Shown here: positions 1 to 64,000 of the stretch, piece after piece | How positions within the stretch are numbered: the first letter of the stretch is position 1 | Layout: each line of letters starts with the position of its first letter | From: Helicobacteraceae bacterium | GTDB taxonomy: Bacteria > Campylobacterota > Campylobacteria > Campylobacterales > Helicobacteraceae | Length of the DNA stretch: 64,000 nucleotides | NCBI GenBank assembly: GCA_017508245.1 | Contig: JAFVZI010000002.1 | Location: forward strand, 1-64,000 | Direction of reading: 5' to 3' | Position numbers and translations under genes: made by a program | Notes under the pieces: model-generated | Told to the model about the DNA's origin: nothing | Database searches by the model: none | What the model saw: only the letters and a program-made list of their open reading frames with translations

Positions 1-29
1 CGGCAGTTCGATTCTGCCTCGAGCCACCA
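1..29 (+). tRNA. tRNA, 3' end only (isotype undetermined)
   Basis: This is the 3' end of a tRNA cut by the window edge. Positions 2-6 (GGCAG) pair with 14-18 (CTGCC) around the T-loop TTCGATT. They are followed by the 3' acceptor strand TCGAGCC, discriminator A and an encoded CCA at 27-29. The missing 5' acceptor strand should read GGCTCGA. The anticodon lies outside the window, so the amino acid cannot be assigned. Confidence 0.85.
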
Positions 30-96
30 TCAAACTTAAAATATAGATTAAGCAATGTTTATTTTGAGTTTCAATTAACAAAATCCTTTGTTTTGT

Positions 97-2097
97 TTAA
101 AATGAAATTTCTTTTATATCTCCCACTTTAAAAAACTCCTCATATATAGTATTTATGAGGAGAATTCTATTTTCTCTTATTTTTTCATCATCGACATTTA
201 TCATCACATTATCAAAGAACTCCTGCAATACTTCTTTGAAGGAAAGTAGCTTTTCTATACGCTCTTTTGGTGCTTTTATATCAAATAATTTAAATTTTTC
301 TAATGCCTCAAATAATGCCCTCTCTTCATCATATTCAAATAAATCTTGTTTGATAGAATCTGCTTTTATTTCTACATTTTTTAGTATATTTGCAATTCTT
401 TTAAATAGAATCTTGAAGTCATTTGGTATAGATTTTAATGCATAAATTTGCTTGATTAGTTCAGCGAAATCTTTTTGATTTGATTTTATTGCTGCATTTA
501 TTATTGATTGATTTACATTAAGCGTACTTTCTAATCTCTCACAGAAAAATTCAAAGATTCTATTTTCATCAATTTTTTTATAATACAGCTTTAGTCGTGG
601 GAGAATATCAAATAAATTAAGTGAAATTTCGAATCTCATTACAATTTTTATGATACCGCTAGCAGCCCTACGAAGTGCAAATGGGTCTTTTGATCCACTT
701 GGAATCTTGTCTATTTCAAAGAGACTCAAAATAGAATCTAATTTATTTGATATAGCAACAATAGCACTCTCCAAACTAGAAGGTAGCAAAGAATCCTCTT
801 GAAGTGGCAAATACTGCTCTTTTATCATTAGTTTTAAAGTTTCATCTGTTGTATAGTATGAACCCATAATCCCTTGCAATTCACCAAATTCACCCACCAT
901 TTCACTAAGTAAATCATTTTTACTAATACTAATTGCCTTCGTAATATTGCTAGAATCTTGATTTAAAATCTCACAAAGTATTGAAGCAATCTTAATCTCC
1001 CTCTCCACCTTATCAAACATAGAATTTTGGATAAATTCTATGTTTTTTAATCTCTCATCGATTTCATCCTTGATAAATGATTTCTTATCATTCTTATAGA
1101 AAAACAACGCATCTTCAAGTCTTGCTTTTAAAACTCGCTCATTACCTTTGGTTATCTCATCAAATGCATCTTTGTCATAACTATTGCATACTACAATAAA
1201 ACCATTGTTTAATTTATCACTTTTATATATCGCAAAATATTTCTGATTAATTTTCATTGAAGTGATGATTACCTCATTTGGTAATTCCAAAAATTTCTCA
1301 TCAAAGCTACCATATAAAGCATTTGGATATTCAGTAATTGCCACCACTTCATCAAGTAAAGTAGAATCTATTTCTACTTTGATATTTTTTTCATTTTCTA
1401 TATCTTTTATTTGCTCTAAAATACGCTCTTTTCGTCTCTCTTGACTATAAATCACACCATTAGATTCTAAAAATTTAAAATATCTATCGATACTATTTAT
1501 TTCTTTTGAATTTTTGCTTCTATGTGGGTGGATAAATGTTGTTTGAGAGAATTTATATTTTTTTTCTATATTTTTTAACTCTATAAATTCATCATCAAAC
1601 AATACAAAAATATTTCTAATTGGACGAATAAAACTAGATTCTACACTGCCCCATTGCATACTTTTACCAAAACTTAAATTTTCTAAAAAATCTATGATAA
1701 TTTTTTCTAGCAAATCGACACTTTTTTTGCCATCTACTATAGTTTTATAATACAAACATTCTTTGCCATTTTTAGTGCTAGTTTGCAAATCATTTATATC
1801 AATATTTAATTTTTTAAGAAAGCTAGTTGTCGCCCCACTTGGATTATTGTCTTTATCATAAGCGATATTCAATGGCGGACCAAAATACTCTAACACTTTG
1901 CTTTCTTGCGTATGAGGAAAATTTTTAGATAAAAGTATCAATCTCCTTGGTGTCCAAAAAAACTCCATATCAGCTTTAATGCTGTTTTCATTTAACAATT
2001 TTTCAAACTTTGACTTGATATTTTTAATCTCTTTTTTTATGGCACTAAAGGGCAATTCTTCTAAAAATATTTCTATTAGCAATGATGAAGCATTCAA
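97..2097 (-). CDS. glyS: Glycyl-tRNA synthetase beta subunit
   Basis: Beta subunit of the bacterial alpha2beta2 glycyl-tRNA synthetase, which charges tRNA-Gly with glycine in the cytoplasm. The start MNASSLLIEIFLEELP is the family's characteristic N-terminus, and GSKDPFALRRAA in the C-terminal half is a second family hallmark. At 666 residues it is near the usual length of about 690. The catalytic alpha subunit gene (glyQ) is not adjacent and must lie elsewhere, as is common in Helicobacter. It is transcribed toward the tRNA fragment at the left edge. The start codon is the ATG at 2097, with an 84-nt gap to the divergent gene at 2182. Confidence 0.96.
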   Translation of the reverse strand: MNASSLLIEIFLEELPFSAIKKEIKNIKSKFEKLLNENSIKADMEFFWTPRRLILLSKNFPHTQESKVLEYFGPPLNIAYDKDNNPSGATTSFLKKLNIDINDLQTSTKNGKECLYYKTIVDGKKSVDLLEKIIIDFLENLSFGKSMQWGSVESSFIRPIRNIFVLFDDEFIELKNIEKKYKFSQTTFIHPHRSKNSKEINSIDRYFKFLESNGVIYSQERRKERILEQIKDIENEKNIKVEIDSTLLDEVVAITEYPNALYGSFDEKFLELPNEVIITSMKINQKYFAIYKSDKLNNGFIVVCNSYDKDAFDEITKGNERVLKARLEDALFFYKNDKKSFIKDEIDERLKNIEFIQNSMFDKVEREIKIASILCEILNQDSSNITKAISISKNDLLSEMVGEFGELQGIMGSYYTTDETLKLMIKEQYLPLQEDSLLPSSLESAIVAISNKLDSILSLFEIDKIPSGSKDPFALRRAASGIIKIVMRFEISLNLFDILPRLKLYYKKIDENRIFEFFCERLESTLNVNQSIINAAIKSNQKDFAELIKQIYALKSIPNDFKILFKRIANILKNVEIKADSIKQDLFEYDEERALFEALEKFKLFDIKAPKERIEKLLSFKEVLQEFFDNVMINVDDEKIRENRILLINTIYEEFFKVGDIKEISF

Positions 2098-2181
2098 TGT
2101 AAATCATCCTTAGTATAAATTTAACACATATTTATATAAAATGAAGTAGAATCTTACCAAAAAATAGCTCAAAGGGTTTGA

Positions 2182-2976
2182 ATGCGTTTTTTTGCATTGC
2201 TATTATTAATCAGTTATCATCTTTATGCAACACCTGTAAATAAATGCGTAAATATAGACAAATTTAGCGACGACCAAAAAGAAATCATTGCTTATGCTTA
2301 TAATTATGGAGAAAAATACGACCTTGGCTTCACACTTGCAGCTATTGCTTGGCACGAATCTTGTGCTGGCGAATATAGAATGAATTTTGCAGATCCAAGT
2401 GCTGGAATATACCACGCACTAATACCTATAGTAATAAAACGATACCAAATGCTAAAAGATACCGGTTTTAATAGAAACGTAATAGGCGAATTGCTCATTA
2501 GAGATGATGAATTTGCATCAAAAGTAGCAATAGATGAATTATTATTTTGGGATAAAGTGCGAAATGGCAATTGGAAAGATATAATAAAATCCTACAACAA
2601 GGGCTATCTTTGGGAGAAAAGCAATAAATATAATGAAATTGCTGAAAATTATTACAACAACATAAAACAAAAAAAAGAGATTCTAGAAAAATACATACCA
2701 AAACATCTAAAAGACTTCAAACTAAAAGAACGCAAACCTATGCTTGCAGATTTCAATTCAAATAGCACAAATCTTGTTACAAGAAAACAAGAAAAAGAAG
2801 TGATTGAAAAAATAAAAAAAATAGAAATAGCAGTATTGAAAAGTGATAGCGAACAAATAGTAAAACAAGCAAAAAAGGATAAAAAAGCAATCATTAGCAT
2901 ATATAATAAAAACGAAGAAGATTCTATAATACACGAAAAAACAATAACCTTACAATCATCATATACAAACAAATAG
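2182..2976 (+). CDS. Periplasmic lytic-transglycosylase-like (SLT fold) protein
   Basis: A secreted 264-residue protein with an N-terminal signal sequence (residues 1-16, ending LYATP). Residues about 35-150 resemble the lysozyme/SLT fold: an alanine-rich helix leads to WHESCAG, where Glu59 would be the catalytic acid, followed later by KSYNKGY. Homologues with this motif cleave or bind peptidoglycan. Beyond residue 160 the sequence is strongly charged and Lys/Glu rich with no recognisable domain. The gene is divergent from glyS and 5 nt ahead of gapA, so the two are probably co-transcribed. The general fold assignment is fairly safe, but enzymatic activity is inferred. Confidence 0.7.
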   Translation: MRFFALLLLISYHLYATPVNKCVNIDKFSDDQKEIIAYAYNYGEKYDLGFTLAAIAWHESCAGEYRMNFADPSAGIYHALIPIVIKRYQMLKDTGFNRNVIGELLIRDDEFASKVAIDELLFWDKVRNGNWKDIIKSYNKGYLWEKSNKYNEIAENYYNNIKQKKEILEKYIPKHLKDFKLKERKPMLADFNSNSTNLVTRKQEKEVIEKIKKIEIAVLKSDSEQIVKQAKKDKKAIISIYNKNEEDSIIHEKTITLQSSYTNK

Positions 2977-2981
2977 GAAAT

Positions 2982-3953
2982 ATGGTGAAAATAGCTATCA
3001 ATGGATTTGGCAGAATCGGGCGGGCTTTTTTTAGAAATTTTTATAAAAAACATCAAAAAAATTTAGAGATAATTCAAATAAATGATATTTGTGATTTTGA
3101 TAAATTGATGTATTTGTTAAAAGAAGATTCTGTATATGGAAGGTTTAAGTGTGATTTCAAATATCAAAACGATGAACTAATTATTGATGGTAAAATAATC
3201 AAACTCAGCTCTTATGAAAATCCGAGAGAATTTATTACAAATGCAGATGTAGTGCTTGAATGTAGTGGTAAATTTAACGATACAAAAAGCCTGCAATCAT
3301 ATATAGATAATGGTGCAAATCTTGTCATTCTTGGAGCTGCACCAAAAGATGATATAAATATCTATATATATGGTGTCAATGAATCTAAATACAGTGGAGA
3401 AAAAATCATATCAAATGCTTCTTGCACTTCAAATGCAATTGCTCCGATAATAAACACAATAAATAAAAAATACAAAATACTAAATGGAAACATATCTATA
3501 ATCCACCCATTTAATAACGACCAATCATTGCTAGATTCAGCACACAAAGATGATATTAGACTTAGTAGAAATGCCACAATAAATATCATACCTACAACAA
3601 GTAGCATAGGAAATGTACTAAAAAAAGTATTTGGTATTAATTTTTATGGAGATTCTATTAGAGTGCCAACTTCAATAGTCGCATTTAGCAATATTGATTT
3701 GGTATTTGATAAAGAAATCTCAAAAGATGAAATATTAAATCTAAATTTTGATAGCAAAATAATAGGCATAGATTCTAATATGCTGGTATCGAGTGATTTT
3801 ATAGGTGATACAAGAAGTGCTATTATCGCAAGTGATTTGGTAAATATCAATGCCAACACCGCTAGAATTGGAATCTGGTTTGATAATGAAAGCGGATACG
3901 CAAATAGATTGCTAGATATGCTAGAAGTAGTACAAAAATATCACAAATTATGA
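2982..3953 (+). CDS. gapA: Glyceraldehyde-3-phosphate dehydrogenase
   Basis: NAD(P)-dependent GAPDH of central carbon metabolism, interconverting glyceraldehyde-3-phosphate and 1,3-bisphosphoglycerate. The Rossmann motif INGFGRIGR lies at residues 6-14, the catalytic cysteine is Cys148 in NASCTSNA, and the base is His175 in HPFNNDQ. The C-terminal signature WFDNESGYANR is present. It is short (323 residues against about 330) and departs from consensus at several signature positions: SCTSN for SCTTN and NESGY for NEWGY. Helicobacter genomes often carry two gap paralogues, and this may be the more divergent one. It follows the transglycosylase-like gene by 5 nt and converges on thiS. Confidence 0.93.
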   Translation: MVKIAINGFGRIGRAFFRNFYKKHQKNLEIIQINDICDFDKLMYLLKEDSVYGRFKCDFKYQNDELIIDGKIIKLSSYENPREFITNADVVLECSGKFNDTKSLQSYIDNGANLVILGAAPKDDINIYIYGVNESKYSGEKIISNASCTSNAIAPIINTINKKYKILNGNISIIHPFNNDQSLLDSAHKDDIRLSRNATINIIPTTSSIGNVLKKVFGINFYGDSIRVPTSIVAFSNIDLVFDKEISKDEILNLNFDSKIIGIDSNMLVSSDFIGDTRSAIIASDLVNINANTARIGIWFDNESGYANRLLDMLEVVQKYHKL

Positions 3954-3957
3954 TTAA

Positions 3958-4158
3958 TCACCCACCACCCACAAATTGTAAAAGCTCTATTCTATCGCTA
4001 TCATTTGGAAAAGTATCATCATATCTTTCTTTTTGAACAAGATTGCTATTTAGTGCTATTGCTACAACTTTAGATTCTATATTCAAAATATCTAAAATCT
4101 CTTGAATGCTTTTATTATCATCAAAATCCATTGCTTGCCCATTTATTATTAAAGTCAT
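3958..4158 (-). CDS. thiS: Sulfur carrier protein ThiS
   Basis: A ubiquitin-fold sulfur carrier of 66 residues. Its C-terminus is adenylated and thiocarboxylated to donate sulfur for the thiazole half of thiamine. The defining features are the small beta-grasp-like sequence starting MTLIINGQ and the C-terminal FVGGG ending in the essential Gly-Gly. It overlaps the end of glmU by 4 nt (ATGA), so it is the distal gene of a glmU-thiS unit. The thiazole synthase gene is not in this window, while thiC lies at about 52 kb, so thiamine genes are dispersed here. Confidence 0.9.
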   Translation of the reverse strand: MTLIINGQAMDFDDNKSIQEILDILNIESKVVAIALNSNLVQKERYDDTFPNDSDRIELLQFVGGG

Positions 4159-5480
4159 TTTTTATCCTTGAAAAATTTATAATAAAATCCTTTCTTATTC
4201 ACTTGCTTTGAGCGAGAAATCACCAAATCACCATCTTTTGCACTTTTTGTTACAGAGCTACCTGCCGCAATCAAGACATTAGATTCTATCTCCAATGGGG
4301 CGATTAACTGCGTATCACTTCCTACAAAGACATTTTTACCAATAACAGTTTTATGTTTTCTAATCCCATCATAATTACAAGTAATCACACCTGCACCAAT
4401 ATTTGTCCCACTATCAATATTGCTATCACCAAGATAGCTTAAATGCCCCGCTTTTACATCATTTAAAATCGAAGCTTTTACCTCCACAAAATTACCAATA
4501 TGAGAATCTTTTATATGAGATTTTGGGCGAATTCTAGCAAATGGTCCTATCGTGCTATTTTCTATCAAGCTATCTTCTATCACACTATTTGACAATATTT
4601 TAGATTCTATTATTTTAGTGCCTTTTTTAAGCACACAATTACTCTCAATCTCACATTCTCCAATAAATTCCACACCAAATTCAATATAAATGCTTTCTGG
4701 AATCCTAAAAATAACACCATCTCTCATGGCCTTTTCTCTTAGTGATTTGAGTATAAAAGATTCTGCTTTTGCTAAATCTAGCTTAGAATTTACGCCAATA
4801 AATTCACTTTCTTTTGCACTCACACCTAGAATCATGCAATTATTTTTATTTGCAAGACCAATAATATCTGTCAAATAATATTCATTTTGATTATTATTTG
4901 ATTCTAGAGTTGGCAGGTATTGCTCCAATATTTCTTTTTTAAAACAATAGATTCCAGCATTTGCAAGATTTGTTTTTCTTATCTTCTCATCTGCATCTTT
5001 TTCTTCAACAATGCCCAACACTTTATTTTCTTTCATAATCACGCGACCATACCCACTTGCATCTTCTAACTCTAATATTCCCATAGTAATATCACAATCA
5101 CTTCTAATGAAACATTGGAGTGTGCTAGCTTGAATAAGTGGCATATCACCGCTTAAGACCAATACTTTATCATACTTTGTATCTATCAAAGATTTTTTAT
5201 TTTCTCCGAAACCTTTCATCAAAGCCCCAGCAGTTCCGGGAAATTCATCATAATTTTGAATATGGATATTTACATTTTGATATATAGAATCTATTTTTTC
5301 TTTTATCAAATTAGCTTCATTATACAAGACTATGTGCAAATCATCACTCAATTTGCATACTTCATCAATGATGCAAAAAAGCATTTCTTTGCCACAAATT
5401 TTGTGTAGAACTTTTGGAATCTTAGATTTCATTCTAGTGCCAAAACCTGCACTCAAAATAATGATTGATACCGGATTCAA
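4155..5480 (-). CDS. glmU: Bifunctional N-acetylglucosamine-1-phosphate uridyltransferase / glucosamine-1-phosphate acetyltransferase
   Basis: Makes UDP-GlcNAc, the precursor of peptidoglycan and LPS, by acetylating glucosamine-1-phosphate and then uridylating it. The N-terminal pyrophosphorylase domain begins IILSAGFGTRMKSKIPK (nucleotide-binding loop). From about residue 245 on, hexapeptide repeats of the left-handed beta-helix acetyltransferase are visible (NSVIEDSLIENSTIGPFARI, then GHLSYLGDSNIDSGTNIGAG). The 441-residue length fits. Its stop overlaps the thiS start by 4 nt. The 133-nt gap to motA holds divergent promoters. Confidence 0.97.
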   Translation of the reverse strand: MNPVSIIILSAGFGTRMKSKIPKVLHKICGKEMLFCIIDEVCKLSDDLHIVLYNEANLIKEKIDSIYQNVNIHIQNYDEFPGTAGALMKGFGENKKSLIDTKYDKVLVLSGDMPLIQASTLQCFIRSDCDITMGILELEDASGYGRVIMKENKVLGIVEEKDADEKIRKTNLANAGIYCFKKEILEQYLPTLESNNNQNEYYLTDIIGLANKNNCMILGVSAKESEFIGVNSKLDLAKAESFILKSLREKAMRDGVIFRIPESIYIEFGVEFIGECEIESNCVLKKGTKIIESKILSNSVIEDSLIENSTIGPFARIRPKSHIKDSHIGNFVEVKASILNDVKAGHLSYLGDSNIDSGTNIGAGVITCNYDGIRKHKTVIGKNVFVGSDTQLIAPLEIESNVLIAAGSSVTKSAKDGDLVISRSKQVNKKGFYYKFFKDKK

Positions 5481-5530
5481 GTTTGTTTCTCCATAATAGA
5501 TTGTTTATACAATTTTAACACAATAAAAGA

Positions 5531-5536
5531 TATAAT
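5531..5536 (+). promoter_or_regulatory. Candidate -10 box for motA-motB-fliP
   Basis: A perfect TATAAT hexamer 78 nt ahead of motA, in AT-rich sequence with no clear -35 box. Housekeeping promoters of Helicobacter typically depend on the -10 alone. No sigma28 (CGATWT with upstream TAAA) or sigma54 (GG-N10-GC) element was seen here. Assignment is by motif only. Confidence 0.4.
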
Positions 5537-5613
5537 GATTTTTGGTTTGATTTTGTATAGAATATATCTTTAATATTTTTCTAAAAATTCACAATCTTTA
5601 GGAGTTTGTATTT

Positions 5614-6378
5614 ATGGATTTAGGGACTATTATAGGGCTATTCCTAGTTACCATCCTCTTATTTGGAGCGATGATGATGGGTGTTGGGGTTCAAGCATAT
5701 ATTGACTTCCCATCGCTACTCATTACCGTTGGAGGTTCTATATGTGCATTATTTATAGCTTTCAAACTAGAAAATATGAGAAATATATTCAAATATTTGG
5801 GCATTGCATTTAAACCACATCAATACAACATTCCTGCATTAATCAAAACAATTGTTGAATATGCAATCAAAGCAAGAAGAGATGGGATACTCTCACTTGA
5901 ACAAAATGTAAATCAAGAAGAAAATGATTTTCTTAGAAAAGGGCTGAGTATGGCTGTTGATGGGTCGGAGCCAGATTCCATAAGAGAGTTATTAGAAATA
6001 GATATGGAACAATCACTAAATAGACATAACAGTAATGCAGAAATATTTGATACTTGGGCTGCATTTGCTGGTGCTTATGGTATGCTTGGGACGCTAATTG
6101 GTCTTGTTGCAATGCTTATGAATATGAGCGATCCTAGCTCTATTGGACCTGCTATGGCTATTGCTTTGATTACTACATTTTATGGCTCGTTGATAGGAAA
6201 TGTTATCGGGTCACCTATTGCAAATATATTGAAAATACGAGCACAAGATGAAGCACTTATGAAATTATTAGTAATTGAAGGCATCATATCCATTCAAGCA
6301 GGTGATAATCCAAGAGTGCTAGAGACAAAGCTATTGTCATTTTTGCCTCCAAATCAAAGATTGAGTCAATTTGATTGA
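5614..6378 (+). CDS. motA: Flagellar motor stator protein MotA
   Basis: Stator subunit of the proton-driven flagellar motor, forming the ion channel with MotB in the inner membrane. The sequence shows the expected four membrane segments: about residues 5-22, 35-52, 150-168 (AAFAGAYGMLGTLIGLVAML) and 180-200. The cytoplasmic loop between segments 2 and 3 is the part that contacts FliG. Length 254 residues is typical. A Shine-Dalgarno-like AGGAG lies at about 5600, ahead of the ATG. The gene heads a motA-motB-fliP unit and overlaps a possible TTG start of motB. Confidence 0.96.
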   Translation: MDLGTIIGLFLVTILLFGAMMMGVGVQAYIDFPSLLITVGGSICALFIAFKLENMRNIFKYLGIAFKPHQYNIPALIKTIVEYAIKARRDGILSLEQNVNQEENDFLRKGLSMAVDGSEPDSIRELLEIDMEQSLNRHNSNAEIFDTWAAFAGAYGMLGTLIGLVAMLMNMSDPSSIGPAMAIALITTFYGSLIGNVIGSPIANILKIRAQDEALMKLLVIEGIISIQAGDNPRVLETKLLSFLPPNQRLSQFD

Positions 6379-6380
6379 TT

Positions 6381-7094
6381 ATGGTGAAAAAAATCAATAC
6401 CAAAAATAAAAACAGAGGCGGCTTACCATTATGGCTTGGAACATTTGGGGATTTGATGAGTTTGCTTTTGACTTTTTTTATATTACTTTTATCTATGGCT
6501 ACATTTGATGCAAAAAAATTAATAGAAGCAGAAGCCAGTATAAAGGGTGCATTAAGCATATTGGAAGGTGGCATCAAAATTGAACCAAGCAAAAATAGAA
6601 TCACACTTCCAGCTGATATAGTGGTGCCTCCAGAATATGCCGAAGAAGTAAGGTTGCTACAACAAACAATTATCGATTTTAATGATATGCCAAATATATC
6701 GAGGGGACAAGCAGATATGGTAGGCGATGGACTTAATGGGTTTATTATCACACTTCCAGCAAATATAGTATTTGATGAAAATTTTAAAATCAATGAAGAT
6801 ACAAAATTATTTCTAAAAAGAGTATCGCAAATAATAGAAAAACTGCCACAAAATACACAAATTGAAGTATTAGGAAAATCAAACATATCAACAACATTAA
6901 TCAATTTAGAGAGAGCCTCAAAAATAGCACTTAGTGTCGGCAGAGAACTTCATAATCTAAACATAAATGGCAATAAGATAAATATCATAGGTGTAGAAGA
7001 TAAAAGTCTGTCAAAAGATGAAGATTTATTAAATATTAGATTCTATACAAAAGAAATACAAATAGATAAAACAAAAGGATTGCTAGATAAATAA
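6381..7094 (+). CDS. motB: Flagellar motor stator protein MotB
   Basis: Stator partner of MotA: one N-terminal membrane helix followed by a periplasmic OmpA-like domain that anchors the stator to peptidoglycan. The helix carries the channel aspartate in FGDLMSLLLTFF (Asp24 counting from the ATG at 6381). The OmpA-like region follows from about residue 130 (NGFIITLPANIVFDENF). A TTG at 6375 overlaps the motA stop and would add two residues. I prefer the ATG at 6381, but both are possible. The stop overlaps the fliP start (TAATG), indicating translational coupling. Confidence 0.93.
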   Translation: MVKKINTKNKNRGGLPLWLGTFGDLMSLLLTFFILLLSMATFDAKKLIEAEASIKGALSILEGGIKIEPSKNRITLPADIVVPPEYAEEVRLLQQTIIDFNDMPNISRGQADMVGDGLNGFIITLPANIVFDENFKINEDTKLFLKRVSQIIEKLPQNTQIEVLGKSNISTTLINLERASKIALSVGRELHNLNINGNKINIIGVEDKSLSKDEDLLNIRFYTKEIQIDKTKGLLDK

Positions 7095-7909
7095 TGATTA
7101 GAATCATATTTGTTTTAATGTGTATTTTTAGTATTTCATTTGGTGCAACTGATGAAAATGGGAATCTAATAATGCAAGAAGTCCCACAGCCTACACAAGG
7201 CTCACAAATAACAAATCCTGCACTAAATTCACCAACGATACCAACAATAGATTTATCACTTACTGCACCAAGTGAGCCCGGTGATTTGGTAACGACACTA
7301 AATATTGTAATAATCATTACATTACTTGTTTTAGCTCCATCTTTGATACTCGTGATGACTAGTTTTGTAAGAATTATAATAGTGCTTGGCTTTTTAAGAG
7401 TTGCTATGGGAACACAACAATCCCCACCAACGCAGATTCTAGTATCACTTGCATTGATTCTTACATTTTTTATCATGGAGCCAGTTGGTAGAGATGGCTA
7501 TGAGGCAGGGATAAAACCATATATAAACAAAGAAATTCCATATGATGAAGCTTTCGTGCAAACGATAAAGCCATTTAAAGAATTTATGATGAAAAATACA
7601 AGAGAAAAGGATTTGGCGCTATTTTTTAGAATAAGAAATTTAGAAAATCCACAAACAATAGACGATGTGCCACTTACGATTCTTATGCCTGCATTTATGA
7701 TAAGCGAGCTAAAAACAGCATTTCAAATAGCATTTTTATTGTACTTGCCATTTTTGGTTATTGATATGGTTGTAAGCTCACTACTTATGGCACTTGGAAT
7801 GATGATGTTGCCGCCTATTATGATATCTTTGCCATTTAAGATTCTAATATTTATCCTTGTTGATGGATTTAACCTATTGGTAGGGAATCTCATAAATAGC
7901 TTTAAATGA
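7094..7909 (+). CDS. fliP: Flagellar type III export protein FliP
   Basis: Core membrane protein of the flagellar type III secretion export gate, forming the FliP5FliQ4FliR1 channel. An N-terminal signal sequence (to about residue 17, SISFGA) precedes a polar linker and then four membrane segments. The hallmark FliP block VMTSFVRIIIVLGFLRVAMGTQQSPP is at about residues 88-113. PAFMISELKTAFQIAFLLYLPF in the second half is equally characteristic. At 271 residues it is slightly longer than E. coli FliP (245), owing to the linker. Its start overlaps the motB stop. Confidence 0.96.
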   Translation: MIRIIFVLMCIFSISFGATDENGNLIMQEVPQPTQGSQITNPALNSPTIPTIDLSLTAPSEPGDLVTTLNIVIIITLLVLAPSLILVMTSFVRIIIVLGFLRVAMGTQQSPPTQILVSLALILTFFIMEPVGRDGYEAGIKPYINKEIPYDEAFVQTIKPFKEFMMKNTREKDLALFFRIRNLENPQTIDDVPLTILMPAFMISELKTAFQIAFLLYLPFLVIDMVVSSLLMALGMMMLPPIMISLPFKILIFILVDGFNLLVGNLINSFK

Positions 7910-7985
7910 TAAATTACATAATGCATACATTTTTGATAGAATAGCAAGCCAAAAAGTTTAAGTAAATTTTATTATTTGGAGGTAT

Positions 7986-8360
7986 ATGATGAAAAAAATA
8001 ATATGTATCATTGCAATGCTTGGGATAAGTGTATTTGCCAGTGAAGATGTTTTTGATAGAATTGATAAGAATATCAACAAAGGCGAAACTAAGATTGACA
8101 AATCTATTGATAAAACAAAGAAAACAATAAGCAACAAAAAAGATAAGATGAATAAATCTATTGATGGTATAAAGAAAACAATAAGTAATAAAAAAGATAA
8201 GGTGGATAAGTCTATTGATAACACGAAAACATCCATAAGTAATAAAAAAGATAAAGTGAATGAAACGATAAGTAATAGTAAGAAAAAAATAGAAAGCAAA
8301 AAAGAAGCTTTAGAAAATGATGAATTAATAAATAGCACTAAAAATCTTTTATCAAAATAA
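7986..8360 (+). CDS. Lysine-rich periplasmic repeat protein, function unknown
   Basis: A 124-residue exported protein I do not recognise. A short signal peptide (residues 1-18, ending SVFAS) is followed by an almost entirely Lys/Ser/Asn/Asp mature chain. It contains three tandem 18-residue units at residues 43-60, 61-78 and 79-96, sharing the core TISNKKDK. The composition predicts a basic, helical or disordered periplasmic protein that could bind an acidic polymer, but that is inference. A good Shine-Dalgarno (GGAGG at 7978-7982) precedes two tandem ATGs. It stands alone, 76 nt after fliP, with a terminator-like hairpin downstream. Confidence 0.75.
   Translation: MMKKIICIIAMLGISVFASEDVFDRIDKNINKGETKIDKSIDKTKKTISNKKDKMNKSIDGIKKTISNKKDKVDKSIDNTKTSISNKKDKVNETISNSKKKIESKKEALENDELINSTKNLLSK
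8112..8273 (+). repeat. Three tandem 54-bp coding repeats
   Basis: Three in-frame 54-bp units encode KTKKTISNKKDKMNKSID and two close variants. The DNA is similar between units but diverged at several positions, so these are not perfect repeats. Copy number could still change by recombination or slippage, which would alter protein length in 18-residue steps. Confidence 0.75.
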
Positions 8361-8366
8361 AAATCC

Positions 8367-8395
8367 TAGTGATAGATTCTTGAAAGCTATCACTA
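8367..8395 (+). terminator. Terminator-like hairpin after the repeat protein
   Basis: A perfect 9-bp inverted repeat, TAGTGATAG (8367-8375) and CTATCACTA (8387-8395), with an 11-nt loop, just past the stop codon at 8360. No clear T-run follows, so efficiency as an intrinsic terminator is uncertain. Confidence 0.4.
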
Positions 8396-8469
8396 ATAAA
8401 CTGCTTCAAAACACCTTCTGCAAACATCCAACTTAATACTTAAAAAAATATCCACGTAATATAAATTTT

Positions 8470-8505
8470 ATATTATTATAATAATATTTTGATAATAATT
8501 ATTAT
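8470..8505 (+). promoter_or_regulatory. Two adjacent AT-rich palindromes resembling Fur operators
   Basis: Upstream of the TonB-dependent receptor are a perfect 18-bp palindrome, ATATTATTATAATAATAT (8470-8487), and a perfect 14-bp palindrome, ATAATAATTATTAT (8492-8505). The second closely matches the described H. pylori Fur box, TAATAATnATTATTA, apart from the central n. Both lie 20-55 nt ahead of the ATG at 8526, where a bound repressor would block transcription. Regulation by Fur, and so by iron, is inferred from motif and gene content. Another metalloregulator with an AT-rich site is possible. Confidence 0.6.
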
Positions 8506-8525
8506 TTTTTTTAAGAAGGGCTTTA

Positions 8526-11159
8526 ATGAAAAGAATAGTTATCATAATATTTCCACTACTAATACCATCGCTTCTACTTGGAGAAAATATCAATAGTGGC
8601 AATGAAGTGCAAGATGTAGATTTGGGGAATCTCACAACAACAAAATCAAAATTTACATATAAAGAAGGAAATAGTATATCTTCTAAGATATTGGGCAATA
8701 TTTCTAGCAATAATGGCGATTTAACAAGTGCATTAAAAATGCTACCAAATGTGCAATATAGTAATAACGAGCTAAGTTCGCAGAATCCCGGTGAAATTGA
8801 TCCTGCAAATATAAGCATTAGTGGGGGATTGTATTATCAAAATAATTTTTTAATCGACGGCTTTAATATGAATAATGACCTAGACCCAAGTATCAGCGGA
8901 GGCAATTACAATCCAGCAGCCATTACTGCACTTCCGGGACAGAGTCAAGGATTGAATATCGATTTATCGTTGATAGAATCTATTAATGTGCAAGATTCTA
9001 ATATATCAGCTGCATACGGGCATTTTAGTGGTGGAGTTATAGAGGCAACTACAAAAAAAGCAACAAAACTATTTGGTGCACAAATAAGCTACCAAATCAC
9101 GCAAGGGGATGCTAAGGAAGATAAATTTAGTCTGACAAGTTATCATATCAATAATGATAATAAAGATAGTTTTCTAAATTCTACAAGTGCCTCAAACCAA
9201 CCGAAATTTATCAAGCATTTTTTTAGAGCAAGTTTGGAATCAAAATTTAGCCAAAATGCAGGTATTGTAGCCAGTTTTACTACAACACAAAGTTTTATCC
9301 CGCTTAATGCATATGCACAATCTTATATCACAACAACCCTAGATAGTGCGACAAAAACACAAAAAAGACAAAGTTACAACTTATACATAAAAGGTAATTA
9401 CGATATAAACGACAACATAAGTTTAGAAGCAAGTTATGCGTATATGCCACAATACAATCAATATTTCATTGTAAATACAAAAGATTCTGGTTTTGATATG
9501 CTAAGTGGCGGTCATCAAGCTGGTATCAAAGCCTCATTTGATAATAATATCGGTGTTTTAAAAATGCAAAGCAATCTTAATATTTTAGAAAATTCCAGAA
9601 CAAATTCAAAAAATAATATGTATATATGGAGTTATAGTACTACAAAAAACTGGAATCCAAATGGTAATAATAGTGAAGGTGGATATGGAAATGTAAATAG
9701 CAAGCAAATCACGTCTAATATAAAAATAACGCAAGAGTTCGACAACATCTCATTTAAAAATATAGAAAATTTTTTTAATATTGGATTAGAGCTTGGATTT
9801 ACAAATGCATACTATGAGCGACTAGAAGATACTATAGTTGGCTTTAAAGCTACGAAGTCTGCCACTAATTGCACAGATACACAATGGTGTGACCCTGGGA
9901 CAATTACATCAGGCAATAACGGCAAACACCAATATATTTCACGAGCTACTCTCTATCAAGCAGGTAAAATAGAGCTAAATAGCCTAGAAATTGGTTCATT
10001 TGTAGAAGATGATATTAATATAAATTTGGATAATTTTGGGGAGATACAAACTAGAATCGGACTTAGATTTGATTTTGATACATATATGCACAAAGTCGCA
10101 TTAGCACCGAGATTTAGCTTCAATTACAATGCACCTTGGATGAAAAATAATTTTGATACTTTATTTATCTTTGGAGCAAATAGGTATTATGGGCGAAATA
10201 TATTTGCATATAGGCTGATGGATGCTAGAAGTTCATTGCAATGGACACTAAATAGAAGCGATGAAACTACAAAATGGGAAAATGCGACAAAAACACAAAA
10301 TAAAAATGATACTAATTTTAATAAACTAAAGATTCCATATTCTGATGAACTAACAGGTGGAATCTCACAAAATTTAGATTTATTTAATATTACTATGAAA
10401 TACATACATCGATTTGGAAGAGACGAAATTAGAAGAATGTGTCAAAAAGCAGATGGAAGTTTTAGTAGCTTAAGCTGTACTTCAAATTCGACTTTAACAA
10501 AAGACACTCGATATATATATACCAATAAGGGCGTAAGTGAATCCTCTATCATAAGCTTGATATTGCAAAATCAAAAATCATTGGATTTTTTTGGTTTGCA
10601 GAATCTCTTTTTGATTGCTTTTGATTACACGAATACCAAAAGAAACTATGAGGATTATAACGACAACATAGCACTTAATGAGCTTTCAAATCAATTGATA
10701 AGCTACAATGGAAAGATTATTCCATATGCAGAAAAACCAACAGATAATTTTACGCGTCCATATACATTAAAATTAAACACTACACATAGTTTAAGTGTAT
10801 GGAAAACGACTTTTTTCTTGAATAATTTATTTCGTTATAGAAGTGGATACAATGCTATGATTAGCGTAAAAGATAATTACAAAGATAGCGTTATGATTGA
10901 TGGCACATTAACAAAAATAGACACCTTTAAACCATATAAAGTAAAAGCTGCTTTTACTTGGGATATTCGATTTGGAATAGAACTTGATATATATAGTGGT
11001 AATAAGATGTTTATACACCTCGATATTACTAATGTTTTGAACGCTAAAAACATTGCGATAATGAATCTTAGTAATTACACACCAACAGCTGGTGCCACTG
11101 CCACACCTGTGTATGAAATAGGAAGACAAATTTATTTGGAATTTGGATATAAATTTTAA
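8526..11159 (+). CDS. TonB-dependent outer-membrane receptor
   Basis: An 877-residue outer-membrane receptor for energy-dependent uptake. A signal peptide (residues 1-19) is followed by a plug domain at about residues 45-180: ISGGLYYQNNFLIDGFNMNN is the FQIDG-like element, and SAAYGHFSGGVIEATTK ends the plug. A 22-strand-type barrel then runs to the C-terminal aromatic signature LEFGYKF. Extracellular loops contain cysteine pairs (NCTDTQWC and a second pair near residues 639-651). The ligand is not readable. The putative Fur sites suggest iron, haem or another metal complex. It is followed after 14 nt by a di-haem peroxidase. No tonB/exbB/exbD is nearby. The ATG has a good Shine-Dalgarno (AAGAAGGG). 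Confidence 0.9.
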   Translation: MKRIVIIIFPLLIPSLLLGENINSGNEVQDVDLGNLTTTKSKFTYKEGNSISSKILGNISSNNGDLTSALKMLPNVQYSNNELSSQNPGEIDPANISISGGLYYQNNFLIDGFNMNNDLDPSISGGNYNPAAITALPGQSQGLNIDLSLIESINVQDSNISAAYGHFSGGVIEATTKKATKLFGAQISYQITQGDAKEDKFSLTSYHINNDNKDSFLNSTSASNQPKFIKHFFRASLESKFSQNAGIVASFTTTQSFIPLNAYAQSYITTTLDSATKTQKRQSYNLYIKGNYDINDNISLEASYAYMPQYNQYFIVNTKDSGFDMLSGGHQAGIKASFDNNIGVLKMQSNLNILENSRTNSKNNMYIWSYSTTKNWNPNGNNSEGGYGNVNSKQITSNIKITQEFDNISFKNIENFFNIGLELGFTNAYYERLEDTIVGFKATKSATNCTDTQWCDPGTITSGNNGKHQYISRATLYQAGKIELNSLEIGSFVEDDININLDNFGEIQTRIGLRFDFDTYMHKVALAPRFSFNYNAPWMKNNFDTLFIFGANRYYGRNIFAYRLMDARSSLQWTLNRSDETTKWENATKTQNKNDTNFNKLKIPYSDELTGGISQNLDLFNITMKYIHRFGRDEIRRMCQKADGSFSSLSCTSNSTLTKDTRYIYTNKGVSESSIISLILQNQKSLDFFGLQNLFLIAFDYTNTKRNYEDYNDNIALNELSNQLISYNGKIIPYAEKPTDNFTRPYTLKLNTTHSLSVWKTTFFLNNLFRYRSGYNAMISVKDNYKDSVMIDGTLTKIDTFKPYKVKAAFTWDIRFGIELDIYSGNKMFIHLDITNVLNAKNIAIMNLSNYTPTAGATATPVYEIGRQIYLEFGYKF

Positions 11160-11173
11160 TTAAAGGTTATTTT

Positions 11174-12229
11174 ATGAAAAAGATTCTCATGCTAATATCT
11201 ACACATTTCTTATTTGCCATTGATTTTGATGCATTGAGAGAAATGTATCTAAAAGATTCAATATATTGGGAGAAACCATTGATTGATGAAAGAGTGGAAT
11301 ACGAAGAAATCAATGCACTTCCTTCAACACCCCCATATCCAGCATATAATCCGTATTCACAATCCAAAGTGGAACTTGGAAAAAAGCTATTTAATGAACC
11401 AAAATTATCATCATCCAATCAAATTGCTTGTGCAACTTGTCATGATAGAGAATTTGGATTTGGTGATGGGAGAAAGCTAAGCTACGGACACGATAGAGCC
11501 ATAGGCAGACGAAATGCACAAAGTGTGGCAATGAGTGCATTTGGGGTTGAAAAATTTTGGGATGGTAGAGCAAAAAATTTAGAGGAGCAAGCCCTAATGC
11601 CCATAGAGGACAAGAAAGAAATGGCTTTTGATGCAGATTCTGCGGCAAAAAAGTTAAATGGTATTTTAGAATACAAAATCCTATTTAAAAAGGCATTTGG
11701 TACAGAAAATATAACAAAGGAGCTTATCGGTCAAGCAATAGCAACATACGAAAGAAGCTTAATGCCAAAAAACACGAAGTTTGATAGATTTATGAGAGGT
11801 AATAGCAAGGCCATGAATGACAAAGAAATCTGGGGACTGCATATATTTCGAACCAAAGCTAGATGTATGAATTGTCATCATGGTGTTGCCTTTAGCGACC
11901 AAAAATATCACAATCTAGGATTGACATACTATGGCAGAAAATTCGAGGATTTGGGCAGGTATTTAGTAACAAAAAATATCGATGATGTCGGTGCATTTAA
12001 AACGCCAAGCCTCCGACTCATATCACAAACAAAGCCATATATGCATAATGGATTGTTTCCAAGCTTAAAAGGTGTTTTAAACGCCTACAATGCAGGAATG
12101 TTTCACCCAAAACCAAATGACAATCAAAAAAATGATATATTGTTTCCAAAGACTTCGCCACTGCTCCACAAACTAAATCTTACCACGGAAGAATTAGACG
12201 CATTAGAAGCATTTTTAAACACACTTTAA
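11174..12229 (+). CDS. Di-haem cytochrome c peroxidase / MauG-family protein
   Basis: A periplasmic c-type di-haem enzyme of the bacterial cytochrome c peroxidase/MauG superfamily, 351 residues with a signal sequence (residues 1-15). Two CxxCH haem sites are present: CATCH at 86-90 and CMNCH at 231-235. Family motifs KFWDGRAKNLEEQALMP (about 127-143) and KPYMHNGLFPSLKGVLNAYN near the C-terminus are clear. Members either reduce H2O2 or, as in MauG and MbnH, oxidise residues of a partner protein. Position in a receptor operon, 14 nt downstream and behind Fur-like sites, suggests a job in metal acquisition or oxidative modification rather than respiration. That is inference. Confidence 0.9.
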   Translation: MKKILMLISTHFLFAIDFDALREMYLKDSIYWEKPLIDERVEYEEINALPSTPPYPAYNPYSQSKVELGKKLFNEPKLSSSNQIACATCHDREFGFGDGRKLSYGHDRAIGRRNAQSVAMSAFGVEKFWDGRAKNLEEQALMPIEDKKEMAFDADSAAKKLNGILEYKILFKKAFGTENITKELIGQAIATYERSLMPKNTKFDRFMRGNSKAMNDKEIWGLHIFRTKARCMNCHHGVAFSDQKYHNLGLTYYGRKFEDLGRYLVTKNIDDVGAFKTPSLRLISQTKPYMHNGLFPSLKGVLNAYNAGMFHPKPNDNQKNDILFPKTSPLLHKLNLTTEELDALEAFLNTL

Positions 12230-12242
12230 TACTTCTTAAAAA

Positions 12243-14063
12243 TTATTGCTTGATTGTTAGCAGCGTATCAATCATTCTATCAATCGTGGTAATCACCTTT
12301 GCATTCGCTGCATAACCACTTTGAAATTTGATAAGATTCACCATCTCCTCATCAATGCTTACTTGACTAATGCCCAAATATTCTTTTTTTACGGCAGCTA
12401 GGACTGATTGCTTTGTGTCGCCCAAGATTTTTACATCATTTGTATCATTTGCCACCTTGCCTGTAACAAACTGGAAATATTTAGGTATTGTCATTTCTTG
12501 CTTTTTACTACGAGTAGGGAAAAATTCGCTATCTTTGTATTGAAGCTCTAACATCATAGTAGCAATATCAAAATTTCCACTAACTGGAGCTTTATGCTGA
12601 CGAATTAGTGTAGGGTCTTTTGCATACATAATATTTAATTCTATATTTTGTGCATTATTTCCATCAAGAAGTCTATTTACTCCAATTGCGCCGACAAAAT
12701 TGCTACCTTTATCCTCTATGCTTACATTTAGCCCCATTGAACTATCTTTTGGTAAAATTGCAAATTGCTTAGCATCATCATCATAATAAGCTCTAAAATA
12801 ATCATCAAAATCATTTAGCGGATTATTATCATTATTGTCATCTGTGTTTTTGTTTAGATAGTTTATAACATCTTCCATAGTCGTGATGCCATCAATATTT
12901 ACAGATTTTCTCAACATTTCATTGCCTTTAGCATCATAGATGATAACATCAAATGAGCCATTTTTTATATTGTAAGCAGAATCTGACAATACATCTTGGC
13001 TACTTATGGTTAAAACTTGACTTTTTAACTCCGTGGTCGCACTTTGTGCATAGACGCCGTTTGTAGCCTCTATAAAACCTAGTGCAAAAGTATCTAAATC
13101 ATTTATATATTCTTGAAGTTTTCCTATTTTTCCACCATTTTTACCATATGAGACCAAATCAAGCAAAGCTCCACTTTTACCGCCTCTAATCTTATCGGTA
13201 ATATCTACTTTCTTAAAGTCATACCCTTGAAAATATACACTATATAACCCATCTTGATTATCTTCATTATCAATAACTAATGGATGATGCATAGAACCAT
13301 CAACTATATTAAAACCACCTGCTATATTTAGGGTATAGCCATAATCAAAATCTGCACTATCGCTATTTAATTTTGATTGACTTTTTAATTTATCTTTAAA
13401 GACATTGCTGCCAATTAGTTTTGATAGACTGAATTCAAGCTCATCTCTTCTATCTCTAAGCTCATTTGCCTGTTTTAACTCCCTAGAATCTTCCATTTCT
13501 GCTAGTTTTCTATTGATTTCTGCAATCTGTTTAGCGATGGAATTAATCTCTTCTATGGTAACTCTCAACTCTTCACTTTGCTTTATTTGCAAATCAAAAA
13601 GCCTTCGTCTTGTGTCTTTTATATTTGTTATTAAGGTTTGGATATTTTGTGCTAAGACTTGTTTTTGCGAAGGGTCAGAAGGATTTTTCTCTACATCTTT
13701 CCAAGCATTAAAATAATTTTCAATATCATTATAAATACCTACTCCATCAACTTCAGGAAAAAAAGCGGATGCTTCTCTAAGTGTATTAAACTCTGTATCA
13801 TAAAATTCCGCATCACTAGCTGCTTTTCTATATCTTGAGAATGTAAATTCATCGTGGATTCTTTGAATTGTCTCTATATCTACACCACGACCAAGGTTAT
13901 ACTTTTGGAAATAAAGAGGCTTTTCTGGAGCTACAATCACCCTTTGTCTTGAGTAAAATTCATCACTAGCATTTGCTATATTATTGCCCGTAACATCAAC
14001 CATTAGCTGATGTGCATTTAGGCCTGTTTGAGAAGTATTTAATGATGATAATATCCCGCCCAT
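12243..14063 (-). CDS. flgK: Flagellar hook-associated protein 1 (FlgK)
   Basis: Forms the first hook-filament junction ring. The N-terminal rod/hook signature LNTSQTGLNAHQLMVDVTGNNIANAS is at residues 7-32. The C-terminal coiled-coil region ends SGYAANAKVITTIDRMIDTLLTIKQ, typical of FlgK rather than FlgE. At 606 residues it is normal for Helicobacter. The protein is exported through the flagellar type III system, and the neighbouring FlgN-like protein is its likely chaperone. It starts 1 nt after that gene's stop, placing it last in a flgM-flgN-flgK operon. Confidence 0.96.
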   Translation of the reverse strand: MGGILSSLNTSQTGLNAHQLMVDVTGNNIANASDEFYSRQRVIVAPEKPLYFQKYNLGRGVDIETIQRIHDEFTFSRYRKAASDAEFYDTEFNTLREASAFFPEVDGVGIYNDIENYFNAWKDVEKNPSDPSQKQVLAQNIQTLITNIKDTRRRLFDLQIKQSEELRVTIEEINSIAKQIAEINRKLAEMEDSRELKQANELRDRRDELEFSLSKLIGSNVFKDKLKSQSKLNSDSADFDYGYTLNIAGGFNIVDGSMHHPLVIDNEDNQDGLYSVYFQGYDFKKVDITDKIRGGKSGALLDLVSYGKNGGKIGKLQEYINDLDTFALGFIEATNGVYAQSATTELKSQVLTISSQDVLSDSAYNIKNGSFDVIIYDAKGNEMLRKSVNIDGITTMEDVINYLNKNTDDNNDNNPLNDFDDYFRAYYDDDAKQFAILPKDSSMGLNVSIEDKGSNFVGAIGVNRLLDGNNAQNIELNIMYAKDPTLIRQHKAPVSGNFDIATMMLELQYKDSEFFPTRSKKQEMTIPKYFQFVTGKVANDTNDVKILGDTKQSVLAAVKKEYLGISQVSIDEEMVNLIKFQSGYAANAKVITTIDRMIDTLLTIKQ

Positions 14064-14064
14064 A

Positions 14065-14493
14065 TTACGCCTCTATATGCAATAAATCAACTTTAGAATG
14101 TGATTTGTTTGAATATCCATCTCTTTGACTTGGGATAATATTTTCTAATAAAGAGTTGTAAAATTCATAGACAGCCACGACACTCTTGGCATAATTCTTA
14201 TTGATTTCTCTAAGTGTTTTTAGACCTTCTCTCATTTTATCGATAAGCACTAGAGTTTCAGAATCTAAAATCTCTTCTATGCTTTTATTTGGATTTTCTT
14301 TAGAGAGTTTAAACATCGCATCTCGCACCAAATTTTTATTGTAATCAAACATATATATTGCATTATTTTTAGATTCCAGTCGTTGAAATATGGCATCGTG
14401 ATTTGCTTCTTTTATATCCTGCATATCAAGATTGCTAATTCTAATTAACTCTTCGAGATTAGAAATCGCATCACCCAAAAATTTAATCAGCAT
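14065..14493 (-). CDS. flgN: FlgN-like flagellar export chaperone
   Basis: A 142-residue, almost entirely helical cytoplasmic protein. By position between flgM and flgK, size and helical pattern it corresponds to the FlgN family that protects FlgK/FlgL before export. H. pylori has a gene in the same place (HP1120 by memory). Sequence motifs are weak in this family, so context carries most of the assignment. It is separated from flgK by 1 nt and from flgM by 23 nt. Confidence 0.75.
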   Translation of the reverse strand: MLIKFLGDAISNLEELIRISNLDMQDIKEANHDAIFQRLESKNNAIYMFDYNKNLVRDAMFKLSKENPNKSIEEILDSETLVLIDKMREGLKTLREINKNYAKSVVAVYEFYNSLLENIIPSQRDGYSNKSHSKVDLLHIEA

Positions 14494-14516
14494 AGAATCT
14501 GCCCTAAAATCAGAAT

Positions 14517-14795
14517 TTAAAATATCAAGATTCCAACAAGCAATTTCTGTGCCATTTTGTCAGCAGTGTCTTCAATATTGATTTTATATTCGCCATTATC
14601 AATTTGTTGTTTGATCGCATCAACTTTATTTGGACTGCCAACCTCATCACTAACTGTATTTGCTGCACTTTGAATATTTTGAGTAGAATCTACCTGCGGA
14701 TTCTGCTCTTTTATATTTTTATCATTCTTGTTTGTTATATTATTATCTTTATTAGTTGCAATATTATCTGGCAAACCACTTGGTCTAATTATCAT
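14517..14795 (-). CDS. flgM: Anti-sigma28 factor FlgM
   Basis: Binds FliA (sigma28) until the hook is complete and is then exported, coupling late flagellar gene expression to assembly. The C-terminal sigma-binding region is recognisable: KVDAIKQQIDNGEYKINIED followed by TADKMAQKLL. The N-terminal half is low-complexity, Asn/Lys-rich and probably disordered, as usual. At 92 residues it is longer than the H. pylori protein (about 67), and the extra length lies in the disordered part. It is the first gene of the flgM-flgN-flgK operon, preceded by a candidate sigma28 promoter. Confidence 0.88.
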   Translation of the reverse strand: MIIRPSGLPDNIATNKDNNITNKNDKNIKEQNPQVDSTQNIQSAANTVSDEVGSPNKVDAIKQQIDNGEYKINIEDTADKMAQKLLVGILIF

Positions 14796-14862
14796 TTATT
14801 CAGATTCTCCAATCTATAGATTCCATATCAAAGACTAAATTGCTCAACTTCATATCCAAGCA

Positions 14863-14889
14863 AAATCGTCATATACTATGATTTATTTA
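14863..14889 (-). promoter_or_regulatory. Candidate sigma28 (FliA) promoter for flgM
   Basis: Read on the minus strand, TAAA (14889-14886) is followed after exactly 17 nt by CGATTT (14868-14863). This fits the Campylobacterota sigma28 pattern of TAAA, 17 nt, CGATWT. The -10 lies about 70 nt ahead of the flgM ATG. The -35 lies at the end of the upstream small gene. Motif match only. Confidence 0.5.
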
Positions 14890-15068
14890 AGAGAGTTTGA
14901 TATTTCCCTCAAAAAATTATCAATATCACGTTCATTTGGTTGGGATGTATTTACATCGGAAAACACCGAAACACTTGAATTTTTATAATCATATATATAC
15001 AAAATCACAAAAAAAGTTCCATACATAAATACCAAAAATGCTAGTGAAGGAAACGCCCAATCTTTCAT
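14883..15068 (-). CDS. Small single-pass membrane protein, unknown
   Basis: A 61-residue open frame with one convincing hydrophobic helix (about residues 6-27: FPSLAFLVFMYGTFFVILYIY) and a polar tail rich in Ser, Asn and Asp. I do not recognise the family. The composition is that of a real inner-membrane peptide, and the gene has the orientation of the downstream flagellar operon. However, the Shine-Dalgarno is weak and the length is short. It could be a conserved small Helicobacter protein. Confidence 0.5.
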   Translation of the reverse strand: MKDWAFPSLAFLVFMYGTFFVILYIYDYKNSSVSVFSDVNTSQPNERDIDNFLREISNSLK

Positions 15069-15271
15069 ATCTACAATAATCCTACAATTTTAGATTCTGC
15101 ATACATTATATAATCTAAAAACTTAAAAAACTAAACAAACTATAATCATACTCGGTTTATTATAAATACGAATTTTAGATATTTGTTAAAAAAAAATTTT
15201 AATTGTATAATTCAAAATTTTACGAATTATTAATTAAGCTAAAATATTCATTGATGCAACAGAGGTAGTAT

Positions 15272-16429
15272 TTGATAAATATAAACAAAATAATTTTCTT
15301 ATTAGTATTGCTTGTTACAATATCTTTTGGAGCGACAAGTTCAAATCGAATCTGGGGAAAAGGATATACATTTTTAAAATTTTTAGAAACACATAATATT
15401 CCAGCAAGTGTGTATTGGGATTTATATCAAGAAGACAAAGAATTAACAGCAGAGATTTATGCAGGGGTTAGATACTATACACTAATAGATAAAAACAATG
15501 TACTGCTTCAAGCTCTGATTCCTATAAATGATGAAACACAAATCCACATAGTAAGAGACAATGAGACCTACAAAGTTGATTTCATACCTGTCAAATACTT
15601 TTCATCTACTAACTCTATAGCAATATCTATACAAAAATCACCATATCAAGATATAGTTGAATTAACAGGTGATGTAAATCTTGCAAATGAATTTGTAAAT
15701 ACTTACAAAAACACTATAAACTTCAATAGAAATGTCATAAAAAATGATAAATTGGCTTTAATTTATCATTGTAAATATAGACTTGGTAGAATCTTTGGAA
15801 CTCCAGATATTAAAGCTTCATTAGTTGAAACAAACGGGATGCCAAATTTTTTATTTGCATATAGCGATGGAAAATATTACGATCAGAATGGAAATGGAAT
15901 AAGCAGATCACTACTTCAAACGCCCGTATCAAATGCCAGAATATCATCAAGATTCTCATTAAATAGAATGCACCCTATATTAAAAGTCAAAAGACCTCAT
16001 TATGGTGTTGATTATGCAGCCCCATACGGCACAAATGTAAAAGCGGCAGCTAATGGAAAAGTGCTATTTACTGGTGCAAAGAGCGGATATGGAAAAGTTA
16101 TCGAGATTTCGCATGAAAATGGATTAAAAACACTATACGCACATTTAAGTAAAATCAATGTAAAAACCGGGCAAAAAGTAAAAACTGGGCAAGTGATTGG
16201 AAAGGTTGGAAGTAGCGGTCTTAGCACTGGGCCGCATTTGCATTTTGGTTTATATAGGAACAATAAACCAATTAATCCATTATCAAACATAAATTCTCAA
16301 AGAAGTGTATTGGCAAAAGAACAAAAAAAAGAGTTTGTAAAATTGGCAAAGCAATATGAAGAACAACTAAAAATAGCCATTATTGGCAATCTAAGTAGTC
16401 AATCCCCTAGCTATTTTGTATCACATTAA
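15272..16429 (+). CDS. csd3: Csd3-type M23 peptidoglycan DD-endopeptidase/carboxypeptidase
   Basis: A periplasmic zinc metallopeptidase that trims peptidoglycan crosslinks. In H. pylori, Csd3/HdpA (HP0506) shapes the helical cell. A signal peptide (residues 1-20, ending SFGATSS) precedes the prodomain region, and a LytM/M23 domain spans about residues 235-340. The zinc ligands are visible in SRFSLNRMHPILKVKRPHYG followed by VDYA, and in GPHLHFGLY. At 385 residues it matches the Csd3 class rather than Csd1/Csd2. The start is TTG at 15272 with AGAGG 7-11 nt upstream; no ATG fits better. The Nudix gene follows by 1 nt. Confidence 0.85.
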   Translation: MININKIIFLLVLLVTISFGATSSNRIWGKGYTFLKFLETHNIPASVYWDLYQEDKELTAEIYAGVRYYTLIDKNNVLLQALIPINDETQIHIVRDNETYKVDFIPVKYFSSTNSIAISIQKSPYQDIVELTGDVNLANEFVNTYKNTINFNRNVIKNDKLALIYHCKYRLGRIFGTPDIKASLVETNGMPNFLFAYSDGKYYDQNGNGISRSLLQTPVSNARISSRFSLNRMHPILKVKRPHYGVDYAAPYGTNVKAAANGKVLFTGAKSGYGKVIEISHENGLKTLYAHLSKINVKTGQKVKTGQVIGKVGSSGLSTGPHLHFGLYRNNKPINPLSNINSQRSVLAKEQKKEFVKLAKQYEEQLKIAIIGNLSSQSPSYFVSH

Positions 16430-16430
16430 T

Positions 16431-16994
16431 ATGGCAATAGATAAATCAAGTATCAAATTATATGATTGCAAAGATTCAAAATACATTCAAATAAAGCAAA
16501 TGTCATATATTGAAGATGGCATTAGAAAAACTTGGGATGTAGTAAATTCTTATGATAGTGCATCGATACTCATTCACAATATAGACAATGATTCTGTAAT
16601 AATCGTAAAACAATTCCGCCCCGCAGTATTTCTAAGAAATAATAATGGCTATATGTATGAATTATGTGCAGGGCTAATAGACAAAGAAAATAAAACAATT
16701 GATGAAATCATAAAAGAAGAAGCATTAGAAGAGTGTGGCTATCAAGTAGAATCTGTTACAAAAATAGCCGAATTTTATTCATCTGTTGGCACAAGTGGTA
16801 GCAAACAAAGCGTATTTTATGCAGAAGTAAATAACAATCAAAAAATAGCAAATGGCGGTGGTATTGATGATGAATGCATAGAAGTTGTGGAAATCAAAGT
16901 AAATGAAATGCAAGACTTCTTAAAACTAAACAATATAACCCCATCGCTTGGATTCTCATTTATGTGGTTTTTGTCAAACAAAAAGGCAAATTAG
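16431..16994 (+). CDS. Nudix hydrolase (nucleoside-diphosphate-sugar pyrophosphatase type)
   Basis: Hydrolyses a nucleoside diphosphate linked to another moiety. The Nudix box reads GLIDKENKTIDEI followed by IKEEALEECGY, with the metal-binding EExxEExG core intact. The usual Arg of REUxEE is replaced by Glu. The preceding sequence (VNSYDSASILIHNIDND, then VIIVKQFRPAV) resembles ADP-ribose or UDP-sugar pyrophosphatases (NUDT14-like). The ATG at 16431, directly after the csd3 stop, is chosen. A TTG at 16416 would add five residues and overlap csd3. The substrate is unknown. Confidence 0.82.
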   Translation: MAIDKSSIKLYDCKDSKYIQIKQMSYIEDGIRKTWDVVNSYDSASILIHNIDNDSVIIVKQFRPAVFLRNNNGYMYELCAGLIDKENKTIDEIIKEEALEECGYQVESVTKIAEFYSSVGTSGSKQSVFYAEVNNNQKIANGGGIDDECIEVVEIKVNEMQDFLKLNNITPSLGFSFMWFLSNKKAN

Positions 16995-17507
16995 ATGACT
17001 AAACAAATTATAGTATTAATCTTTATATCGTTATTTATCGCCGGTTGCGATAGAAATAGTCAAAAAGAAATCACAATCCAGAAAGAAAAATATTCGCTAA
17101 TTAGCTTAGATTCTGATAAGATACTATTTGATAAAACAACAAATCTACTATCACAAAATCACAATAAACCTTATTTACTGGTATTTTTAAGCACTTGGTG
17201 TGATTATTGTCTAGGACAAGCTCAACACATAGCAAATATGCACGAAGAATTTGGGGATAAAATAAATATCTATGGAGTTTTTTTAGATAGAGATGAAAAA
17301 GAAGATGAGCTAAAAAAATTTGTAAGACAATCAAATACAAAATTTAAATGGTTTTACAAAGGCGATATAGCAATGTTAATAGATACATACCAGATAAAAA
17401 CTCTTCCATTTATTTTACTATTTGATAAAAATGGCAATCTAGTGATGAGTTATAACGGCATAACACCAGAGGAAATGATAACATTTAATATAAAAAAATT
17501 ATTGTAA
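16995..17507 (+). CDS. TlpA/ResA-like thioredoxin-fold lipoprotein
   Basis: A 170-residue periplasmic thiol-disulfide protein anchored by lipid. The signal peptide ends in the lipobox IAGC (Cys18). The active-site pair is in FLSTWCDYCLGQA, a CxxC within a thioredoxin fold, and the cis-Pro loop is IKTLPFILLFD. Such proteins reduce or oxidise periplasmic cysteines, for instance during cytochrome c maturation, but the target cannot be told. It starts immediately after the Nudix stop and ends 12 nt before ftsY, within a csd3-Nudix-TlpA-ftsY-radA run. Confidence 0.85.
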   Translation: MTKQIIVLIFISLFIAGCDRNSQKEITIQKEKYSLISLDSDKILFDKTTNLLSQNHNKPYLLVFLSTWCDYCLGQAQHIANMHEEFGDKINIYGVFLDRDEKEDELKKFVRQSNTKFKWFYKGDIAMLIDTYQIKTLPFILLFDKNGNLVMSYNGITPEEMITFNIKKLL

Positions 17508-17519
17508 AAGGATTTTTTA

Positions 17520-18371
17520 GTGTTTTCTTTTTTTAAAAATATTGGACGACAAAGTGAGACAATCACAAAAGATTTACTTGAAGAGCGACTAATTGAAAGT
17601 GATATAGAATACGAGATTGTGGAAAAAATATTAGATTCTATTGGCAATAAAACAACAAGAAATGAGCTAGAAGTGATTTTAATTAGCCTATTAAAAAAAG
17701 AAAGCTTTTATGACAATCTAAGCATAAGAGAAATAGATTCTAGACCATTAGTGTATTTGATAATTGGTGTTAATGGTGCTGGGAAAACAACTACGATAGC
17801 AAAACTAGGAAATATCAAAAAAAATGAAAATAAAAAAGTCATATTTGGAGCTGGAGATACTTTTAGAGCTGCTGCATCATCACAACTTTGTGCTTGGGGG
17901 GAGAGATTGGATATTCCTTGCATTAGCTCAAAATTTGGTGCAGACCCATCAGCTGTGGCATTTGACACGATAAATGCAGCAAAGGCAAGAAATATAGATG
18001 TTGCAATAGTTGATACTGCTGGTAGATTGGATAATAAAATCAACCTAAAAAATGAGCTAATAAAAATATCAAACACCTGTAAAAAAGCATTGAATAATAA
18101 TGATTTTTATAAGATTCTAGTCATAGATGGCACACAAGGCACACAAGCAATCAATCAAGCTAGAATCTTTAATGAAGCATTAAATATCGATGGGATAGTT
18201 ATCACAAAGATGGATGGTACGAGCAAAGGTGGCAGCCTAATTAGTATCATATCAGAGCTTAGATTGCCGATACTTTATGTCGGTATTGGTGAGGGTAAAG
18301 ATGATTTTATAAAATTTGATATAGATTGGTATCTAAAAAATCTACTTGATTATATATTCTCTAAAAACTAA
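17520..18371 (+). CDS. ftsY: Signal recognition particle receptor FtsY
   Basis: GTPase receptor that docks SRP-ribosome complexes at the membrane for co-translational insertion. The NG domain is complete: G1 GVNGAGKTTTIAKL, the insertion motif GAGDTFRAAASSQL, G3 DTAGR, and G4 TKMDGTSKGG. At 283 residues it is a minimal FtsY without the long acidic A domain of E. coli, normal for this group. The start is GTG at 17520 with AAAGGA upstream. The last base is shared with the radA ATG. The gene carries four AGAWTCT words in different codon phases. Confidence 0.96.
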   Translation: MFSFFKNIGRQSETITKDLLEERLIESDIEYEIVEKILDSIGNKTTRNELEVILISLLKKESFYDNLSIREIDSRPLVYLIIGVNGAGKTTTIAKLGNIKKNENKKVIFGAGDTFRAAASSQLCAWGERLDIPCISSKFGADPSAVAFDTINAAKARNIDVAIVDTAGRLDNKINLKNELIKISNTCKKALNNNDFYKILVIDGTQGTQAINQARIFNEALNIDGIVITKMDGTSKGGSLISIISELRLPILYVGIGEGKDDFIKFDIDWYLKNLLDYIFSKN

Positions 18372-19702
18372 TGGCAAAAAAATATATCATATTTGAATGT
18401 CAGCATTGTGGGGCACAAAGCCCAAAATGGTCTGGTAAATGCGTAAATTGTGGAGCTTGGGATAGCTTGGTAGAAATCAAACAAAAAGACTTGGAGGCAT
18501 TAAAGAATTTAGATTCTACAAATTTGACAAAAGCAATCCCCATAAAAGATGTGGAAATTGATATCGTTGCTAAATTTAGCTCTATGGAGAGGGAGTTAGA
18601 TATAGTTTTAGGCGGTGGAATAGTAAAAGGTGGGCTATATTTAATAGGTGGAAGTCCGGGTGTAGGCAAATCTACACTACTTCTAAAAATGTCTATGAAT
18701 CTGTCAAAAAAACAAAAAATCTTATATGTAAGTGGTGAAGAAAGTGCCTCACAGATTCGACTTAGAGCACAAAGATTGGGCTCTATAACAGACAATTTAT
18801 ATTTATTGAATTCAATTAATTTAGAGAGTATTGAAGAGAATCTAAGGAAAAATAATTTTGATATTTGCATTATTGATAGCATTCAAACTATTTTTAGTGA
18901 AAATATCAGTTCTGCTCCAGGAAGCGTATCACAGGTAAGAGAATGCACATTTGCCCTTCTTAGGCTTGCAAAAGAATTACAAATTAGTATTTTTATCATA
19001 GGGCATATAACAAAAGAGGGTTCCATTGCAGGTCCTAGAATCTTAGAACATATGGTTGATTGTGTACTTTATTTTGAAGGCGACCCGAGTAAAGAAATGA
19101 GAATCTTAAGGAGTTTTAAAAATCGTTTTGGTGCTACAAACGAAATAGGTATTTTTGAAATGGGTGAAAATGGATTAGTTAGTGCCAAAAATACATCAAA
19201 AATATTTTTCAGCAAACAATCTTTAATGCCAGGAAGTGCAATCAGTGTGATTTTAGAGGGAAGCAGACCAATAGTATTAGAAATCCAAGCCCTAGTGAGT
19301 GAAAGCACTTTTCCTAGACGCTCGGCTACTGGATTTGAGCTAAATAGATTAAATATGCTTTTAGCCTTGCTAGAGAGAAAACTAGATTTTCCATTTGGGC
19401 GATATGATGTTTTTGTAAATGTTGTAGGAGGACTCAAAGTAAGCGAAACTGCCACAGATTTGGCACTTATATCTGCAATCATTTCATCATACAAGAACAG
19501 ACCACTAAGTAAAGATAGTGCATTTATTGGAGAAGTGAGCCTTGTAGGCGATATAAGAGATGTTGGAAATATTGATATGAGATTAAAAGAATTAAAATCT
19601 TATGGATTTAGCAATATCATATTGCCTAAAAAGCCAAAAAACACCTATGGACTAAAAATTTTTGAAGCTCCTGATGTAACAAAACTATTACAATGGATGT
19701 AG
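18371..19702 (+). CDS. radA: DNA repair protein RadA (Sms)
   Basis: RecA-like ATPase and helicase that processes branched recombination intermediates, including those of natural transformation. Domain order: zinc finger CQHCGAQSPKWSGKCVNCGAW (about residues 10-30), Walker A GGSPGVGKST (about 93), the RadA-specific KNRFG motif (KNRFGATNEIG), and a C-terminal Lon-like domain (FVNVVGGLKVSETATDLAL). Length 443 is standard. The ATG overlaps the ftsY stop, so the two are translationally coupled. Confidence 0.97.
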   Translation: MAKKYIIFECQHCGAQSPKWSGKCVNCGAWDSLVEIKQKDLEALKNLDSTNLTKAIPIKDVEIDIVAKFSSMERELDIVLGGGIVKGGLYLIGGSPGVGKSTLLLKMSMNLSKKQKILYVSGEESASQIRLRAQRLGSITDNLYLLNSINLESIEENLRKNNFDICIIDSIQTIFSENISSAPGSVSQVRECTFALLRLAKELQISIFIIGHITKEGSIAGPRILEHMVDCVLYFEGDPSKEMRILRSFKNRFGATNEIGIFEMGENGLVSAKNTSKIFFSKQSLMPGSAISVILEGSRPIVLEIQALVSESTFPRRSATGFELNRLNMLLALLERKLDFPFGRYDVFVNVVGGLKVSETATDLALISAIISSYKNRPLSKDSAFIGEVSLVGDIRDVGNIDMRLKELKSYGFSNIILPKKPKNTYGLKIFEAPDVTKLLQWM

Positions 19703-19730
19703 CTTAAACTTTATTTTTGATAAACTCGTA

Positions 19731-19736
19731 TATAAT
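19731..19736 (+). promoter_or_regulatory. Candidate -10 box for rplY
   Basis: A perfect TATAAT sits 32 nt ahead of the rplY start, preceded by a T-rich stretch but no consensus -35. It is a plausible housekeeping promoter for the rplY-pth-lptG unit. Confidence 0.45.
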
Positions 19737-19768
19737 TCGGATTCTTATTTGATGAAAAAGGAAAAAAT

Positions 19769-20305
19769 ATGTTAGAAGGAATTATTAGAGAGAGTATTTC
19801 GAAGTCTCTAAACAAGGCTTTAAGGAACGATGGCTATCTAATTGCAAACATTTATGGAAAAGGTGTGCAAAATATTCATTGTGCATTTAAGAAAAATGAT
19901 TTTATTAGAACATTAAAAGCAAAAAGTGGTATCGTTTTTCAAGTAAATGTTAGTGGAAAAGTGCTGGATGTGGTCGTGCAAGAATATCAAAAAGACCCTG
20001 TAACTTCAGAAATCTTACACGTAGATTTATTGCTAGTGCAAAAAGGCGTACTAACAAACTTTAAAATACCTGTTGTGACAGAAGGAGATGCCATCGGTAT
20101 AAAAAATAAAGGTGTTTTATTATTCTCAAAAAAGAGAATTTCTGTAAAATGCAAGCCTGAAGATTTGGTAAATAGTATCAAGCTAGATATAACAAAGCTT
20201 GATGTTGGCGATACTATTTTGGTCAGAGACTTAGATGAATTACCAAATATTAAAATCATAGAAAAGCCGGATGTAGCTATTATTGGAGTTATAAAGGCAA
20301 AATAA
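19769..20305 (+). CDS. rplY: 50S ribosomal protein L25 (CTC form)
   Basis: Binds 5S rRNA in the large subunit. The N-terminal L25 domain is followed by the extra C-terminal TL5/CTC domain (about residues 95-178), giving 178 residues instead of the 94 of E. coli L25. The motif QEYQKDPVTSEILHVDLLLV is typical. The order rplY-pth-lptG is the same as HP1496-HP1498 in H. pylori. An AAAAAGGAAAA ribosome-binding stretch precedes the ATG. Confidence 0.95.
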   Translation: MLEGIIRESISKSLNKALRNDGYLIANIYGKGVQNIHCAFKKNDFIRTLKAKSGIVFQVNVSGKVLDVVVQEYQKDPVTSEILHVDLLLVQKGVLTNFKIPVVTEGDAIGIKNKGVLLFSKKRISVKCKPEDLVNSIKLDITKLDVGDTILVRDLDELPNIKIIEKPDVAIIGVIKAK

Positions 20306-20308
20306 ATT

Positions 20309-20881
20309 TTGAAACTCATAGCAGGATTGGGCAATCCGGGTAATAAATATGAAAATACGAGGCATAATGTGGGTTTTATGGCAATTGATTGCTACCTACA
20401 AAATGCCTACCGATTAAACAACACAAAGCTTACAAATCAAATAAAATTTCAATCTCATTTTTTAAAGATTGATAATATCATCTTTGCAAAACCGCAAACA
20501 TATATGAATCTATCTGGTGAAGCAATAGAAAAAATGATAAATTACTACAAAATAAAAGATATATTAATTATACACGATGATTTGGATTTGAATCTTGGAG
20601 TGATAAAAGTAAAATTTGGTGGTAGTAATGGCGGACATAACGGACTAAAATCAATCGATAATCACATCACAAATAAATATACAAGAATTAGAATCGGCAT
20701 AAATCACCCTCGTGATATAAATAGCTCCATAAATGTAATAGATTATGTTTTACAAAAATTTAATTATGAGGAATTAGAGATTCTAAAAAAAGTATTTGAT
20801 ATAAGTAATAGTGCAATCCAATCTTTTATAGATGATGAAAGTATGCTAGATTTGCAAAATAAATATAATAAAAGAGTATAA
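20309..20881 (+). CDS. pth: Peptidyl-tRNA hydrolase
   Basis: Releases tRNA from peptidyl-tRNAs that drop off ribosomes. Signatures: LIAGLGNPGNKYENTRHNVGF with the catalytic His, then KPQTYMNLSG, and FGGSNGGHNGLKSI. The 190-residue length is standard. The start is a TTG 3 nt after the rplY stop. This non-ATG start is well supported because the conserved N-terminus begins right there. The gene ends 1 nt before lptG. Confidence 0.96.
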   Translation: MKLIAGLGNPGNKYENTRHNVGFMAIDCYLQNAYRLNNTKLTNQIKFQSHFLKIDNIIFAKPQTYMNLSGEAIEKMINYYKIKDILIIHDDLDLNLGVIKVKFGGSNGGHNGLKSIDNHITNKYTRIRIGINHPRDINSSINVIDYVLQKFNYEELEILKKVFDISNSAIQSFIDDESMLDLQNKYNKRV

Positions 20882-20882
20882 A

Positions 20883-21935
20883 ATGCTTATTAGATTTGTA
20901 GGTCTTATTTATCTTAAATTTATACTTATAATCTTTATTGCTCTTTCTATGTTTTTTATGGGTATTGATATATTAAAATATTCCGATGATTTACCAGATT
21001 CTGCGAATCTATTCGTATTATTTTTAGCTTATGATTTTTTGTATGCACTAAATTATACATTTCCTATATCTACAATACTTGCTTCTATTGTAACATTTAT
21101 CACACTAATAAAATCAAACCAACTAACAGCAATATTATCCATCGGATATTCAAAAAAACAAATTTTATTTCCTATTTTGTTTATTGCAAGCTTTTTAAAT
21201 TTATGTTACATAGGACTAAATGCGACACCTTTTGTTTATGCACAAGAAAAGATTGATAATATCATACAAAGAGGTGGGATAAATGATGCAAAGAATGATA
21301 TATTGGTAAAGTATAATAATAATTATGTATATATTGGCAAAATTTACCCAATTCTACAAACCGCAGAAAACATAAAAGTGTTTGAAATAGATGGATTAAT
21401 TTTAAGACAATTTATACAAGCAAATAAAGCACAATTTGATGGCACTTGGTGGAATCTTCCTACTGCTCAAATTACTACAATCCCAGAGAATCTAGAATTT
21501 AATAGAAGCAATCTAATCAATACAAATGTAGAAAATTATCAAATATTAAAAAATTTCAAGCCAAAGATTCTGGATACTATCTATCAAAATAAGCCCACCG
21601 TATCTATCATTGATGCATTTAATACATTATTTTTATTGTTGGAACAAGATTCAAATACACAAAAAATAAGGTCAATTTTATATTCATTTATAACTATACC
21701 ACTTGCAATACCATTTTTGATAGTCATTATTTCATTTTATACACCTGATTTGCTTAGATATATCAATCTTGCAAAACTTGGATTTTTATTTGTTTTGTTT
21801 TGTTTGATTGTTTGGGGAGTATTTTTTATGCTTACAAAACTATCAATTAGTGGATTTTTGATACCTGAAATTGGAGTAATTATCCCTCTTATTGTATTTA
21901 TTTCTATCTCTATATTTTATTATAGAAAAATATAA
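20883..21935 (+). CDS. lptG: LPS export permease LptG/LptF family (YjgP/YjgQ)
   Basis: Inner-membrane permease subunit of the Lpt ABC exporter that pulls LPS out of the membrane toward the periplasmic bridge. The layout is typical: three N-terminal membrane helices (about residues 7-28, 48-70, 95-118), a periplasmic beta-jellyroll, and three C-terminal helices from about residue 260. Length 350 residues fits. LptF and LptG are hard to separate by eye; the syntenic H. pylori gene (HP1498) is usually treated as LptG-like. It is translationally adjacent to pth. Confidence 0.87.
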   Translation: MLIRFVGLIYLKFILIIFIALSMFFMGIDILKYSDDLPDSANLFVLFLAYDFLYALNYTFPISTILASIVTFITLIKSNQLTAILSIGYSKKQILFPILFIASFLNLCYIGLNATPFVYAQEKIDNIIQRGGINDAKNDILVKYNNNYVYIGKIYPILQTAENIKVFEIDGLILRQFIQANKAQFDGTWWNLPTAQITTIPENLEFNRSNLINTNVENYQILKNFKPKILDTIYQNKPTVSIIDAFNTLFLLLEQDSNTQKIRSILYSFITIPLAIPFLIVIISFYTPDLLRYINLAKLGFLFVLFCLIVWGVFFMLTKLSISGFLIPEIGVIIPLIVFISISIFYYRKI

Positions 21936-22059
21936 ATAATCTGTGATTAATAATTCATTTATTTTTTTAGATTTTAAGGATAATTTCAAAAAAATATATT
22001 AATATTTCATTTACTTTTACTTAAAAGGTTTAAAAGAGCAAAAAATGTTAGGAGATAAA

Positions 22060-22587
22060 ATGAAAAGAAGTGGTTTCTCAATGATTGAGTTGGTTTTCGT
22101 TATCGTTATACTAGGAGTTTTGGCAGCAGTGGCTGTGCCTAGATTTGTAACAACAAGGACAGATGCACAAGTTGCGATGTTAAGAAGTGACATTGCCTCT
22201 ACGCTAAAGGCAATCCCTGCAAGAGTATTTGCAGAAAATATCGACCCTACAGCAAGTGCACCTACTGGATACAGCTCTTGGGGTGAGTGGATGATAGATA
22301 CAGGTGGATTAGATAGAGGTAGATGGCATTCATCAACAATTGGAGGTAGAAGTGGTGTAGGGCCATTTGATGCGCATAATAACACTTGGTGTGTATCATC
22401 CAATTCACCGGGCATAATATATATAGACGACAAAGGCAATCTAAATTTTAATCCAGAGACTATAGGTAATGCTATGGCAAATGCTGCTTCACATTCATCA
22501 ACATTGTGCAACTCTCTAAAAGCTTCTTATCCAAGTGGAAGCAATAGAGTTATCCCACTTGCTACAACTGGTGCTGTAAAGTTCTAA
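22060..22587 (+). CDS. Type IV pilin/type II pseudopilin-like protein
   Basis: A small prepilin with the class III signal MKRSG followed by FSMIELVFVIVILGVLAAVAV. Cleavage after Gly5 would leave N-methyl-Phe1, and the essential Glu5 of the mature chain is present. The globular part has two cysteines (NTWCVSS and STLCNSL) placed like a pilin D-loop, and a repeated Ser/Gly character. The ATG at 22060 is preferred over one 15 nt upstream because TAGGAGA lies just before it. No prepilin peptidase, secretion ATPase or platform gene is in the window, so it is an orphan here. The function, adhesion or DNA uptake for example, is unproven. Confidence 0.85.
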   Translation: MKRSGFSMIELVFVIVILGVLAAVAVPRFVTTRTDAQVAMLRSDIASTLKAIPARVFAENIDPTASAPTGYSSWGEWMIDTGGLDRGRWHSSTIGGRSGVGPFDAHNNTWCVSSNSPGIIYIDDKGNLNFNPETIGNAMANAASHSSTLCNSLKASYPSGSNRVIPLATTGAVKF

Positions 22588-22603
22588 AAAATTAAATTCA
22601 AAT

Positions 22604-22648
22604 CCCCTTATAAATTTTGGATAGAATCTAAAAAATAAAAATAAGGGG
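22604..22648 (+). promoter_or_regulatory. Inverted repeat covering the argC ribosome-binding site
   Basis: CCCCTTAT (22604-22611) is perfectly complementary to ATAAGGGG (22641-22648), with a 29-nt spacer. The right arm contains the AGGGG Shine-Dalgarno of argC, 5 nt before the ATG at 22654. Folding would hide the ribosome-binding site. It may instead act as the terminator of the pilin gene. No known riboswitch class is recognised. Confidence 0.45.
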
Positions 22649-22653
22649 ATGAA

Positions 22654-23655
22654 ATGATACCCATTGGGATTATTGGCGTAAGCGGATACACAGGGTTAGA
22701 ACTAATCAAGCTTATAGCTAATCATCAATCATTTGAAATTAAGTATTTGGCAAACACAACTGGCGATACAACCCTACACAAAATACACAAAAGCCTTGTT
22801 TCGGTAATAGAAGATATCAAAGTAGAAAATATTAATCTAGATTCTATCAAACAATGCAAATTAGTTTTTCTTGCACTTCCACACGAAGAATCAATGAAAA
22901 TCACCCCAAAGATTCTGGATTCTGGAGTGATAGTTGTTGATTTATCAGCAGATTACAGACTAAATGAAGAAAATTTCAATACAACATATACAAAACATCA
23001 AGATGTAAAAAACCTAAAAATAGCACAATATGGGCTAATTGAATGGAATAGAAAAAATATCAAAAATGCAAGTCTAATAGCAAATCCGGGCTGCTATCCT
23101 ACAGCCAGCCTACTTGGAATCTTGCCATTTGTAGAATTTATAGATGGAAGTGTGTTTATTGACGCAAAAAGCGGCGTGAGTGGAGCTGGAAAAAAACATA
23201 GTGATAATACGCATTATCCAAATATAAATGATAATATGTTTAGTTATCAACCGCTAAATCATAGGCATCAAATAGAAATTGCTCAAAAATGTAAAGATTT
23301 TACAAATAAAGATATAAAAATAAATTTTATACCACATTTAAGTCCATTTACGCGCGGTATGTTGGTATCTATATTTGCAAAATTAAAATATGAAATAAAT
23401 CCACTAGAAGTCCTAAAAGATAAATATAAAGATGAAAAATTTATAAGAATTAGAGAATCCCCTGTTGATGTGAAAAGTGTTTGTGGAACGCATTTTTGCG
23501 ATATATTTGTAAAAGTAAATGGAAATGATTTGTATATAAACACAAGTATTGACAATCTATTGAAAGGAGCAAGCTCGCAAGCTCTAGCTTGTGCGAATCT
23601 TGCACTTGGATTGGATGAAAATATAGCATTACCAAAGGTCGCTTATGTCCCTTGA
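22654..23655 (+). CDS. argC: N-acetyl-gamma-glutamyl-phosphate reductase
   Basis: Third step of arginine biosynthesis: NADPH-dependent reduction of N-acetylglutamyl phosphate. The dinucleotide-binding start IPIGIIGVSGYTGLELIKL and the active-site ANPGCYPTASLLG with the catalytic Cys are diagnostic. Length 333 is normal. H. pylori lacks this pathway, so the gene marks a more prototrophic Helicobacter. Its end overlaps the phosphoesterase start by 11 nt. A Shine-Dalgarno (AGGGG) sits within the inverted repeat upstream. Confidence 0.96.
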   Translation: MIPIGIIGVSGYTGLELIKLIANHQSFEIKYLANTTGDTTLHKIHKSLVSVIEDIKVENINLDSIKQCKLVFLALPHEESMKITPKILDSGVIVVDLSADYRLNEENFNTTYTKHQDVKNLKIAQYGLIEWNRKNIKNASLIANPGCYPTASLLGILPFVEFIDGSVFIDAKSGVSGAGKKHSDNTHYPNINDNMFSYQPLNHRHQIEIAQKCKDFTNKDIKINFIPHLSPFTRGMLVSIFAKLKYEINPLEVLKDKYKDEKFIRIRESPVDVKSVCGTHFCDIFVKVNGNDLYINTSIDNLLKGASSQALACANLALGLDENIALPKVAYVP

Positions 23656-24373
23656 TATACACATAAATGATGATGCTATTTTTATAGCAGATTCTCATAT
23701 CCAAAAAAATAGAGATGCTTTGATATATAAATTGAATAATCTTGATAGCATAAGACAAAAGATTCCAAGTCAAATTGTATTTCTTGGAGATATATCAAAT
23801 TTATTAGTCGGTAAAATAAGAAGCAGTGAAATAATAAATGAAAAATTAATAGAATGCATAAAAAATCTAAAATCACAAATCATATATTTTGAAGGAAACC
23901 ATGATTTCAATATCAAAAGTGTCTTAGATTCTCCAAATATGATAATCCCTAGAGATATACAACCAGTAATAGCACATTATAAAAATAAAATAATCATGCT
24001 AGCACACGGAGATATTTTTCTAGATCAAAAATATGAATTTTATATAAATACAATAACTTCAAAAAAGATGATTTCATTTCTTGGTTGTTTAGATTTTGTT
24101 AGTAAAGGTAAAATATTTAATATTATAAATAATAAGGTAAAAGCAAAAGAGATAAAATATCCCCGCAATGCAGATTCTATAATCAATCAAAGAATCTCTG
24201 CTTACAAAAACTACATCAAATCATTGGATATAAAGGTAGATATGGTCATAGAAGGTCATTTTCATATAGGCAAAATCATCAATGATAAAGACTTTATATA
24301 TGTAGCTATGCCATCTTTTTATCACGATGCAAAAATATTTGATATACAAAATAAAAAATTTGAAACAATATAA
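23645..24373 (+). CDS. Calcineurin-like metallophosphoesterase, UDP-2,3-diacylglucosamine hydrolase (LpxH)-like
   Basis: A 242-residue binuclear metallophosphoesterase. Ligand motifs are visible: IADSHIQ (Asp16, His18), FLGDI (Asp49), EGNHD (Asn85, His86), AHGD, and GHFHIG near the C-terminus. The size and motif spacing suit LpxH-like enzymes, which cut UDP-diacylglucosamine in lipid A synthesis. Other phosphatases of this fold look similar, so the substrate is tentative. It overlaps argC by 11 nt and may be translationally coupled to it. Confidence 0.75.
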   Translation: MSLDIHINDDAIFIADSHIQKNRDALIYKLNNLDSIRQKIPSQIVFLGDISNLLVGKIRSSEIINEKLIECIKNLKSQIIYFEGNHDFNIKSVLDSPNMIIPRDIQPVIAHYKNKIIMLAHGDIFLDQKYEFYINTITSKKMISFLGCLDFVSKGKIFNIINNKVKAKEIKYPRNADSIINQRISAYKNYIKSLDIKVDMVIEGHFHIGKIINDKDFIYVAMPSFYHDAKIFDIQNKKFETI

Positions 24374-24454
24374 CTTATCATAATAAAAATATCTAGGATT
24401 CAATAAAAAAAAGATAGAATACGAAATTAAACACCCGCACACAAGGTAAAGCTT

Positions 24455-26788
24455 ATGGACGAAATGCAAGAAATATTAGAAGATTTTCTTATAGAAGCGT
24501 TTGAAATGATAGAGCAATTAGACCAAGATTTAATTGAGCTTGAAAATAACCCAAAAGATTTAGATTTACTAAATAGAATCTTTAGAGTAGCACACACTAT
24601 AAAAGGCTCTAGTTCGTTTCTAAACTTTGATATTCTAACAACACTAACTCATAATATGGAAGATGTTTTAAATAAAGCAAGGCGAGGTGAATTGATAATC
24701 ACTCCAAATATTATGGACGTCGTATTAGAATCTATAGATTTGATGAAAAATATATTGGTATTGATTCGTGATACAGGAAGTGATAAAAATGGAGTTGAAA
24801 TAGATTCTATTGTCAAACAGCTTCAAAATATATCAAAAAGCGAAGATAAGCAAAAAGAGACGCCTACCACGATAGAAGAAAAAAATGAAAAAGAAACCAG
24901 CAATGATGTAGAAGATAAAAAAATAGAAAATAAAGAAGAGGATAGTTTAGACTACTCTGCCTTAAGCTCCGAAGAAATAGATAAAGAAATAGATAGATTA
25001 TTAAAACAAAGGCAAGAAGAAGATAGAGCAAAAAGAGCTGCAAAAGTAAAAAATAATGATGAAAAAAAAGCTATAAGCCAACCTGCACAGCCTCCAAAAC
25101 AAGTATCTAATACAAGACAAACAAATCAAAATACAAAAAAAATGGATAATGCTGTAAGCACGAGCATAGAACAAACTGTGAGGGTTGATGTAAAAAGATT
25201 AGACCATTTAATGAATCTAATAGGCGAACTTGTGCTTGGAAAAAATAGATTAATAAGCATATATGATGAAGTTGAAGAAAGATATGATGGAGAACAGTTC
25301 TTAGAAGAATTAAATCAAGTTGTATCTAGCATAAGCATTGTTACTACTGATGTCCAATTAGCAGTAATGAAAACAAGAATGCTGCCAGTAAGCAAAGTAT
25401 TTAATAAATTTCCAAGAATGGTGCGTGATTTGGCTAGAGATATGGGTAAAAATATCGAGCTTGTTATAAGTGGTGAGGAAACAGAGTTAGATAAGTCAAT
25501 AGTCGAAGAGATAGGCGACCCATTAGTTCATATCATTAGAAATTCGTGCGACCACGGAATAGAAAGCATTGAAGAGAGAATAAAAAAAGGAAAGAGTGAA
25601 GTAGGAAAAATAGAGCTTAAAGCATACAATGAAGGCAATCATATAGTAGTTGAGATAACAGATGATGGAAAAGGATTGAATCCAGATTCTCTAAAACAAA
25701 AAGCTTTAGAAAAGGGTATCATAAGCAAGCGTGAAGCCGATACTATGACAGATAAAGACGCATTTAGTTTGATTTTTAAAGCTGGATTCTCAACTGCAAA
25801 AACAGTTACAAATGTTAGTGGTCGTGGCGTGGGAATGGATGTAGTTAAGACAAATATAGAAAAATTAAATGGAATGATAGATGTAGAATCTGAAGCTGAT
25901 AAAGGAACTATACTAAAGCTTAGAATTCCGCTTACATTAGCTATCATTCAAGCACTTATAGTAAGCGTGCAGGAGGAATATTATGCAATCCCGCTTGGTT
26001 CTGTATTAGAAACCGTTAGAATTAGCCAAAATGAAGTATATATGGTTGAAGGGAAAAGTGTCTTAAGGCTACGAGATGAAATACTTACGCTCGTAAGATT
26101 GTCTGATATATTCAATGTTGATACACTTCTTAAAAATTCTGATGAATTATATGTAGTAGTGATTGGACTTGCTGCGAATAAAATCGGGGTCATTGTCGAT
26201 TATTTGGTTGGACAAGAAGAAGTTGTCATCAAATCTCTAGGCTATTATTTAAAAGGAACAGAAGGCATTGCTGGTGCGACGGTTAGAGGTGATGGAAAAA
26301 TTACATTAATTGTTGATGTTGCAAGTATGATGCAGATGGCAAAGCACATAAAAGGCTCTGTAAGTAGTCTCCAGGAAGATGATGTAAATAAAGAAAAAAC
26401 ACAACCTAGCGATTATATAGTATTAGCTGTCGATGATAGTCATACCGATAGAGCCATCATAAAACAATATCTAAAACCTCTTGGTATCACAGTGTTAGAG
26501 GCTACAAGCGGTATCGATGCTTTAGAAATCATCAAAAATGGAGATAAACATATTGATGCGGTATTAATTGATATAGAAATGCCTAGAATGGATGGATATT
26601 CGCTCGCAACAGAAATTAGAAAATATAATAAATTTAGACAATTGCCACTTATTGCAGTTACAAGCAGAACCTCAAAAACCGATAGAATGCGTGGCGTAGA
26701 ATCTGGAATGACTGAATATATCACAAAACCATATTCGGCGGATTATTTAGTCAATGTTGTTAAAAGAAATATAAACTTCAATTTATAA
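24455..26788 (+). CDS. cheA: Chemotaxis histidine kinase CheA with C-terminal receiver domain (CheAY)
   Basis: Central chemotaxis kinase. Domain order: Hpt/P1 with the phosphorylated His47 in RVAHTIKGSS; a charged low-complexity linker (about 125-230); the dimerisation P3 helices; the HATPase P4 with NSCDHGIE and GRGVGMDVV; the CheW-like P5; and a CheY-like receiver (about 655-777) with VDDSH and the acceptor aspartate in LIDIEMPRMDGY. This CheA-CheY fusion is the Helicobacter/Campylobacter arrangement (HP0392). The receiver probably works as a phosphate sink or adaptation element. cheW follows after 16 nt. Confidence 0.97.
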   Translation: MDEMQEILEDFLIEAFEMIEQLDQDLIELENNPKDLDLLNRIFRVAHTIKGSSSFLNFDILTTLTHNMEDVLNKARRGELIITPNIMDVVLESIDLMKNILVLIRDTGSDKNGVEIDSIVKQLQNISKSEDKQKETPTTIEEKNEKETSNDVEDKKIENKEEDSLDYSALSSEEIDKEIDRLLKQRQEEDRAKRAAKVKNNDEKKAISQPAQPPKQVSNTRQTNQNTKKMDNAVSTSIEQTVRVDVKRLDHLMNLIGELVLGKNRLISIYDEVEERYDGEQFLEELNQVVSSISIVTTDVQLAVMKTRMLPVSKVFNKFPRMVRDLARDMGKNIELVISGEETELDKSIVEEIGDPLVHIIRNSCDHGIESIEERIKKGKSEVGKIELKAYNEGNHIVVEITDDGKGLNPDSLKQKALEKGIISKREADTMTDKDAFSLIFKAGFSTAKTVTNVSGRGVGMDVVKTNIEKLNGMIDVESEADKGTILKLRIPLTLAIIQALIVSVQEEYYAIPLGSVLETVRISQNEVYMVEGKSVLRLRDEILTLVRLSDIFNVDTLLKNSDELYVVVIGLAANKIGVIVDYLVGQEEVVIKSLGYYLKGTEGIAGATVRGDGKITLIVDVASMMQMAKHIKGSVSSLQEDDVNKEKTQPSDYIVLAVDDSHTDRAIIKQYLKPLGITVLEATSGIDALEIIKNGDKHIDAVLIDIEMPRMDGYSLATEIRKYNKFRQLPLIAVTSRTSKTDRMRGVESGMTEYITKPYSADYLVNVVKRNINFNL

Positions 26789-26804
26789 GCAAAGAGGCGG
26801 CAAG

Positions 26805-27293
26805 ATGAGTGAAAAATTAAAAGAAATACTACAAAAGCAAGTTAAAAAAGAAGCAGAAAATAAACCAGAAAATATATTACAAGTTGTAGGATTTTTGATT
26901 GGCAATGAAGAATTTGCTGTTCCCATTTTAAATGTGCAAGAAATAGTAAAACCTATAGAATACACCAGAGTTCCGGGGACGCCTGATTATGTACTTGGAG
27001 TATTTAATTTGCGAGGCAATGTTTTTCCACTCATAGATTTAAGGATGAAGTTTGGACTACCTGCATTAAAGCCAAATAAAGATACTAGATATATCGTGAT
27101 TAGATATAATAATGAAGTTGCCGGATTTATAATTGATAAATTAACAGAAGCTACAAGAATCAACGAAACAGATATTGACCCTACACCGGAGACGCTACAC
27201 GAAGAAGCCAATTTAGTATATGGAGTAGGAAAACAAAAAGACAGATTGATCACTATCTTAAAAGTTGAATATTTACTAAAAAGGGCTTTTTAA
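26805..27293 (+). CDS. cheW: Chemotaxis coupling protein CheW
   Basis: Adaptor joining CheA to chemoreceptors in the polar array. The single CheW domain covers about residues 25-160: VVGFLIGNEEFAVPILNVQEI, then RVPGTPDYVLGVFNLRGNVF followed by PLIDLRMKFG. The N-terminal 25 residues are charged. Length 162 is typical. It forms an operon with cheAY, as in H. pylori (HP0392-HP0391). The 280 nt beyond it have no gene but contain an inverted repeat. Confidence 0.97.
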   Translation: MSEKLKEILQKQVKKEAENKPENILQVVGFLIGNEEFAVPILNVQEIVKPIEYTRVPGTPDYVLGVFNLRGNVFPLIDLRMKFGLPALKPNKDTRYIVIRYNNEVAGFIIDKLTEATRINETDIDPTPETLHEEANLVYGVGKQKDRLITILKVEYLLKRAF

Positions 27294-27452
27294 AGTTATA
27301 TGATTTGCATAAACAAAAGATTATAATTCTAATTTTGGAGGGGTTATTTAATATAATCTTACGAAAATGTTTATATATAGACTTAATCTATATCATCACA
27401 AAGTGCTACCATTACTCTTAAATTGGCTTCTTATGTATAAATTTATATAACT

Positions 27453-27477
27453 TGAAGTGTCTTATCGCAACACTTCA
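27453..27477. repeat. Inverted repeat between cheW and tal
   Basis: TGAAGTGT (27453-27460) pairs with ACACTTCA (27470-27477) around a 9-nt loop. It lies in the 280-nt gap between the converging genes cheW and tal, which otherwise holds no gene I can support. There is no T-run on either side, so it is not a standard intrinsic terminator. It could be part of a small RNA or a Rho-independent element with poor signal. Confidence 0.4.
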
Positions 27478-27573
27478 CCTTCGTCTTTCGACACCAGAAG
27501 TATAAAAGAAAATCATCAACTATTTGTTAAGATAATATTTTTTTAATATACATTCTTTACGAAGGTTAAATAT

Positions 27574-28524
27574 TTAACTTATATTTTTTAACATATCCTC
27601 AAAACTATTTTTAAATGCATTCAAGCCGTCGTTTAATAGCTCTTCACTCATAGATTCTAAGTCAAACTTAGATAAATAAGAATCTATATTATCATTTGGG
27701 GCTATCATTTTTGCACAGCTTTGCATAAAAGCCCGTATTGTATCCAGTGGTGCGGTATTTATACTATTTTTAAATAGCAAATTAGAAACATAATAATCTT
27801 TTGCAATAAAATCATCTTTTACCCCTGTAGAGGCAAACAATGCACGGATATTTGGATTATCAAAATTTTGTATAAGATTATAGCAATTAGTAGCATTATA
27901 GATTCCAAGTAGTGGATTTGAATCTTTTGTTTTATTTTTACTCTCTAGCAATCTATCAAATCTGGATACAAAAATACTAAGCACAACTTTTTTAGAATCC
28001 ACTCTATGATAGCCAATAGAATCCAAGGCTTTTTTGGTTTGAGTTTTTGAAAATAGCAATGTTGCATTGATGTTTATACCACTTTTATAAAGCTCACTCA
28101 TCACTTCAAATCCAGATTCTGTCGCAGGGACTTTTATCATCACATTTGGCATATTTACTTCTTTGAAAATCCTCTTTCCTTCATCGATACTTTTACCTGC
28201 ATCATCACACAACAAAGGGTCAATCTCAATACTTATAAAGCCATCATTATCATCTTTTTCCCAAAGCGGAAGCATAATTTTCGCTGCTTTTTTAATATCA
28301 TTAAATGCAAGATTCTCATAAATCTCTTTTGCACTTTTATCTCTTAATTTATTTTTATCTTTTTTATATGCATCACTTTTTAAAATCGCATTTGCAAATA
28401 TACTAGGATTACTCGTAGCTCCATAAATAATATTATTATCTAAAAGTTCTCTAAAAGTAGAATCTAAAAAATCTCGCTCTACGAAATCGCACCACAAACT
28501 AAAACCACTTGCTCTTAAACTCAT
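27574..28524 (-). CDS. tal: Transaldolase
   Basis: Non-oxidative pentose phosphate enzyme that transfers dihydroxyacetone units between sugar phosphates. The Schiff-base lysine is Lys131 in NVMIKVPAT. The N-terminal GATSNPSIF motif (about residues 35-43) and the late ALFASTGVKD are family hallmarks. The 316-residue length puts it in the longer, TalB-like group seen in Helicobacter. It is followed upstream by serB with a 10-nt gap, so the two are probably co-transcribed. Confidence 0.94.
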   Translation of the reverse strand: MSLRASGFSLWCDFVERDFLDSTFRELLDNNIIYGATSNPSIFANAILKSDAYKKDKNKLRDKSAKEIYENLAFNDIKKAAKIMLPLWEKDDNDGFISIEIDPLLCDDAGKSIDEGKRIFKEVNMPNVMIKVPATESGFEVMSELYKSGININATLLFSKTQTKKALDSIGYHRVDSKKVVLSIFVSRFDRLLESKNKTKDSNPLLGIYNATNCYNLIQNFDNPNIRALFASTGVKDDFIAKDYYVSNLLFKNSINTAPLDTIRAFMQSCAKMIAPNDNIDSYLSKFDLESMSEELLNDGLNAFKNSFEDMLKNIS

Positions 28525-28534
28525 ATTTTTCCTT

Positions 28535-29155
28535 TTAAATAAATTTTATAATCTCTCTTAAATCTTTAGTATCTATGATGATGTTTGCTTCTTTTTTTAG
28601 TACTTCTTTTGCACAAAACGCAACTCTCTTACTAGCGTATCTAAACATAGATAAATCATTTGCACCATCGCCGACTACCATAGTATCATCAATATTTATC
28701 CCAAGCAATCTCTGTAAAGTTAAAAGCATTTTACCTTTAGAATCCCCAAACATCATTTCTCCACCAACTTCACCGCTTAAGATTCCATCATTTACACAAA
28801 GGGTATTGCTAAAATCCGCATCAAGCTCCAAAATTTCCCTAAAATGAGCTGTAGCAAGTTTAAATCCACCGCTAAAACACACCACTTTATATCCTCTATT
28901 TTTAAGTTCTTTTATAATATCTTTTGCACCATTTACAAGTGGTAAGTTCTCACAAACTTTAATTGCCAAACTCTCTTTCATGCCATTTAATAGTCTTACT
29001 CTTTCTTTCAAACTAAAATAGAAATCTTTTTTACCTTCCATCGCATTTTTGGTAATATCTTGCACCTCTTTAAATACGCCATAAGCTTTTGCAAGCTCAT
29101 CTATCGTCTCGCCGTCCATCAAAGTAGAATCAAAATCAAAAACTGCTAACTTCAC
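28535..29155 (-). CDS. serB: Phosphoserine phosphatase
   Basis: HAD-family phosphatase completing serine biosynthesis. Motif I is DFDSTLMDGE (nucleophile Asp7, acid Asp9), motif II is the CFSGG serine loop, and motifs III/IV are seen in VVGDGANDLSMF. At 206 residues it is a minimal SerB without the ACT domains found in E. coli. It lies between tal and tilS with short gaps (10 and 9 nt), in one minus-strand run. Confidence 0.95.
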   Translation of the reverse strand: MKLAVFDFDSTLMDGETIDELAKAYGVFKEVQDITKNAMEGKKDFYFSLKERVRLLNGMKESLAIKVCENLPLVNGAKDIIKELKNRGYKVVCFSGGFKLATAHFREILELDADFSNTLCVNDGILSGEVGGEMMFGDSKGKMLLTLQRLLGINIDDTMVVGDGANDLSMFRYASKRVAFCAKEVLKKEANIIIDTKDLREIIKFI

Positions 29156-29164
29156 AAAATCCCC

Positions 29165-30172
29165 TCATAAAATCTTTTCTATCAAAGGTCGAATCTTTGG
29201 TGGAATCCTTTTTATCCTAAAAGATTCCCTAATCTTTTTTGAGTGTTTATATCTTATATCATTTTTTGCAACATAAATATCACAAGAATTGCCATCAATG
29301 ACAATTTTTGATGCAATAATGCAAGAATAATTACTCTTTAAAATCTCATCTCGCTGTTTGCTTGATATTACATAGCCAAGCTTTTTTGCACAAATATCAA
29401 TATTGTGTAAATTTATATGATTGTCCTTTTTTGCAAAAAAATACACTTTATCATTCAAATTCAAAATATCACAATCCCCATATAGAATCCTATGTTCATT
29501 TTTTAGTAAATTTAGTGATTTTTTTATGCCATTTTCATATTTTTCTATCAATTTATTTGAGAAATTTTTACGAAAATAATTTCTCAAATATGTTTCATTA
29601 TTATTGCTTTCATCAATAAAATATTTGATATTATTTGTATGCAAAAACTCCAGAATCTGCTTTTTTGAAGTATTAAAAAATGGGCGAATAATATTAAAAT
29701 TATCTAGCTTTGTAATCGCATCAAAACCAAGTAAAGAATTCAATGCACAGCCTTTTGTAAATTGCATCAAAAACCACTCTAGCCTATCGTTTAGATGATT
29801 TGCCAGTATTAGATTTTTATAATTATGCAACTTTATGATATTCTTAAAGAAATCCATCCTAAAAGTTCTAGCATTTGCTTCAAAATTACTATCAAACCTC
29901 GGAGATACTATATCAAAAATCTTTTTATTATATTTTTTTGCTAGGCTTCTTGCATATGCCATTTCAAGTTTAGAATCTTCTCTTATTTTATAATCTATAA
30001 TTGCAATATCAAAGTCAATTCCAATACTTAACAAAACGTAAAATAGACAAGTAGAATCTACTTGGGCACTAAAACCAAGTAGATTTTTAGCAGATTCTAA
30101 ACAGGAAATACCTTCTAAATCAAAGTTTTCTAATTGCTTTACCAAATAAATATCCATCTTTGAGACTATCAA
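29165..30172 (-). CDS. tilS: tRNA(Ile)-lysidine synthase (altered PP-loop)
   Basis: Adds lysine to C34 of the CAU-anticodon tRNA so that it reads AUA as isoleucine. The N-type ATP pyrophosphatase domain is at about residues 25-220, with conserved later motifs LANHLNDRLEWFLMQFTKGC and IIRPFF. The PP-loop reads SAQVDS (35-40) instead of the usual SGGxDS. The 335-residue length suits Campylobacterota TilS. The start overlaps the rimO end by 53 nt; an internal ATG at 30157 would reduce this. AUA codons are common in this window (many ata triplets in CDS), so the enzyme is expected to be needed. Confidence 0.85.
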   Translation of the reverse strand: MIVSKMDIYLVKQLENFDLEGISCLESAKNLLGFSAQVDSTCLFYVLLSIGIDFDIAIIDYKIREDSKLEMAYARSLAKKYNKKIFDIVSPRFDSNFEANARTFRMDFFKNIIKLHNYKNLILANHLNDRLEWFLMQFTKGCALNSLLGFDAITKLDNFNIIRPFFNTSKKQILEFLHTNNIKYFIDESNNNETYLRNYFRKNFSNKLIEKYENGIKKSLNLLKNEHRILYGDCDILNLNDKVYFFAKKDNHINLHNIDICAKKLGYVISSKQRDEILKSNYSCIIASKIVIDGNSCDIYVAKNDIRYKHSKKIRESFRIKRIPPKIRPLIEKIL

Positions 30173-31442
30173 CTTCTATTTCATAATAACCTGCTTGAAG
30201 TGGCGAATTTGTAAGATTCTCATTTATCAATATCTCACCATCAATTTCTCTATCCCATTTTATATCTCTAGCAGAAAATAAAAACTCGCTTTCTTTTGAG
30301 ATTCCATCTATGATTGCATAAAATTCCTTGCCAACATAACCTTCAAATTGCTTTTTTTGCTGTGCTTTGATGATTTTACTTATAGCACTTATACGTTTAT
30401 TTGTAGTTTTTGAATCGACTTTATTTTCCATATTATAGGCTTTTGTGCCTTCTTCACTCGAAAATGCAAATACATTAATCCTGTCAAATACAAAATCACT
30501 AACAAATTCACAAAGTTCTTCAAAATCCCTCTGGCTCTCACCGGGATGCCCTAAAAGCAAAGTCGTGCGAATAAAGCTGTCTTTTATACTTCGCATTTTT
30601 TCTAGTAATTTTATATGTTCTTTTTTATTTACTCCTCGCTTCATAAGCTTAAGCATAGAATCTGAGATATGTTGAAGTGGCATATCAAAATAATTTTGAA
30701 AGATTCTAGATTCTGCTATCTTGTCTATCAACTCAAATGAAATGCTAGATGGATACAGATATAAGATTCTAGCACTTCTAACGCCCTCAATCTTTTCTAC
30801 CTCATTAATAAGCTCAATTAAGGCGTCTTTTTTACCAAAATCACGCATATAAGAACTAGAATCTTGTGCGATAAAACTAAAATCTTGATAACCTTTTTTT
30901 CTTAGATTCTCTATTTCTCTTATACAAGATTCTATGCTTCGTGAGTGAAGCTTGCCTTTAAACAATGGGATAGCACAAAAACTGCATTTTTGATTGCAAC
31001 CCTCACTAAGTTTGATATAACATTGAATATTAGAGCCTGTTATCACTCTAGCTTCATTATCTATCAAGAAAGTGGAATGACTTTTTATAATTTTATTTTT
31101 TTTAGAGAGATTATCAATCATCTCATCAATTTTATTATAATCCCCTACACCCGTTATTATATCTATCTCTTTTATTTCATTTTTTAATTCATCTGCATAT
31201 CTCTGACTTAAACAGCCACTCACCACTAAAATGCTATCTTTTGACTTTAGCTTTGCTACTTCTAAAATCTTGCTTATGCTTTCTTGTTTTGCGCTTTGTA
31301 TAAATCCACAAGTGTTTATTATGACCACCCCTGCATTGCTTGGAGAATCTACTAGCTTGTATTCACTAAGTTTGCCTAGCATAACTTCACTATCGACTAG
31401 ATTCTTGTTGCACCCAAGCGAAATCAAACAAAGCGTTTTCAT
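30120..31442 (-). CDS. rimO: Ribosomal protein S12 methylthiotransferase RimO
   Basis: Radical-SAM enzyme that methylthiolates a conserved aspartate of ribosomal protein S12. The N-terminal UPF0004 domain begins CLISLGCNKNLVDSE, with three Fe-S cysteines including NTCGFI and SGCLSQRY. The radical SAM cluster motif is CNQKCSFCAIP. A TRAM-like domain follows from about residue 375. Length 440 matches RimO, and the CNKNLVDSE block separates it from MiaB. It is 5 nt after lon and overlaps tilS. Confidence 0.95.
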   Translation of the reverse strand: MKTLCLISLGCNKNLVDSEVMLGKLSEYKLVDSPSNAGVVIINTCGFIQSAKQESISKILEVAKLKSKDSILVVSGCLSQRYADELKNEIKEIDIITGVGDYNKIDEMIDNLSKKNKIIKSHSTFLIDNEARVITGSNIQCYIKLSEGCNQKCSFCAIPLFKGKLHSRSIESCIREIENLRKKGYQDFSFIAQDSSSYMRDFGKKDALIELINEVEKIEGVRSARILYLYPSSISFELIDKIAESRIFQNYFDMPLQHISDSMLKLMKRGVNKKEHIKLLEKMRSIKDSFIRTTLLLGHPGESQRDFEELCEFVSDFVFDRINVFAFSSEEGTKAYNMENKVDSKTTNKRISAISKIIKAQQKKQFEGYVGKEFYAIIDGISKESEFLFSARDIKWDREIDGEILINENLTNSPLQAGYYEIEVDSLKDGYLFGKAIRKL

Positions 31443-31447
31443 CGGTC

Positions 31448-33793
31448 TTACTTTACCAATGCTTTATCTAATACTTCCTCAATCCTGCTAACTGGAAAAA
31501 TCTTTAATTGCTCCAATACCTCATCTGGAATCTCATCTAAATCTCTTTTATAATTCTTATCTGGTATTAGCACACTTTGCATTCCAGCCTTGTAAGCTGC
31601 AATAAGCTTCTCTTTTAGTCCGCCAATAGGCAAAATATCGCCTGTTAGAGTAAGTTCACCAGTCATTGCAATTTTTGAATTTACCTTTTTATCCAAAAAT
31701 ACAGAAGCGATAGCAAGAGCAAGAGCAATCCCTGCACTAGGTCCATCTTTTGGAGTAGCACCCTCCGGCACGTGGATATGGATATTGTATTTATTATAGA
31801 TTTGCTCCTTTGATTTGCTTTTTTTATCAAGCAATGATTTATTCACAGACAAAGCAATCTTTGCAGATTCTTTCATAACATCACCAAGATTCCCTGTTAG
31901 CTCTAAAATGCCTTTGCCAACAATCTTTATTGCCTCAATCTTTAAGACATCCCCACCTACACTAGTCCAAGCCAAACCATTTACAACACCAACTTTATCA
32001 ACACCCTTTGTGCTTTCAATCTCAAATACGATTTTATCTAGGTAGTTTTTGAGATTATGCATTGTAATGCTTACTTTTTTATTATTATCTTCTAGAATCT
32101 GCTTTGCACTTTTTCTCATAATTTGCGCTATTTTTTCCCTCAATTTTCGCACACCCGCTTCTCTGGTATATTTTTCAATGATTTCTTTTAGTGCATTTGT
32201 ATTGATACTAAATTCTGTATTTACAATGCCGTGTTTTTTTAATTCTTGAGGAATGAGATATTTTTTTGCAATCTCTAGTTTTTCTTGTGGTGTATAACTA
32301 TAAAGCTCAATAAACTCCATTCTATCTCTAAGTGGAGCTGGAATCTGCGATATATCATTTGCTGTAGCAATAAAAATAATCTGCGATAAATTAATATTAA
32401 AATTAGCATAATAATCTCTAAATGCCACATTTTGCTCTGGATCTAATATTTCTAATAATACAGAAGTTGGATCGCCACGATAGCTTTTTCCAACCTTATC
32501 AATCTCATCTAAAACGACAACTGGATTCATTTCTTTTGCATCAATCAATCCTTGTACGATTCGTCCCGGCATAGCACCTAAATAAGTTCTTCTATGTCCT
32601 CGAAGCTCATTTACATCTTCTAAACCACCGAGTGCAATTCTTACAAGAGAACGTTTCAATGCCTTTGCTATAGAATTTGCAAGCGAAGTCTTACCAACTC
32701 CGGGTGGTCCATAAAAACAAAGAATAGTTCCTCTGCTTTGGATGCTTTCTTTCCCTCTAAGTGAGAGAAGTTCTTTTACTGCAAAATATTCACAGATTCT
32801 CTCTTTTGGCTTAGTCAAAGAATAATGGTCAGAATCTAGTTGCTTGCTAACTGCACTAATAGACATTTTTTTGGTAGAAAACTTACCAAATGGAATCTCT
32901 AACATCCATTCAATATAATTTTGTATCATACTAGATTCTGAGCTATCCTGATGCATTCTAGACAATCTATCGATTTGCTTTTTTATCTCTTTATATCCAT
33001 CAAAATCAATATGCGGCTTGATGGATTCTAGCTTTTTGTAATAGCCTTCTATTTCTTCATTTTTTTGGTTATCGATCCCTAGCTCTTTTTGAATCTGCTT
33101 CAACTGCTCTTTTAAATAAAAATCTCTATTGATTTTTTCAACTTTGTTATTGACTTTTGTTTTGATCTCTTTTTGAAGTTTTAGTGCTTCTATCTCTTCA
33201 TCAATATAACTTATAAGCAAAATCAATCTATCGATAATATTACTGCTTGCATAGATATTATAAATCTTATTTTTTGAGATTCTAAGTGTGGAGAGTAGCG
33301 TATCTACTATCCTATTTGGCTCATAAGATTCTATTGTCTTTAATAAATCATTTGGAAAATATGGCAATAATTTTGACATAACATCGATTCGCTCATTTAA
33401 TAAAGCCAAAGTAGCATTTAGCTTTATTGGGTCATATGGGTCTGGTATGATTAGGTCAATAGTCCCCGTCAATGGACTTTCACTATCAATGCTAAGTATT
33501 TTTGCTCTTGAGACACCTTGAAATAGAAACTTTATCTTTCCATTTGGAAGAGATACTTTTCTCATAATATTGCCCACTACGCCAACATCATAAAAATCAT
33601 TTTGTTCATCGCTTTCAATATCAATGTCTTTTGAAGTCGTGATAAAAATGATATTGTTTTCTTCTTGTGCTTTTGATAGAGCATTTATACTCGCTTCATC
33701 ATTTATAAATATTGGAGTAATTGTAGATGGATATATAAACGTATTTTCATCAATTAATATTGGCAAGTTTGTTGGAAATTTCATATTATTCAA
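31448..33793 (-). CDS. lon: ATP-dependent protease Lon
   Basis: Hexameric AAA+ serine protease that degrades damaged and regulatory proteins. The N-terminal substrate domain (PTNLPILIDENTFIYP) is followed by Walker A GPPGVGKTSLANSIA, Walker B VVLDEIDKVG, and the protease domain with catalytic Ser in PKDGPSAGIALALA and a Lys about 43 residues later. Length 781 fits. The start at 33793 has a second ATG three codons in. It lies next to bamD, the same pairing as HP1379-HP1378. Confidence 0.97.
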   Translation of the reverse strand: MNNMKFPTNLPILIDENTFIYPSTITPIFINDEASINALSKAQEENNIIFITTSKDIDIESDEQNDFYDVGVVGNIMRKVSLPNGKIKFLFQGVSRAKILSIDSESPLTGTIDLIIPDPYDPIKLNATLALLNERIDVMSKLLPYFPNDLLKTIESYEPNRIVDTLLSTLRISKNKIYNIYASSNIIDRLILLISYIDEEIEALKLQKEIKTKVNNKVEKINRDFYLKEQLKQIQKELGIDNQKNEEIEGYYKKLESIKPHIDFDGYKEIKKQIDRLSRMHQDSSESSMIQNYIEWMLEIPFGKFSTKKMSISAVSKQLDSDHYSLTKPKERICEYFAVKELLSLRGKESIQSRGTILCFYGPPGVGKTSLANSIAKALKRSLVRIALGGLEDVNELRGHRRTYLGAMPGRIVQGLIDAKEMNPVVVLDEIDKVGKSYRGDPTSVLLEILDPEQNVAFRDYYANFNINLSQIIFIATANDISQIPAPLRDRMEFIELYSYTPQEKLEIAKKYLIPQELKKHGIVNTEFSINTNALKEIIEKYTREAGVRKLREKIAQIMRKSAKQILEDNNKKVSITMHNLKNYLDKIVFEIESTKGVDKVGVVNGLAWTSVGGDVLKIEAIKIVGKGILELTGNLGDVMKESAKIALSVNKSLLDKKSKSKEQIYNKYNIHIHVPEGATPKDGPSAGIALALAIASVFLDKKVNSKIAMTGELTLTGDILPIGGLKEKLIAAYKAGMQSVLIPDKNYKRDLDEIPDEVLEQLKIFPVSRIEEVLDKALVK

Positions 33794-33816
33794 GTTAATA
33801 TCCTTTTGTTTTTTTA

Positions 33817-34455
33817 TTACCAGCTAAATATTTTGACATACCAAGGAACATAAGAAGGAATAAATTCTATATCTTGTACGCCTAATTCACTATTATATTC
33901 TTTATATTTTTCTTTTGCTTCTTCTTTGTCTTTTATATTGTAGATTCTAATTATTTCATTATTCATTTCTAGTTTTGAGAGTTTAAAGCTTGTCAATATA
34001 TGGCTTATATATGGTATGTATTTATTATTTTGATTAAGAATTACAAAATGATTAATATCTCCAATATTCTCATCTATAAAACCTTGGTCTTTACTATAAT
34101 TGCTAAATGCATAAAAATTAGTCTCTATCCCTAGCAATGAGATATAATCGACATTATTTGCGTTACTAAAACGAGTCTTATATTCATTTACAAAAAAGCC
34201 AGCAAGTAGATGTTCTTTATTGTCAATATGAGCTTTTATGAGCATAAGCAATGCCTCACCAAGCAAAGGTGAAGCTGAATGCTCACTTGATAATGAATTA
34301 TAATAACTATCGGCTTGTTCTAAGTTTCCTTCGCTTACTGCAACAATCAATCTTTCATACCAAAATGATGCCGGTTTATTAAACCCTTCATTTGCATTTT
34401 TACTGCAAGCAGAAAAAAATACTGCAAATATGATACTAAATAAAATAGGTTTCAT
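33817..34455 (-). CDS. bamD: Outer-membrane assembly lipoprotein BamD
   Basis: Lipoprotein of the BAM complex that inserts beta-barrel proteins. The signal peptide ends in the lipobox FFSAC (Cys17). The rest is helical TPR-type sequence (YNSLSSEHSASPLLGEALLMLIKAHI). At 212 residues it is shorter than E. coli BamD (245) but equals the Helicobacter form. The family call rests on the YfiO-like TPR pattern plus its position beside lon, as in H. pylori HP1378 (once called ComL). Confidence 0.85.
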   Translation of the reverse strand: MKPILFSIIFAVFFSACSKNANEGFNKPASFWYERLIVAVSEGNLEQADSYYNSLSSEHSASPLLGEALLMLIKAHIDNKEHLLAGFFVNEYKTRFSNANNVDYISLLGIETNFYAFSNYSKDQGFIDENIGDINHFVILNQNNKYIPYISHILTSFKLSKLEMNNEIIRIYNIKDKEEAKEKYKEYNSELGVQDIEFIPSYVPWYVKIFSW

Positions 34456-34464
34456 AAATCTCCA

Positions 34465-35601
34465 TCAATTTGTATTTGCAACCATATCAAAGAAATCTTT
34501 AAATACTTTGCTTGCTTCTCTTGGACCTGGGCTTGCCTCCGGGTGATGTTGCATTGATATAATCGGAGAATCTTTATATTTCAATCCCTCTATCGTGCCA
34601 TCAAATAGATTTTTATGCGTGATTGTGGCTATTTCTTCTATAGATTCTGGTAATGAGTAAATGTGATTTTGTGATGTTATTTCTATCTGTTTTGTTTGCA
34701 TATTTTTTACAGGATGATTTGCTCCGTGATGTCCAAATGGCAATTTGTATGTTTCATATCCACAAGCAAGTCCAAGAAGCTGATGACCTAGGCAAATTCC
34801 TAGCATCGGAATCTTTGCTTTTATCAACTTTGATATTTCTTTGATTTCTTTTTTTAGTATTTTTGGGTCACCCGGGCCATTTGATAAAAATACTCCACCA
34901 ATTTCCTTATTATTAAATCTCTTGATGAGATTATCTGCATCAAAATTATGCCCGATTACTTCACATTCTAGCCCTACGCTACTAAGCTCATTTAAAATAT
35001 TTTGCTTTATACCAAAATCTATTGCAATTATTTTCTTTTTAAAATTTGGCTCTCCATAAGTAAAATTGCTAAACTCAAATATGCTTTTATTGTGGATTTT
35101 TGATTTTTTTGAACTAATATTTGCAATATAGTCAATTTCATTGATTTTTGGAGATTGTTCTAAAATACTTTTTAGCTTATCTATATCAAAAATTTCATCA
35201 GAAATGACTGCATTCAATGCACCGCATTCACGCAAAGTTTTTGTCAAAAGTCTTGTATTAATGTTTGAAATTCCGATGACATTGTGTTTTTTAAGATATT
35301 GTCCTAGAGATTCTTTTGCCCTAAAATTCGAGTAAAAATCATTGTAGTTTCTTATAATTATCGCACTTGTATGAGGTGTATTTGATAAAGATTCTATGTC
35401 ATCATCATTTACACCAACAATGCCAATTTCTGGCATACAAAATACTATAAATTGCCCTGCATAACTTGGGTCTGTTAGAATTTCTTGATAACCAGTAAGT
35501 GAAGTGTTAAATATCATTTCACCAACTTTAGTTCCACTTGCACCAAAGCTAAGTGCCTCAAAAGTCATTCCATTTTCTAAATATAAAATTGCTTTTTTCA
35601 T
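34465..35601 (-). CDS. carA: Carbamoyl-phosphate synthase small subunit
   Basis: Glutamine amidotransferase subunit that supplies ammonia for carbamoyl phosphate, the precursor of pyrimidines and arginine. The N-terminal CarA domain has FNTSLTGYQEILTDPSYAGQ. The class I glutaminase domain has the nucleophile Cys in MLGICLGHQLLGLA and the His/Glu pair in MQHHPEASPGP. Length 378 is standard. carB is not adjacent. The DUF507 gene lies 31 nt upstream on the same strand, as in H. pylori (HP1236-HP1237). Confidence 0.97.
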   Translation of the reverse strand: MKKAILYLENGMTFEALSFGASGTKVGEMIFNTSLTGYQEILTDPSYAGQFIVFCMPEIGIVGVNDDDIESLSNTPHTSAIIIRNYNDFYSNFRAKESLGQYLKKHNVIGISNINTRLLTKTLRECGALNAVISDEIFDIDKLKSILEQSPKINEIDYIANISSKKSKIHNKSIFEFSNFTYGEPNFKKKIIAIDFGIKQNILNELSSVGLECEVIGHNFDADNLIKRFNNKEIGGVFLSNGPGDPKILKKEIKEISKLIKAKIPMLGICLGHQLLGLACGYETYKLPFGHHGANHPVKNMQTKQIEITSQNHIYSLPESIEEIATITHKNLFDGTIEGLKYKDSPIISMQHHPEASPGPREASKVFKDFFDMVANTN

Positions 35602-35632
35602 TCACACAATCCTTATAAAAGCACTTTATAAA

Positions 35633-36184
35633 TCATAAAAATCCTTGCTTTTTTAGCTCTTCTTCATACATTTTCTCAAACACTAAATCATATTCTTCTG
35701 TGCCAACTAGAAGCTTCTTTTTATAATTTTTAATTCTTTCTATAACATTTTCTTCTATATCTCTATATGATTTAGCATAGGTATTTATTGATTTAAATAT
35801 AAGATTTTTAATCATCATTTCAGATACGCTAAAATTAATAATACTTGTATCAATAAGCTCGTCCATTATCTTGTGTGATAAATTGCTATATCTATCATCC
35901 CAAGACAAGATAAAAGATTCATCATCGGCAAATTTTTTCTTAACCATAGAAAAAAACCTTCTATCATCTACACCATTACTCTCTATCATATCTATATTTT
36001 CATCAACAAAATGCTTAGCTCTTTCTTCAATAGCCAACTCTTTATTGATATTATCCTCCAAATATTTACTTGCTACTTTAACAATATCTTTGTCATTTGT
36101 TAGAATCTCAACATAATTAGCATTTACCAAGTCTCGTGCAATTTTATCAGCGATATATCGTATGTGTGATACTTTTAACCTCAT
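35633..36184 (-). CDS. DUF507 family protein
   Basis: A conserved, highly charged helical protein of 183 residues with two tandem DUF507-like halves, starting MRLKVSHIRYIADKIARDLV. The family occurs widely in Campylobacterota and Aquificae, and its function is unknown. It is next to carA, as in H. pylori (HP1236), which may only mean co-transcription. The ATG at 36184 is chosen. A TTG two codons upstream is possible, since AGAGAG lies close to either. Confidence 0.8.
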   Translation of the reverse strand: MRLKVSHIRYIADKIARDLVNANYVEILTNDKDIVKVASKYLEDNINKELAIEERAKHFVDENIDMIESNGVDDRRFFSMVKKKFADDESFILSWDDRYSNLSHKIMDELIDTSIINFSVSEMMIKNLIFKSINTYAKSYRDIEENVIERIKNYKKKLLVGTEEYDLVFEKMYEEELKKQGFL

Positions 36185-36245
36185 AATCAAATGCTCTCTT
36201 AATCAAATATTTGTTGTGAAATTGTAGCAATAGTTTTATAAAACT

Positions 36246-37343
36246 TTAACCTTGCTTATAATAATTTTCTAAAAATACTCTACCTGCAGTTCCATCAAAT
36301 GCCCTCATATGTAATTCATTTAGCGTTAGCTCGATAGCATTTACCACCCATACAGCTTCATTGACCGGAATAATTCCCATATGGTTTATTCTAAAAATAC
36401 TATCTTTTAGTTTATCCTGACCACCTGCGATATTTACTTCATATTTATCTTTTAGAATCTTTCTAATTTTTAGAGAATCTTCACTATAAATCGTAGTCAT
36501 AGCTAAAGCTGGATTTTTTGGATAGATTTTTAGATTGAGAGCCTTTAGGGCTTCTTGTGTTGCAATAGCTCTTTGCTTTGTGTCTTTGTAAATATCCTTC
36601 ATATTCGCTATCTCAAAATATTTTGCAAGTCCTATTATAATTGTTGTAGGCGATGTCCAAGCAGTGGTATTTTTTCTCTGATTTTTTAACTCGGTTTTTA
36701 GATTAAAGTAGAATCCGATATCATTTTTATCAATCAAATCAAGTGCTAAATTTGATAATCCTATCATAACCATACCCGGAGGAAGCATAAAAGCTTTTTG
36801 AGAGCCGCCTATCAAAACATCTATATTTGCAGTATCGATTTCTTCTACACCAAGGGCAGTTATCGCATCAACTATAACAACTATATTTTTATTAATCTCT
36901 TTTGCCACTTTTGCTATATCTTCTACATTATGACGCAAACCACCAGCACTCTCACACATTTGAATACAAATAGAATCTATTTCTCTATCTTCGTTTAGAA
37001 TCTTAGCGACTTCATCACTACTTGGGGCAGTATCCCAGTCATTTAGAATTTCTATAAACGGCATATTATAGGCTTTAGCAATCTTTACAAACCGCTCACC
37101 AAACTTGCCACTATTAATACATAATGGTTTTTTACAAAAAGTTCTAACACTTGCCTCCATAGCACCACTACCACTTGAAGCAAGCATCAATACATCTTGC
37201 ATATTTATCAATTCTATTAACTTTATTCTACAAAATTCAAAATAACTCTCAAATTCTTTTGTCCTATGATGCAATGTAGGCACAGCCATAGCTTGACGAA
37301 TAATTTCTGGTGTCGGTGTTGGCCCTGGTGTAAATAATAACAT
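36246..37343 (-). CDS. Class V PLP aminotransferase (alanine-glyoxylate/serine-pyruvate type)
   Basis: A fold-type I pyridoxal-phosphate aminotransferase starting with the family signature LLFTPGPTPTPEIIRQAM. The PLP lysine is in LIGGSQKAFMLPPG (about residue 187), and SSGSGAMEA binds the cofactor phosphate. Length 365 is normal. H. pylori HP0736 is the matching gene. Since serB is present and Helicobacter often lacks a classic serC, a role as phosphoserine aminotransferase is a reasonable guess but not shown. Confidence 0.85.
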   Translation of the reverse strand: MLLFTPGPTPTPEIIRQAMAVPTLHHRTKEFESYFEFCRIKLIELINMQDVLMLASSGSGAMEASVRTFCKKPLCINSGKFGERFVKIAKAYNMPFIEILNDWDTAPSSDEVAKILNEDREIDSICIQMCESAGGLRHNVEDIAKVAKEINKNIVVIVDAITALGVEEIDTANIDVLIGGSQKAFMLPPGMVMIGLSNLALDLIDKNDIGFYFNLKTELKNQRKNTTAWTSPTTIIIGLAKYFEIANMKDIYKDTKQRAIATQEALKALNLKIYPKNPALAMTTIYSEDSLKIRKILKDKYEVNIAGGQDKLKDSIFRINHMGIIPVNEAVWVVNAIELTLNELHMRAFDGTAGRVFLENYYKQG

Positions 37344-37462
37344 CTCATTTTCCTAATTTTGAGTTTAATTGCAGTAAAAATGTAGATTCTAACAAAAAAA
37401 TAATAATTGAAATAATAAAAGTAGATTTAATTTTGAAGAAAAATATTTTTATATCATCTTAA

Positions 37463-37495
37463 ATATATCTATGTAAATGATATACATAGATATAT
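37463..37495 (-). terminator. Strong inverted repeat after the barrel gene
   Basis: ATATATCTATGTA (37463-37475) and TACATAGATATAT (37483-37495) form a perfect 13-bp stem with a 7-nt loop. It lies 14 nt past the stop of the outer-membrane protein gene on the minus strand and about 120 nt upstream of the aminotransferase start. A T-run is poor, so it may terminate weakly or serve as an operator for the downstream gene. Confidence 0.45.
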
Positions 37496-37508
37496 AACTA
37501 AACTCAAA

Positions 37509-38033
37509 TTAGAACATATAAGTGTATCTAAAAGAAATCAATGACAGACCACTTCCAAGCCCAACTTCTAATTTATGAGTATTATCAATATTTAGAGAAC
37601 CGCCAATATGTCCATCAACATATATAGAGTTGAGCGGATACCAGCTATCTTTATTTAGACCATTTGCATAAACAAGTCCAAGACCAGCGAATGCACCCCA
37701 ATTATATCTGCTATTTGGAGTAAATTCTATAGTCCAGTCCGCACCAGCACCAATTGCCATAACACTATAATTGGTATTGCGAAAGCCACCTTTATGTTTT
37801 CCAAAGCTAATATTTCCAACACCTCTTATACCATGTCTGAATCCTGCAAATTGCCAATCTTCTTGGAAATAATACTGATAACCTCCAACGATACCAACAT
37901 TAAAATCAACAATGCCACCAAAACCAGCTTCAGCACCTATAAATCCTTGTCCTTTGCCATACATTCTATCTGCACCAAATAAGCTAGAGACAACTCCTAC
38001 TAATAAAAAAATACTAAATAATATTTTTTTCAC
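37509..38033 (-). CDS. Small outer-membrane beta-barrel protein
   Basis: A 174-residue exported protein with a signal peptide (KKILFSIFLLVGVVSSLFGA) and alternating hydrophobic/glycine-rich strands (FIGAEAGFGGIVDFNVGIVG), ending in aromatic RYTYMF. This is the pattern of an 8-stranded Helicobacter barrel. An ATG at 38045 opens the frame, but its following bases ATGGAGGTTATTGTG contain the GGAGG ribosome-binding site, so the GTG at 38033 is the better start. Function unknown; an adhesin or structural porin role is possible. Confidence 0.8.
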   Translation of the reverse strand: MKKILFSIFLLVGVVSSLFGADRMYGKGQGFIGAEAGFGGIVDFNVGIVGGYQYYFQEDWQFAGFRHGIRGVGNISFGKHKGGFRNTNYSVMAIGAGADWTIEFTPNSRYNWGAFAGLGLVYANGLNKDSWYPLNSIYVDGHIGGSLNIDNTHKLEVGLGSGLSLISFRYTYMF

Positions 38034-38097
38034 AATAACCTCCATAAATTTTTGAAAACGTATAATAGCAAAATTTTACATATTGGGTTAATTTTTA

Positions 38098-39657
38098 TTA
38101 TCTTGCTATTTCTATTGCACGTGTCTCACGTATGACATTTACTTTTACTTCACCTGGATATTCAAGATTCATCTCTATTTCTTTTGCAATATCTCTTGCC
38201 ATTATGATAGTTTCTTTATCATCTATTTGATCGGATTTTACAATAACCCTAATTTCTCTACCTGCATTAATTGCATAAGCTTGTTTTACACCAAGTTTGC
38301 TTAGAGCAATTTTCTCTAGATTCTGTACTCTTTTTAAGAAATTTTCTAATACTTCTTTTCTAGCTCCCGGTCTTGCTCCAGATATAGCATCAGCGGCACA
38401 AACTGCGGCAGCTTCTATACTCTTTGCATCTTCATTATCATGGTGGGCAAGTATTGCATTTAAAACAACCGGATGTTCTTTATACTTTTTTGCTAAATCA
38501 TATCCGATGCTAACGTGATTGCCACCTAATTCGTGAGTAAGTGCTTTGCCTATATCATGAAGCAATCCTGCTCTTTTTGCTAATAATTCATCTCCATCCA
38601 ATTCACCTGCAATAAGCCCCGATAGATGTGCAACTTCGATAGAGTGAGATAGTGCATTTTGTCCAAAACTTGCACGATATTTCATCTTTCCAATCATCTT
38701 CTTTAGCTCTGTGTGCATATATCCAAGCCCTAAATCAAGGATAACATTCTCGCCATCATTTAAGATAGTTTGCTCCATTTCATTTTCACATTTTTTATAT
38801 ATTTCTTCTATTCTAGCAGGGTGGATTCTGCCATCTTCTATTAAAAGATTAATGGTATTTAGTGCTATTGCACGGCGATATAGATTAAAGCTACTTAAGA
38901 TTATCGTATTTGGTGTATCATCTATTAGTATATCAACACCTGTTATCATTTCTAAAGATTTGATATTGCGACCATCTTTTCCAATGATGCGACCTTTCAT
39001 ATCATCATCTGGCAAATGGACAACATTGATTAATTTTTCCGCACTATATTCACCCGCATACCTAGAGGTAGCCAGAGCAATGATATAATTCGCCTTTCGT
39101 CTTGCATCTTCCTTCGTTTCTTGTTCATATCTTCTAATAAGATTTGCTTTTTCTATTTTCAAATTATCTTCTAAATGCACCAATAACATACTTTTTGCTT
39201 CATCAATGGATAAAGCGGTATAATTGCTTAGAATCTCAATTAATTTATTTTGTTTTTCTTGATATTTTAATTTTAAATCATCAATTGCTTGCTGTGATAA
39301 TAATAATGAATTTTTATCTATTTCAAATATTCTTCTTTCTTCATCTAAGCTTTTAGATTTTTGAGACAAGGAGAATTCTTTTTTGTCCAGTTCTAAAGAT
39401 TTTTCTTCAAATCCTTTTATTGCTTTGCATATCTCATTTTCATATTTTTTTCTTAATTCAATCTCTTCTTCTTTTAGTTTAATTCTTTGATTTTGAAATT
39501 TTATTTCAGCTTCTTTTTCTATTGCAATTGCTTTGATTTTTGCTTGTTTTAAAGCTATGTGCTGTTTTGAGATAAATACTTTTCTTGTTATCAGATATAC
39601 AAATACGCCTGATAAAATTCCACCTGCAACAAAACCAATTATTACCCAAAAAGTCAT
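38098..39657 (-). CDS. rny: Ribonuclease Y
   Basis: Membrane-bound endoribonuclease that initiates mRNA decay. The N-terminal helix (about residues 3-22) is followed by a long charged coiled coil (about 30-190), a KH domain (GRIIGKDGRNIKSLEMITGVD), and the HD domain with AGLLHDIGKALTHE. Length 519 is standard. The start at 39657 has AAGG upstream, inside the end of the cyclo-ligase gene, whose open frame continues 152 nt into rny. Confidence 0.96.
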   Translation of the reverse strand: MTFWVIIGFVAGGILSGVFVYLITRKVFISKQHIALKQAKIKAIAIEKEAEIKFQNQRIKLKEEEIELRKKYENEICKAIKGFEEKSLELDKKEFSLSQKSKSLDEERRIFEIDKNSLLLSQQAIDDLKLKYQEKQNKLIEILSNYTALSIDEAKSMLLVHLEDNLKIEKANLIRRYEQETKEDARRKANYIIALATSRYAGEYSAEKLINVVHLPDDDMKGRIIGKDGRNIKSLEMITGVDILIDDTPNTIILSSFNLYRRAIALNTINLLIEDGRIHPARIEEIYKKCENEMEQTILNDGENVILDLGLGYMHTELKKMIGKMKYRASFGQNALSHSIEVAHLSGLIAGELDGDELLAKRAGLLHDIGKALTHELGGNHVSIGYDLAKKYKEHPVVLNAILAHHDNEDAKSIEAAAVCAADAISGARPGARKEVLENFLKRVQNLEKIALSKLGVKQAYAINAGREIRVIVKSDQIDDKETIIMARDIAKEIEMNLEYPGEVKVNVIRETRAIEIAR

Positions 39658-40237
39658 AGTTACCTTTTCTTATTCCAACAGATATTATAGTATCACCGAC
39701 AATATCGTAACTATCGCCTATTTTTAGCGTGGCAAGATTTAAGATTCTGCAAACAAAAATACTATATGGCTTTTTTTTGAGTGTATCGTAGAATCTATCA
39801 TACATTCCCTTGCCAAAGCCAATTCTTTTAAAATCAACATCAACACCTAAAATAGGCACTACTGCCAAATCTATTTTATTAAAGTTTAAAAATCGTGAAT
39901 TTTTTGTTTCAAATATATTGTATTTATTTTTTCTTAATGGCAACCTAAAAGGCACAATTTTAAAACTCTCTCCTATTATAAATGGTGAAAAAATTCTAAT
40001 ACCACGAGCTTTGCGAAGTGTATTAATAAGAGGAAAGATATTTACTTCGCTGTCCATCGGAGTATAAATAAGTATATTTTTTACTTTTTTTTGAAATATT
40101 ATTTTTTCTATTTGTTTTGTTATTTTTTTATCATTAAAGATTTCCTTATTTTTTGAGAGTGAAAATAAATCATTTTTTGCAAATTTTCTAAATTCTTTTT
40201 TTAGATTCTCTTTATTGTTTTCTAGGATTGGATTCAT
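39506..40237 (-). CDS. 5-formyltetrahydrofolate cyclo-ligase with an overlapping C-terminal extension
   Basis: Converts 5-formyl-THF to 5,10-methenyl-THF using ATP. The N-terminal KKEFRKFAK and the signature FGKGMYDRFYD (about residues 141-151) identify the family. The normal fold ends near residue 192 (VGIRKGN). The open frame instead continues 51 residues through the start of rny in another frame, with cysteine- and aromatic-rich sequence unlike the family. Either the natural stop was lost by mutation or frameshift, or this is a sequence error. The first 190 residues look intact. Confidence 0.82.
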   Translation of the reverse strand: MNPILENNKENLKKEFRKFAKNDLFSLSKNKEIFNDKKITKQIEKIIFQKKVKNILIYTPMDSEVNIFPLINTLRKARGIRIFSPFIIGESFKIVPFRLPLRKNKYNIFETKNSRFLNFNKIDLAVVPILGVDVDFKRIGFGKGMYDRFYDTLKKKPYSIFVCRILNLATLKIGDSYDIVGDTIISVGIRKGNYDFLGNNWFCCRWNFIRRICISDNKKSIYLKTAHSFKTSKNQSNCNRKRS

Positions 40238-40318
40238 TTGCAGAAGCTCTTTATGGTTTAAAATTCTTGTTTTGTTATAATAGCAGTCTTTTTTAAATTT
40301 ATTATATTAGGATTTTTT

Positions 40319-41026
40319 TTGAAAAAGATAATTTCAATCTTACTAATAATCAATACATTTTTATTTGCCGTTGATATAAATAATAAAGTTGTGATTTCAA
40401 TACCAAAACAAGATTCTGCAATTATAAAGATTCCAGCACTTGATTTAAAAGTTGGAGAAAGTGGAATTATTACTAGAGAGGTAAATAAAAATACATTTAT
40501 TTTAGGAGTTGCAATTATAGATGAAATAAATGATGGAATAGCAAGTATTGATATAAAAGAATTCAAAAATATAAAAGATAAATATATGCCAACTCCAATT
40601 GGGAATCCTAGCGAAGGTGATAAGATTACTTTTAGAATTTTATATGACAAAGCATTGTTACTTGCACCAAACCAAATAACATATCAAGAAATCGTGAATA
40701 ATAATAAAAATATAGATTTTATACATCCCGATATTTTTATATCATACCTATCGAGCAATGATATAAATCAACCAAAAAAAGATGATTTTCTTGGATTCTG
40801 TAATAAATTTGATATAGGATTAGTTTTTATTACAAAAGAAAACAATATAGAAGTATTTGATTGTCAAAGTTTCAAAATGATTGGAGCAGATTCTATTGTA
40901 TTGAAAGATAAAAGCACACAAAAACCATTTTTTACAAGAATCAGTGATGAAGGTCTAAATAAATTGCTGGATTTAGAAAAAATCAAAGAATATTTTGATT
41001 ACTATGGAAATATGCAATCTAATTAA
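40319..41026 (+). CDS. PgbA N-terminal-domain secreted protein
   Basis: A 235-residue exported protein (signal peptide MKKIISILLIINTFLFA) resembling the N-terminal domain of the H. pylori plasminogen-binding proteins PgbA/PgbB. Recognition rests on VGESGIITREVNKNTFILGVAII and on position next to glcD, as HP0508-HP0509. It lacks the long lysine-rich C-terminal part that carries plasminogen binding in H. pylori, so that function should not be assumed. Start is TTG at 40319 with TAGGA upstream. A TATAAT lies at 40276-40281. It ends 13 nt before glcD. Confidence 0.7.
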   Translation: MKKIISILLIINTFLFAVDINNKVVISIPKQDSAIIKIPALDLKVGESGIITREVNKNTFILGVAIIDEINDGIASIDIKEFKNIKDKYMPTPIGNPSEGDKITFRILYDKALLLAPNQITYQEIVNNNKNIDFIHPDIFISYLSSNDINQPKKDDFLGFCNKFDIGLVFITKENNIEVFDCQSFKMIGADSIVLKDKSTQKPFFTRISDEGLNKLLDLEKIKEYFDYYGNMQSN

Positions 41027-41039
41027 CTTCTAAGGAGAA

Positions 41040-42410
41040 ATGATGAGGGCTTACAAAAAATTGAGAGATTTTGTTGGTGAAGAAAATTATTATGATGATG
41101 AAGCCCACTTGCAAGCTTATTGCTATGATGCAACAAGGGATAGATTCAAACCAGATTGCGTTGTATTTCCAAGAAATGAAGATGATGTATGCAAAGTATT
41201 AAAATATTGTAATGACAACCTAATACCTGCGATTCCTCGTGGTGCAGGAAGTGGATTTAGTGGTGGTGCATTGCCTTGCAATGGTGGAGTAATACTGGCA
41301 ATGGAGAGATATTTTAATAATATTTTAGAGATTGACAAAAAAAATATGATAGTTAGAGTGCAACCCGGAGTTGTAAATAAGCATCTTCAAGATGCCGTAG
41401 AAAAAGAAGGGCTATTTTATCCTCCAGACCCAGCAAGTCAAGAATATAGCACAATTGGTGGAAATGTAAGTGAAAATGCAGGTGGAATGAGAGCTGCAAA
41501 ATATGGAATCACAAAAGATTATGTTATGGCACTTCGTGCTGTATTGCCAAATGGCGAGATAATCAACGCAGGCAAAAAAACTATCAAAGATGTCGCGGGA
41601 TATAATATAGCCGGAATCTTGATTGCAAGTGAGGGAACTTTAGCAGTAATCACAGAAATAACGCTAAAACTTATAGCAAAGCCAAAATTAAAAAAATCTG
41701 CAATGGGAATCTTTAAAAACATAGAAGATGCAATGAATGCGGTTTATAAGACTATGGCTTGCGGAATCAATCCTGTTGCGATGGAATTTTTAGATAATCT
41801 AAGCATTCGTGCAGTTGAGGGTAAATTTCAAAAAGGATTGCCCATTGATGCTGGTGCAATTTTGATAACTGAAGTCGATGGGAATCTAAATGAAGAAATA
41901 GAATATCAACTCTTAAAAATAGAAGAAAAATTTAAAGACAACGGTTGCAGTGATTTTAAAATTGCACAAGATGAAGATGAAGCAGCAAATCTTTGGTTTG
42001 CAAGAAGAAATGTAAGCCAAAGTATTAATGTATATGGAAAAAAGAAATTAAACGAAGATATAACTGTGCCACGAGCAAAACTCCCCGAGTTATTGTCTAG
42101 GATTGATAAGGTTGGTAAAAAATATGGATTTAAGATTCCGTGTTTTGGGCATACAGGCGATGGAAATGTGCATACAAATGTAATGGTAGAAGATTTAAAT
42201 GATATAGAAAAAGGATATGAAGCAATTACAGAGATTTTTAAAATCGCAGTTGAACTGGAAGGAACACTAAGTGGCGAACATGGAATCGGGCTTTCAAAAG
42301 CACAATTTATGAAACTTGCATTTAGTGAGGCTGAAATGGAACTTTTTAGGAATCTAAAGAAGGCATTTGACCCAAACAATATATTAAACCCAGGTAAAAT
42401 GGGACTATAA
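41040..42410 (+). CDS. glcD: Glycolate/lactate oxidase FAD-binding subunit GlcD
   Basis: FAD-linked 2-hydroxyacid dehydrogenase. The FAD-binding region is IPRGAGSGFSGGALPCNGGVIL, then STIGGNVSENAGGMRAAKYG. The C-terminal domain ends with HGIGLSKAQFMKLAF and FDPNNILNPGKMGL, both typical of GlcD/D-lactate dehydrogenase. Length 456 is standard. Whether glycolate or D-lactate is the substrate cannot be settled; no glcE or glcF is adjacent. Two tandem ATGs occur at 41040 and 41043. Confidence 0.93.
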   Translation: MMRAYKKLRDFVGEENYYDDEAHLQAYCYDATRDRFKPDCVVFPRNEDDVCKVLKYCNDNLIPAIPRGAGSGFSGGALPCNGGVILAMERYFNNILEIDKKNMIVRVQPGVVNKHLQDAVEKEGLFYPPDPASQEYSTIGGNVSENAGGMRAAKYGITKDYVMALRAVLPNGEIINAGKKTIKDVAGYNIAGILIASEGTLAVITEITLKLIAKPKLKKSAMGIFKNIEDAMNAVYKTMACGINPVAMEFLDNLSIRAVEGKFQKGLPIDAGAILITEVDGNLNEEIEYQLLKIEEKFKDNGCSDFKIAQDEDEAANLWFARRNVSQSINVYGKKKLNEDITVPRAKLPELLSRIDKVGKKYGFKIPCFGHTGDGNVHTNVMVEDLNDIEKGYEAITEIFKIAVELEGTLSGEHGIGLSKAQFMKLAFSEAEMELFRNLKKAFDPNNILNPGKMGL

Positions 42411-42482
42411 AAGTGAATGGATACATTATCATACCATACTTATAATTGCTAAAATATCTATTAAAATATCGCTAAGTCTAAA

Positions 42483-43290
42483 AACAAAATTACAAAAGAT
42501 TCCAAAGCAATACTAATTGATGATATAAGTGAGGATTCTAACTTTAATATTACAAAATCATTTGTAGATGAAGATTCTATGATTTATTTTTATAAAAAAC
42601 AAAGACAAAAAAATCAAGGTATCACCTATTTTGTGGATTAAAGAGGGCATAAGCATATTTAACAAGCTAAAATTTGTAAAAGAATAATTATATATTTTCT
42701 TAGATTCTAATGACTTACTAACAAAAGATGCTCTAACAACTCTAACAAATATGGCAAAAATAAAAAGTCCAACATAATAGCATTAAAATATTTGGTGAAT
42801 ATAATAAAATTATCAATATGACTATGGATAAAAAACAAAGATGCCATATTAATAAGGCTAGATACTTTAACTTTAAGTTCGGCAACTTGATAGATGCAAA
42901 GTTTTTTAACAATAGTCTTAGATTTGCAGATTCTGTATTGTGGCTAATGATGATAACTTCTTTGAATTATATTTATTTCTAAAAGCTTATTATTCATCGT
43001 ATATATGTTGAAATATAAAAATATTATAACTTGACATAATATCAAAAGAGTCAGAATCTAAACGGTGATATAAATTTATATCACACATATTTTCTAAATA
43101 CATATTAGAAAGCCTACTTATAAAAGATTCTTAAAAACATAAAAAGATATTGAAATTCAATGCAACATATGATGTAAATGGCGTTTATTGCTACAAGCAA
43201 TAAACTAAATTCTATGATAAAAAAGATAAATCACATAAAAAGAGTATCAGCATTAAATATAGGCTATTTATCCCCAAAAAAAATTATTCA
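42483..43290 (+). pseudogene. Decayed family-2 glycosyltransferase
   Basis: This 900-nt gap has no intact gene but keeps the trace of one. Forward translation gives LIDDISEDSNFNITKSFVDE then IYFYKKQRQKNQGITYF (42483-42641) before a stop. After a frameshift comes FNKLKFVKE, a stop, then LYIFLDSNDLLTKDALTTL. These match the GT-A order of family 2: VDDxS...NQG...FLDSDD. Further shifted fragments (NKDAILIRLDTLTL, RFADSVLW) continue to about 43290. It was probably a sugar transferase for LPS or a surface glycan. Edges are approximate. Confidence 0.65.
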
Positions 43291-43308
43291 AATATGGGAG
43301 CAATAAAA

Positions 43309-44010
43309 TTACCTAATTTCCAAAAGAACTGGTGTTGTAATATCTCTTGATACAGAACCTATATCTCTTTGTGCTGCACTTCTACTTGCATATGGTCCAA
43401 TTAAATATCTAGTGATAACTTTTGAATTTATCATTATTTCTTGAACACGATAACTATATTTATTTACACTATCTAAAAATTGCTTGTTTGGTGTCTTGCT
43501 AAATGCACCAACTTGAAGATAGATTCCATTTTCAGCTATATCGCCATTATTTCTTTTAGACATAGAACCAGCTGTTGATCTAGATACTTGCACTCTTGGC
43601 TGCGATGTAATTTGAGTGGTAGCTTGTGGCACTCTAGCTGGCATTTGCATTTTTTCCTCATTGCCATTAGATGAAGAAGGTGCTGATGGTATAGGCATCC
43701 CAGATTGTTCCGGTGCATTTTGTTGCCTTGACCTAATTTCTTTCACAATTTGTTCGAATTGAATACTGTCATCATTTACTGGAACATTATCAAACTGGTC
43801 GTTAGATGGAATACTTGTTTCCGGAGCAGGGCTATTTAAATCAACTACAACTTCTTCTGTATTACTTGATGATAGGTTTAATGCAATCGCTGCAATAGCA
43901 ATTATTAATACAACAATAGAAATAATTAACAAAATAAGTTTCTTTGTATTCTTAGATTTCACGTCTTCCCCGCCTATTAAAATATCATTTAATTCTCTTT
44001 TATCATCCAT
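43309..44010 (-). CDS. SPOR-domain membrane protein
   Basis: A 233-residue inner-membrane protein with a short cytoplasmic N-terminus, one helix (about 26-46), a Pro/Ser/Gln-rich periplasmic linker, and a C-terminal SPOR domain (GIYLQVGAFSKTPNKQFLDS, ending RDITTPVLLEIR). SPOR domains bind denuded glycan strands at division septa, so a cell-division role is likely. It is the last gene of the cvpA-lysS-glyA-DUF1882 run, matching HP0185 in H. pylori. Confidence 0.85.
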   Translation of the reverse strand: MDDKRELNDILIGGEDVKSKNTKKLILLIISIVVLIIAIAAIALNLSSSNTEEVVVDLNSPAPETSIPSNDQFDNVPVNDDSIQFEQIVKEIRSRQQNAPEQSGMPIPSAPSSSNGNEEKMQMPARVPQATTQITSQPRVQVSRSTAGSMSKRNNGDIAENGIYLQVGAFSKTPNKQFLDSVNKYSYRVQEIMINSKVITRYLIGPYASRSAAQRDIGSVSRDITTPVLLEIR

Positions 44011-44034
44011 GTTTTTACCTCTCTTTAATTTTTA

Positions 44035-44580
44035 TTACATATGTTTAAGCCAACTAGTTCCACGCTCTTTTGCATAAACACTATACGGCAAAACTAAAAT
44101 ATTAAAACTAGGAGGAACTTCATCTGTAGGGAAAATCCTCCACTGCTTAGGGGCAAGGGCTGCCAACTTCAAATTCAATGTCTTAGCTATCAACTTAGCT
44201 TCGCTCAAATCCGTATGTCCTTTGTGAATATAAATATGCAAATGACCTTTAGTCTTAGACCGATATGCCGTAAAATTAAGGTATCCTTCATCTCTGAGCA
44301 ATAATTGTGCCTTATGATAAAACGATTCATCATCTGTGCCATTATAATCAATCACAATGTTTTCAACCTTATTACGCGAATTAATAAGGCTATGGGCTAT
44401 CGTGATTTCATTTTTTATATGTTTATTAATAATATTTAGCCCAAGCAATGAATCAACTCTTTTAAATTTATCAAAAAAGATTCTACTATTATAGTTAATT
44501 TGGACTTTAGAATCGCTGATCTTTTGATAATAATGAGATTTATCCATTTTAATTAATTTTAACTCAATTTCTGTCATCAA
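44035..44580 (-). CDS. DUF1882 family protein
   Basis: A conserved 181-residue cytoplasmic protein specific to Campylobacterota, of unknown function. It has a well-folded C-terminal part ([20 protein letters not shown], then [20 protein letters not shown]) reminiscent of primase-polymerase-like palm elements, but I would not assign activity from that. The start overlaps the glyA stop (ATGA), so it is translationally coupled. The same order occurs in H. pylori (HP0183-HP0184). Confidence 0.75.
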
Positions 44581-45824
44581 AAGATAGCCTTAGGATAAAT
44601 TCTAAAAGCTTGACTAAATTCCTTGATTTCTTGCCTTGTTTCCTCTTGTAAATTAACATTATTAATGTTATCTAATATATCACAAATTTTATTTGCTATA
44701 TATTCAAATTCTTTTTCTTTCATACCTCTACTTGTAAGTGCTGGTGAACCGATCCTTAGACCACTCGTAACAAATGGGCTTCTAGTGTCACCTGGGACCA
44801 TATTTTTATTTGCTGTAATACCTGCATTTTCAAGTGCTGCGTCTGCATCTTTTCCACTAAATGGCTTATTTATAAGATTCATTAAAACTAGATGATTGTC
44901 TGTTCCACCACTAACTATATCATAACCTCTTTTTACAAATACCTCACCTAGAATCTTAGCATTTGCTTTGACTTGTTTTGCATATATTTTCCATTCTGGC
45001 TTTAGATTCTCCCCAAAACCAACAGCCTTAGCAGCAATAACATTCATCAAAGGGCCACCTTGCATCCCCGGAAATACAGCTCTATTAATCTTGTTTATCA
45101 TTTCTTCATCATTGCTGAGTATCACACCACCCCTTGGACCACGAAGTGTCTTGTGTGTAGTAGTGCTTACAATATGGCAGTAAGGAAATGGGTTTGGATA
45201 TTGCTGTCCTGCTACAAGCCCGGCAATATGTGCTATATCTCCAAACAAAATTGCTCCCACACTATCTGCAATTTCTCTAAATCTCTTAAAATCCAACTCT
45301 CTTGTATATGCCGAAAACCCACAAACAATAATATCTGGCTTCACTAATTCTGCATACTCTTGCACTTTATCGTAATTTATTCTACCATCAAGTTCAACAC
45401 CATAAAAAAAGCTTTGATACATTTTTCCTGTTATACTGACTTTTGCCCCATGTGTTAAATGCCCTCCGTGATTTAGGTGCATACCTAGAATCTTGTCATA
45501 AGGTTTTATTAATGCACTATATACAGCACTATTTGCTTGAGAGCCTGAATGCGGCTGAACATTTGCGAATTCACAGCCAAATAGCTTTTTTACTCTATCG
45601 ATTGCAATTTGTTCAATCTCATCTACAAACTCACAACCACCATAATATCGCTTCTTTGGATAACCTTCTGCATATTTATTTGTCAAAACGCTACCCAATG
45701 CTTCAATAACACTTGGAAAAGTAAAATTTTCACTAGCAATCATCTCTAAACAATCACTTTGTCTGTTCCACTCTTTTTGTATCAAATCAAAAATTACTTT
45801 ATCTTCCTTCTCTAAGTAATTCAT
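44577..45824 (-). CDS. glyA: Serine hydroxymethyltransferase
   Basis: PLP enzyme making glycine and 5,10-methylene-THF from serine. Signatures: [19 protein letters not shown], the SHMT block [20 protein letters not shown], and the PLP lysine in [17 protein letters not shown]. Length 415 is normal. It overlaps both neighbours by 4 nt (lysS upstream and the DUF1882 gene downstream), a tightly coupled operon conserved in Helicobacter. Confidence 0.97.
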
Positions 45825-47344
45825 TCACTATCCTTTTTAATGATATCAAATTCACTTTTTACAGGCTTCATTGCTGGAAATAAAATCACATTTTTGATAA
45901 TTTTATTATTTGTCAAGAGCATTACAAGCCTATCAATACCTATTCCCTGCCCTGCAACAGGTGGCATTCCATAGCCTAAAGCCCACACATAATCTTCGTC
46001 CATATATTGAGCTTCTTCGTCCCCTTTTTCTTTTTCTAAAACTTGAGCCCTAAATCTCTCTAACTGATCTAATGGGTCATTTAGCTCACTAAATCCATTT
46101 GACATTTCTTTTCCACCAATAAATAATTCAAATCTATCTGCAATAGTAGAATCTTTATCATTTTTTCTTGCTAATGGACTTATTTCGATTGGAAATTCTG
46201 TGATAAATGTAGGCTGTATCAATTTAGATTCCACAAAATTATCAAATGCTTCTGCTAAAAGCTTCCCATAATTTAATCCAGATTCTAGATGAATACCTGA
46301 ATCTCTTAAATATTTTTCTAATCTTTCTTTATCTTCTACTATATCGTCTGGAATCCCGCCAACCTTGCTTAGAGAATCTTTATAGCTAATTTGCGAAAAA
46401 TTATTAAAATCGATTTTATATTCACCCCATTCAACAACACTTGGAAGATTTAACTTATCTAATAAATACTTGAACAACTCTATTGTAAGCTTTATTAAAT
46501 CATCATAAGTTTTATACGCCCAATAAAATTCAATCATTGTAAATTCTGGATTATGAGAGTGGTCAATACCTTCATTTCTAAAACTTCTATTTATTTCAAA
46601 TACACTCTCAAAACCACCTACAATAAGCCTCTTTAGATACAATTCCGGAGCAATCCGCAAATATCTCTCAACATTGAGTGCGTTGTGGTGTGTGATAAAT
46701 GGCTTTGCATTTGCTCCACCAGGTATTGGATGTAACATAGGAGTTTCAACTTCCAAAAAGCCTTTATCTTCAAAAAATTTTCTAAGCAAAGATATGATTT
46801 TGCTTCGAATCTTAAATGTCTCTTTTACATCAGCATTCATTATCAAATCAAGATACCTTTGCCTATATCGTAATTCAATATCGGTAAGTCCATGGAATTT
46901 TTCAGGTAATGGAATGATAGACTTTGTCAAAATCTTAAATGAAGTTGCGTGTATTGAGATTTGATTTGTTTTTGTTTTAAATGGGTATCCACCAATATTT
47001 ACTATATCCCCTACTTCAAGAAGTTTTTTGAACTCTTCAAAATCAGAACCTAAATCATTTTTAGAAACATAAGCTTGCAAGATTCCACTTTCATCTTCAA
47101 TATCAACAAAAGCAGCCTTGCCCATAAGACGCACTAATTTTACTCTACCACTTATAAATTCCTTGATATTATTTGAATCTTCTCTTGCACTATTAGAATC
47201 TTTAGCATCTCTATACTTATCTAAAAAATCTATATTCGAAATGGTTTTGACTGCATCATTTGCATAAGGATTTTTGCCAGAATCTCGCATAATATCAGCT
47301 TTTTGGATTCTTTGTTGTATATATATATTTGAAAACAAAACCAC
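45821..47344 (-). CDS. lysS: Lysyl-tRNA synthetase (class II)
   Basis: Charges tRNA-Lys. The N-terminal OB-fold anticodon-binding domain (about 55-160) is followed by the class II core: motif 2 [20 protein letters not shown] and motif 3 [10 protein letters not shown] near the C-terminus. Length 507 is standard. It is preceded by cvpA (8-nt gap) and overlaps glyA. The start at 47344 is followed by [17 protein letters not shown], a typical LysS beginning. Confidence 0.97.
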
Positions 47345-47352
47345 TCCTTAAA

Positions 47353-47907
47353 TCATTGCATATTTTTGACTTCTTCTAGCACTTGATTACCAAAATCTGT
47401 CGCTTTACCTCTTACCTCACTTACAAAATTAGTCTTAACTATGAGACTGCCAACTTTTATCATTATTGGATAGCAAAAACTAGAATCTTGTAATTTTTTT
47501 GTAGAGTTTGATAAAAAATTTATTTTTGAAAATGTAAAAAGTATTATTGAAATGATTAAAAAAATCTTAAGCCCCGCTACAATAACACCCAAGATTCTAT
47601 CTAATTTTCCAAGTTTTATAAACTTAGCAAATCTAACAACCACCTCAGCCAAAATAAGTGATAGAATCCAAATAGCACCTAAAATAACCATAAAACCAGT
47701 GAGATTTAAAATCGTCTGACTTTCTAATTTTAAAAATGAATTTATCCATTCGCCAAAACTAACATTGAATCTTGATGCAATAATCACACCGCCTATAATG
47801 CCAATAATAGAAAATACTTCTCGAATAAAACCGGTGAATAATCCCTTCAATGCAAGGATTACAACTATAGCTACAATAATAATATCAAAATAGTTTGCAA
47901 ACTCCAT
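47353..47907 (-). CDS. CvpA family membrane protein
   Basis: A 184-residue inner-membrane protein with four helices (about 7-28, 30-46, 65-85, 100-125), starting FANYFDIIIVAIVVILALKG, the CvpA/colicin V production pattern. The family affects envelope stability in several bacteria, but its molecular role is unclear. It heads the lysS-glyA operon, as HP0181 does in H. pylori. Confidence 0.85.
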   Translation of the reverse strand: MEFANYFDIIIVAIVVILALKGLFTGFIREVFSIIGIIGGVIIASRFNVSFGEWINSFLKLESQTILNLTGFMVILGAIWILSLILAEVVVRFAKFIKLGKLDRILGVIVAGLKIFLIISIILFTFSKINFLSNSTKKLQDSSFCYPIMIKVGSLIVKTNFVSEVRGKATDFGNQVLEEVKNMQ

Positions 47908-47983
47908 ATAAAATGCATTCCTTCTATTTGGTGAATCTTGATAATCAATTTCAGTCGATTCAACACATAAATAATCAATATAT

Positions 47984-48010
47984 TTGAATTTGTTGAAATT
48001 AAGTTATAAT
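47984..48010 (+). promoter_or_regulatory. Candidate promoter for lnt
   Basis: A perfect -10 hexamer TATAAT (48005-48010) with a TTGAAT (47984-47989) 15 nt upstream as a possible, slightly close -35. It lies 67 nt before the lnt ATG, in the gap between divergent cvpA and lnt. Confidence 0.45.
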
Positions 48011-48077
48011 TACGCAAAGATTTGGGTAATTTTAGCACAAATTTATTTCATTTTTATTTCATTATGCGACAAAAATT

Positions 48078-49418
48078 ATGTTTAGTATAAGATTTTTTTT
48101 TCCTAAAGATAATCAACCAAAAATAAATATTTTTAATGCAGAAAATAAAATAACATATGTGATTAAAAATTGGCTATTTATGCCATTGGTTCTTGCTTTT
48201 ATCTTTAGTTTACCGATATATGCGAATTTTTATACATATCTATATGGAGAATATTTTCCATATATCAATTCCATCCTTGTTTTGATTTCACTTTTTGTGT
48301 ATCTCAATATTGATAAGAGATTTGCATTTTTATTTGGATTTTTTGTCGGCATCTTCTGGTTTTATTGGATTGGGCTTAGTTTTAGATACACAAACTCAAC
48401 ATATTTGGTCTATATCATTCCTGTCATTGTAGGAATCATCTATGCGATTTTGATCTGGTTTGCATTATTTTTCAATAATATTATCTTTAGGGCAATCACA
48501 CTAAGCTTGATCGGATATGCAACATTATTTGGATTTGATTGGTTTGTGCCTGATGCGATGTTGTCTTTTAGTGTTTTCAAAGTGGATAAAATATCTTTTG
48601 TGATTATCGTTGCAATCTTGGGAATAATGAGTATCAAAAAGCTTAGATTGTATCGATTTTTAGCTGTATTGTTGCTATTTTTTGCAATCGATTTTGAACT
48701 CCAAAAAGCTAGGATTCCCAATGAAAAGATACTACTAACACAGACAAATACACAACAAGGCGAAAAATGGATTGGTGAAAATGCAGATAAAATCATCCAA
48801 TACAATTTCAATCTCATACAAAATGCAATAGATAAGGAATATGACATCGTTGTCTTACCAGAAACTGCCTTTCCTATGATTTTAAATCTATCTTTTTACG
48901 AAGGTATTGTGGCAAGACTAAATGAATTAAGCACTAAAATCACGATTATTACAGGTGCACAAAGGAATGATAATTTTGGCGTATATAACACTACTTATAT
49001 TTTTAGTGATGGCTCATATTATTTCGCAGACAAGGTATTTTTAGCTCCATTTGGAGAATATATGCCCATTCCGGGATTTATAGCGGATTTTTTTTCAAAA
49101 ATATTTAATATTAAATATTCTAGTTTTGATGCAAATAGCAAAGAACCCAAAAATATCGCTGTAGGGAATCTAATATTTAGAAATGCGATTTGTTATGAAG
49201 CCACGACAAAAAAAGCTTATAAAGATAATCCAAAATATATGATGCTAATAAGCAACAATATGTGGTTTAAGCCAAGCAGCGAGCCTGTTATCCAAATGAT
49301 GCTAGTAAAGTACTATGCAAGATTACACAAAACAATAGTATTTCATTCTGCAAATGGTTCAAATAGTGCGATTATCACGCCAAATATAGAATTAAAATTT
49401 AGGGTGCAGGGATTGTAA
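48078..49418 (+). CDS. lnt: Apolipoprotein N-acyltransferase
   Basis: Adds the third acyl chain to outer-membrane lipoproteins in the inner membrane. The N-terminal half has multiple membrane helices, and the C-terminal half is a nitrilase-like domain. The catalytic triad can be read: Glu in VVLPETAFPMI, Lys in FADKVFLAPFGEYMP, and Cys in NAICYEATTKKAY. Length 446 fits. It opposes cvpA, as lnt (HP0180) does in H. pylori. Its stop directly abuts the pgpA stop on the other strand. Confidence 0.94.
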   Translation: MFSIRFFFPKDNQPKINIFNAENKITYVIKNWLFMPLVLAFIFSLPIYANFYTYLYGEYFPYINSILVLISLFVYLNIDKRFAFLFGFFVGIFWFYWIGLSFRYTNSTYLVYIIPVIVGIIYAILIWFALFFNNIIFRAITLSLIGYATLFGFDWFVPDAMLSFSVFKVDKISFVIIVAILGIMSIKKLRLYRFLAVLLLFFAIDFELQKARIPNEKILLTQTNTQQGEKWIGENADKIIQYNFNLIQNAIDKEYDIVVLPETAFPMILNLSFYEGIVARLNELSTKITIITGAQRNDNFGVYNTTYIFSDGSYYFADKVFLAPFGEYMPIPGFIADFFSKIFNIKYSSFDANSKEPKNIAVGNLIFRNAICYEATTKKAYKDNPKYMMLISNNMWFKPSSEPVIQMMLVKYYARLHKTIVFHSANGSNSAIITPNIELKFRVQGL

Positions 49419-49901
49419 TCAAATATTAATCCCGATTTGTGCAAAAAGTGCGACAAATACCAATGTAGTGATACCAGCGAAGAATCCTGCCAACACATCA
49501 TCACCAACAACACCCAATCCGCCTTTTGTATGTTTATCTACCTTGCCTATAATAGAAGGTTTCCATATATCATATAATCTAAAAAATACAAATGAAAATA
49601 TGATTGAAACGATACTAAATCCAGAAATACTCATAGCAATCCAGATTCCAATTAGCTCATCAATTACGATATATTTCGCATCGTGGATTCCAATATTGTT
49701 TTCATAAATATCAATTTCTTTGATTGCAATAATGCCGCATAGGGCTGCCAATGCAAATAAAGTAGAGGGAGAAAAATATAATATCGGAATCCCAACAATA
49801 AGCCCAAACAAACTACCCCAAGTGCCGGATGCTTTTTTGATATACCCTATATTAAAAAGTGTTAAAAACAATTCTCTTTTATTCAAAAAATATCCTATCA
49901 T
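49419..49901 (-). CDS. pgpA: Phosphatidylglycerophosphatase A
   Basis: Membrane phosphatase making phosphatidylglycerol. The motifs SGTWGSLFGL (N-terminal), IVIDELIGIWIA and GGLGVVGDDVLAGFFAG match PgpA, with metal-binding acids in DE and DD. Length 160 is standard, with about four helices. It shares 4 nt with the regulator gene upstream (ATGA-type overlap at 49898-49901) and converges directly on lnt with no gap. Confidence 0.92.
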   Translation of the reverse strand: MIGYFLNKRELFLTLFNIGYIKKASGTWGSLFGLIVGIPILYFSPSTLFALAALCGIIAIKEIDIYENNIGIHDAKYIVIDELIGIWIAMSISGFSIVSIIFSFVFFRLYDIWKPSIIGKVDKHTKGGLGVVGDDVLAGFFAGITTLVFVALFAQIGINI

Positions 49902-50815
49902 ACTCGACTTTGTTTTACACTTTTTCTTTGCTTAACTATCCCATATCTTTTGCGTTTCTCCCATAAACTTTTGCGACTAATTCCTAGCTCTTTTGCAAGC
50001 TCAATATCAGAATATAATCCTTCATATTTTGCAATCATCATCTTCTCATAATCTCTTATTGGCATTATTTCACCACCCATATCCATACAACTTTTAGCTA
50101 CAGAAATATCTACGATATTGCTAAATGTAATTTCTTCCTGAGAAACAAATGAAAACAATACATTTTGTTTATGGAGCTTGTCTATAAGCTCATTTCTTTC
50201 ACTTTTTTTAATCTGCTCTAGCCCTGTTAGATACACGATTTCATTAACGTTATTATTGATATTTAAAATACTCTTCCAATCAACTTCCTTTAGAGATAAA
50301 AAATTGAAATGTATATTTTTTAGTCTTGCATATCTCATAGCATATATATCCGCACTTCTTTGAGAACTACTTCTTATGATAAATGGCAAGTTATAAGTGA
50401 ATGGAAATGGAGTATTTAGTATTCCCTCAACAAATTCAAAATAATTCTTATAAAAAACAACTTCTTTTTGAAGTCTATCAAACTCTCTATAATGCTCTAT
50501 TTTTCTAATCAATTCATCTACAATTATAGGCTTAATGACATAATCGTGCATTCCAGCCTTAAACATTTTGGTAACAGTATCATCATTTATATATTTAATC
50601 ATTACTATAATGATGCTTTCTTTAAAATGTTTGATTGCATTAGTGCAAGAACCTTGACAAAGATCATAAGACATCAAAACAATATCAAATGCATTATTTT
50701 TATCAAGTTTAAGATTTAAATCTTTTGAAATAACACATTCATAGCCTCTATCTTCTAGCTTATTGCTAATACTTTGTGCCAGATAGGTATCATTTTCTAT
50801 AATAAGTATTTTCAT
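49898..50815 (-). CDS. Atypical orphan response regulator (HP1021-like)
   Basis: A two-domain regulator: receiver-like fold at residues 1-120 and a Fis-type helix-turn-helix at the C-terminus (IELAKELGISRKSLWEKRKR). The acid pocket ENDT (7-10) remains, but the acceptor position carries Ser49 (DIVLMSYDL) in place of Asp, so normal phosphorylation is unlikely. The neighbouring cysteines in DLCQGSC could serve redox sensing. In H. pylori the orthologue HP1021 sits next to ispDF (HP1020), binds oriC and responds to redox state. The same neighbourhood here supports orthology. Confidence 0.88.
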   Translation of the reverse strand: MKILIIENDTYLAQSISNKLEDRGYECVISKDLNLKLDKNNAFDIVLMSYDLCQGSCTNAIKHFKESIIIVMIKYINDDTVTKMFKAGMHDYVIKPIIVDELIRKIEHYREFDRLQKEVVFYKNYFEFVEGILNTPFPFTYNLPFIIRSSSQRSADIYAMRYARLKNIHFNFLSLKEVDWKSILNINNNVNEIVYLTGLEQIKKSERNELIDKLHKQNVLFSFVSQEEITFSNIVDISVAKSCMDMGGEIMPIRDYEKMMIAKYEGLYSDIELAKELGISRKSLWEKRKRYGIVKQRKSVKQSRV

Positions 50816-50842
50816 ACAATAACCAACCTCAAAAATTTAGTG

Positions 50843-51967
50843 TTACAAAAAGAGCTTTAAAGATACATTAGAGCTTGCACAAATCCCCTCACTTCTACCT
50901 ACAAAACCCAATTTTTCCATTGTAGTAGCCTTGATATTGATATATTGACCTTGTATATTTAAAATATTACTAAAAATTTCTATCATTTTATCTTTGTATG
51001 GAAGAATTTTTGGCTTTTGTGCCATTATCATAATATCAACATTGACAATCCTAAAACCTACACTACTAATAAAATCAACAACTTCTTTTAATAGAATCTT
51101 AGAATCTATATTATCGTATTTTTGGTCATCTGGAGGAAACCACTCACCAATATCACCCGCTCCAATCGCCCCAAGAAGTGCATCACAAAGAGAGTGAATA
51201 ACAACATCTCCATCACTATGAGCTTCTAATCCAAAATCACAAGGTATCTTCACGCCACCTAAATACATATCCTTGTCTTTACAGAATCTATGGACATCAA
51301 ATCCATATCCAACAAAAGTATCATTATTACTACTAATATTTAGATTCTCTAAATCTTGCAAAAAAGTAACTTTATTTAGAATCTTAGAGCCTTTTATAGC
51401 TACAACCTTACCACCATAATTATTAATAGCACTACTTTCATCACTAAAATCGCCAAGCTTCACAGCCTCTAATAAAGTTGCTACCCTAGAAATTTGTGGA
51501 GTTTGGACTAAGTAAATATCGTCTCTACTTAAATAATTTTTACTGCCATTAGATTCTAAAAATATCGTATCGCTCACACCAATTGTAGGGATTAGGCAAT
51601 CAATAGAATCCAAATTATAAGCAAAAAGGTCATCTAGCACTTTAAAATCAAGATTGCATCTAGCAGCATCACTAACTGCGACAAATTTACTATCTACATA
51701 ATTTAGTGCATTTTGCAGAGATTCTTGCCTGCTATTTCCACCTTGCACTATTTCATAATCACAGAATCTTTTCATATAAGCAACATCTCGCTGCGAGGCA
51801 GTTATTATTACTTTGGAAAATTTATATCTCTTTTGAAATAAATCCGCTACATAAAGCCACATCGGCTTATCATCTATTCTAATCCATTGTTTTTTAACAG
51901 ATATATTTTCCCTAAATCTTACACTCTCCCCTGCACTCATAATAATTAAAGTGATATTTTTTCTCAC
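50843..51967 (-). CDS. ispDF: Bifunctional IspD/IspF isoprenoid enzyme
   Basis: Fusion of two steps of the MEP pathway. The N-terminal cytidylyltransferase (about residues 1-210) has LIIMSAGESVRFRENISVKK and SDAARCNLDF. The C-terminal 2C-methyl-D-erythritol 2,4-cyclodiphosphate synthase (about 218-374) has GYGFDVHRFCK and GLEAHSDGDVVIHSLCDALLGA with its zinc ligands, and ATTMEKLGFVGRSEGI. Length 374 is normal for Campylobacterota. It lies upstream of the HP1021-like gene with a 27-nt gap. Confidence 0.96.
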   Translation of the reverse strand: MRKNITLIIMSAGESVRFRENISVKKQWIRIDDKPMWLYVADLFQKRYKFSKVIITASQRDVAYMKRFCDYEIVQGGNSRQESLQNALNYVDSKFVAVSDAARCNLDFKVLDDLFAYNLDSIDCLIPTIGVSDTIFLESNGSKNYLSRDDIYLVQTPQISRVATLLEAVKLGDFSDESSAINNYGGKVVAIKGSKILNKVTFLQDLENLNISSNNDTFVGYGFDVHRFCKDKDMYLGGVKIPCDFGLEAHSDGDVVIHSLCDALLGAIGAGDIGEWFPPDDQKYDNIDSKILLKEVVDFISSVGFRIVNVDIMIMAQKPKILPYKDKMIEIFSNILNIQGQYINIKATTMEKLGFVGRSEGICASSNVSLKLFL

Positions 51968-52080
51968 AATTTAACCTTTTTTATCATTCAAAAAGGAATA
52001 TTTTATATTTTTTAGGGTAATTTTAAGCTTTATAAAAGTATCTATAAAAGCTATTAATACGTAAAAAATATGAGGTAAAA

Positions 52081-53388
52081 ATGAGTAATGCAAATACACA
52101 ATTATTTTATGCAAAAAAAAATATAATCACAGAAGAAATGAAATTTGTCGCAAATAGCGAAGAATTAGATGTTAATTTAATCAAAAATGAAATCAAAAAA
52201 GGCAGATTAATCATACCTGCAAACATTAATCACAAGAATCTAAAACCAATGGGTATAGGAATAGCCACAAAAACAAAAATCAATGCAAATATAGGTAGCT
52301 CTAGTATTGAGAATTGTATTGAAAATGAGGTAATCAAAGCACAAACTTCTATCAAATATGGTGCTGATACCATTATGGATTTAAGCACTGGTGGGAATCT
52401 TGATGAAATAAGAAAAGCTGTTATTGCAAATTCTTGTGTGCCAATAGGTACTGTGCCGATGTATCAAATACTTTATGATTTGAAAGATGATATTTTAAAT
52501 TTATCCGTAGATAAAATGCTATCTACTTTAGAAAAACAAGCAAAACAAGGCGTAAGCTACTTTACTATACATTGTGGATTCTTATTATCTCATATGCCAC
52601 TTATTGCAAAAAGAAAAATGGGCATAGTAAGTCGTGGTGGAAGCATAATGGCAAGCTGGATGATGCATCACCATAAGGAAAATCCATTTTATAGTGCATT
52701 TGATGAAATACTTGATATTTGTAGAGAATATGATGTTAGTCTATCATTAGGAGATTCTCTTAGACCTGGCTGCTTAGCTGATGCAAGTGATGATGCTCAA
52801 TTTAGCGAACTAAAAGTATTAGGCGAGTTAGCACAAAGAGCATATGAAAAAGATGTTCAAGTAATGATTGAAGGCCCTGGACATGTGCCACTAAATCAAA
52901 TTGAAAGAAATGTTGAAATACAAAAAGAATTATGCAATGAAGCTCCTTTTTATGTATTAGGACCACTTGTAACAGATATTGGTGCTGGATATGATCATAT
53001 ATCAAGTGCTATTGGTGCATGTGTAGCAGCTTGGAAAGGTGTAGCGATGTTATGTTACGTAACGCCAAAAGAACATTTAGGTTTGCCTAATGCAAATGAT
53101 GTAAGAGAGGGGATTATAGCATACAAAATCGCAGCACATGCCGCAGATATAGCAAGAGGAAGGATAAATGCAAGAGTAAGAGATGATGCAATGAGTGATG
53201 CTAGATATGCTTTTAGATGGGAAGAACAATTCTCTTTAGCACTTGATAGTGATAGAGCTAGAGAATATCATGATGAAACACTCCCACAAGATGTATTTAA
53301 AGAGGCAGAATTTTGCTCTATGTGTGGGCCTAAATTCTGTAGCTATAAAATAAGTCAAAATATTTTTAAGGAATACAAAGGAGCATAA
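52081..53388 (+). CDS. thiC: Phosphomethylpyrimidine synthase ThiC
   Basis: Radical-SAM enzyme turning aminoimidazole ribotide into the pyrimidine half of thiamine. The C-terminal 4Fe-4S motif is CSMCGPKFC (CX2CX4C), unusual in being at the end, and zinc-site and substrate-binding motifs such as [14 protein letters not shown] are clear. At 435 residues it is the short bacterial form. The 113 nt upstream contain no TPP riboswitch. mrp starts directly after the stop codon. Confidence 0.97.
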
Positions 53389-54453
53389 ATGAATAAAGAA
53401 AATATTTTAGATAAATTAAGAGAGATTCTATATCCAAACTTTAAAAGAGATATAGTTGATTTTGGATTTGTAAAAGATATAAAAATACAAGATGATAATG
53501 TTGAGGTTTTTATTGAGATTCCATCAAACAATACCGATGTAGCAGAAAAAATCAAGAGTGGAATCAAGGCAAAACTAGGAGATTCTACACAAGTTCATAT
53601 CAAAACTCCGCAAATAAAAGAAGAGGAAAAAAAGACTAAAAATATCGCACCAAATATCAAACATTTTGTAATGATTAGCTCTGGGAAAGGTGGTGTTGGA
53701 AAATCCACGACAAGCGTAAATATTGCCATAGCATTAGCACAAAATGGCAAAAGTGTAGGATTGCTTGATGCTGATATTTATGGTCCAAATATACCACGAA
53801 TGTTAGGGCTAAATGCACAAAAGCCAATGGTAGATGAATCTGTAATGAAACTAATACCACTAAAAGCATATGGTATCAAAGTAATGAGTATGGGTATGAT
53901 GTATGAAGAGGGACAAAGTTTAATTTGGCGTGGTCCTATGATAATGCGAGCAATTGAACAAATGCTTACTGACGTGCTTTGGGGTGAATTGGATATATTG
54001 GTTATTGATATGCCGCCCGGAACTGGTGATGCACAACTAACACTAGCTCAAAGCGTGCCAATTACTGCTGGAATCTCCGTAACTACACCACAAGTTGTAG
54101 CCCTAGATGATGGTGCTAGAAGCCTAGATATGTTTAAAAAGCTAAATATTCCAATAGCTGGAATTGTAGAAAATATGAGTGGTTTTGTATGTCCTAGCTG
54201 CAATGAAAATCACGATATATTTGGAAAAGATACTGCAATAAATCTTGCAAAAGAATATGATACTAAGGTATTAGCTCAAATTCCAATTGAAGGCAAGATT
54301 AGACAAGGTGGAGATTCTGGTAAGCCTATCGTATTTTTTGAACCAACAAGTATAGGTGCAAAAGAATATATGCAGGCTGCATACAAAATAAATGAATTTT
54401 TAGAAAATATCGGTGAAGTAACAAACGCGGATATACAGCCTACAAAACATTAG
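53389..54453 (+). CDS. mrp: Iron-sulfur cluster carrier ATPase Mrp (ApbC)
   Basis: Mrp/NBP35-type P-loop ATPase that delivers Fe-S clusters. An N-terminal DUF59-like domain (about 5-75) precedes the deviant Walker A SSGKGGVGKSTTSVNIA and the Mrp motif DADIYGPNIPRMLG. The cluster-bridging CPSC is at about residues 267-270. Length 354 is standard. It starts directly after thiC, which needs a 4Fe-4S cluster, so the pairing may be functional: ApbC mutants in other bacteria are defective in ThiC maturation. Confidence 0.96.
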   Translation: MNKENILDKLREILYPNFKRDIVDFGFVKDIKIQDDNVEVFIEIPSNNTDVAEKIKSGIKAKLGDSTQVHIKTPQIKEEEKKTKNIAPNIKHFVMISSGKGGVGKSTTSVNIAIALAQNGKSVGLLDADIYGPNIPRMLGLNAQKPMVDESVMKLIPLKAYGIKVMSMGMMYEEGQSLIWRGPMIMRAIEQMLTDVLWGELDILVIDMPPGTGDAQLTLAQSVPITAGISVTTPQVVALDDGARSLDMFKKLNIPIAGIVENMSGFVCPSCNENHDIFGKDTAINLAKEYDTKVLAQIPIEGKIRQGGDSGKPIVFFEPTSIGAKEYMQAAYKINEFLENIGEVTNADIQPTKH

Positions 54454-54467
54454 AAAGAATAGATTGC

Positions 54468-54495
54468 TTTAAAGATTCTATTAAGAATCTTTAAA
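54468..54495. terminator. Terminator built from inverted AGAWTCT words
   Basis: TTTAAAGATTCT (54468-54479) and AGAATCTTTAAA (54484-54495) form a perfect 12-bp stem with an ATTA loop, 14 nt beyond the mrp stop. T-rich sequence follows (54499-54512). A second stem, TTAGAATC...GATTCTAA at 54512-54531, follows and may terminate the converging barrel gene. The arms contain the word that is enriched across the window. Confidence 0.65.
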
Positions 54496-54552
54496 TAAGA
54501 ATTTTATTTTATTAGAATCTTTAGATTCTAAGATTCTAGAATCTAAAAATAT

Positions 54553-55164
54553 TTAAAATTTACAATCATAAGTTAGTGCTACTGCGTAGTTTTGTTTGAT
54601 TTTATATTCGATACCATCTACCTTTTTTGTCGCTTGTGTTATTGGAAAAGAGACAACCAAACCTAATCTACTATTATCATAACTTGTTCCTATACCTACT
54701 CTAGCGTCACTATAAAATGCTGAATGACTTGTATTTATATTACCAATAAGCGAGTTATCATTTAGTATAGCAAAACCAAGACCAACCCCTACAATCGCAT
54801 CAAATGAATAATTTTGTGTTTTATGAAAATCAAATATTATATCTGCATTTGCCATAATAGGCATAAAATGTGACGAACCATTGCCTTGCAATTCCACAAG
54901 AGAACCAGAAGAATTCACATCAACAAAAGAATCTTTAAAGCTTATATACCCTTGAAGCCCTATTAAATCACTAAAAAAATATCTATATCCAGCCTTAAAT
55001 CCATACATTGGAGCAGATAGCTCTACCTTGACACTATTTCCATTTGCACTTGCTGCTATACTAACTTCACTTATACCAATCTCAGCCCCTAAGAAAAATC
55101 CATCTTTATCATTTGCCATACTATAACCAAATAATAAACATAAACAAAGTAGAATCTTTTTCAT
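54553..55164 (-). CDS. Outer-membrane beta-barrel protein, paralogue A
   Basis: A 203-residue exported protein: signal peptide (1-17, ending GYSMA), then mature start NDKDGFFLGAEIGISEV and alternating strands ending VALTYDCKF, an aromatic barrel C-terminus. It resembles the gene at 55288-55863 in its N-terminal NDKDGxxLGxE, strand layout and C-terminus, so the two are tandem paralogues. A C9 tract lies 43 nt upstream of the ATG, in the promoter region, suggesting on/off or graded expression. No function is recognised beyond a Helicobacter small-barrel protein. Confidence 0.82.
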   Translation of the reverse strand: MKKILLCLCLLFGYSMANDKDGFFLGAEIGISEVSIAASANGNSVKVELSAPMYGFKAGYRYFFSDLIGLQGYISFKDSFVDVNSSGSLVELQGNGSSHFMPIMANADIIFDFHKTQNYSFDAIVGVGLGFAILNDNSLIGNINTSHSAFYSDARVGIGTSYDNSRLGLVVSFPITQATKKVDGIEYKIKQNYAVALTYDCKF

Positions 55165-55206
55165 ATAAACCCCTTTTTTGAATTGAAATCTAAGAAGCAG
55201 ATTCTA

Positions 55207-55215
55207 CCCCCCCCC
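55207..55215 (-). promoter_or_regulatory. C9/G9 homopolymer upstream of barrel paralogue A
   Basis: Nine cytosines (guanines on the coding strand), 43 nt before the ATG at 55164. On the minus strand the tract is directly followed by TAGAAT, a possible -10, so tract length would set promoter spacing. The same arrangement precedes the paralogue. Slipped-strand length changes are expected in such tracts. Confidence 0.75.
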
Positions 55216-55287
55216 ATTAAAGAAAGCTTAAAATTTAAGGGATGGTTAAAATATACGAAGATTCTAGGAGTTACTCCTAGAACAAAT

Positions 55288-55863
55288 TTAGAATTTATAA
55301 TCATATGCCAATGAAATAGTATAATTAGTCCTTGACTTCCAATCTCCTTCTTTTGTTGGAATTACAGGAAATGAAGCAATAAGACTTATAGAGTTATATT
55401 TATAGCTTGTTTTTAATCCTAATTTTAAATCTGTGTATAGGCCAGACATACTACGACTAACACCATCTGATTTAGCTTTAATATTAGCACCACCTATTCC
55501 AATACCTGCAAATCCACCCATAGAAAGAGATTTATCATTATAAAAATCAAGCAAAAAGTCTATATTTGCTGCAAACGACATAATATGCTCGGATTTCTTG
55601 TAACCATCACCTTTGGTTGATAGAAATAAATCCTTAAAATTAGCATATGTATAAATACCAAATAACTTACCAAAATATTTTACATATCCTAATCTAAAAC
55701 CATACAAAGGAAAACTGACTGTATTATTACTTGTATAACCATCAACTGATTCTGTAATTTTCGCCTCTCCTAATCCAAGCTCAAATCCTAAAGATATACC
55801 ATCTTTATCGTTTGCTTGAGATATCCCCATAAGTAAAATAAAAATAAATAAAATCCTTTTCAT
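55288..55863 (-). CDS. Outer-membrane beta-barrel protein, paralogue B
   Basis: A 191-residue exported barrel protein with signal peptide (1-17, ending GISQA), mature start NDKDGISLGFELGLGEAKI, and C-terminus ISLAYDYKF. The layout, NDKDG start and spacing of strands match the gene downstream at 54553, indicating duplication followed by divergence in the loop regions. A C9 tract 40 nt upstream of the ATG makes it a phase-variation candidate. Ligand or adhesion role unknown. Confidence 0.82.
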   Translation of the reverse strand: MKRILFIFILLMGISQANDKDGISLGFELGLGEAKITESVDGYTSNNTVSFPLYGFRLGYVKYFGKLFGIYTYANFKDLFLSTKGDGYKKSEHIMSFAANIDFLLDFYNDKSLSMGGFAGIGIGGANIKAKSDGVSRSMSGLYTDLKLGLKTSYKYNSISLIASFPVIPTKEGDWKSRTNYTISLAYDYKF

Positions 55864-55902
55864 TCGACCTCATTTAATTTAAAATTTAAAAAATGGATTC
55901 TA

Positions 55903-55911
55903 CCCCCCCCC
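55903..55911 (-). promoter_or_regulatory. C9/G9 homopolymer upstream of barrel paralogue B
   Basis: Nine cytosines 40 nt before the ATG at 55863, in the same context, GATTCTA-C9-ATTAAA, as the tract of paralogue A. On the coding strand the shared order is TAAGC, about 8-10 nt, TAAT, G9, TAGAAT. Confidence 0.75.
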
Positions 55912-56050
55912 ATTAAAAGTGAGCTTAAAAAATATAAAGTTATTAAATCTAATTACAAGTTGAATATATTTTGCAGTCTTAATTTGATACTAATAAACTA
56001 TAATACAACCCTTGCTATAACAAACCTAGTAATATTAATTAAGGCATAAA

Positions 56051-56995
56051 ATGAAAATAATAAAAGAAACTTTAAATATAGATTCCAATGGACTTTTAAT
56101 TCATTTTGACATCTATAAAGATAACAAAGTCGACCATTACAAGGGATTGATACAAATAGCACATGGAATGGTAGAGCACAAAGGCAACTATTCATATATT
56201 GCAAATAGATTATCAAAGGCTGGATACATAGTAGCTATAAACGACCATAGGGGACACGGAGATAGCATTGGTGGTGATATATTTTTAGGCGAAATGGGTG
56301 AAAATGGATTTGAATTAGCAATGCAAGATATGCATAACCTCACTTTGCATCTAAAGAATACATATAAGCCTGAGAAATTTATATTAATAGGACATAGTAT
56401 GGGCTCTCTTTTATCAAGAAGATATTTACAAGAATATGAAAAAGAAATTGATATGCTTGTTTTATGTGGTAGCCCAAGTCCGTATTTTGGTGTAAGTTTT
56501 GGAATCTTATTTCTAAAAATATGCAAAACATTTGGATTTAATAAAATAGGTAAATATTTAGGACATAGATTCTCATTTCTAACATTTAATGCAAAATATA
56601 AACATATTGATAATCTAAATGATGGCTTGCCTAGTGGCAGATTATGGACAAATAGAGATAACAATGAAGTAATAAAGCATATAAAAGATGATAAACAAAA
56701 TTTTACTTTTACAACAAATAGCTTTATACATTTGCTTTGTGGAGTAAAAAAGGTATTTAGCAAATATGAAAAAGAAGTGCAGAATCCAAATATGCCAATA
56801 TTATTTATAAGTGGTGAAGATGATGCTTGTGGTAAATTTGGCAAAGGTGTATTTAAAGCATACAAACACATTATATCTCAAGGCTATATCAATACAAAAT
56901 TGACATTATACGCAAATGCTAGACACGAGCTATTTGCAGAATTAAACAAAGATGAAGTGATAGATGATGTTTTATTTTACATACAAAATCACTAG
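56051..56995 (+). CDS. Alpha/beta hydrolase, monoacylglycerol lipase-like
   Basis: A 314-residue serine hydrolase without a signal peptide. The nucleophile elbow is GHSMGS (Ser116). The oxyanion/HG region is IAHGMVEHKGNY and the DHRGHGDS segment is typical of monoacylglycerol lipase/lysophospholipase (serine aminopeptidase S33 type). The acid is probably the Asp in SGEDDACGKFG, and the His is in NARHELFAELN. The substrate is likely a lipid ester, but this is by family only. A TATAAT lies at 55999-56004. It converges on the next gene with a 3-nt gap. Confidence 0.87.
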   Translation: MKIIKETLNIDSNGLLIHFDIYKDNKVDHYKGLIQIAHGMVEHKGNYSYIANRLSKAGYIVAINDHRGHGDSIGGDIFLGEMGENGFELAMQDMHNLTLHLKNTYKPEKFILIGHSMGSLLSRRYLQEYEKEIDMLVLCGSPSPYFGVSFGILFLKICKTFGFNKIGKYLGHRFSFLTFNAKYKHIDNLNDGLPSGRLWTNRDNNEVIKHIKDDKQNFTFTTNSFIHLLCGVKKVFSKYEKEVQNPNMPILFISGEDDACGKFGKGVFKAYKHIISQGYINTKLTLYANARHELFAELNKDEVIDDVLFYIQNH

Positions 56996-56998
56996 CGA

Positions 56999-57463
56999 CT
57001 ATTTAAAGCATCGAATAGATATTTTTTTGTATTTGTCATCGAATTTAAAATTATCAATTATCTCACTAAAATCTATGCTATTTCCGCGAGTAAGATTTAG
57101 ATTCTCCAAATTGATTAAAAATTCTGGTTTTTGCAATGGATATAGACTGCTTATATAAATATATAAGTTGCATTTATTTAAATCTTGTTTTCCTTGATTT
57201 GTAATCTTTCCAGCGATAAAAAAAGAATCTGAATACACAAGCTTTTTTGCACTTGTAAGCTCCAAACTAACTTTGTTTATATAATTATCCACTATGAAAA
57301 CATTTAAAAATGGTAAAGCTAAAAATAAAATAGAAGCTATACAAAAAAGTAAAATCATTTTTATCTTGCCAACTATAAATCCAAGTAAAAAAATAGCGAT
57401 ATTTATAATAAGTAAGATTCCAAATACAAGAAAATCAAGTATAGAAATATAAGAAAAATCCAA
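56999..57463 (-). CDS. DUF2393-like membrane protein
   Basis: A 154-residue inner-membrane protein: two N-terminal helices (about 8-30 and 35-55), then a periplasmic domain with beta-like sequence (LVYSDSFFIAGKITNQGKQD). This matches DUF2393-type proteins found in Campylobacterota, function unknown. The FIAGKITNQGK segment looks like a FxxLyCD-like immunoglobulin-type fold. It lies 4 nt downstream of hisIE and may be co-transcribed. Confidence 0.65.
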   Translation of the reverse strand: MDFSYISILDFLVFGILLIINIAIFLLGFIVGKIKMILLFCIASILFLALPFLNVFIVDNYINKVSLELTSAKKLVYSDSFFIAGKITNQGKQDLNKCNLYIYISSLYPLQKPEFLINLENLNLTRGNSIDFSEIIDNFKFDDKYKKISIRCFK

Positions 57464-57467
57464 GATT

Positions 57468-58142
57468 CTAACCTTTTCTTTGTGCTTTTTCCTCTAAACC
57501 ACTTTTTGCAAATCTTTTATTTAACTCCTGCATAACTCTATCTGGCGAAATATCTTTGTAGCTAAGCCCGACCAAAGTATGATACATCAAGTCCGCACAT
57601 TCGTAGATGATTTGATCATCTTTGTTGTCTTTTATTGCAAATGCAAATTCACTGGCTTCTTCTACTATTTTTTTACCAATGGTATTTTCGCCTTTTGCAT
57701 ATAATGAAGCTGTATATGAAGTATCTTTGCTTTCTGTTTTTCTATCTTGAAGTATATGATAAAGCTTATCAATCGTGTTATACGGCAAAGGTGTATTTTT
57801 TGCTTTGCTTAAATCGATATTGCCATCAAAATCTATTTTTTTATAAAAACAGCTTACATTTCCACTATGGCAAGCCGCACCATTTTGCTCGACTTTAAAT
57901 AAAACTGCGTCATTATCACAATCAATATAGACTTCTTTTAGAATCTGAATATTTCCACTTTCTTCGCCTTTCTTCCAGATTCTATTTTTAGAACGCGAGA
58001 AATAATGCACCACTCCACTTTGTAAGCTTAAATTCAATGCCTCACTATTTACATAAGCGAGCATTAGCACTTTTAAGCTAGTAGAATCTTGCGTGATGAC
58101 TGGGAGTAGAGGTGTTTTACTCCAATTTATGGAATCTACCAT
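57468..58142 (-). CDS. hisI: Bifunctional phosphoribosyl-AMP cyclohydrolase / phosphoribosyl-ATP pyrophosphatase
   Basis: Second and third steps of histidine biosynthesis in one chain (HisIE). The HisI part (1-115) has SRSKNRIWKKGEESGNIQ, DCDNDAVLF and the zinc-binding ACHSGNVSCFYKK. The HisE part (about 130-224) has LYAKGENTIGKKIVEEASEF and the DLMYH helix. Length 224 is normal. H. pylori lacks the his pathway, so this supports a different Helicobacter. No other his gene is in the window. Confidence 0.95.
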   Translation of the reverse strand: MVDSINWSKTPLLPVITQDSTSLKVLMLAYVNSEALNLSLQSGVVHYFSRSKNRIWKKGEESGNIQILKEVYIDCDNDAVLFKVEQNGAACHSGNVSCFYKKIDFDGNIDLSKAKNTPLPYNTIDKLYHILQDRKTESKDTSYTASLYAKGENTIGKKIVEEASEFAFAIKDNKDDQIIYECADLMYHTLVGLSYKDISPDRVMQELNKRFAKSGLEEKAQRKG

Positions 58143-58155
58143 TGATTACCACTCA

Positions 58156-59277
58156 TTACTGCTTGCTACTGCTTACTGCGGAAGTCTGCTTTGGATTCTT
58201 AGAATCTATCCAAATATTTGGCACTGCACCACCAGGAGTTAAGAAGATTTGAGCATCTCTATTTTCTCTTAGAGCATCATTAAATTTAGCTTGAGTTTCA
58301 ATCTGTCTTAAATCAAGCAATCTTGAAGACAAGCTATCGCCAATAAGCTTATTTGCTTGACTTTGAGCTTTTGCTTCAATCGATATAGCATCTGCCGCAC
58401 CTTGTGCTTTCGTCCTATTTACATCTGCTTCACCCTTTGCTAGAGTTACTGCTTTTTCTGCTTCCATTTTTGCCTGCTCTACCTCATATTTTTTTCGCTC
58501 TGCTTCTTGTCTTGCTACTTGAACTTTTTCAATTTGCTCTCTAATATTTTGCGGCAATACGATTTCTCTAAGCTGGACTGAACTAAGCGATACGGGCTGA
58601 TTTGCAAACTTGCCTATTTCTGTTTCTATATTTGTACTAATTAAATTTGCAATATCATTTCTTTTTATTGGCAATTCTTCTGCTGGATACCTACCAACAA
58701 CACCTCGCACGACATCACGCACAACAGGATTTATAATTTTTTGCTCCCAGGATAATCCATAATTAGCAATTGTTTGTGGAGCTGTCGTCCAATTAAGCTG
58801 ATATTGAACCGTTAGCTCGATTGATACTGTAAGTCCTCTACTATCCATCACGCTAATGGCGTCATTTCTAAAAATACCTTGATTTTTTCCAACAACACCC
58901 ATATCTTCCGTTCTTGAAAAATTTATCGTCCTTACTCTAGTATCTACGATAATTACATTTTGAATAACTGGCACAAAGAAATGCAATCCCGGTTGTAATG
59001 GGGTATTGTCATATTCACCAGCAGTAACCTTAATACCAACTTCACCAGAGTTAATAATAACAAATGGCTTTGCAATAATAAAAACAAATACTAGAATAAC
59101 CGCACAAATAATTCCAATAATTGTTTTATTGCTAGGTTTATTGAAATTTGGATTGAAATTTATATTTAGCGGATTTTTAGGTTGTTTTCTATTGCCACCT
59201 CCACCATTATTTGAATCATTATCACCTTTATTTGCATTTTTTCTTTTTAAATGCTCATTCAAGTCAATAGGCATCAA
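58156..59277 (-). CDS. SPFH/HflK-like (prohibitin family) membrane protein
   Basis: A 373-residue inner-membrane protein of the stomatin/prohibitin/HflK superfamily. A Gly/Asn-rich cytoplasmic start (NNGGGGNRK) resembles HflK. One helix lies at about 54-72, and the SPFH domain (NSGEVGIKVTAGEYDNTPLQ onward) extends to about 260, followed by an Ala/Glu/Lys coiled coil (QEAERKKYEVEQAKMEAEKA). It probably scaffolds membrane proteases such as FtsH, but no HflC partner is adjacent. H. pylori has one similar protein (HP0248). Confidence 0.85.
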   Translation of the reverse strand: MMPIDLNEHLKRKNANKGDNDSNNGGGGNRKQPKNPLNINFNPNFNKPSNKTIIGIICAVILVFVFIIAKPFVIINSGEVGIKVTAGEYDNTPLQPGLHFFVPVIQNVIIVDTRVRTINFSRTEDMGVVGKNQGIFRNDAISVMDSRGLTVSIELTVQYQLNWTTAPQTIANYGLSWEQKIINPVVRDVVRGVVGRYPAEELPIKRNDIANLISTNIETEIGKFANQPVSLSSVQLREIVLPQNIREQIEKVQVARQEAERKKYEVEQAKMEAEKAVTLAKGEADVNRTKAQGAADAISIEAKAQSQANKLIGDSLSSRLLDLRQIETQAKFNDALRENRDAQIFLTPGGAVPNIWIDSKNPKQTSAVSSSKQ

Positions 59278-59283
59278 TTCTCC

Positions 59284-60210
59284 TTAGTCTATATAAGTTA
59301 AAAAGTCTTTATACTTTGAGTTATTACCAGATACGATTTCAAAAAAAGAATCTTGCAGTCTCTTTGTAATATCTCCTCTTTTTCCATCACCAATGATTCT
59401 AAAATCCAGCTCTTTTATAGGTGTAATTTCGGCAGCTGTCCCTGTAAAAAATGCTTCATCTGCGATATAAATCTCATCTCTTGTAATTTTTCGTTCAATT
59501 ACATTTATGCCCAAATCTTTTGCGATTTTTAGCACAGTATCTTGTGTGATAGATTCCAAAGAATTATCGTGTGGCGGGGTAATCAACTCACCATTTCTTA
59601 TTATAAACACACACTCGCCACTACCTTCTGCCACAAATCCATTATCATCTAATAACAATGCCTCATCAAAGCCACATTGCGAAGCTTCATATTTCGCCAT
59701 TTGTGAATTTAGATAATTTGCACTAGCTTTTGCTTTTCCCATTAATGACTTTACAGAATTTCGCACAAAAGAACTCGTTTTCACTCTAATTCCATTTTCA
59801 ATTCCATTTTCACCCAGATATGCACCCCAATTCCACGCTGCAATCATCATATTCACAGGCGAATTGATATGATAAATACCCATCACACCATAGCCTAGAA
59901 AAATAAGAGGGCGAATATAAACATTACTGCTATAACAATCTTTGTTTGCTTTTAGCAAATCAATATGAGCCTTGTTTATCTCCTCAAAGCTATAAGGACA
60001 ATTAAGCTTTAAAATCTTTGCTGAATTTAGTAATCTTTTTGTGTGATCATCTAGCCTAAATATAGCCAAGCCATCTCTTGTTTTATATGCTCTAACACCT
60101 TCAAATGCTGCATTGCCATAATGCAAACTATGAGTTAGAACATGGACTTTTGCGTCTTTCCAATCCACTAATTTTCCATCTTGCCAAATATATTTTGCTT
60201 CATCTAACAT
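59284..60210 (-). CDS. ilvE: Branched-chain amino acid aminotransferase
   Basis: Fold-type IV PLP enzyme for the last step of valine, leucine and isoleucine synthesis. It begins AKYIWQDGKLVDWKDAKVHV, with LTHSLHYGNAAFEGVRAY. The PLP lysine is in GKAKASANYLNSQMAKYEA, and the EGSGECVFII and FFTGTAAEITP motifs are typical. Length 308 is standard. It lies 6 nt upstream of the SPFH gene. Confidence 0.96.
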   Translation of the reverse strand: MLDEAKYIWQDGKLVDWKDAKVHVLTHSLHYGNAAFEGVRAYKTRDGLAIFRLDDHTKRLLNSAKILKLNCPYSFEEINKAHIDLLKANKDCYSSNVYIRPLIFLGYGVMGIYHINSPVNMMIAAWNWGAYLGENGIENGIRVKTSSFVRNSVKSLMGKAKASANYLNSQMAKYEASQCGFDEALLLDDNGFVAEGSGECVFIIRNGELITPPHDNSLESITQDTVLKIAKDLGINVIERKITRDEIYIADEAFFTGTAAEITPIKELDFRIIGDGKRGDITKRLQDSFFEIVSGNNSKYKDFLTYID

Positions 60211-60259
60211 TCAAAATTCTCCAAAAATAGATTTTGTGATTGTATCATATGACTTTATT

Positions 60260-62542
60260 TTAACCAATAATCTCCCTAAGATTCTTTGAATTTGGAGCGG
60301 ATAAAAATCCTTCTTTCTCCAAAGATTCTAGGATATTTGAAGCACGATTAAATCCAACACCAAGCGACCTTTGCAGATAGCTTGCTGAAGTCCTGCCACT
60401 AGAGAGTATTATCTCTTTTGCTTTTTGCATATATTCATCTTCGTTTGTAGGAACAATGCTTGTAGATACGCCTTGAGTAATATCTTTTGGCTCTAGTGAG
60501 AAAAACTCATCATATTCTACACTTCTCTGCGACCTTATAAAATCTGCTACTCTTTCTATTTCCTTTTCACTACTATAAGGTGCGTGATACCTAGATACCA
60601 TATTTTTATCCGAAAATAGCATATCACCATTTCCAAGCAATGTTTCTGCACCAACCTTATCTAGCACGACTTTAGAATCCATAGGACTTCCTACGCGATA
60701 GCTTACCCTTGAGGGTAGATTGCTTTTTATCAGTCCTGTTACAACATTGACGGTTGGACGCTGTGTAGCGATGATAAGATGGATTCCAGATGCTCTTGCT
60801 TTAGAAGCAAGTGAGGTTAAATATTGCTCAGAATCTTTACCTCCCATAATCATCAAATCTGCAAATTCATCAATAATAATCACAATATAAGGCAATTTAT
60901 CAAATCCGTTTTGTTCTGCCACTTCATTGTATCCTATGATATTTTTCACACCGACTTCATTCATAAGCTCATATCTTCTATTCATCTCATCCGTAGCTTT
61001 ACTAAGGGCAATAACTGCCTTTTTTGGGTCTGCGATAATTGGAGTCAATAAATGCGGAATATCTTTATAAAGGCTTAATTCAACTCTCTTTGGGTCAATC
61101 ATAATAAAGCGTAATTGCTCTGGTGTATTTTTATAAAGCAAAGATAAAATCATCCCATTTAGCCCTACACTTTTCCCGCTACCTGTAGTCCCTGCAATAA
61201 GTAAATGTGGTAATTGTGCTAAATTATGCACGATAGGTCTACCAATGATATCTTTACCAAGAGCAATGGCAAGCTGTGCGTTGGATTCTACAAATTCTTT
61301 ACTCTCAAAAATTTCTCTAATGTAAATTGTTTGTATTGTATTATTTGGTATCTCTATTCCAACTACATCTTTTCCTGGAATTGGTGCTTGAATCCTAATG
61401 CTTTTCGCCTTTAATGCCATCGATAAATCATTTTCAAGATTCTGAATTCTTGAAACCTTCACATCAGGTGCTGGACGAAATTCAAATGTAGTTACAACAG
61501 GTCCGCTATAAATATCTGTAATGTCTCCATTTATGCGAAAAACTCTAAGCTTGCTAATTAGATTCTGAGCTTTTATATCAATCTCGCTACCATCAATATC
61601 AATTTTTTGATACTTTGGCTCATTTAAAAGGCTAGTCGGCGGCAATATATACATATCTTGATTTGTATCTACGCTAGATTCTACTAAGCTTGGTGCATCT
61701 ATAATAGAGTCGCTTTTATTTGCGTATGAATTGACGACATATGTTGTATCATTGGATTTATCAATATCACCTTCCTTGCAATCAATGTCATCTATAGAAT
61801 CTATAATACCATCTTGCCTTTTTATATCTAAATGTGCGTTGTCTTGTGGCGTTGATGGCATTGTATGTAATTCTACCTTTCTAATTACGGTATTTTTAGA
61901 TTCATTTATCTTTTCTCTATCTATTTGTAAACGTTCTATCAAACTTATAGAATCATTATCATTTGCTGCTAGATTTGATGTTTGCTTATTTAATAAATCA
62001 GAACTAATGGTGCTTTTAAGCACATCTGTCTCTTCGTATTTTTTGTCGCTAGATATAATATCATTGCCAAATCTATTTAATCCTTCTTTCTTTAGTGGTT
62101 CTCTATGTAAAATTTCATTATTTTTAGGAGTAGGGTTTTGATTGGTTTTTACTCTAATTTGCAAGCTATCATTATTTAAATCATACAATACAGGCTCATC
62201 TAAATTTCTAATATAAGCTAGATTCTCATCATCAATTGGCAGTTCTTCTGGCATCACCTTTTGCCCATTTGTAGATATTTTAGATTCTGCACTAGATTCT
62301 ACATTCTCTATATGTGCTGTTTTTTTAGCTTCGGCACGAATCTTGTCTGCTTCTTCTTTAAATTCAAGCTCAATCAACTCATCATCATCTAATTCTCTTC
62401 TAATTCTATATTTCTCTTCTGCCTCTCTTAATTGTCTAATAATTGGACTATCTTGCGTTATTATCTTATGTTTAATATTTTGAGGTTTAACTTCTTTTGA
62501 CTGTTCTATCCCTCTTTTTATAATTCGGATTTCATTATTCAT
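60260..62542 (-). CDS. ftsK: DNA translocase FtsK lacking the N-terminal membrane domain
   Basis: Hexameric DNA pump that clears the chromosome from the division site. The RecA-like motor is complete: LLIAGTTGSGKSVGLNGMIL (Walker A), then IVIIIDEFADLMIMGG (Walker B). The C-terminal gamma winged helix (SASYLQRSLGVGFNRASNIL) would read KOPS-type sites. The first about 300 residues are charged linker with no hydrophobic helix, and the frame has a stop (TAA) three codons upstream of the ATG, so the usual four-helix anchor is absent. Length 760 otherwise fits. Confidence 0.93.
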   Translation of the reverse strand: MNNEIRIIKRGIEQSKEVKPQNIKHKIITQDSPIIRQLREAEEKYRIRRELDDDELIELEFKEEADKIRAEAKKTAHIENVESSAESKISTNGQKVMPEELPIDDENLAYIRNLDEPVLYDLNNDSLQIRVKTNQNPTPKNNEILHREPLKKEGLNRFGNDIISSDKKYEETDVLKSTISSDLLNKQTSNLAANDNDSISLIERLQIDREKINESKNTVIRKVELHTMPSTPQDNAHLDIKRQDGIIDSIDDIDCKEGDIDKSNDTTYVVNSYANKSDSIIDAPSLVESSVDTNQDMYILPPTSLLNEPKYQKIDIDGSEIDIKAQNLISKLRVFRINGDITDIYSGPVVTTFEFRPAPDVKVSRIQNLENDLSMALKAKSIRIQAPIPGKDVVGIEIPNNTIQTIYIREIFESKEFVESNAQLAIALGKDIIGRPIVHNLAQLPHLLIAGTTGSGKSVGLNGMILSLLYKNTPEQLRFIMIDPKRVELSLYKDIPHLLTPIIADPKKAVIALSKATDEMNRRYELMNEVGVKNIIGYNEVAEQNGFDKLPYIVIIIDEFADLMIMGGKDSEQYLTSLASKARASGIHLIIATQRPTVNVVTGLIKSNLPSRVSYRVGSPMDSKVVLDKVGAETLLGNGDMLFSDKNMVSRYHAPYSSEKEIERVADFIRSQRSVEYDEFFSLEPKDITQGVSTSIVPTNEDEYMQKAKEIILSSGRTSASYLQRSLGVGFNRASNILESLEKEGFLSAPNSKNLREIIG

Positions 62543-62653
62543 AAAATCTTAACACCTTAATCTTTGAAATTTTTACATCATTATAACATAGCTTTATTAA
62601 GTAGCCTTACTTATGCTAGAATCTAAAGAATAGTTAAACTTAGTGGATAGATT

Positions 62654-62821
62654 ATGCAAAAAATAACACTAGAAGACTTTATTAAAAAACCAAAAGATTC
62701 TAATACAGTGGTAACGCTAAATAACGAAGATTTATTTATATTTCTTAGAAGTTCGAAAGAAATATTAGAATTAATCAATCCTAAAAAACCACAAAAAGAG
62801 CAAAAATGCACGGAAAAATAG
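62654..62821 (+). CDS. Short unrecognised protein
   Basis: A 55-residue open frame, MQKITLEDFIKKPKDSNTVV onward, charged and without a membrane segment, ending in KPQKEQKCTEK. It lies between divergent ftsK and the large gene at 62806, which it overlaps by 16 nt, so the two are probably translationally coupled. I do not recognise it. The ATG is preceded by only weak ribosome-binding sequence (AGTGGA). Coupling and coding-like composition support it being real. Confidence 0.6.
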   Translation: MQKITLEDFIKKPKDSNTVVTLNNEDLFIFLRSSKEILELINPKKPQKEQKCTEK

Positions 62822-64000
62822 TGCAGTATTCACACACAACTGGTGTAGGGACGATTATAAATGCTTCAAAAAAACTCTTTGATTTTAAAATTGCTAGCTG
62901 GCACGACAATACAAAGATTCCAGAAATAAATCTATTAGTAGAATTTAAATTAGAAGATGAAAATCGCAATGTGATTGATATAAGAAGCTCAAAATATCAA
63001 GAATTTGGTAGTGATAGCATCGTAAAAGAAAGAGATTTTTGGAAAACAAACACAGACGAAGAGCTGGAAAAACTAGAATCTAATGTATTTGACAAATTGA
63101 TTGCAGAAACATACAAAAAAACAGATTATTCAAAATTGTCAGTCATTCCAACAAGCATTTCCATAGATAAGTTTATACAATACTACTTTGAAAATGAAGT
63201 AAAAATCATAAATTCAGCTTACAAATTGCCAATTGATGGTTATGAAAAATTAAATTATAGCATTGTAAATAGATTTATCAAACGAACTTTAGATTCCCTA
63301 ATTTGTGTTGATAGAAGGATTACAAAAGATACATTTTCTATGTATTTACAGATTCTAGGAAAATTGCAATATTTCATGACACCATTTTATTTAGCAAATC
63401 AAAATACAAAAAAAGTATTTGAAGAGCATTTTTTGCCACAACAGCTTTACTTAAATGCTGCGAATAGAAAATTGATAAATCTAAAAGATGATATTTTAAA
63501 ACTAGAATCTAAAAAGAAAAATGCAAAAAGCGAGATTCACTCTATACAGACAAAGCTAACATCTGCTGGAATAAAAAACGTGCAAATATTAAAAGAAAGG
63601 CTATCAAAGCTAAATTATTTATACAAAGAATGCACAGAAAAAATAATAGTGCTAACAAAAATAAAAGATAGAGTATCAAAACTAATAGAAATATTTAAAG
63701 AAAACCATGAGAAAGATTTTATTGCTAGATTTGATAAGACTAAAGAACAAATATTCGAACATATTAAAAACTCCCTAAATATCACAATTACATCACTAGA
63801 CAACAAAATATGGAAGCTGGGAATGGCGAGCGAACCTGTAAAAAATCAGTTTTTAAAACTCCAAAGCAGCTATGCATTCTGCACACTTGCTTTTATGCAA
63901 CAATATATAAAAAGGCTGGACTCTTCAAAATTAAACGATAATGATAGGTTGCTAAATATCTATATCAATAAGTATAGAGAAAGAAATACAAAAAAGATAC
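62806..64000 (+). CDS. Unrecognised protein with cold-shock-like N-terminus and coiled coil, 3' end off the window
   Basis: Open from the ATG at 62806 to the window edge (398 codons, no stop). The first about 65 residues, MHGKIVQYSHTTGVGTIINA onward, resemble a divergent cold-shock/OB-type domain (G-x-I-x5-G-x-G-x-I). Residues about 85-215 are mixed helix, and about 220-310 form a Lys/Glu-rich coiled coil. After that the helices continue to the edge. There is no signal or membrane segment. It overlaps the small upstream gene by 16 nt. A nucleic-acid-binding role is only a guess from the N-terminus. Confidence 0.8.
   Translation, partial: MHGKIVQYSHTTGVGTIINASKKLFDFKIASWHDNTKIPEINLLVEFKLEDENRNVIDIRSSKYQEFGSDSIVKERDFWKTNTDEELEKLESNVFDKLIAETYKKTDYSKLSVIPTSISIDKFIQYYFENEVKIINSAYKLPIDGYEKLNYSIVNRFIKRTLDSLICVDRRITKDTFSMYLQILGKLQYFMTPFYLANQNTKKVFEEHFLPQQLYLNAANRKLINLKDDILKLESKKKNAKSEIHSIQTKLTSAGIKNVQILKERLSKLNYLYKECTEKIIVLTKIKDRVSKLIEIFKENHEKDFIARFDKTKEQIFEHIKNSLNITITSLDNKIWKLGMASEPVKNQFLKLQSSYAFCTLAFMQQYIKRLDSSKLNDNDRLLNIYINKYRERNTKKI

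What the first reader, a model, noticed from the sequence alone, without database searches (positions are those of the whole stretch)
1..64000. Heptamer AGAWTCT is strongly over-represented on both strands and in all codon phases
Seen: by eye I count about 28 copies of AGATTCT or AGAATCT in the first 10.6 kb. Independent bases at about 29% GC would predict roughly 2.5, and the density looks similar to the end. Copies lie in genes, between genes and in both orientations. In ftsY alone three copies fall in three different codon phases (17633-17639 reads a-GAT-TCT, 18112-18118 AAG-ATT-CT, 18162-18168 AGA-ATC-T), so codon usage does not explain it. Known: Neisseria and Pasteurellaceae carry such repeated words as DNA uptake signals, and Campylobacterota are naturally competent but I know of no such word for them. 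Inference: AGAWTCT could be an uptake sequence, a chromosome-organising site or a methylation/restriction-linked word (core GAWTC).
Basis: partly seen in the sequence, partly recalled or inferred. Interest (0 to 1): 0.75.

Follow-up and report, generated by a model that had tools for sequence, protein, structure and literature searches.

The report
Genome-wide RGAWTCY word in Helicobacteraceae
A seven-letter DNA word, repeated thousands of times across the genomes of many Helicobacter relatives, is kept and gained faster than chance and goes along with a shift in which amino acids sit next to each other, but what reads the word is still unknown.

Summary
AGAWTCT occurs 173 times in the window against 17 in dinucleotide shuffles, and 2032 times in the held genome against 248 for the reversed word. 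In genes it exceeds synonymous-codon shuffles fivefold, in all three phases. The enriched unit is the palindrome RGAWTCY.

Enrichment spans most sampled genera of the family, up to 16,584 copies in a 2.7 Mb genome. It is absent or weak in g4, g82, most of g3 and one g6 genome. Polarised comparison of three syntenic genomes shows maintenance: RGAWTCY losses 35 against 102 expected, gains 29 against 12; pooled permuted words give 1.00 and 0.90. Enrichment correlates with Asp-Ser and Glu-Ser dipeptides.

Function is not settled. An uptake (self-recognition) word is my leading reading: T2SS/T4P-like genes are in 55 of 55 non-g4 and 0 of 5 g4 genomes, and C. jejuni uses methylated RAATTY. Against it: density, lack of even spacing, and unenriched genomes with the machinery. 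No methyltransferase tested tracks it; a HIP1-like origin is a close rival. Library searches showed no report of the word.

The parts
1..64000 (.). 173 copies of AGAWTCT (palindrome, both strands), the main form of the enriched set RGAWTCY
   Evidence: 173 vs 17.3; RGAWTCY set
17520..18371 (+). ftsY with four copies (17633, 17735, 18112, 18162) in three codon phases
   Evidence: TIGR00064; phases 2, 2, 1, 0
54454..54552 (.). convergent intergenic spacer with six copies that pair into two hairpins (about 54456-54510 and 54520-54547), terminator-like
   Evidence: -25.1 kcal/mol, z -3.4, 0 of 200 shuffles as stable
42411..43308 (.). convergent intergenic spacer with five copies
14494..15271 (.). 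divergent intergenic spacer with four copies
47592..51093 (.). longest word-free stretch of the window (3.5 kb, over lnt and two neighbouring ORFs)
   Evidence: about 0.013 such gaps expected at random

Best explanation
Shown: RGAWTCY (mostly AGAWTCT) is a family-level genome word of Helicobacteraceae under directional pressure at the DNA level. In the one three-genome comparison made, copies are lost at about 0.34-0.41 of the expected rate and new copies arise at about 2.3 times it. Across the family, enrichment goes with a change in dipeptide usage. Inferred: the word is a self-recognition tag for natural transformation. DNA bearing it would be preferentially taken up, or preferentially kept, by the T2SS/T4P-like DNA-uptake machine (Cts type) that these genomes encode, so homologous imports carry the word through populations and raise its frequency. 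The g4 lineage (gastric Helicobacter by inference), which lacks that machine, would have been released from the pressure. Whether the tag must be methylated at the GAWTC adenine, as C. jejuni requires of RAATTY, is open.
For: Excess over Markov baselines of order 1-4 and over synonymous shuffles. Genome- and family-wide. Losses and gains on polarised branches: AGAWTCT 41 vs 100.5 and 22 vs 9.2; RGAWTCY 35 vs 101.7 and 29 vs 12.4; 200 permuted control pairs pooled 1.00 and 0.90. Third codon positions alone: 26 vs 64.1. Enrichment correlates with Asp-Ser (rho 0.82) and Glu-Ser (0.72) dipeptides over 34 samples; Ser-Asp, the reversed control, goes the other way (-0.43). T2SSF (PF00482) is in 55 of 55 non-g4 and 0 of 5 g4 genomes; the expectation was noted in the same turn. 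The ComEC domain is in 59 of 60. VirB4-type T4SS ATPase is in 3 of 3 g4 genomes tested but 0 of 5 g1; H. pylori takes up DNA by the ComB T4SS (PMC6247508, passage). The own genome has a secretin-GspE-GspF gene cluster. C. jejuni uses the same class of machine and takes up only DNA methylated at RAATTY, another R...Y palindrome (PMC10046745, PMC8468864, passages). Word pairs form hairpins in one convergent spacer, as uptake words do in Haemophilus terminators (PMC5217627, passage). The secretin frame of unenriched G199 (418 aa) is shorter than in two enriched g6 mates (490, 509).
Against: The T2SSF/g4 match is one evolutionary event. Genus g82 (6 of 6 genomes sampled, ratios 0.97-2.0), three of four g3 genomes sampled (1.1-1.2; the fourth 2.0) and G199 (1.5) are unenriched or weak, although open secretin, GspE and GspF frames lie together in 5 of 5 g82 genomes examined and in G199. 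Density of 1 per 370 bp, and about 1 per 163 bp in G313, is more than one word per imported fragment needs (inference). Spacing is slightly clustered, not even (CV 1.16 vs 0.99, P 0.017). Isolated copies are kept only non-significantly better (P 0.10). Restriction-modification and VirB4 loci, likely mobile, carry the word near genome density (189 vs 149.5; 61 vs 72.5, P 0.10, though two of the nine VirB4 loci have 1 vs about 7), so no clear self/foreign contrast was seen. The ComEC match of G013, an enriched-type g2 genome by raw counts, holds stop codons. Single control words with few copies reach loss ratios as low as 0.17 (5% quantile 0.45). No uptake experiment exists here.
Confidence: 0.38

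Rival explanations
1. HIP1-like word: a DNA methyltransferase that modifies the GAWTC core, coupled to a repair or recombination process that favours methylated sites, makes and keeps RGAWTCY copies locally, as proposed for HIP1 in cyanobacteria. The word may then be a by-product with no function of its own.
For: Palindrome; density per Mb (2430 in the own genome, about 6140 in G313) in or above the HIP1 range of 300-2700 per Mb (PMC4390886 section 6). One-letter deviations pile up at the first and last letter (GGAATCT 6.1x and AGAATCC 3.6x; inner ones 0 to 1.4), as for HIP1 (abstract). GANTC is 99.7% methylated in H. typhlonius (passages). The own genome has a CcrM/HinfI-type enzyme. A GAWTC-specific m6A enzyme is known elsewhere (PMC6700114, passages).
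Against: No enzyme type tested tracks the word. CcrM-type, near full length at 47% identity or more: 11 of 60 genomes, two of them unenriched g4, plus partial matches in G319 and in g4 G177. Small orphan-like PF01555 enzyme: 28 of 60, Mann-Whitney P 0.73 on the raw ratio. D12 absent in 10 of 60; PF01555 absent in 3 of 60. Other methyltransferase families were not searched, and different enzymes could serve different genera.
Confidence: 0.3
2. Binding site of an unknown nucleoid or chromosome-maintenance protein, under weak selection at each copy.
For: Wide cover: in about 1.06 Mb of stretches examined the longest gap was 6.6 kb. Loss suppression of a size that weak per-site selection would give (inference). 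Association with protein sequence.
Against: Copy numbers of 2000-16,000 exceed known organising sites (recalled). Low ratios in nested lineages such as g82 and G199 would need loss of the protein. No candidate protein was looked for or found.
Confidence: 0.2
3. Side effect of codon, dipeptide or low-order composition, or of other avoided words such as GATC.
For: Order-5 Markov predicts 167. Enrichment anticorrelates with GATC abundance (rho -0.65, n 34; -0.74, n 26).
Against: Synonymous shuffles 148 vs 28.9. Higher density outside genes. Losses and gains depart from base- and codon-position-specific rates. Losing GATC frees too few bases to make a tenfold excess (inference). G155 and G236 are enriched with GATC above expectation (1.41, 1.18).
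Confidence: 0.03

Closest known systems
HIP1 (GCGATCGC) of cyanobacteria
   Same: palindromic, thousands of copies, patchy between relatives, deviations concentrated at the outer letters (PMC4390886; here)
   Different: other sequence and phylum; 7-mer with central W and R/Y ends; denser in the extreme case; no tracking methyltransferase among those tested
Methylated RAATTY uptake motif of Campylobacter jejuni (CtsM)
   Same: R...Y palindrome; same class of uptake machinery (passages)
   Different: RAATTY itself is below expectation in the nine genome sets tested (0.5-0.8); methylation of and uptake by RGAWTCY untested
DUS/USS of Neisseria and Pasteurellaceae
   Same: abundant genome word in genomes with competence genes; inverted pairs in a convergent spacer
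   Different: shorter, palindromic, several times denser (recalled densities), spacing not even

Membership tests
DNA uptake sequences (DUS/USS) | strong genome-wide excess of one word | tested here: met
DNA uptake sequences (DUS/USS) | word found where the uptake machine is found | tested here: inconclusive
   both absent in g4, but g82, most sampled g3 genomes and G199 have the machine without clear enrichment
DNA uptake sequences (DUS/USS) | more even spacing than random (recalled for H. influenzae) | tested here: not met
   window only: CV 1.16 vs 0.99 random, P 0.017 on the clustered side
DNA uptake sequences (DUS/USS) | DNA with the word is taken up preferentially | not testable with these tools
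   needs an uptake assay
HIP-type words | highly iterated palindrome with deviations at the outer letters | tested here: met
HIP-type words | matching methyltransferase generally present where the word is frequent | tested here: not met
   only PF01555, PF02086 and two subfamilies of PF01555 examined, target sites unknown
Campylobacter methylated RAATTY system | the word RAATTY | tested here: not met
   RAATTY 515 vs 724 expected in own samples
Campylobacter methylated RAATTY system | methylation required for uptake | not testable with these tools
   no methylome or uptake data for this genome
Chi / KOPS | strand polarity along replichores | tested here: not met
   the word is its own reverse complement apart from the W, so it cannot carry polarity; the two spellings are 199 and 167 on the + strand of own samples; replichores were not mapped

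The most novel reading that the evidence does not exclude
Enterohepatic Helicobacteraceae have a family-specific transformation password, RGAWTCY, read by a T2SS/T4P-like uptake machine. The password drove itself to extreme density and reshaped protein sequences, and it was lost when the gastric lineage lost that machine.
Probability: 0.33. Interest if true: 0.88.

Novelty: new variant of a known kind. Interest (0 to 1): 0.7.

Why it matters
If it is an uptake word, it would be a first for the family as far as my searches show, would bear on species barriers in gene exchange among gut Helicobacter, and would supply a DNA tag for genetics in species that are hard to transform. Whatever its function, the pressure on a DNA word can here be measured directly from substitutions (losses 0.34, gains 2.3 for RGAWTCY) and goes with altered amino-acid neighbours across genomes. 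The family offers a natural series from 0.6- to 34-fold enrichment for finding the gene responsible.

Tried and rejected
Codon or dipeptide cause: rejected as sole cause. Repeat family: in the window the flanks beyond the word are close to background apart from a preference for a following A. D12 methyltransferases, PF01555 enzymes, a conserved small orphan-like PF01555 enzyme (alignment A2) and the CcrM/HinfI-type enzyme as sole cause: none tracks. The orphan ATTAAT enzyme of H. pylori (PMC12239561, passages) gave no link. ComEC loss as the reason for unenriched genomes: rejected, matched in 59 of 60, the miss being the 57%-complete own genome. Broken uptake operon in unenriched genomes: not found in the five g82 genomes or, apart from a shorter secretin frame, in G199; in G073, G060 and G322 secretin and GspE were not within the 15-20 kb fetched, as also in enriched G313 and G324, and the secretin was not found near GspF in enriched G236 and G274 (g82 genome G318 was not fetched). 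Mobile genes poor in the word: not clearly seen. My first impression that all 12 non-g4 genera are enriched (note) rested on the reversed-word control and was wrong for g82 and most g3 genomes sampled once dinucleotides were modelled. A PDB look-up with the LysS of one g4 genome (G166), meant to name g4, gave no match that could.
Full report
Observation. The window holds 173 copies of AGAWTCT where dinucleotide-preserving shuffles give 17.3 (largest 35 of 100). ftsY has four copies, not three, in three codon phases. Markov models of order 1 to 4 built from the window predict 18 to 71 copies. Order 5 predicts 167, which I do not take as a refutation: its 6-mers already contain most of the word, and at that level the excess shows as GAATC (333 vs 185) and AGATTC (253 vs 149). 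After synonymous codons are shuffled with proteins and codon usage fixed, genes should hold 28.9 copies (sd 5.0) and hold 148, in excess in every phase; eight control words of the same design gave 3-18 copies against 6.6-20.0. The held genome (836 kb, 57% complete) has 2032 copies against 248 of the reversed word.

The unit. Around the core GAWTC only purine on the left and pyrimidine on the right are favoured. In 144 kb of the own genome AGAWTCT is 9.0x, AGAWTCC (with its complement GGAWTCT) 3.9x and GGAWTCC 1.9x, while YGAWTCR is 0.30x and RGASTCY 0.28x (window figures). So the unit is the palindrome RGAWTCY, with a preference for a following A, strongest in G313 (0.73).

Distribution. In 60 genomes drawn from the family the raw count runs from 140 to 16,584. 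Against dinucleotide expectation in sampled stretches (14-240 kb per genome, 34 genomes) the ratio is 0.6-2.0 in G086 (the one g4 genome sampled, 20 kb), six g82 genomes, G199, G073 (LysS identical to H. cholecystus), G060, G322 and G330. It is 2.0 in G300, 3.4-5.7 in four other g6 genomes, 4.5-12 in fifteen others, 18 in G325 and 34 in G313. The other four g4 genomes are known only by raw counts, 0.3-1.0 of the reversed word. In a midpoint-rooted LysS tree of 35 rows g82 sits beside g6; the single g4 row falls among the other genera at an open fork. If so, enrichment was lost, or gained, more than once. In 298 genomes of the order the 269 outside the family have 30 to 1412 raw copies (highest G001) and the 29 inside 140 to 2833; the reversed-word control varies too widely there to give ratios. 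The family is Helicobacteraceae by its named members. That g4 is the gastric H. pylori group is my inference and was not confirmed by name (could not).

Evolution. The window aligns to G305 (58 kb, about 88% identity) and G286 (62 kb, about 80%). With G286 as outgroup and substitution rates specific to codon position and base, AGAWTCT shows 41 losses against 100.5 expected and 22 gains against 9.2. RGAWTCY shows 35 against 101.7 and 29 against 12.4. GAWTC with other flanks shows 30 gains against 45.4 and 10 losses against 19.2. Two hundred permuted word pairs pooled give 1.00 for losses and 0.90 for gains; single control words scatter (loss ratio 0.17-1.94 in 77 words, gain ratio 0-2.24 in 197) because their counts are small. 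Third codon positions alone give 26 against 64.1. Copies 350 bp or more from the next are lost at 0.25 of expectation (4 vs 16.3) and those within 120 bp at 0.49 (28 vs 57.6), a trend that is not significant (P 0.10). The expectations do not model amino-acid constraint beyond codon position.

Protein sequence. Asp-Ser and Glu-Ser, which the word encodes in its commonest phase, occur at 2.7 and 1.8 times expectation in G313 and at 0.7 and 0.7 in H. cholecystus. Over 34 samples the correlation with word enrichment is 0.82 and 0.72; the reversed dipeptide Ser-Asp shows -0.43. Samples are related, so these correlations overstate independence.

What could read it. Uptake: the T2SSF domain is in 55 of 55 non-g4 genomes and 0 of 5 g4. 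The own genome has secretin, GspE and GspF genes in one cluster beside ffh. VirB4-type ATPases are in 3 of 3 g4 genomes tested, 0 of 5 g1 and 8 of 24 non-g4. A ComEC domain match is in 59 of 60, with stop codons in G013. C. jejuni imports only DNA methylated at RAATTY through a machine of this class (PMC10046745, PMC8468864, PMC8437040, passages). But the five g82 genomes examined and G199 keep open secretin, GspE and GspF frames, and density and spacing do not look like a one-word-per-fragment signal. Methylation: GANTC is 99.7% methylated in H. typhlonius (PMC4705304, passages) and a GAWTC-specific enzyme is known in Moorella (PMC6700114, passages). Yet PF02086 is missing from 10 of 60, PF01555 from 3 of 60, a conserved enzyme of about 220 residues from 32 of 60, and near full-length relatives of the own CcrM-type enzyme from 49 of 60; none follows enrichment. 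Other methyltransferase families were not searched. HIP1 of cyanobacteria is the nearest precedent in form and number (PMC4390886: abstract, section 6 and the first part of section 18).

Other contexts. The spacer at 54454-54552 between convergent genes has six copies folding into two stable hairpins. Convergent spacers hold 8.0 copies per kb and the others about 4, from 24 copies in all, six of them in that one spacer. Twenty-five non-g4 restriction-modification loci (of 30 fetched) hold 189 copies against 149.5 at genome density and 24 by chance. Nine non-g4 VirB4 loci hold 61 against 72.5 and 9.5, two of them only one copy each. In 1.06 Mb of stretches the longest gaps run from 1.0 to 6.6 kb; a few (6.6 kb in L096, 2.4 and 2.0 kb in G313, 3.5 kb in the window) are longer than random placement predicts.

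Verdict. A real, family-level DNA word under measurable directional pressure: uptake tag at about 0.38, HIP-like at 0.30, chromosome protein at 0.2. I found no description of it in searches of the open library: 20 of 145 listed, none with either spelling; 9 papers, by GAWTC; two opened. PMC5217627, which analyses H. hepaticus, does not name it in the passages seen. Most subscription papers and REBASE were not searchable.

Noticed in passing
whole window and family samples: GATC is strongly avoided (0.17 of expectation in own samples, 0.01 in G313, 0.3-1.4 in unenriched genomes) and its avoidance correlates with AGAWTCT enrichment (rho -0.65 to -0.74). Of 16 tetranucleotide palindromes only GATC and GGCC do so clearly. 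Unexplained.
   Followed up: partly
G313 (L039, L189, L190, L273-L278, L452): A 2.7 Mb genome with 16,584 copies of AGAWTCT (6 per kb) and GATC almost eliminated (5 vs 430 expected in 180 kb).
   Followed up: partly
L203:1411-2067 and alignment A2: A conserved methyltransferase of about 220 residues (DPQY motif, PF01555) in 28 of 60 family genomes, the only PF01555 hit in four of the eight searched; target unknown, weakly similar to MboIIA and CcrM structures.
   Followed up: partly
L194:1363-2508 (own genome contig C8): CcrM/HinfI-type methyltransferase with a C-terminal RAMA hit below cut-off; expected from similarity, not shown, to methylate GANTC.
   Followed up: partly
window 1-64000: YGAWTCR and RGASTCY are depleted (about 0.3), YGAWTCR also in several unenriched relatives; CATG and GTAC are avoided too.
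   Followed up: no
L263-L272 (G300): In this high-GC member the top words are CGATTC, GATTCC and AGAATC/AGAATCG, a possible dialect or a codon effect.
   Followed up: no
window 47592-51093: Longest word-free stretch, over lnt and two neighbouring ORFs; the aligned region of G305 also has a 2.2 kb gap.
   Followed up: no
L059:9695-18395 (own contig C12): Cluster with secretin, GspE, GspF and unnamed ORFs, resembling the Campylobacter cts cluster in order (resemblance recalled).
   Followed up: partly

Follow-up and report, generated by a model that had tools for sequence, protein, structure and literature searches.

The window analyzed here, a 64,000-nucleotide stretch of DNA from a Helicobacteraceae bacterium, carries two minus-strand genes, called barrel 1 and barrel 2 below (Table 1), whose products align over their full length with 37% identity (E 7e-37). 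In a Pfam profile search, both ORFs resembled the outer-membrane barrels of PF13505 and PF01856; relative to the 21-bit cutoff of HP_OMP (PF01856), barrel 2 scored above it, at 25.9 bits, and barrel 1 just below it, at 20.8 bits. The AlphaFold model of barrel 1 (pLDDT 76.9) consists of a signal helix followed by an eight-stranded barrel, and its best structural matches include barrels of the Ail, OmpX, OmpA, and NspA type. These results agree with the initial annotation, which had described two paralogous outer-membrane barrels, and the modeled product, a signal peptide followed by an eight-stranded barrel, is a predicted surface structure of the kind looked for in transcriptional phase variation. 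A search of NCBIfam returned no family for the barrels, and barrel 1, used as a protein query against GTDB contigs, retrieved no relatives; relatives were instead gathered by a genus-level search and a DNA scan. The source assembly is fragmented (836 kb in 14 contigs, 57% complete), and the homopolymer lengths given for this genome are those of the assembly consensus. Between the two genes lies a hairpin that has no clear T run after it and may form the 3' terminus of the barrel 2 mRNA. Because a terminator scan between barrel 2 and barrel 1 found no canonical terminator, it is possible that barrel 1 is also reached by read-through from barrel 2. Elsewhere in the window, beside ispDF, is a regulator-like ORF of 305 aa (49898 to 50815) that we take to be reminiscent of HP1021.

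Table 1. Features of the barrel locus, in window coordinates
Feature	Coordinates	Strand	Details
Barrel 1	54553..55164	minus	203 aa; signal peptide and 8-stranded outer-membrane beta-barrel; C-terminal F; first ATG base at 55164
TAGAAT, predicted -10 of barrel 1	55201..55206	minus	36 nt from ATG
G9 tract, promoter spacer of barrel 1	55207..55215	minus	cassette kept in 5/5 genus genomes
TTTAAG-CTTTC-TTTAAT, upstream element of barrel 1	55216..55232	minus	columns conserved in 8 modules
Hairpin between the barrel genes	55261..55283	minus	10 bp; -12.6 kcal/mol, z -3.85
Barrel 2	55288..55863	minus	191 aa; barrel 1 paralogue; first ATG base at 55863
TAGAAT, predicted -10 of barrel 2	55897..55902	minus	33 nt from ATG
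G9 tract, promoter spacer of barrel 2	55903..55911	minus	
TTTAAG-CTCACT-TTTAAT, upstream element of barrel 2	55912..55929	minus	spacer of 6 bp, not 5

Two C9 tracts had been noted ahead of these genes, each in the forward-strand context GATTCTA-C9-ATTAAA and at 43 nt (barrel 1) and 40 nt (barrel 2) from the ATG, and their positions, context, and distances were all recovered from the sequence. They are the only runs of at least 8 G or C in the whole window; the tract pattern was observed 4 times there, compared to 0.05 expected, and none of 100 shuffles reached 4. On the coding strand, the sequence reads TTTAAG-CTTTC-TTTAAT-G9-TAGAAT before barrel 1 and TTTAAG-CTCACT-TTTAAT-G9-TAGAAT before barrel 2, with the G run directly abutting TAGAAT in both. 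Within approximately 2 Mb of genus sequence, TAGAAT and TATAAT were enriched at 30 to 50 nt upstream of ATGs (55 and 65, compared to approximately 10 to 30 in other bins), and both TAGAAT hexamers of the window sit inside this zone. Since TAGAAT is found 33 to 36 nt from the ATG, where these hexamers are enriched, the poly-G run is read as a promoter spacer, and a homopolymer (taken as 7 to 8 residues or more) thus separates the upstream element from the -10 before both barrels. TAGAATC/GATTCTA occurs 125 times in the window, compared to 14.6 expected, and because of this approximately 8.5-fold excess of TAGAATC the hexamer by itself is weak evidence. A scan for E. coli-type promoters was discarded as a detector, as it left the cassette unrecognized and found fewer sites than in shuffles.

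The case for a putative promoter is instead made by the conservation of the whole cassette, TTTAAG-N5/6-TTTAAT-G9-TAGAAT (32 bp). The pattern TTAAT-Gn-TAGAAT was found in all five genus genomes, and a reversed-pattern control gave 0. The genes behind the genus cassette encode barrels, a LicD-like protein of 325 aa, and membrane proteins of 84 and 90 aa. Among eight nonredundant modules, conservation drops sharply beyond TTTAAG...TAGAAT and the flanks share little, and therefore the cassette itself is the conserved unit. G tracts of at least 8 abutted TA[ATG]AAT in 15 of 70 cases, compared to 0.33 expected at the actual background frequency of that hexamer (P 8e-21; approximately 2 Mb of genus sequence). 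Although the excess of TAGAATC in the window would suit an origin by chance, with TAGAATC as a common word and the G runs as neutral remnants, we rejected this explanation as exceedingly improbable on the basis of this enriched pairing and the retention of the cassette across five species, before unrelated genes, and in another genus. The placement of the tract in a promoter spacer with TAGAAT as the -10, also proposed in the initial annotation, was upheld by cassette conservation and by the hexamer enrichment at that distance.

A wider pattern search of the genus also found interrupted and tract-less versions of the cassette. In one genus genome, the promoter of rpmB (L28) reads TTAAGC-N20-TAGAAT, 33 nt from the ATG and with no G tract; the gap corresponding to N20 is 19 in barrel 1 and 20 in barrel 2. 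The tract could be imagined to lie in the 5' leader, with the TTTAAT upstream of it itself serving as the -10, where a RepG-like small RNA would recognize it or where it would influence translation, by analogy with H. pylori tlpB; in H. pylori, RepG reads variable G repeats in leaders (PMC8295292). This is very unlikely, given that the TAGAAT following the tract does not vary and falls in the zone of -10 hexamer enrichment, that the rpmB promoter keeps the spacing without the Gs, and that an Rfam search of the window gave 0 matches. The source genome has 28 G/C tracts of 8 to 11, twenty of them of length 9, and those other than the two promoter tracts are mostly in or near ORFs; the two promoter tracts are therefore members of a genome-wide G/C tract set of the Campylobacter kind. 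One short contig, which looks like a surface-sugar region, has five C8-C9 tracts within 5.7 kb, mostly in or beside ORFs (G000:C3:1-5742).

When 84,980 species were scanned for the strict cassette, it was recovered from this genus, from Campylobacter sp. RGIG8913 (7 loci), and from five scattered others; the congeners among the matches were two uncultured Helicobacteraceae MAGs and Helicobacter sp. 16-1353. RGIG8913 is a MAG from water deer omasum in which most of the 7 loci are visibly ahead of barrel ORFs; apart from one G8 and one G10, almost every cassette in it has G9. Near-identical TTTAAGC...TAGAAT cassettes number at least nine in RGIG8913, and most of them precede barrel-type genes. 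Runs of G8 or longer abutted TA[GT]AAT in 50 of 121 Helicobacteraceae genomes; the reversed control gave far fewer matches. TTTAAG lay 6 to 14 nt upstream in 22 of 23 barrel-family genes behind tracts, compared to 20 of the 99 other tract promoters (P 1e-11), and when this genus and the Campylobacter MAG were left out, it was present in 10 of 11 barrel promoters versus 11 of 78 (P 7e-7); the barrel promoters of other genera often have the first half-site of the upstream element only. Tracts before barrel-family genes range overall from G8 to G19, and the barrel-family proteins of three further genera are behind G9 to G19. Tract-length differences between related genomes or paralogues were found in other genera of the family, where matching promoters of species or paralogues carry G15/G18, G12/G15, G14/G17, G10/G13/G14, and G11/G14. 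In one genus of the family (g2), TTGACA-G14-TAGAAT and TTGACA-G17-TAGAAT precede a shared 137-aa gene, one in each of two species, and therefore the G run makes up the whole promoter spacer in that pair.

Promoter tract lengths within the genus are more uniform. A thiC-mrp / barrel / hydrolase / hisIE locus is common to the source genome, which has both barrels, and two congeners, one with barrel 1 only and the other with barrel 2 only. The barrel 1 orthologue in the second genome is 90% identical and the barrel 2 orthologue at the same locus of the third genome 74 to 77% identical, and each is also behind G9, making both orthologous tract pairs G9/G9. Exactly G9 was found in 14 of 16 genus promoter tracts and none was longer than 9; one G8 and one G8A were seen at other loci than the orthologous pairs. 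G9 also accounts for 36 of the 56 other tracts of the genus genomes and is the modal tract length in Campylobacter, at 53% (PMC6321876). Promoter-tract variants were fewer than free slippage predicts, whether compared to this 53% (P 0.004) or to the other genus tracts (P 0.04), and the excess of G9 in promoter tracts over other genus tracts was not significant in a Fisher test (P 0.12). Several interrupted or tract-less versions retain the 9-nt gap (AGGGTGGGG twice, GATATGAGA, and G8A). One AGGGTGGGG tract belongs to a third barrel copy, at another site of the source genome, that has lost its 5' half (G000:C8 near 22983-23296), and the other precedes a frameshifted barrel copy in a congener (G002:C2:56557); homopolymer loss and gene loss coincide in these two copies.

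The predominance of G9, both in the genus promoter tracts and in nearly all of the Campylobacter MAG cassettes, and the 9-nt gap kept in interrupted and tract-less versions would fit a real promoter in which G9 is a spacer of set length, held by selection or low slippage, and no working switch exists, but same-family barrel promoters in other genera span G9 to G19 with orthologues and paralogues differing, the G9 mode is common to other tracts, as slippage dynamics alone would give, and G9 is within the mutable range in Campylobacter, where such tracts mutate at approximately 1e-3 per division (PMC8224891). We consider a spacer of this fixed kind unlikely. The earlier proposal of a phase-variable pair was partly supported: tract lengths differ among promoters of this family in other genera, but the genus orthologues of the two window tracts are G9. 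Independent control of the two barrels, also proposed, is plausible in view of a separate cassette for each of them and the strong hairpin in the intergenic region.

Taken together, slippable-spacer promoters, which would make both barrels phase variable, are the best explanation of these results and a probable one. This reading draws on the directly observed anatomy, cassette conservation, -10 position, barrel-family association, and length differences in other genera. Each barrel gene would have its own sigma-80-type promoter, in which TTTAAG-N5/6-TTTAAT lies upstream of a spacer of G9 and a -10 of TAGAAT. Left untranscribed, the G run would determine by its length how far, and in what register, the -10 stands from the upstream element and whatever binds there. 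Replication slippage that adds or removes Gs would then turn transcription of that barrel up or down, leading to cells that differ in their surface barrels. By analogy with known systems, the outcome is probably random switching, either on/off or between strong and weak expression. Because nearly every such tract is exactly G9, switching in this genus is something that we infer, and in this species changes in length would be expected to occur and to alter expression. The clustering of promoter tracts at 9, the lack of any longer than 9, and the 9-nt gap kept without a tract together suggest that G9 is the favored, and probably the expressed, state. Epsilonproteobacterial promoters depend weakly on -35 spacing, and the effect of tract length may therefore be mild.

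The upstream element itself resembles a known regulatory site. In H. pylori, HP1043/HsrA target promoters have TTTAAG-N5-TTTAAG just upstream of the -10 and no -35 box (PMC5253667, PMC8345958), and the consensus of the HsrA box is ttTAAG-N5-tTTAAg (PMC8345958). The TTTAAG-N5-TTTAAT of barrel 1 and most modules matches this box, whereas the element of barrel 2 has N6. An HsrA orthologue is encoded (G000:C12:135345; 225 aa; PDB 2hqr, E 3.5e-90). The candidate box directly precedes the -10, but the gap is 9 nt here versus approximately 13 nt at Php1227, the latter derived from a box at -42 to -26 and an assumed -10 at -12 to -7; the promoter region of HsrA itself offered no clean box for calibrating the gap. 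The described consensus of the H. pylori target promoters has no poly-G, whereas the window promoters have G9. A genome-wide count of the HsrA-type motif gave 27 for N5 versus 7 to 26 at other spacings, with no clear enrichment, and a general role of the HsrA box in the promoters of the genus was not supported. We hypothesize from the motif that HsrA, an essential regulator, binds the upstream element, although the 6-bp spacer of barrel 2, the shorter gap, the lack of genome-wide enrichment, and the single half-site in many barrel promoters of other genera speak against it; the element may also simply be a TTTAAG-type signal in place of a -35 box. More tentatively, and with considerable doubt, there may be a Campylobacterales dual-control class in which HsrA acts on TTTAAG-N5-TTTAAT and a slippable G run sets the register to the -10 on small barrels.

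Phase-variable genes of Helicobacter and Campylobacter are known mostly as coding-frame switches. In Neisseria meningitidis, the porA promoter, which drives an outer-membrane protein gene, has a poly-G run between its -35 and -10; its other promoter elements and its protein family differ from those described here, PorA being a large porin and not a small eight-stranded barrel. The poly-G length of Treponema pallidum tp0126 sets the -35/-10 distance, and the tprL tract is mostly G9, with a range of 7 to 11 within a population (PMC7864442). The promoters of tp0126 (an OmpW homologue), tprL, and tprE/G/J are like those in the window in placing poly-G before putative outer-membrane proteins, but in Treponema, an unrelated organism, the effect was shown by experiment, whereas the window promoters are read from sequence alone. 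We know of no TTTAAG-type upstream element in these Treponema promoters. In fim2 and fim3 of Bordetella pertussis, a homopolymer is located between the BvgA site and the -10, and a change of one base switches expression (PMC10172299); the fim promoters use a poly-C of approximately 11 to 16 and phosphorylated BvgA, whereas those in the window have G9 and a candidate activator, HsrA, that is a guess. Helicobacter canadensis, of the same bacterial family as the source, has 5 promoter tracts among 29 (four of G13 to G16 and one A12, before vacA-like, protease, and hypothetical genes), all of its coding-region-associated tracts are variable in reads, and the composite cassette is not described in the part of its report consulted (PMC2823697).

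Promoter-homopolymer switching thus has precedents among surface proteins of Neisseria, Treponema, and Bordetella, and what is new is a composite cassette that is conserved and associated with a barrel family across Campylobacterales. If the dual-control class exists, it would combine a global physiological signal with a random switch on the small-barrel family and would span several Helicobacteraceae genera and at least one Campylobacter. Through one compact promoter cassette, many small outer-membrane barrels, together with a small number of further surface-type genes, would be linked to the length of a poly-G run. Since the cassette can be found by sequence alone, it provides a way to list transcriptionally phase-variable genes, and searches for it would reach genomes where coding-tract searches miss such genes.
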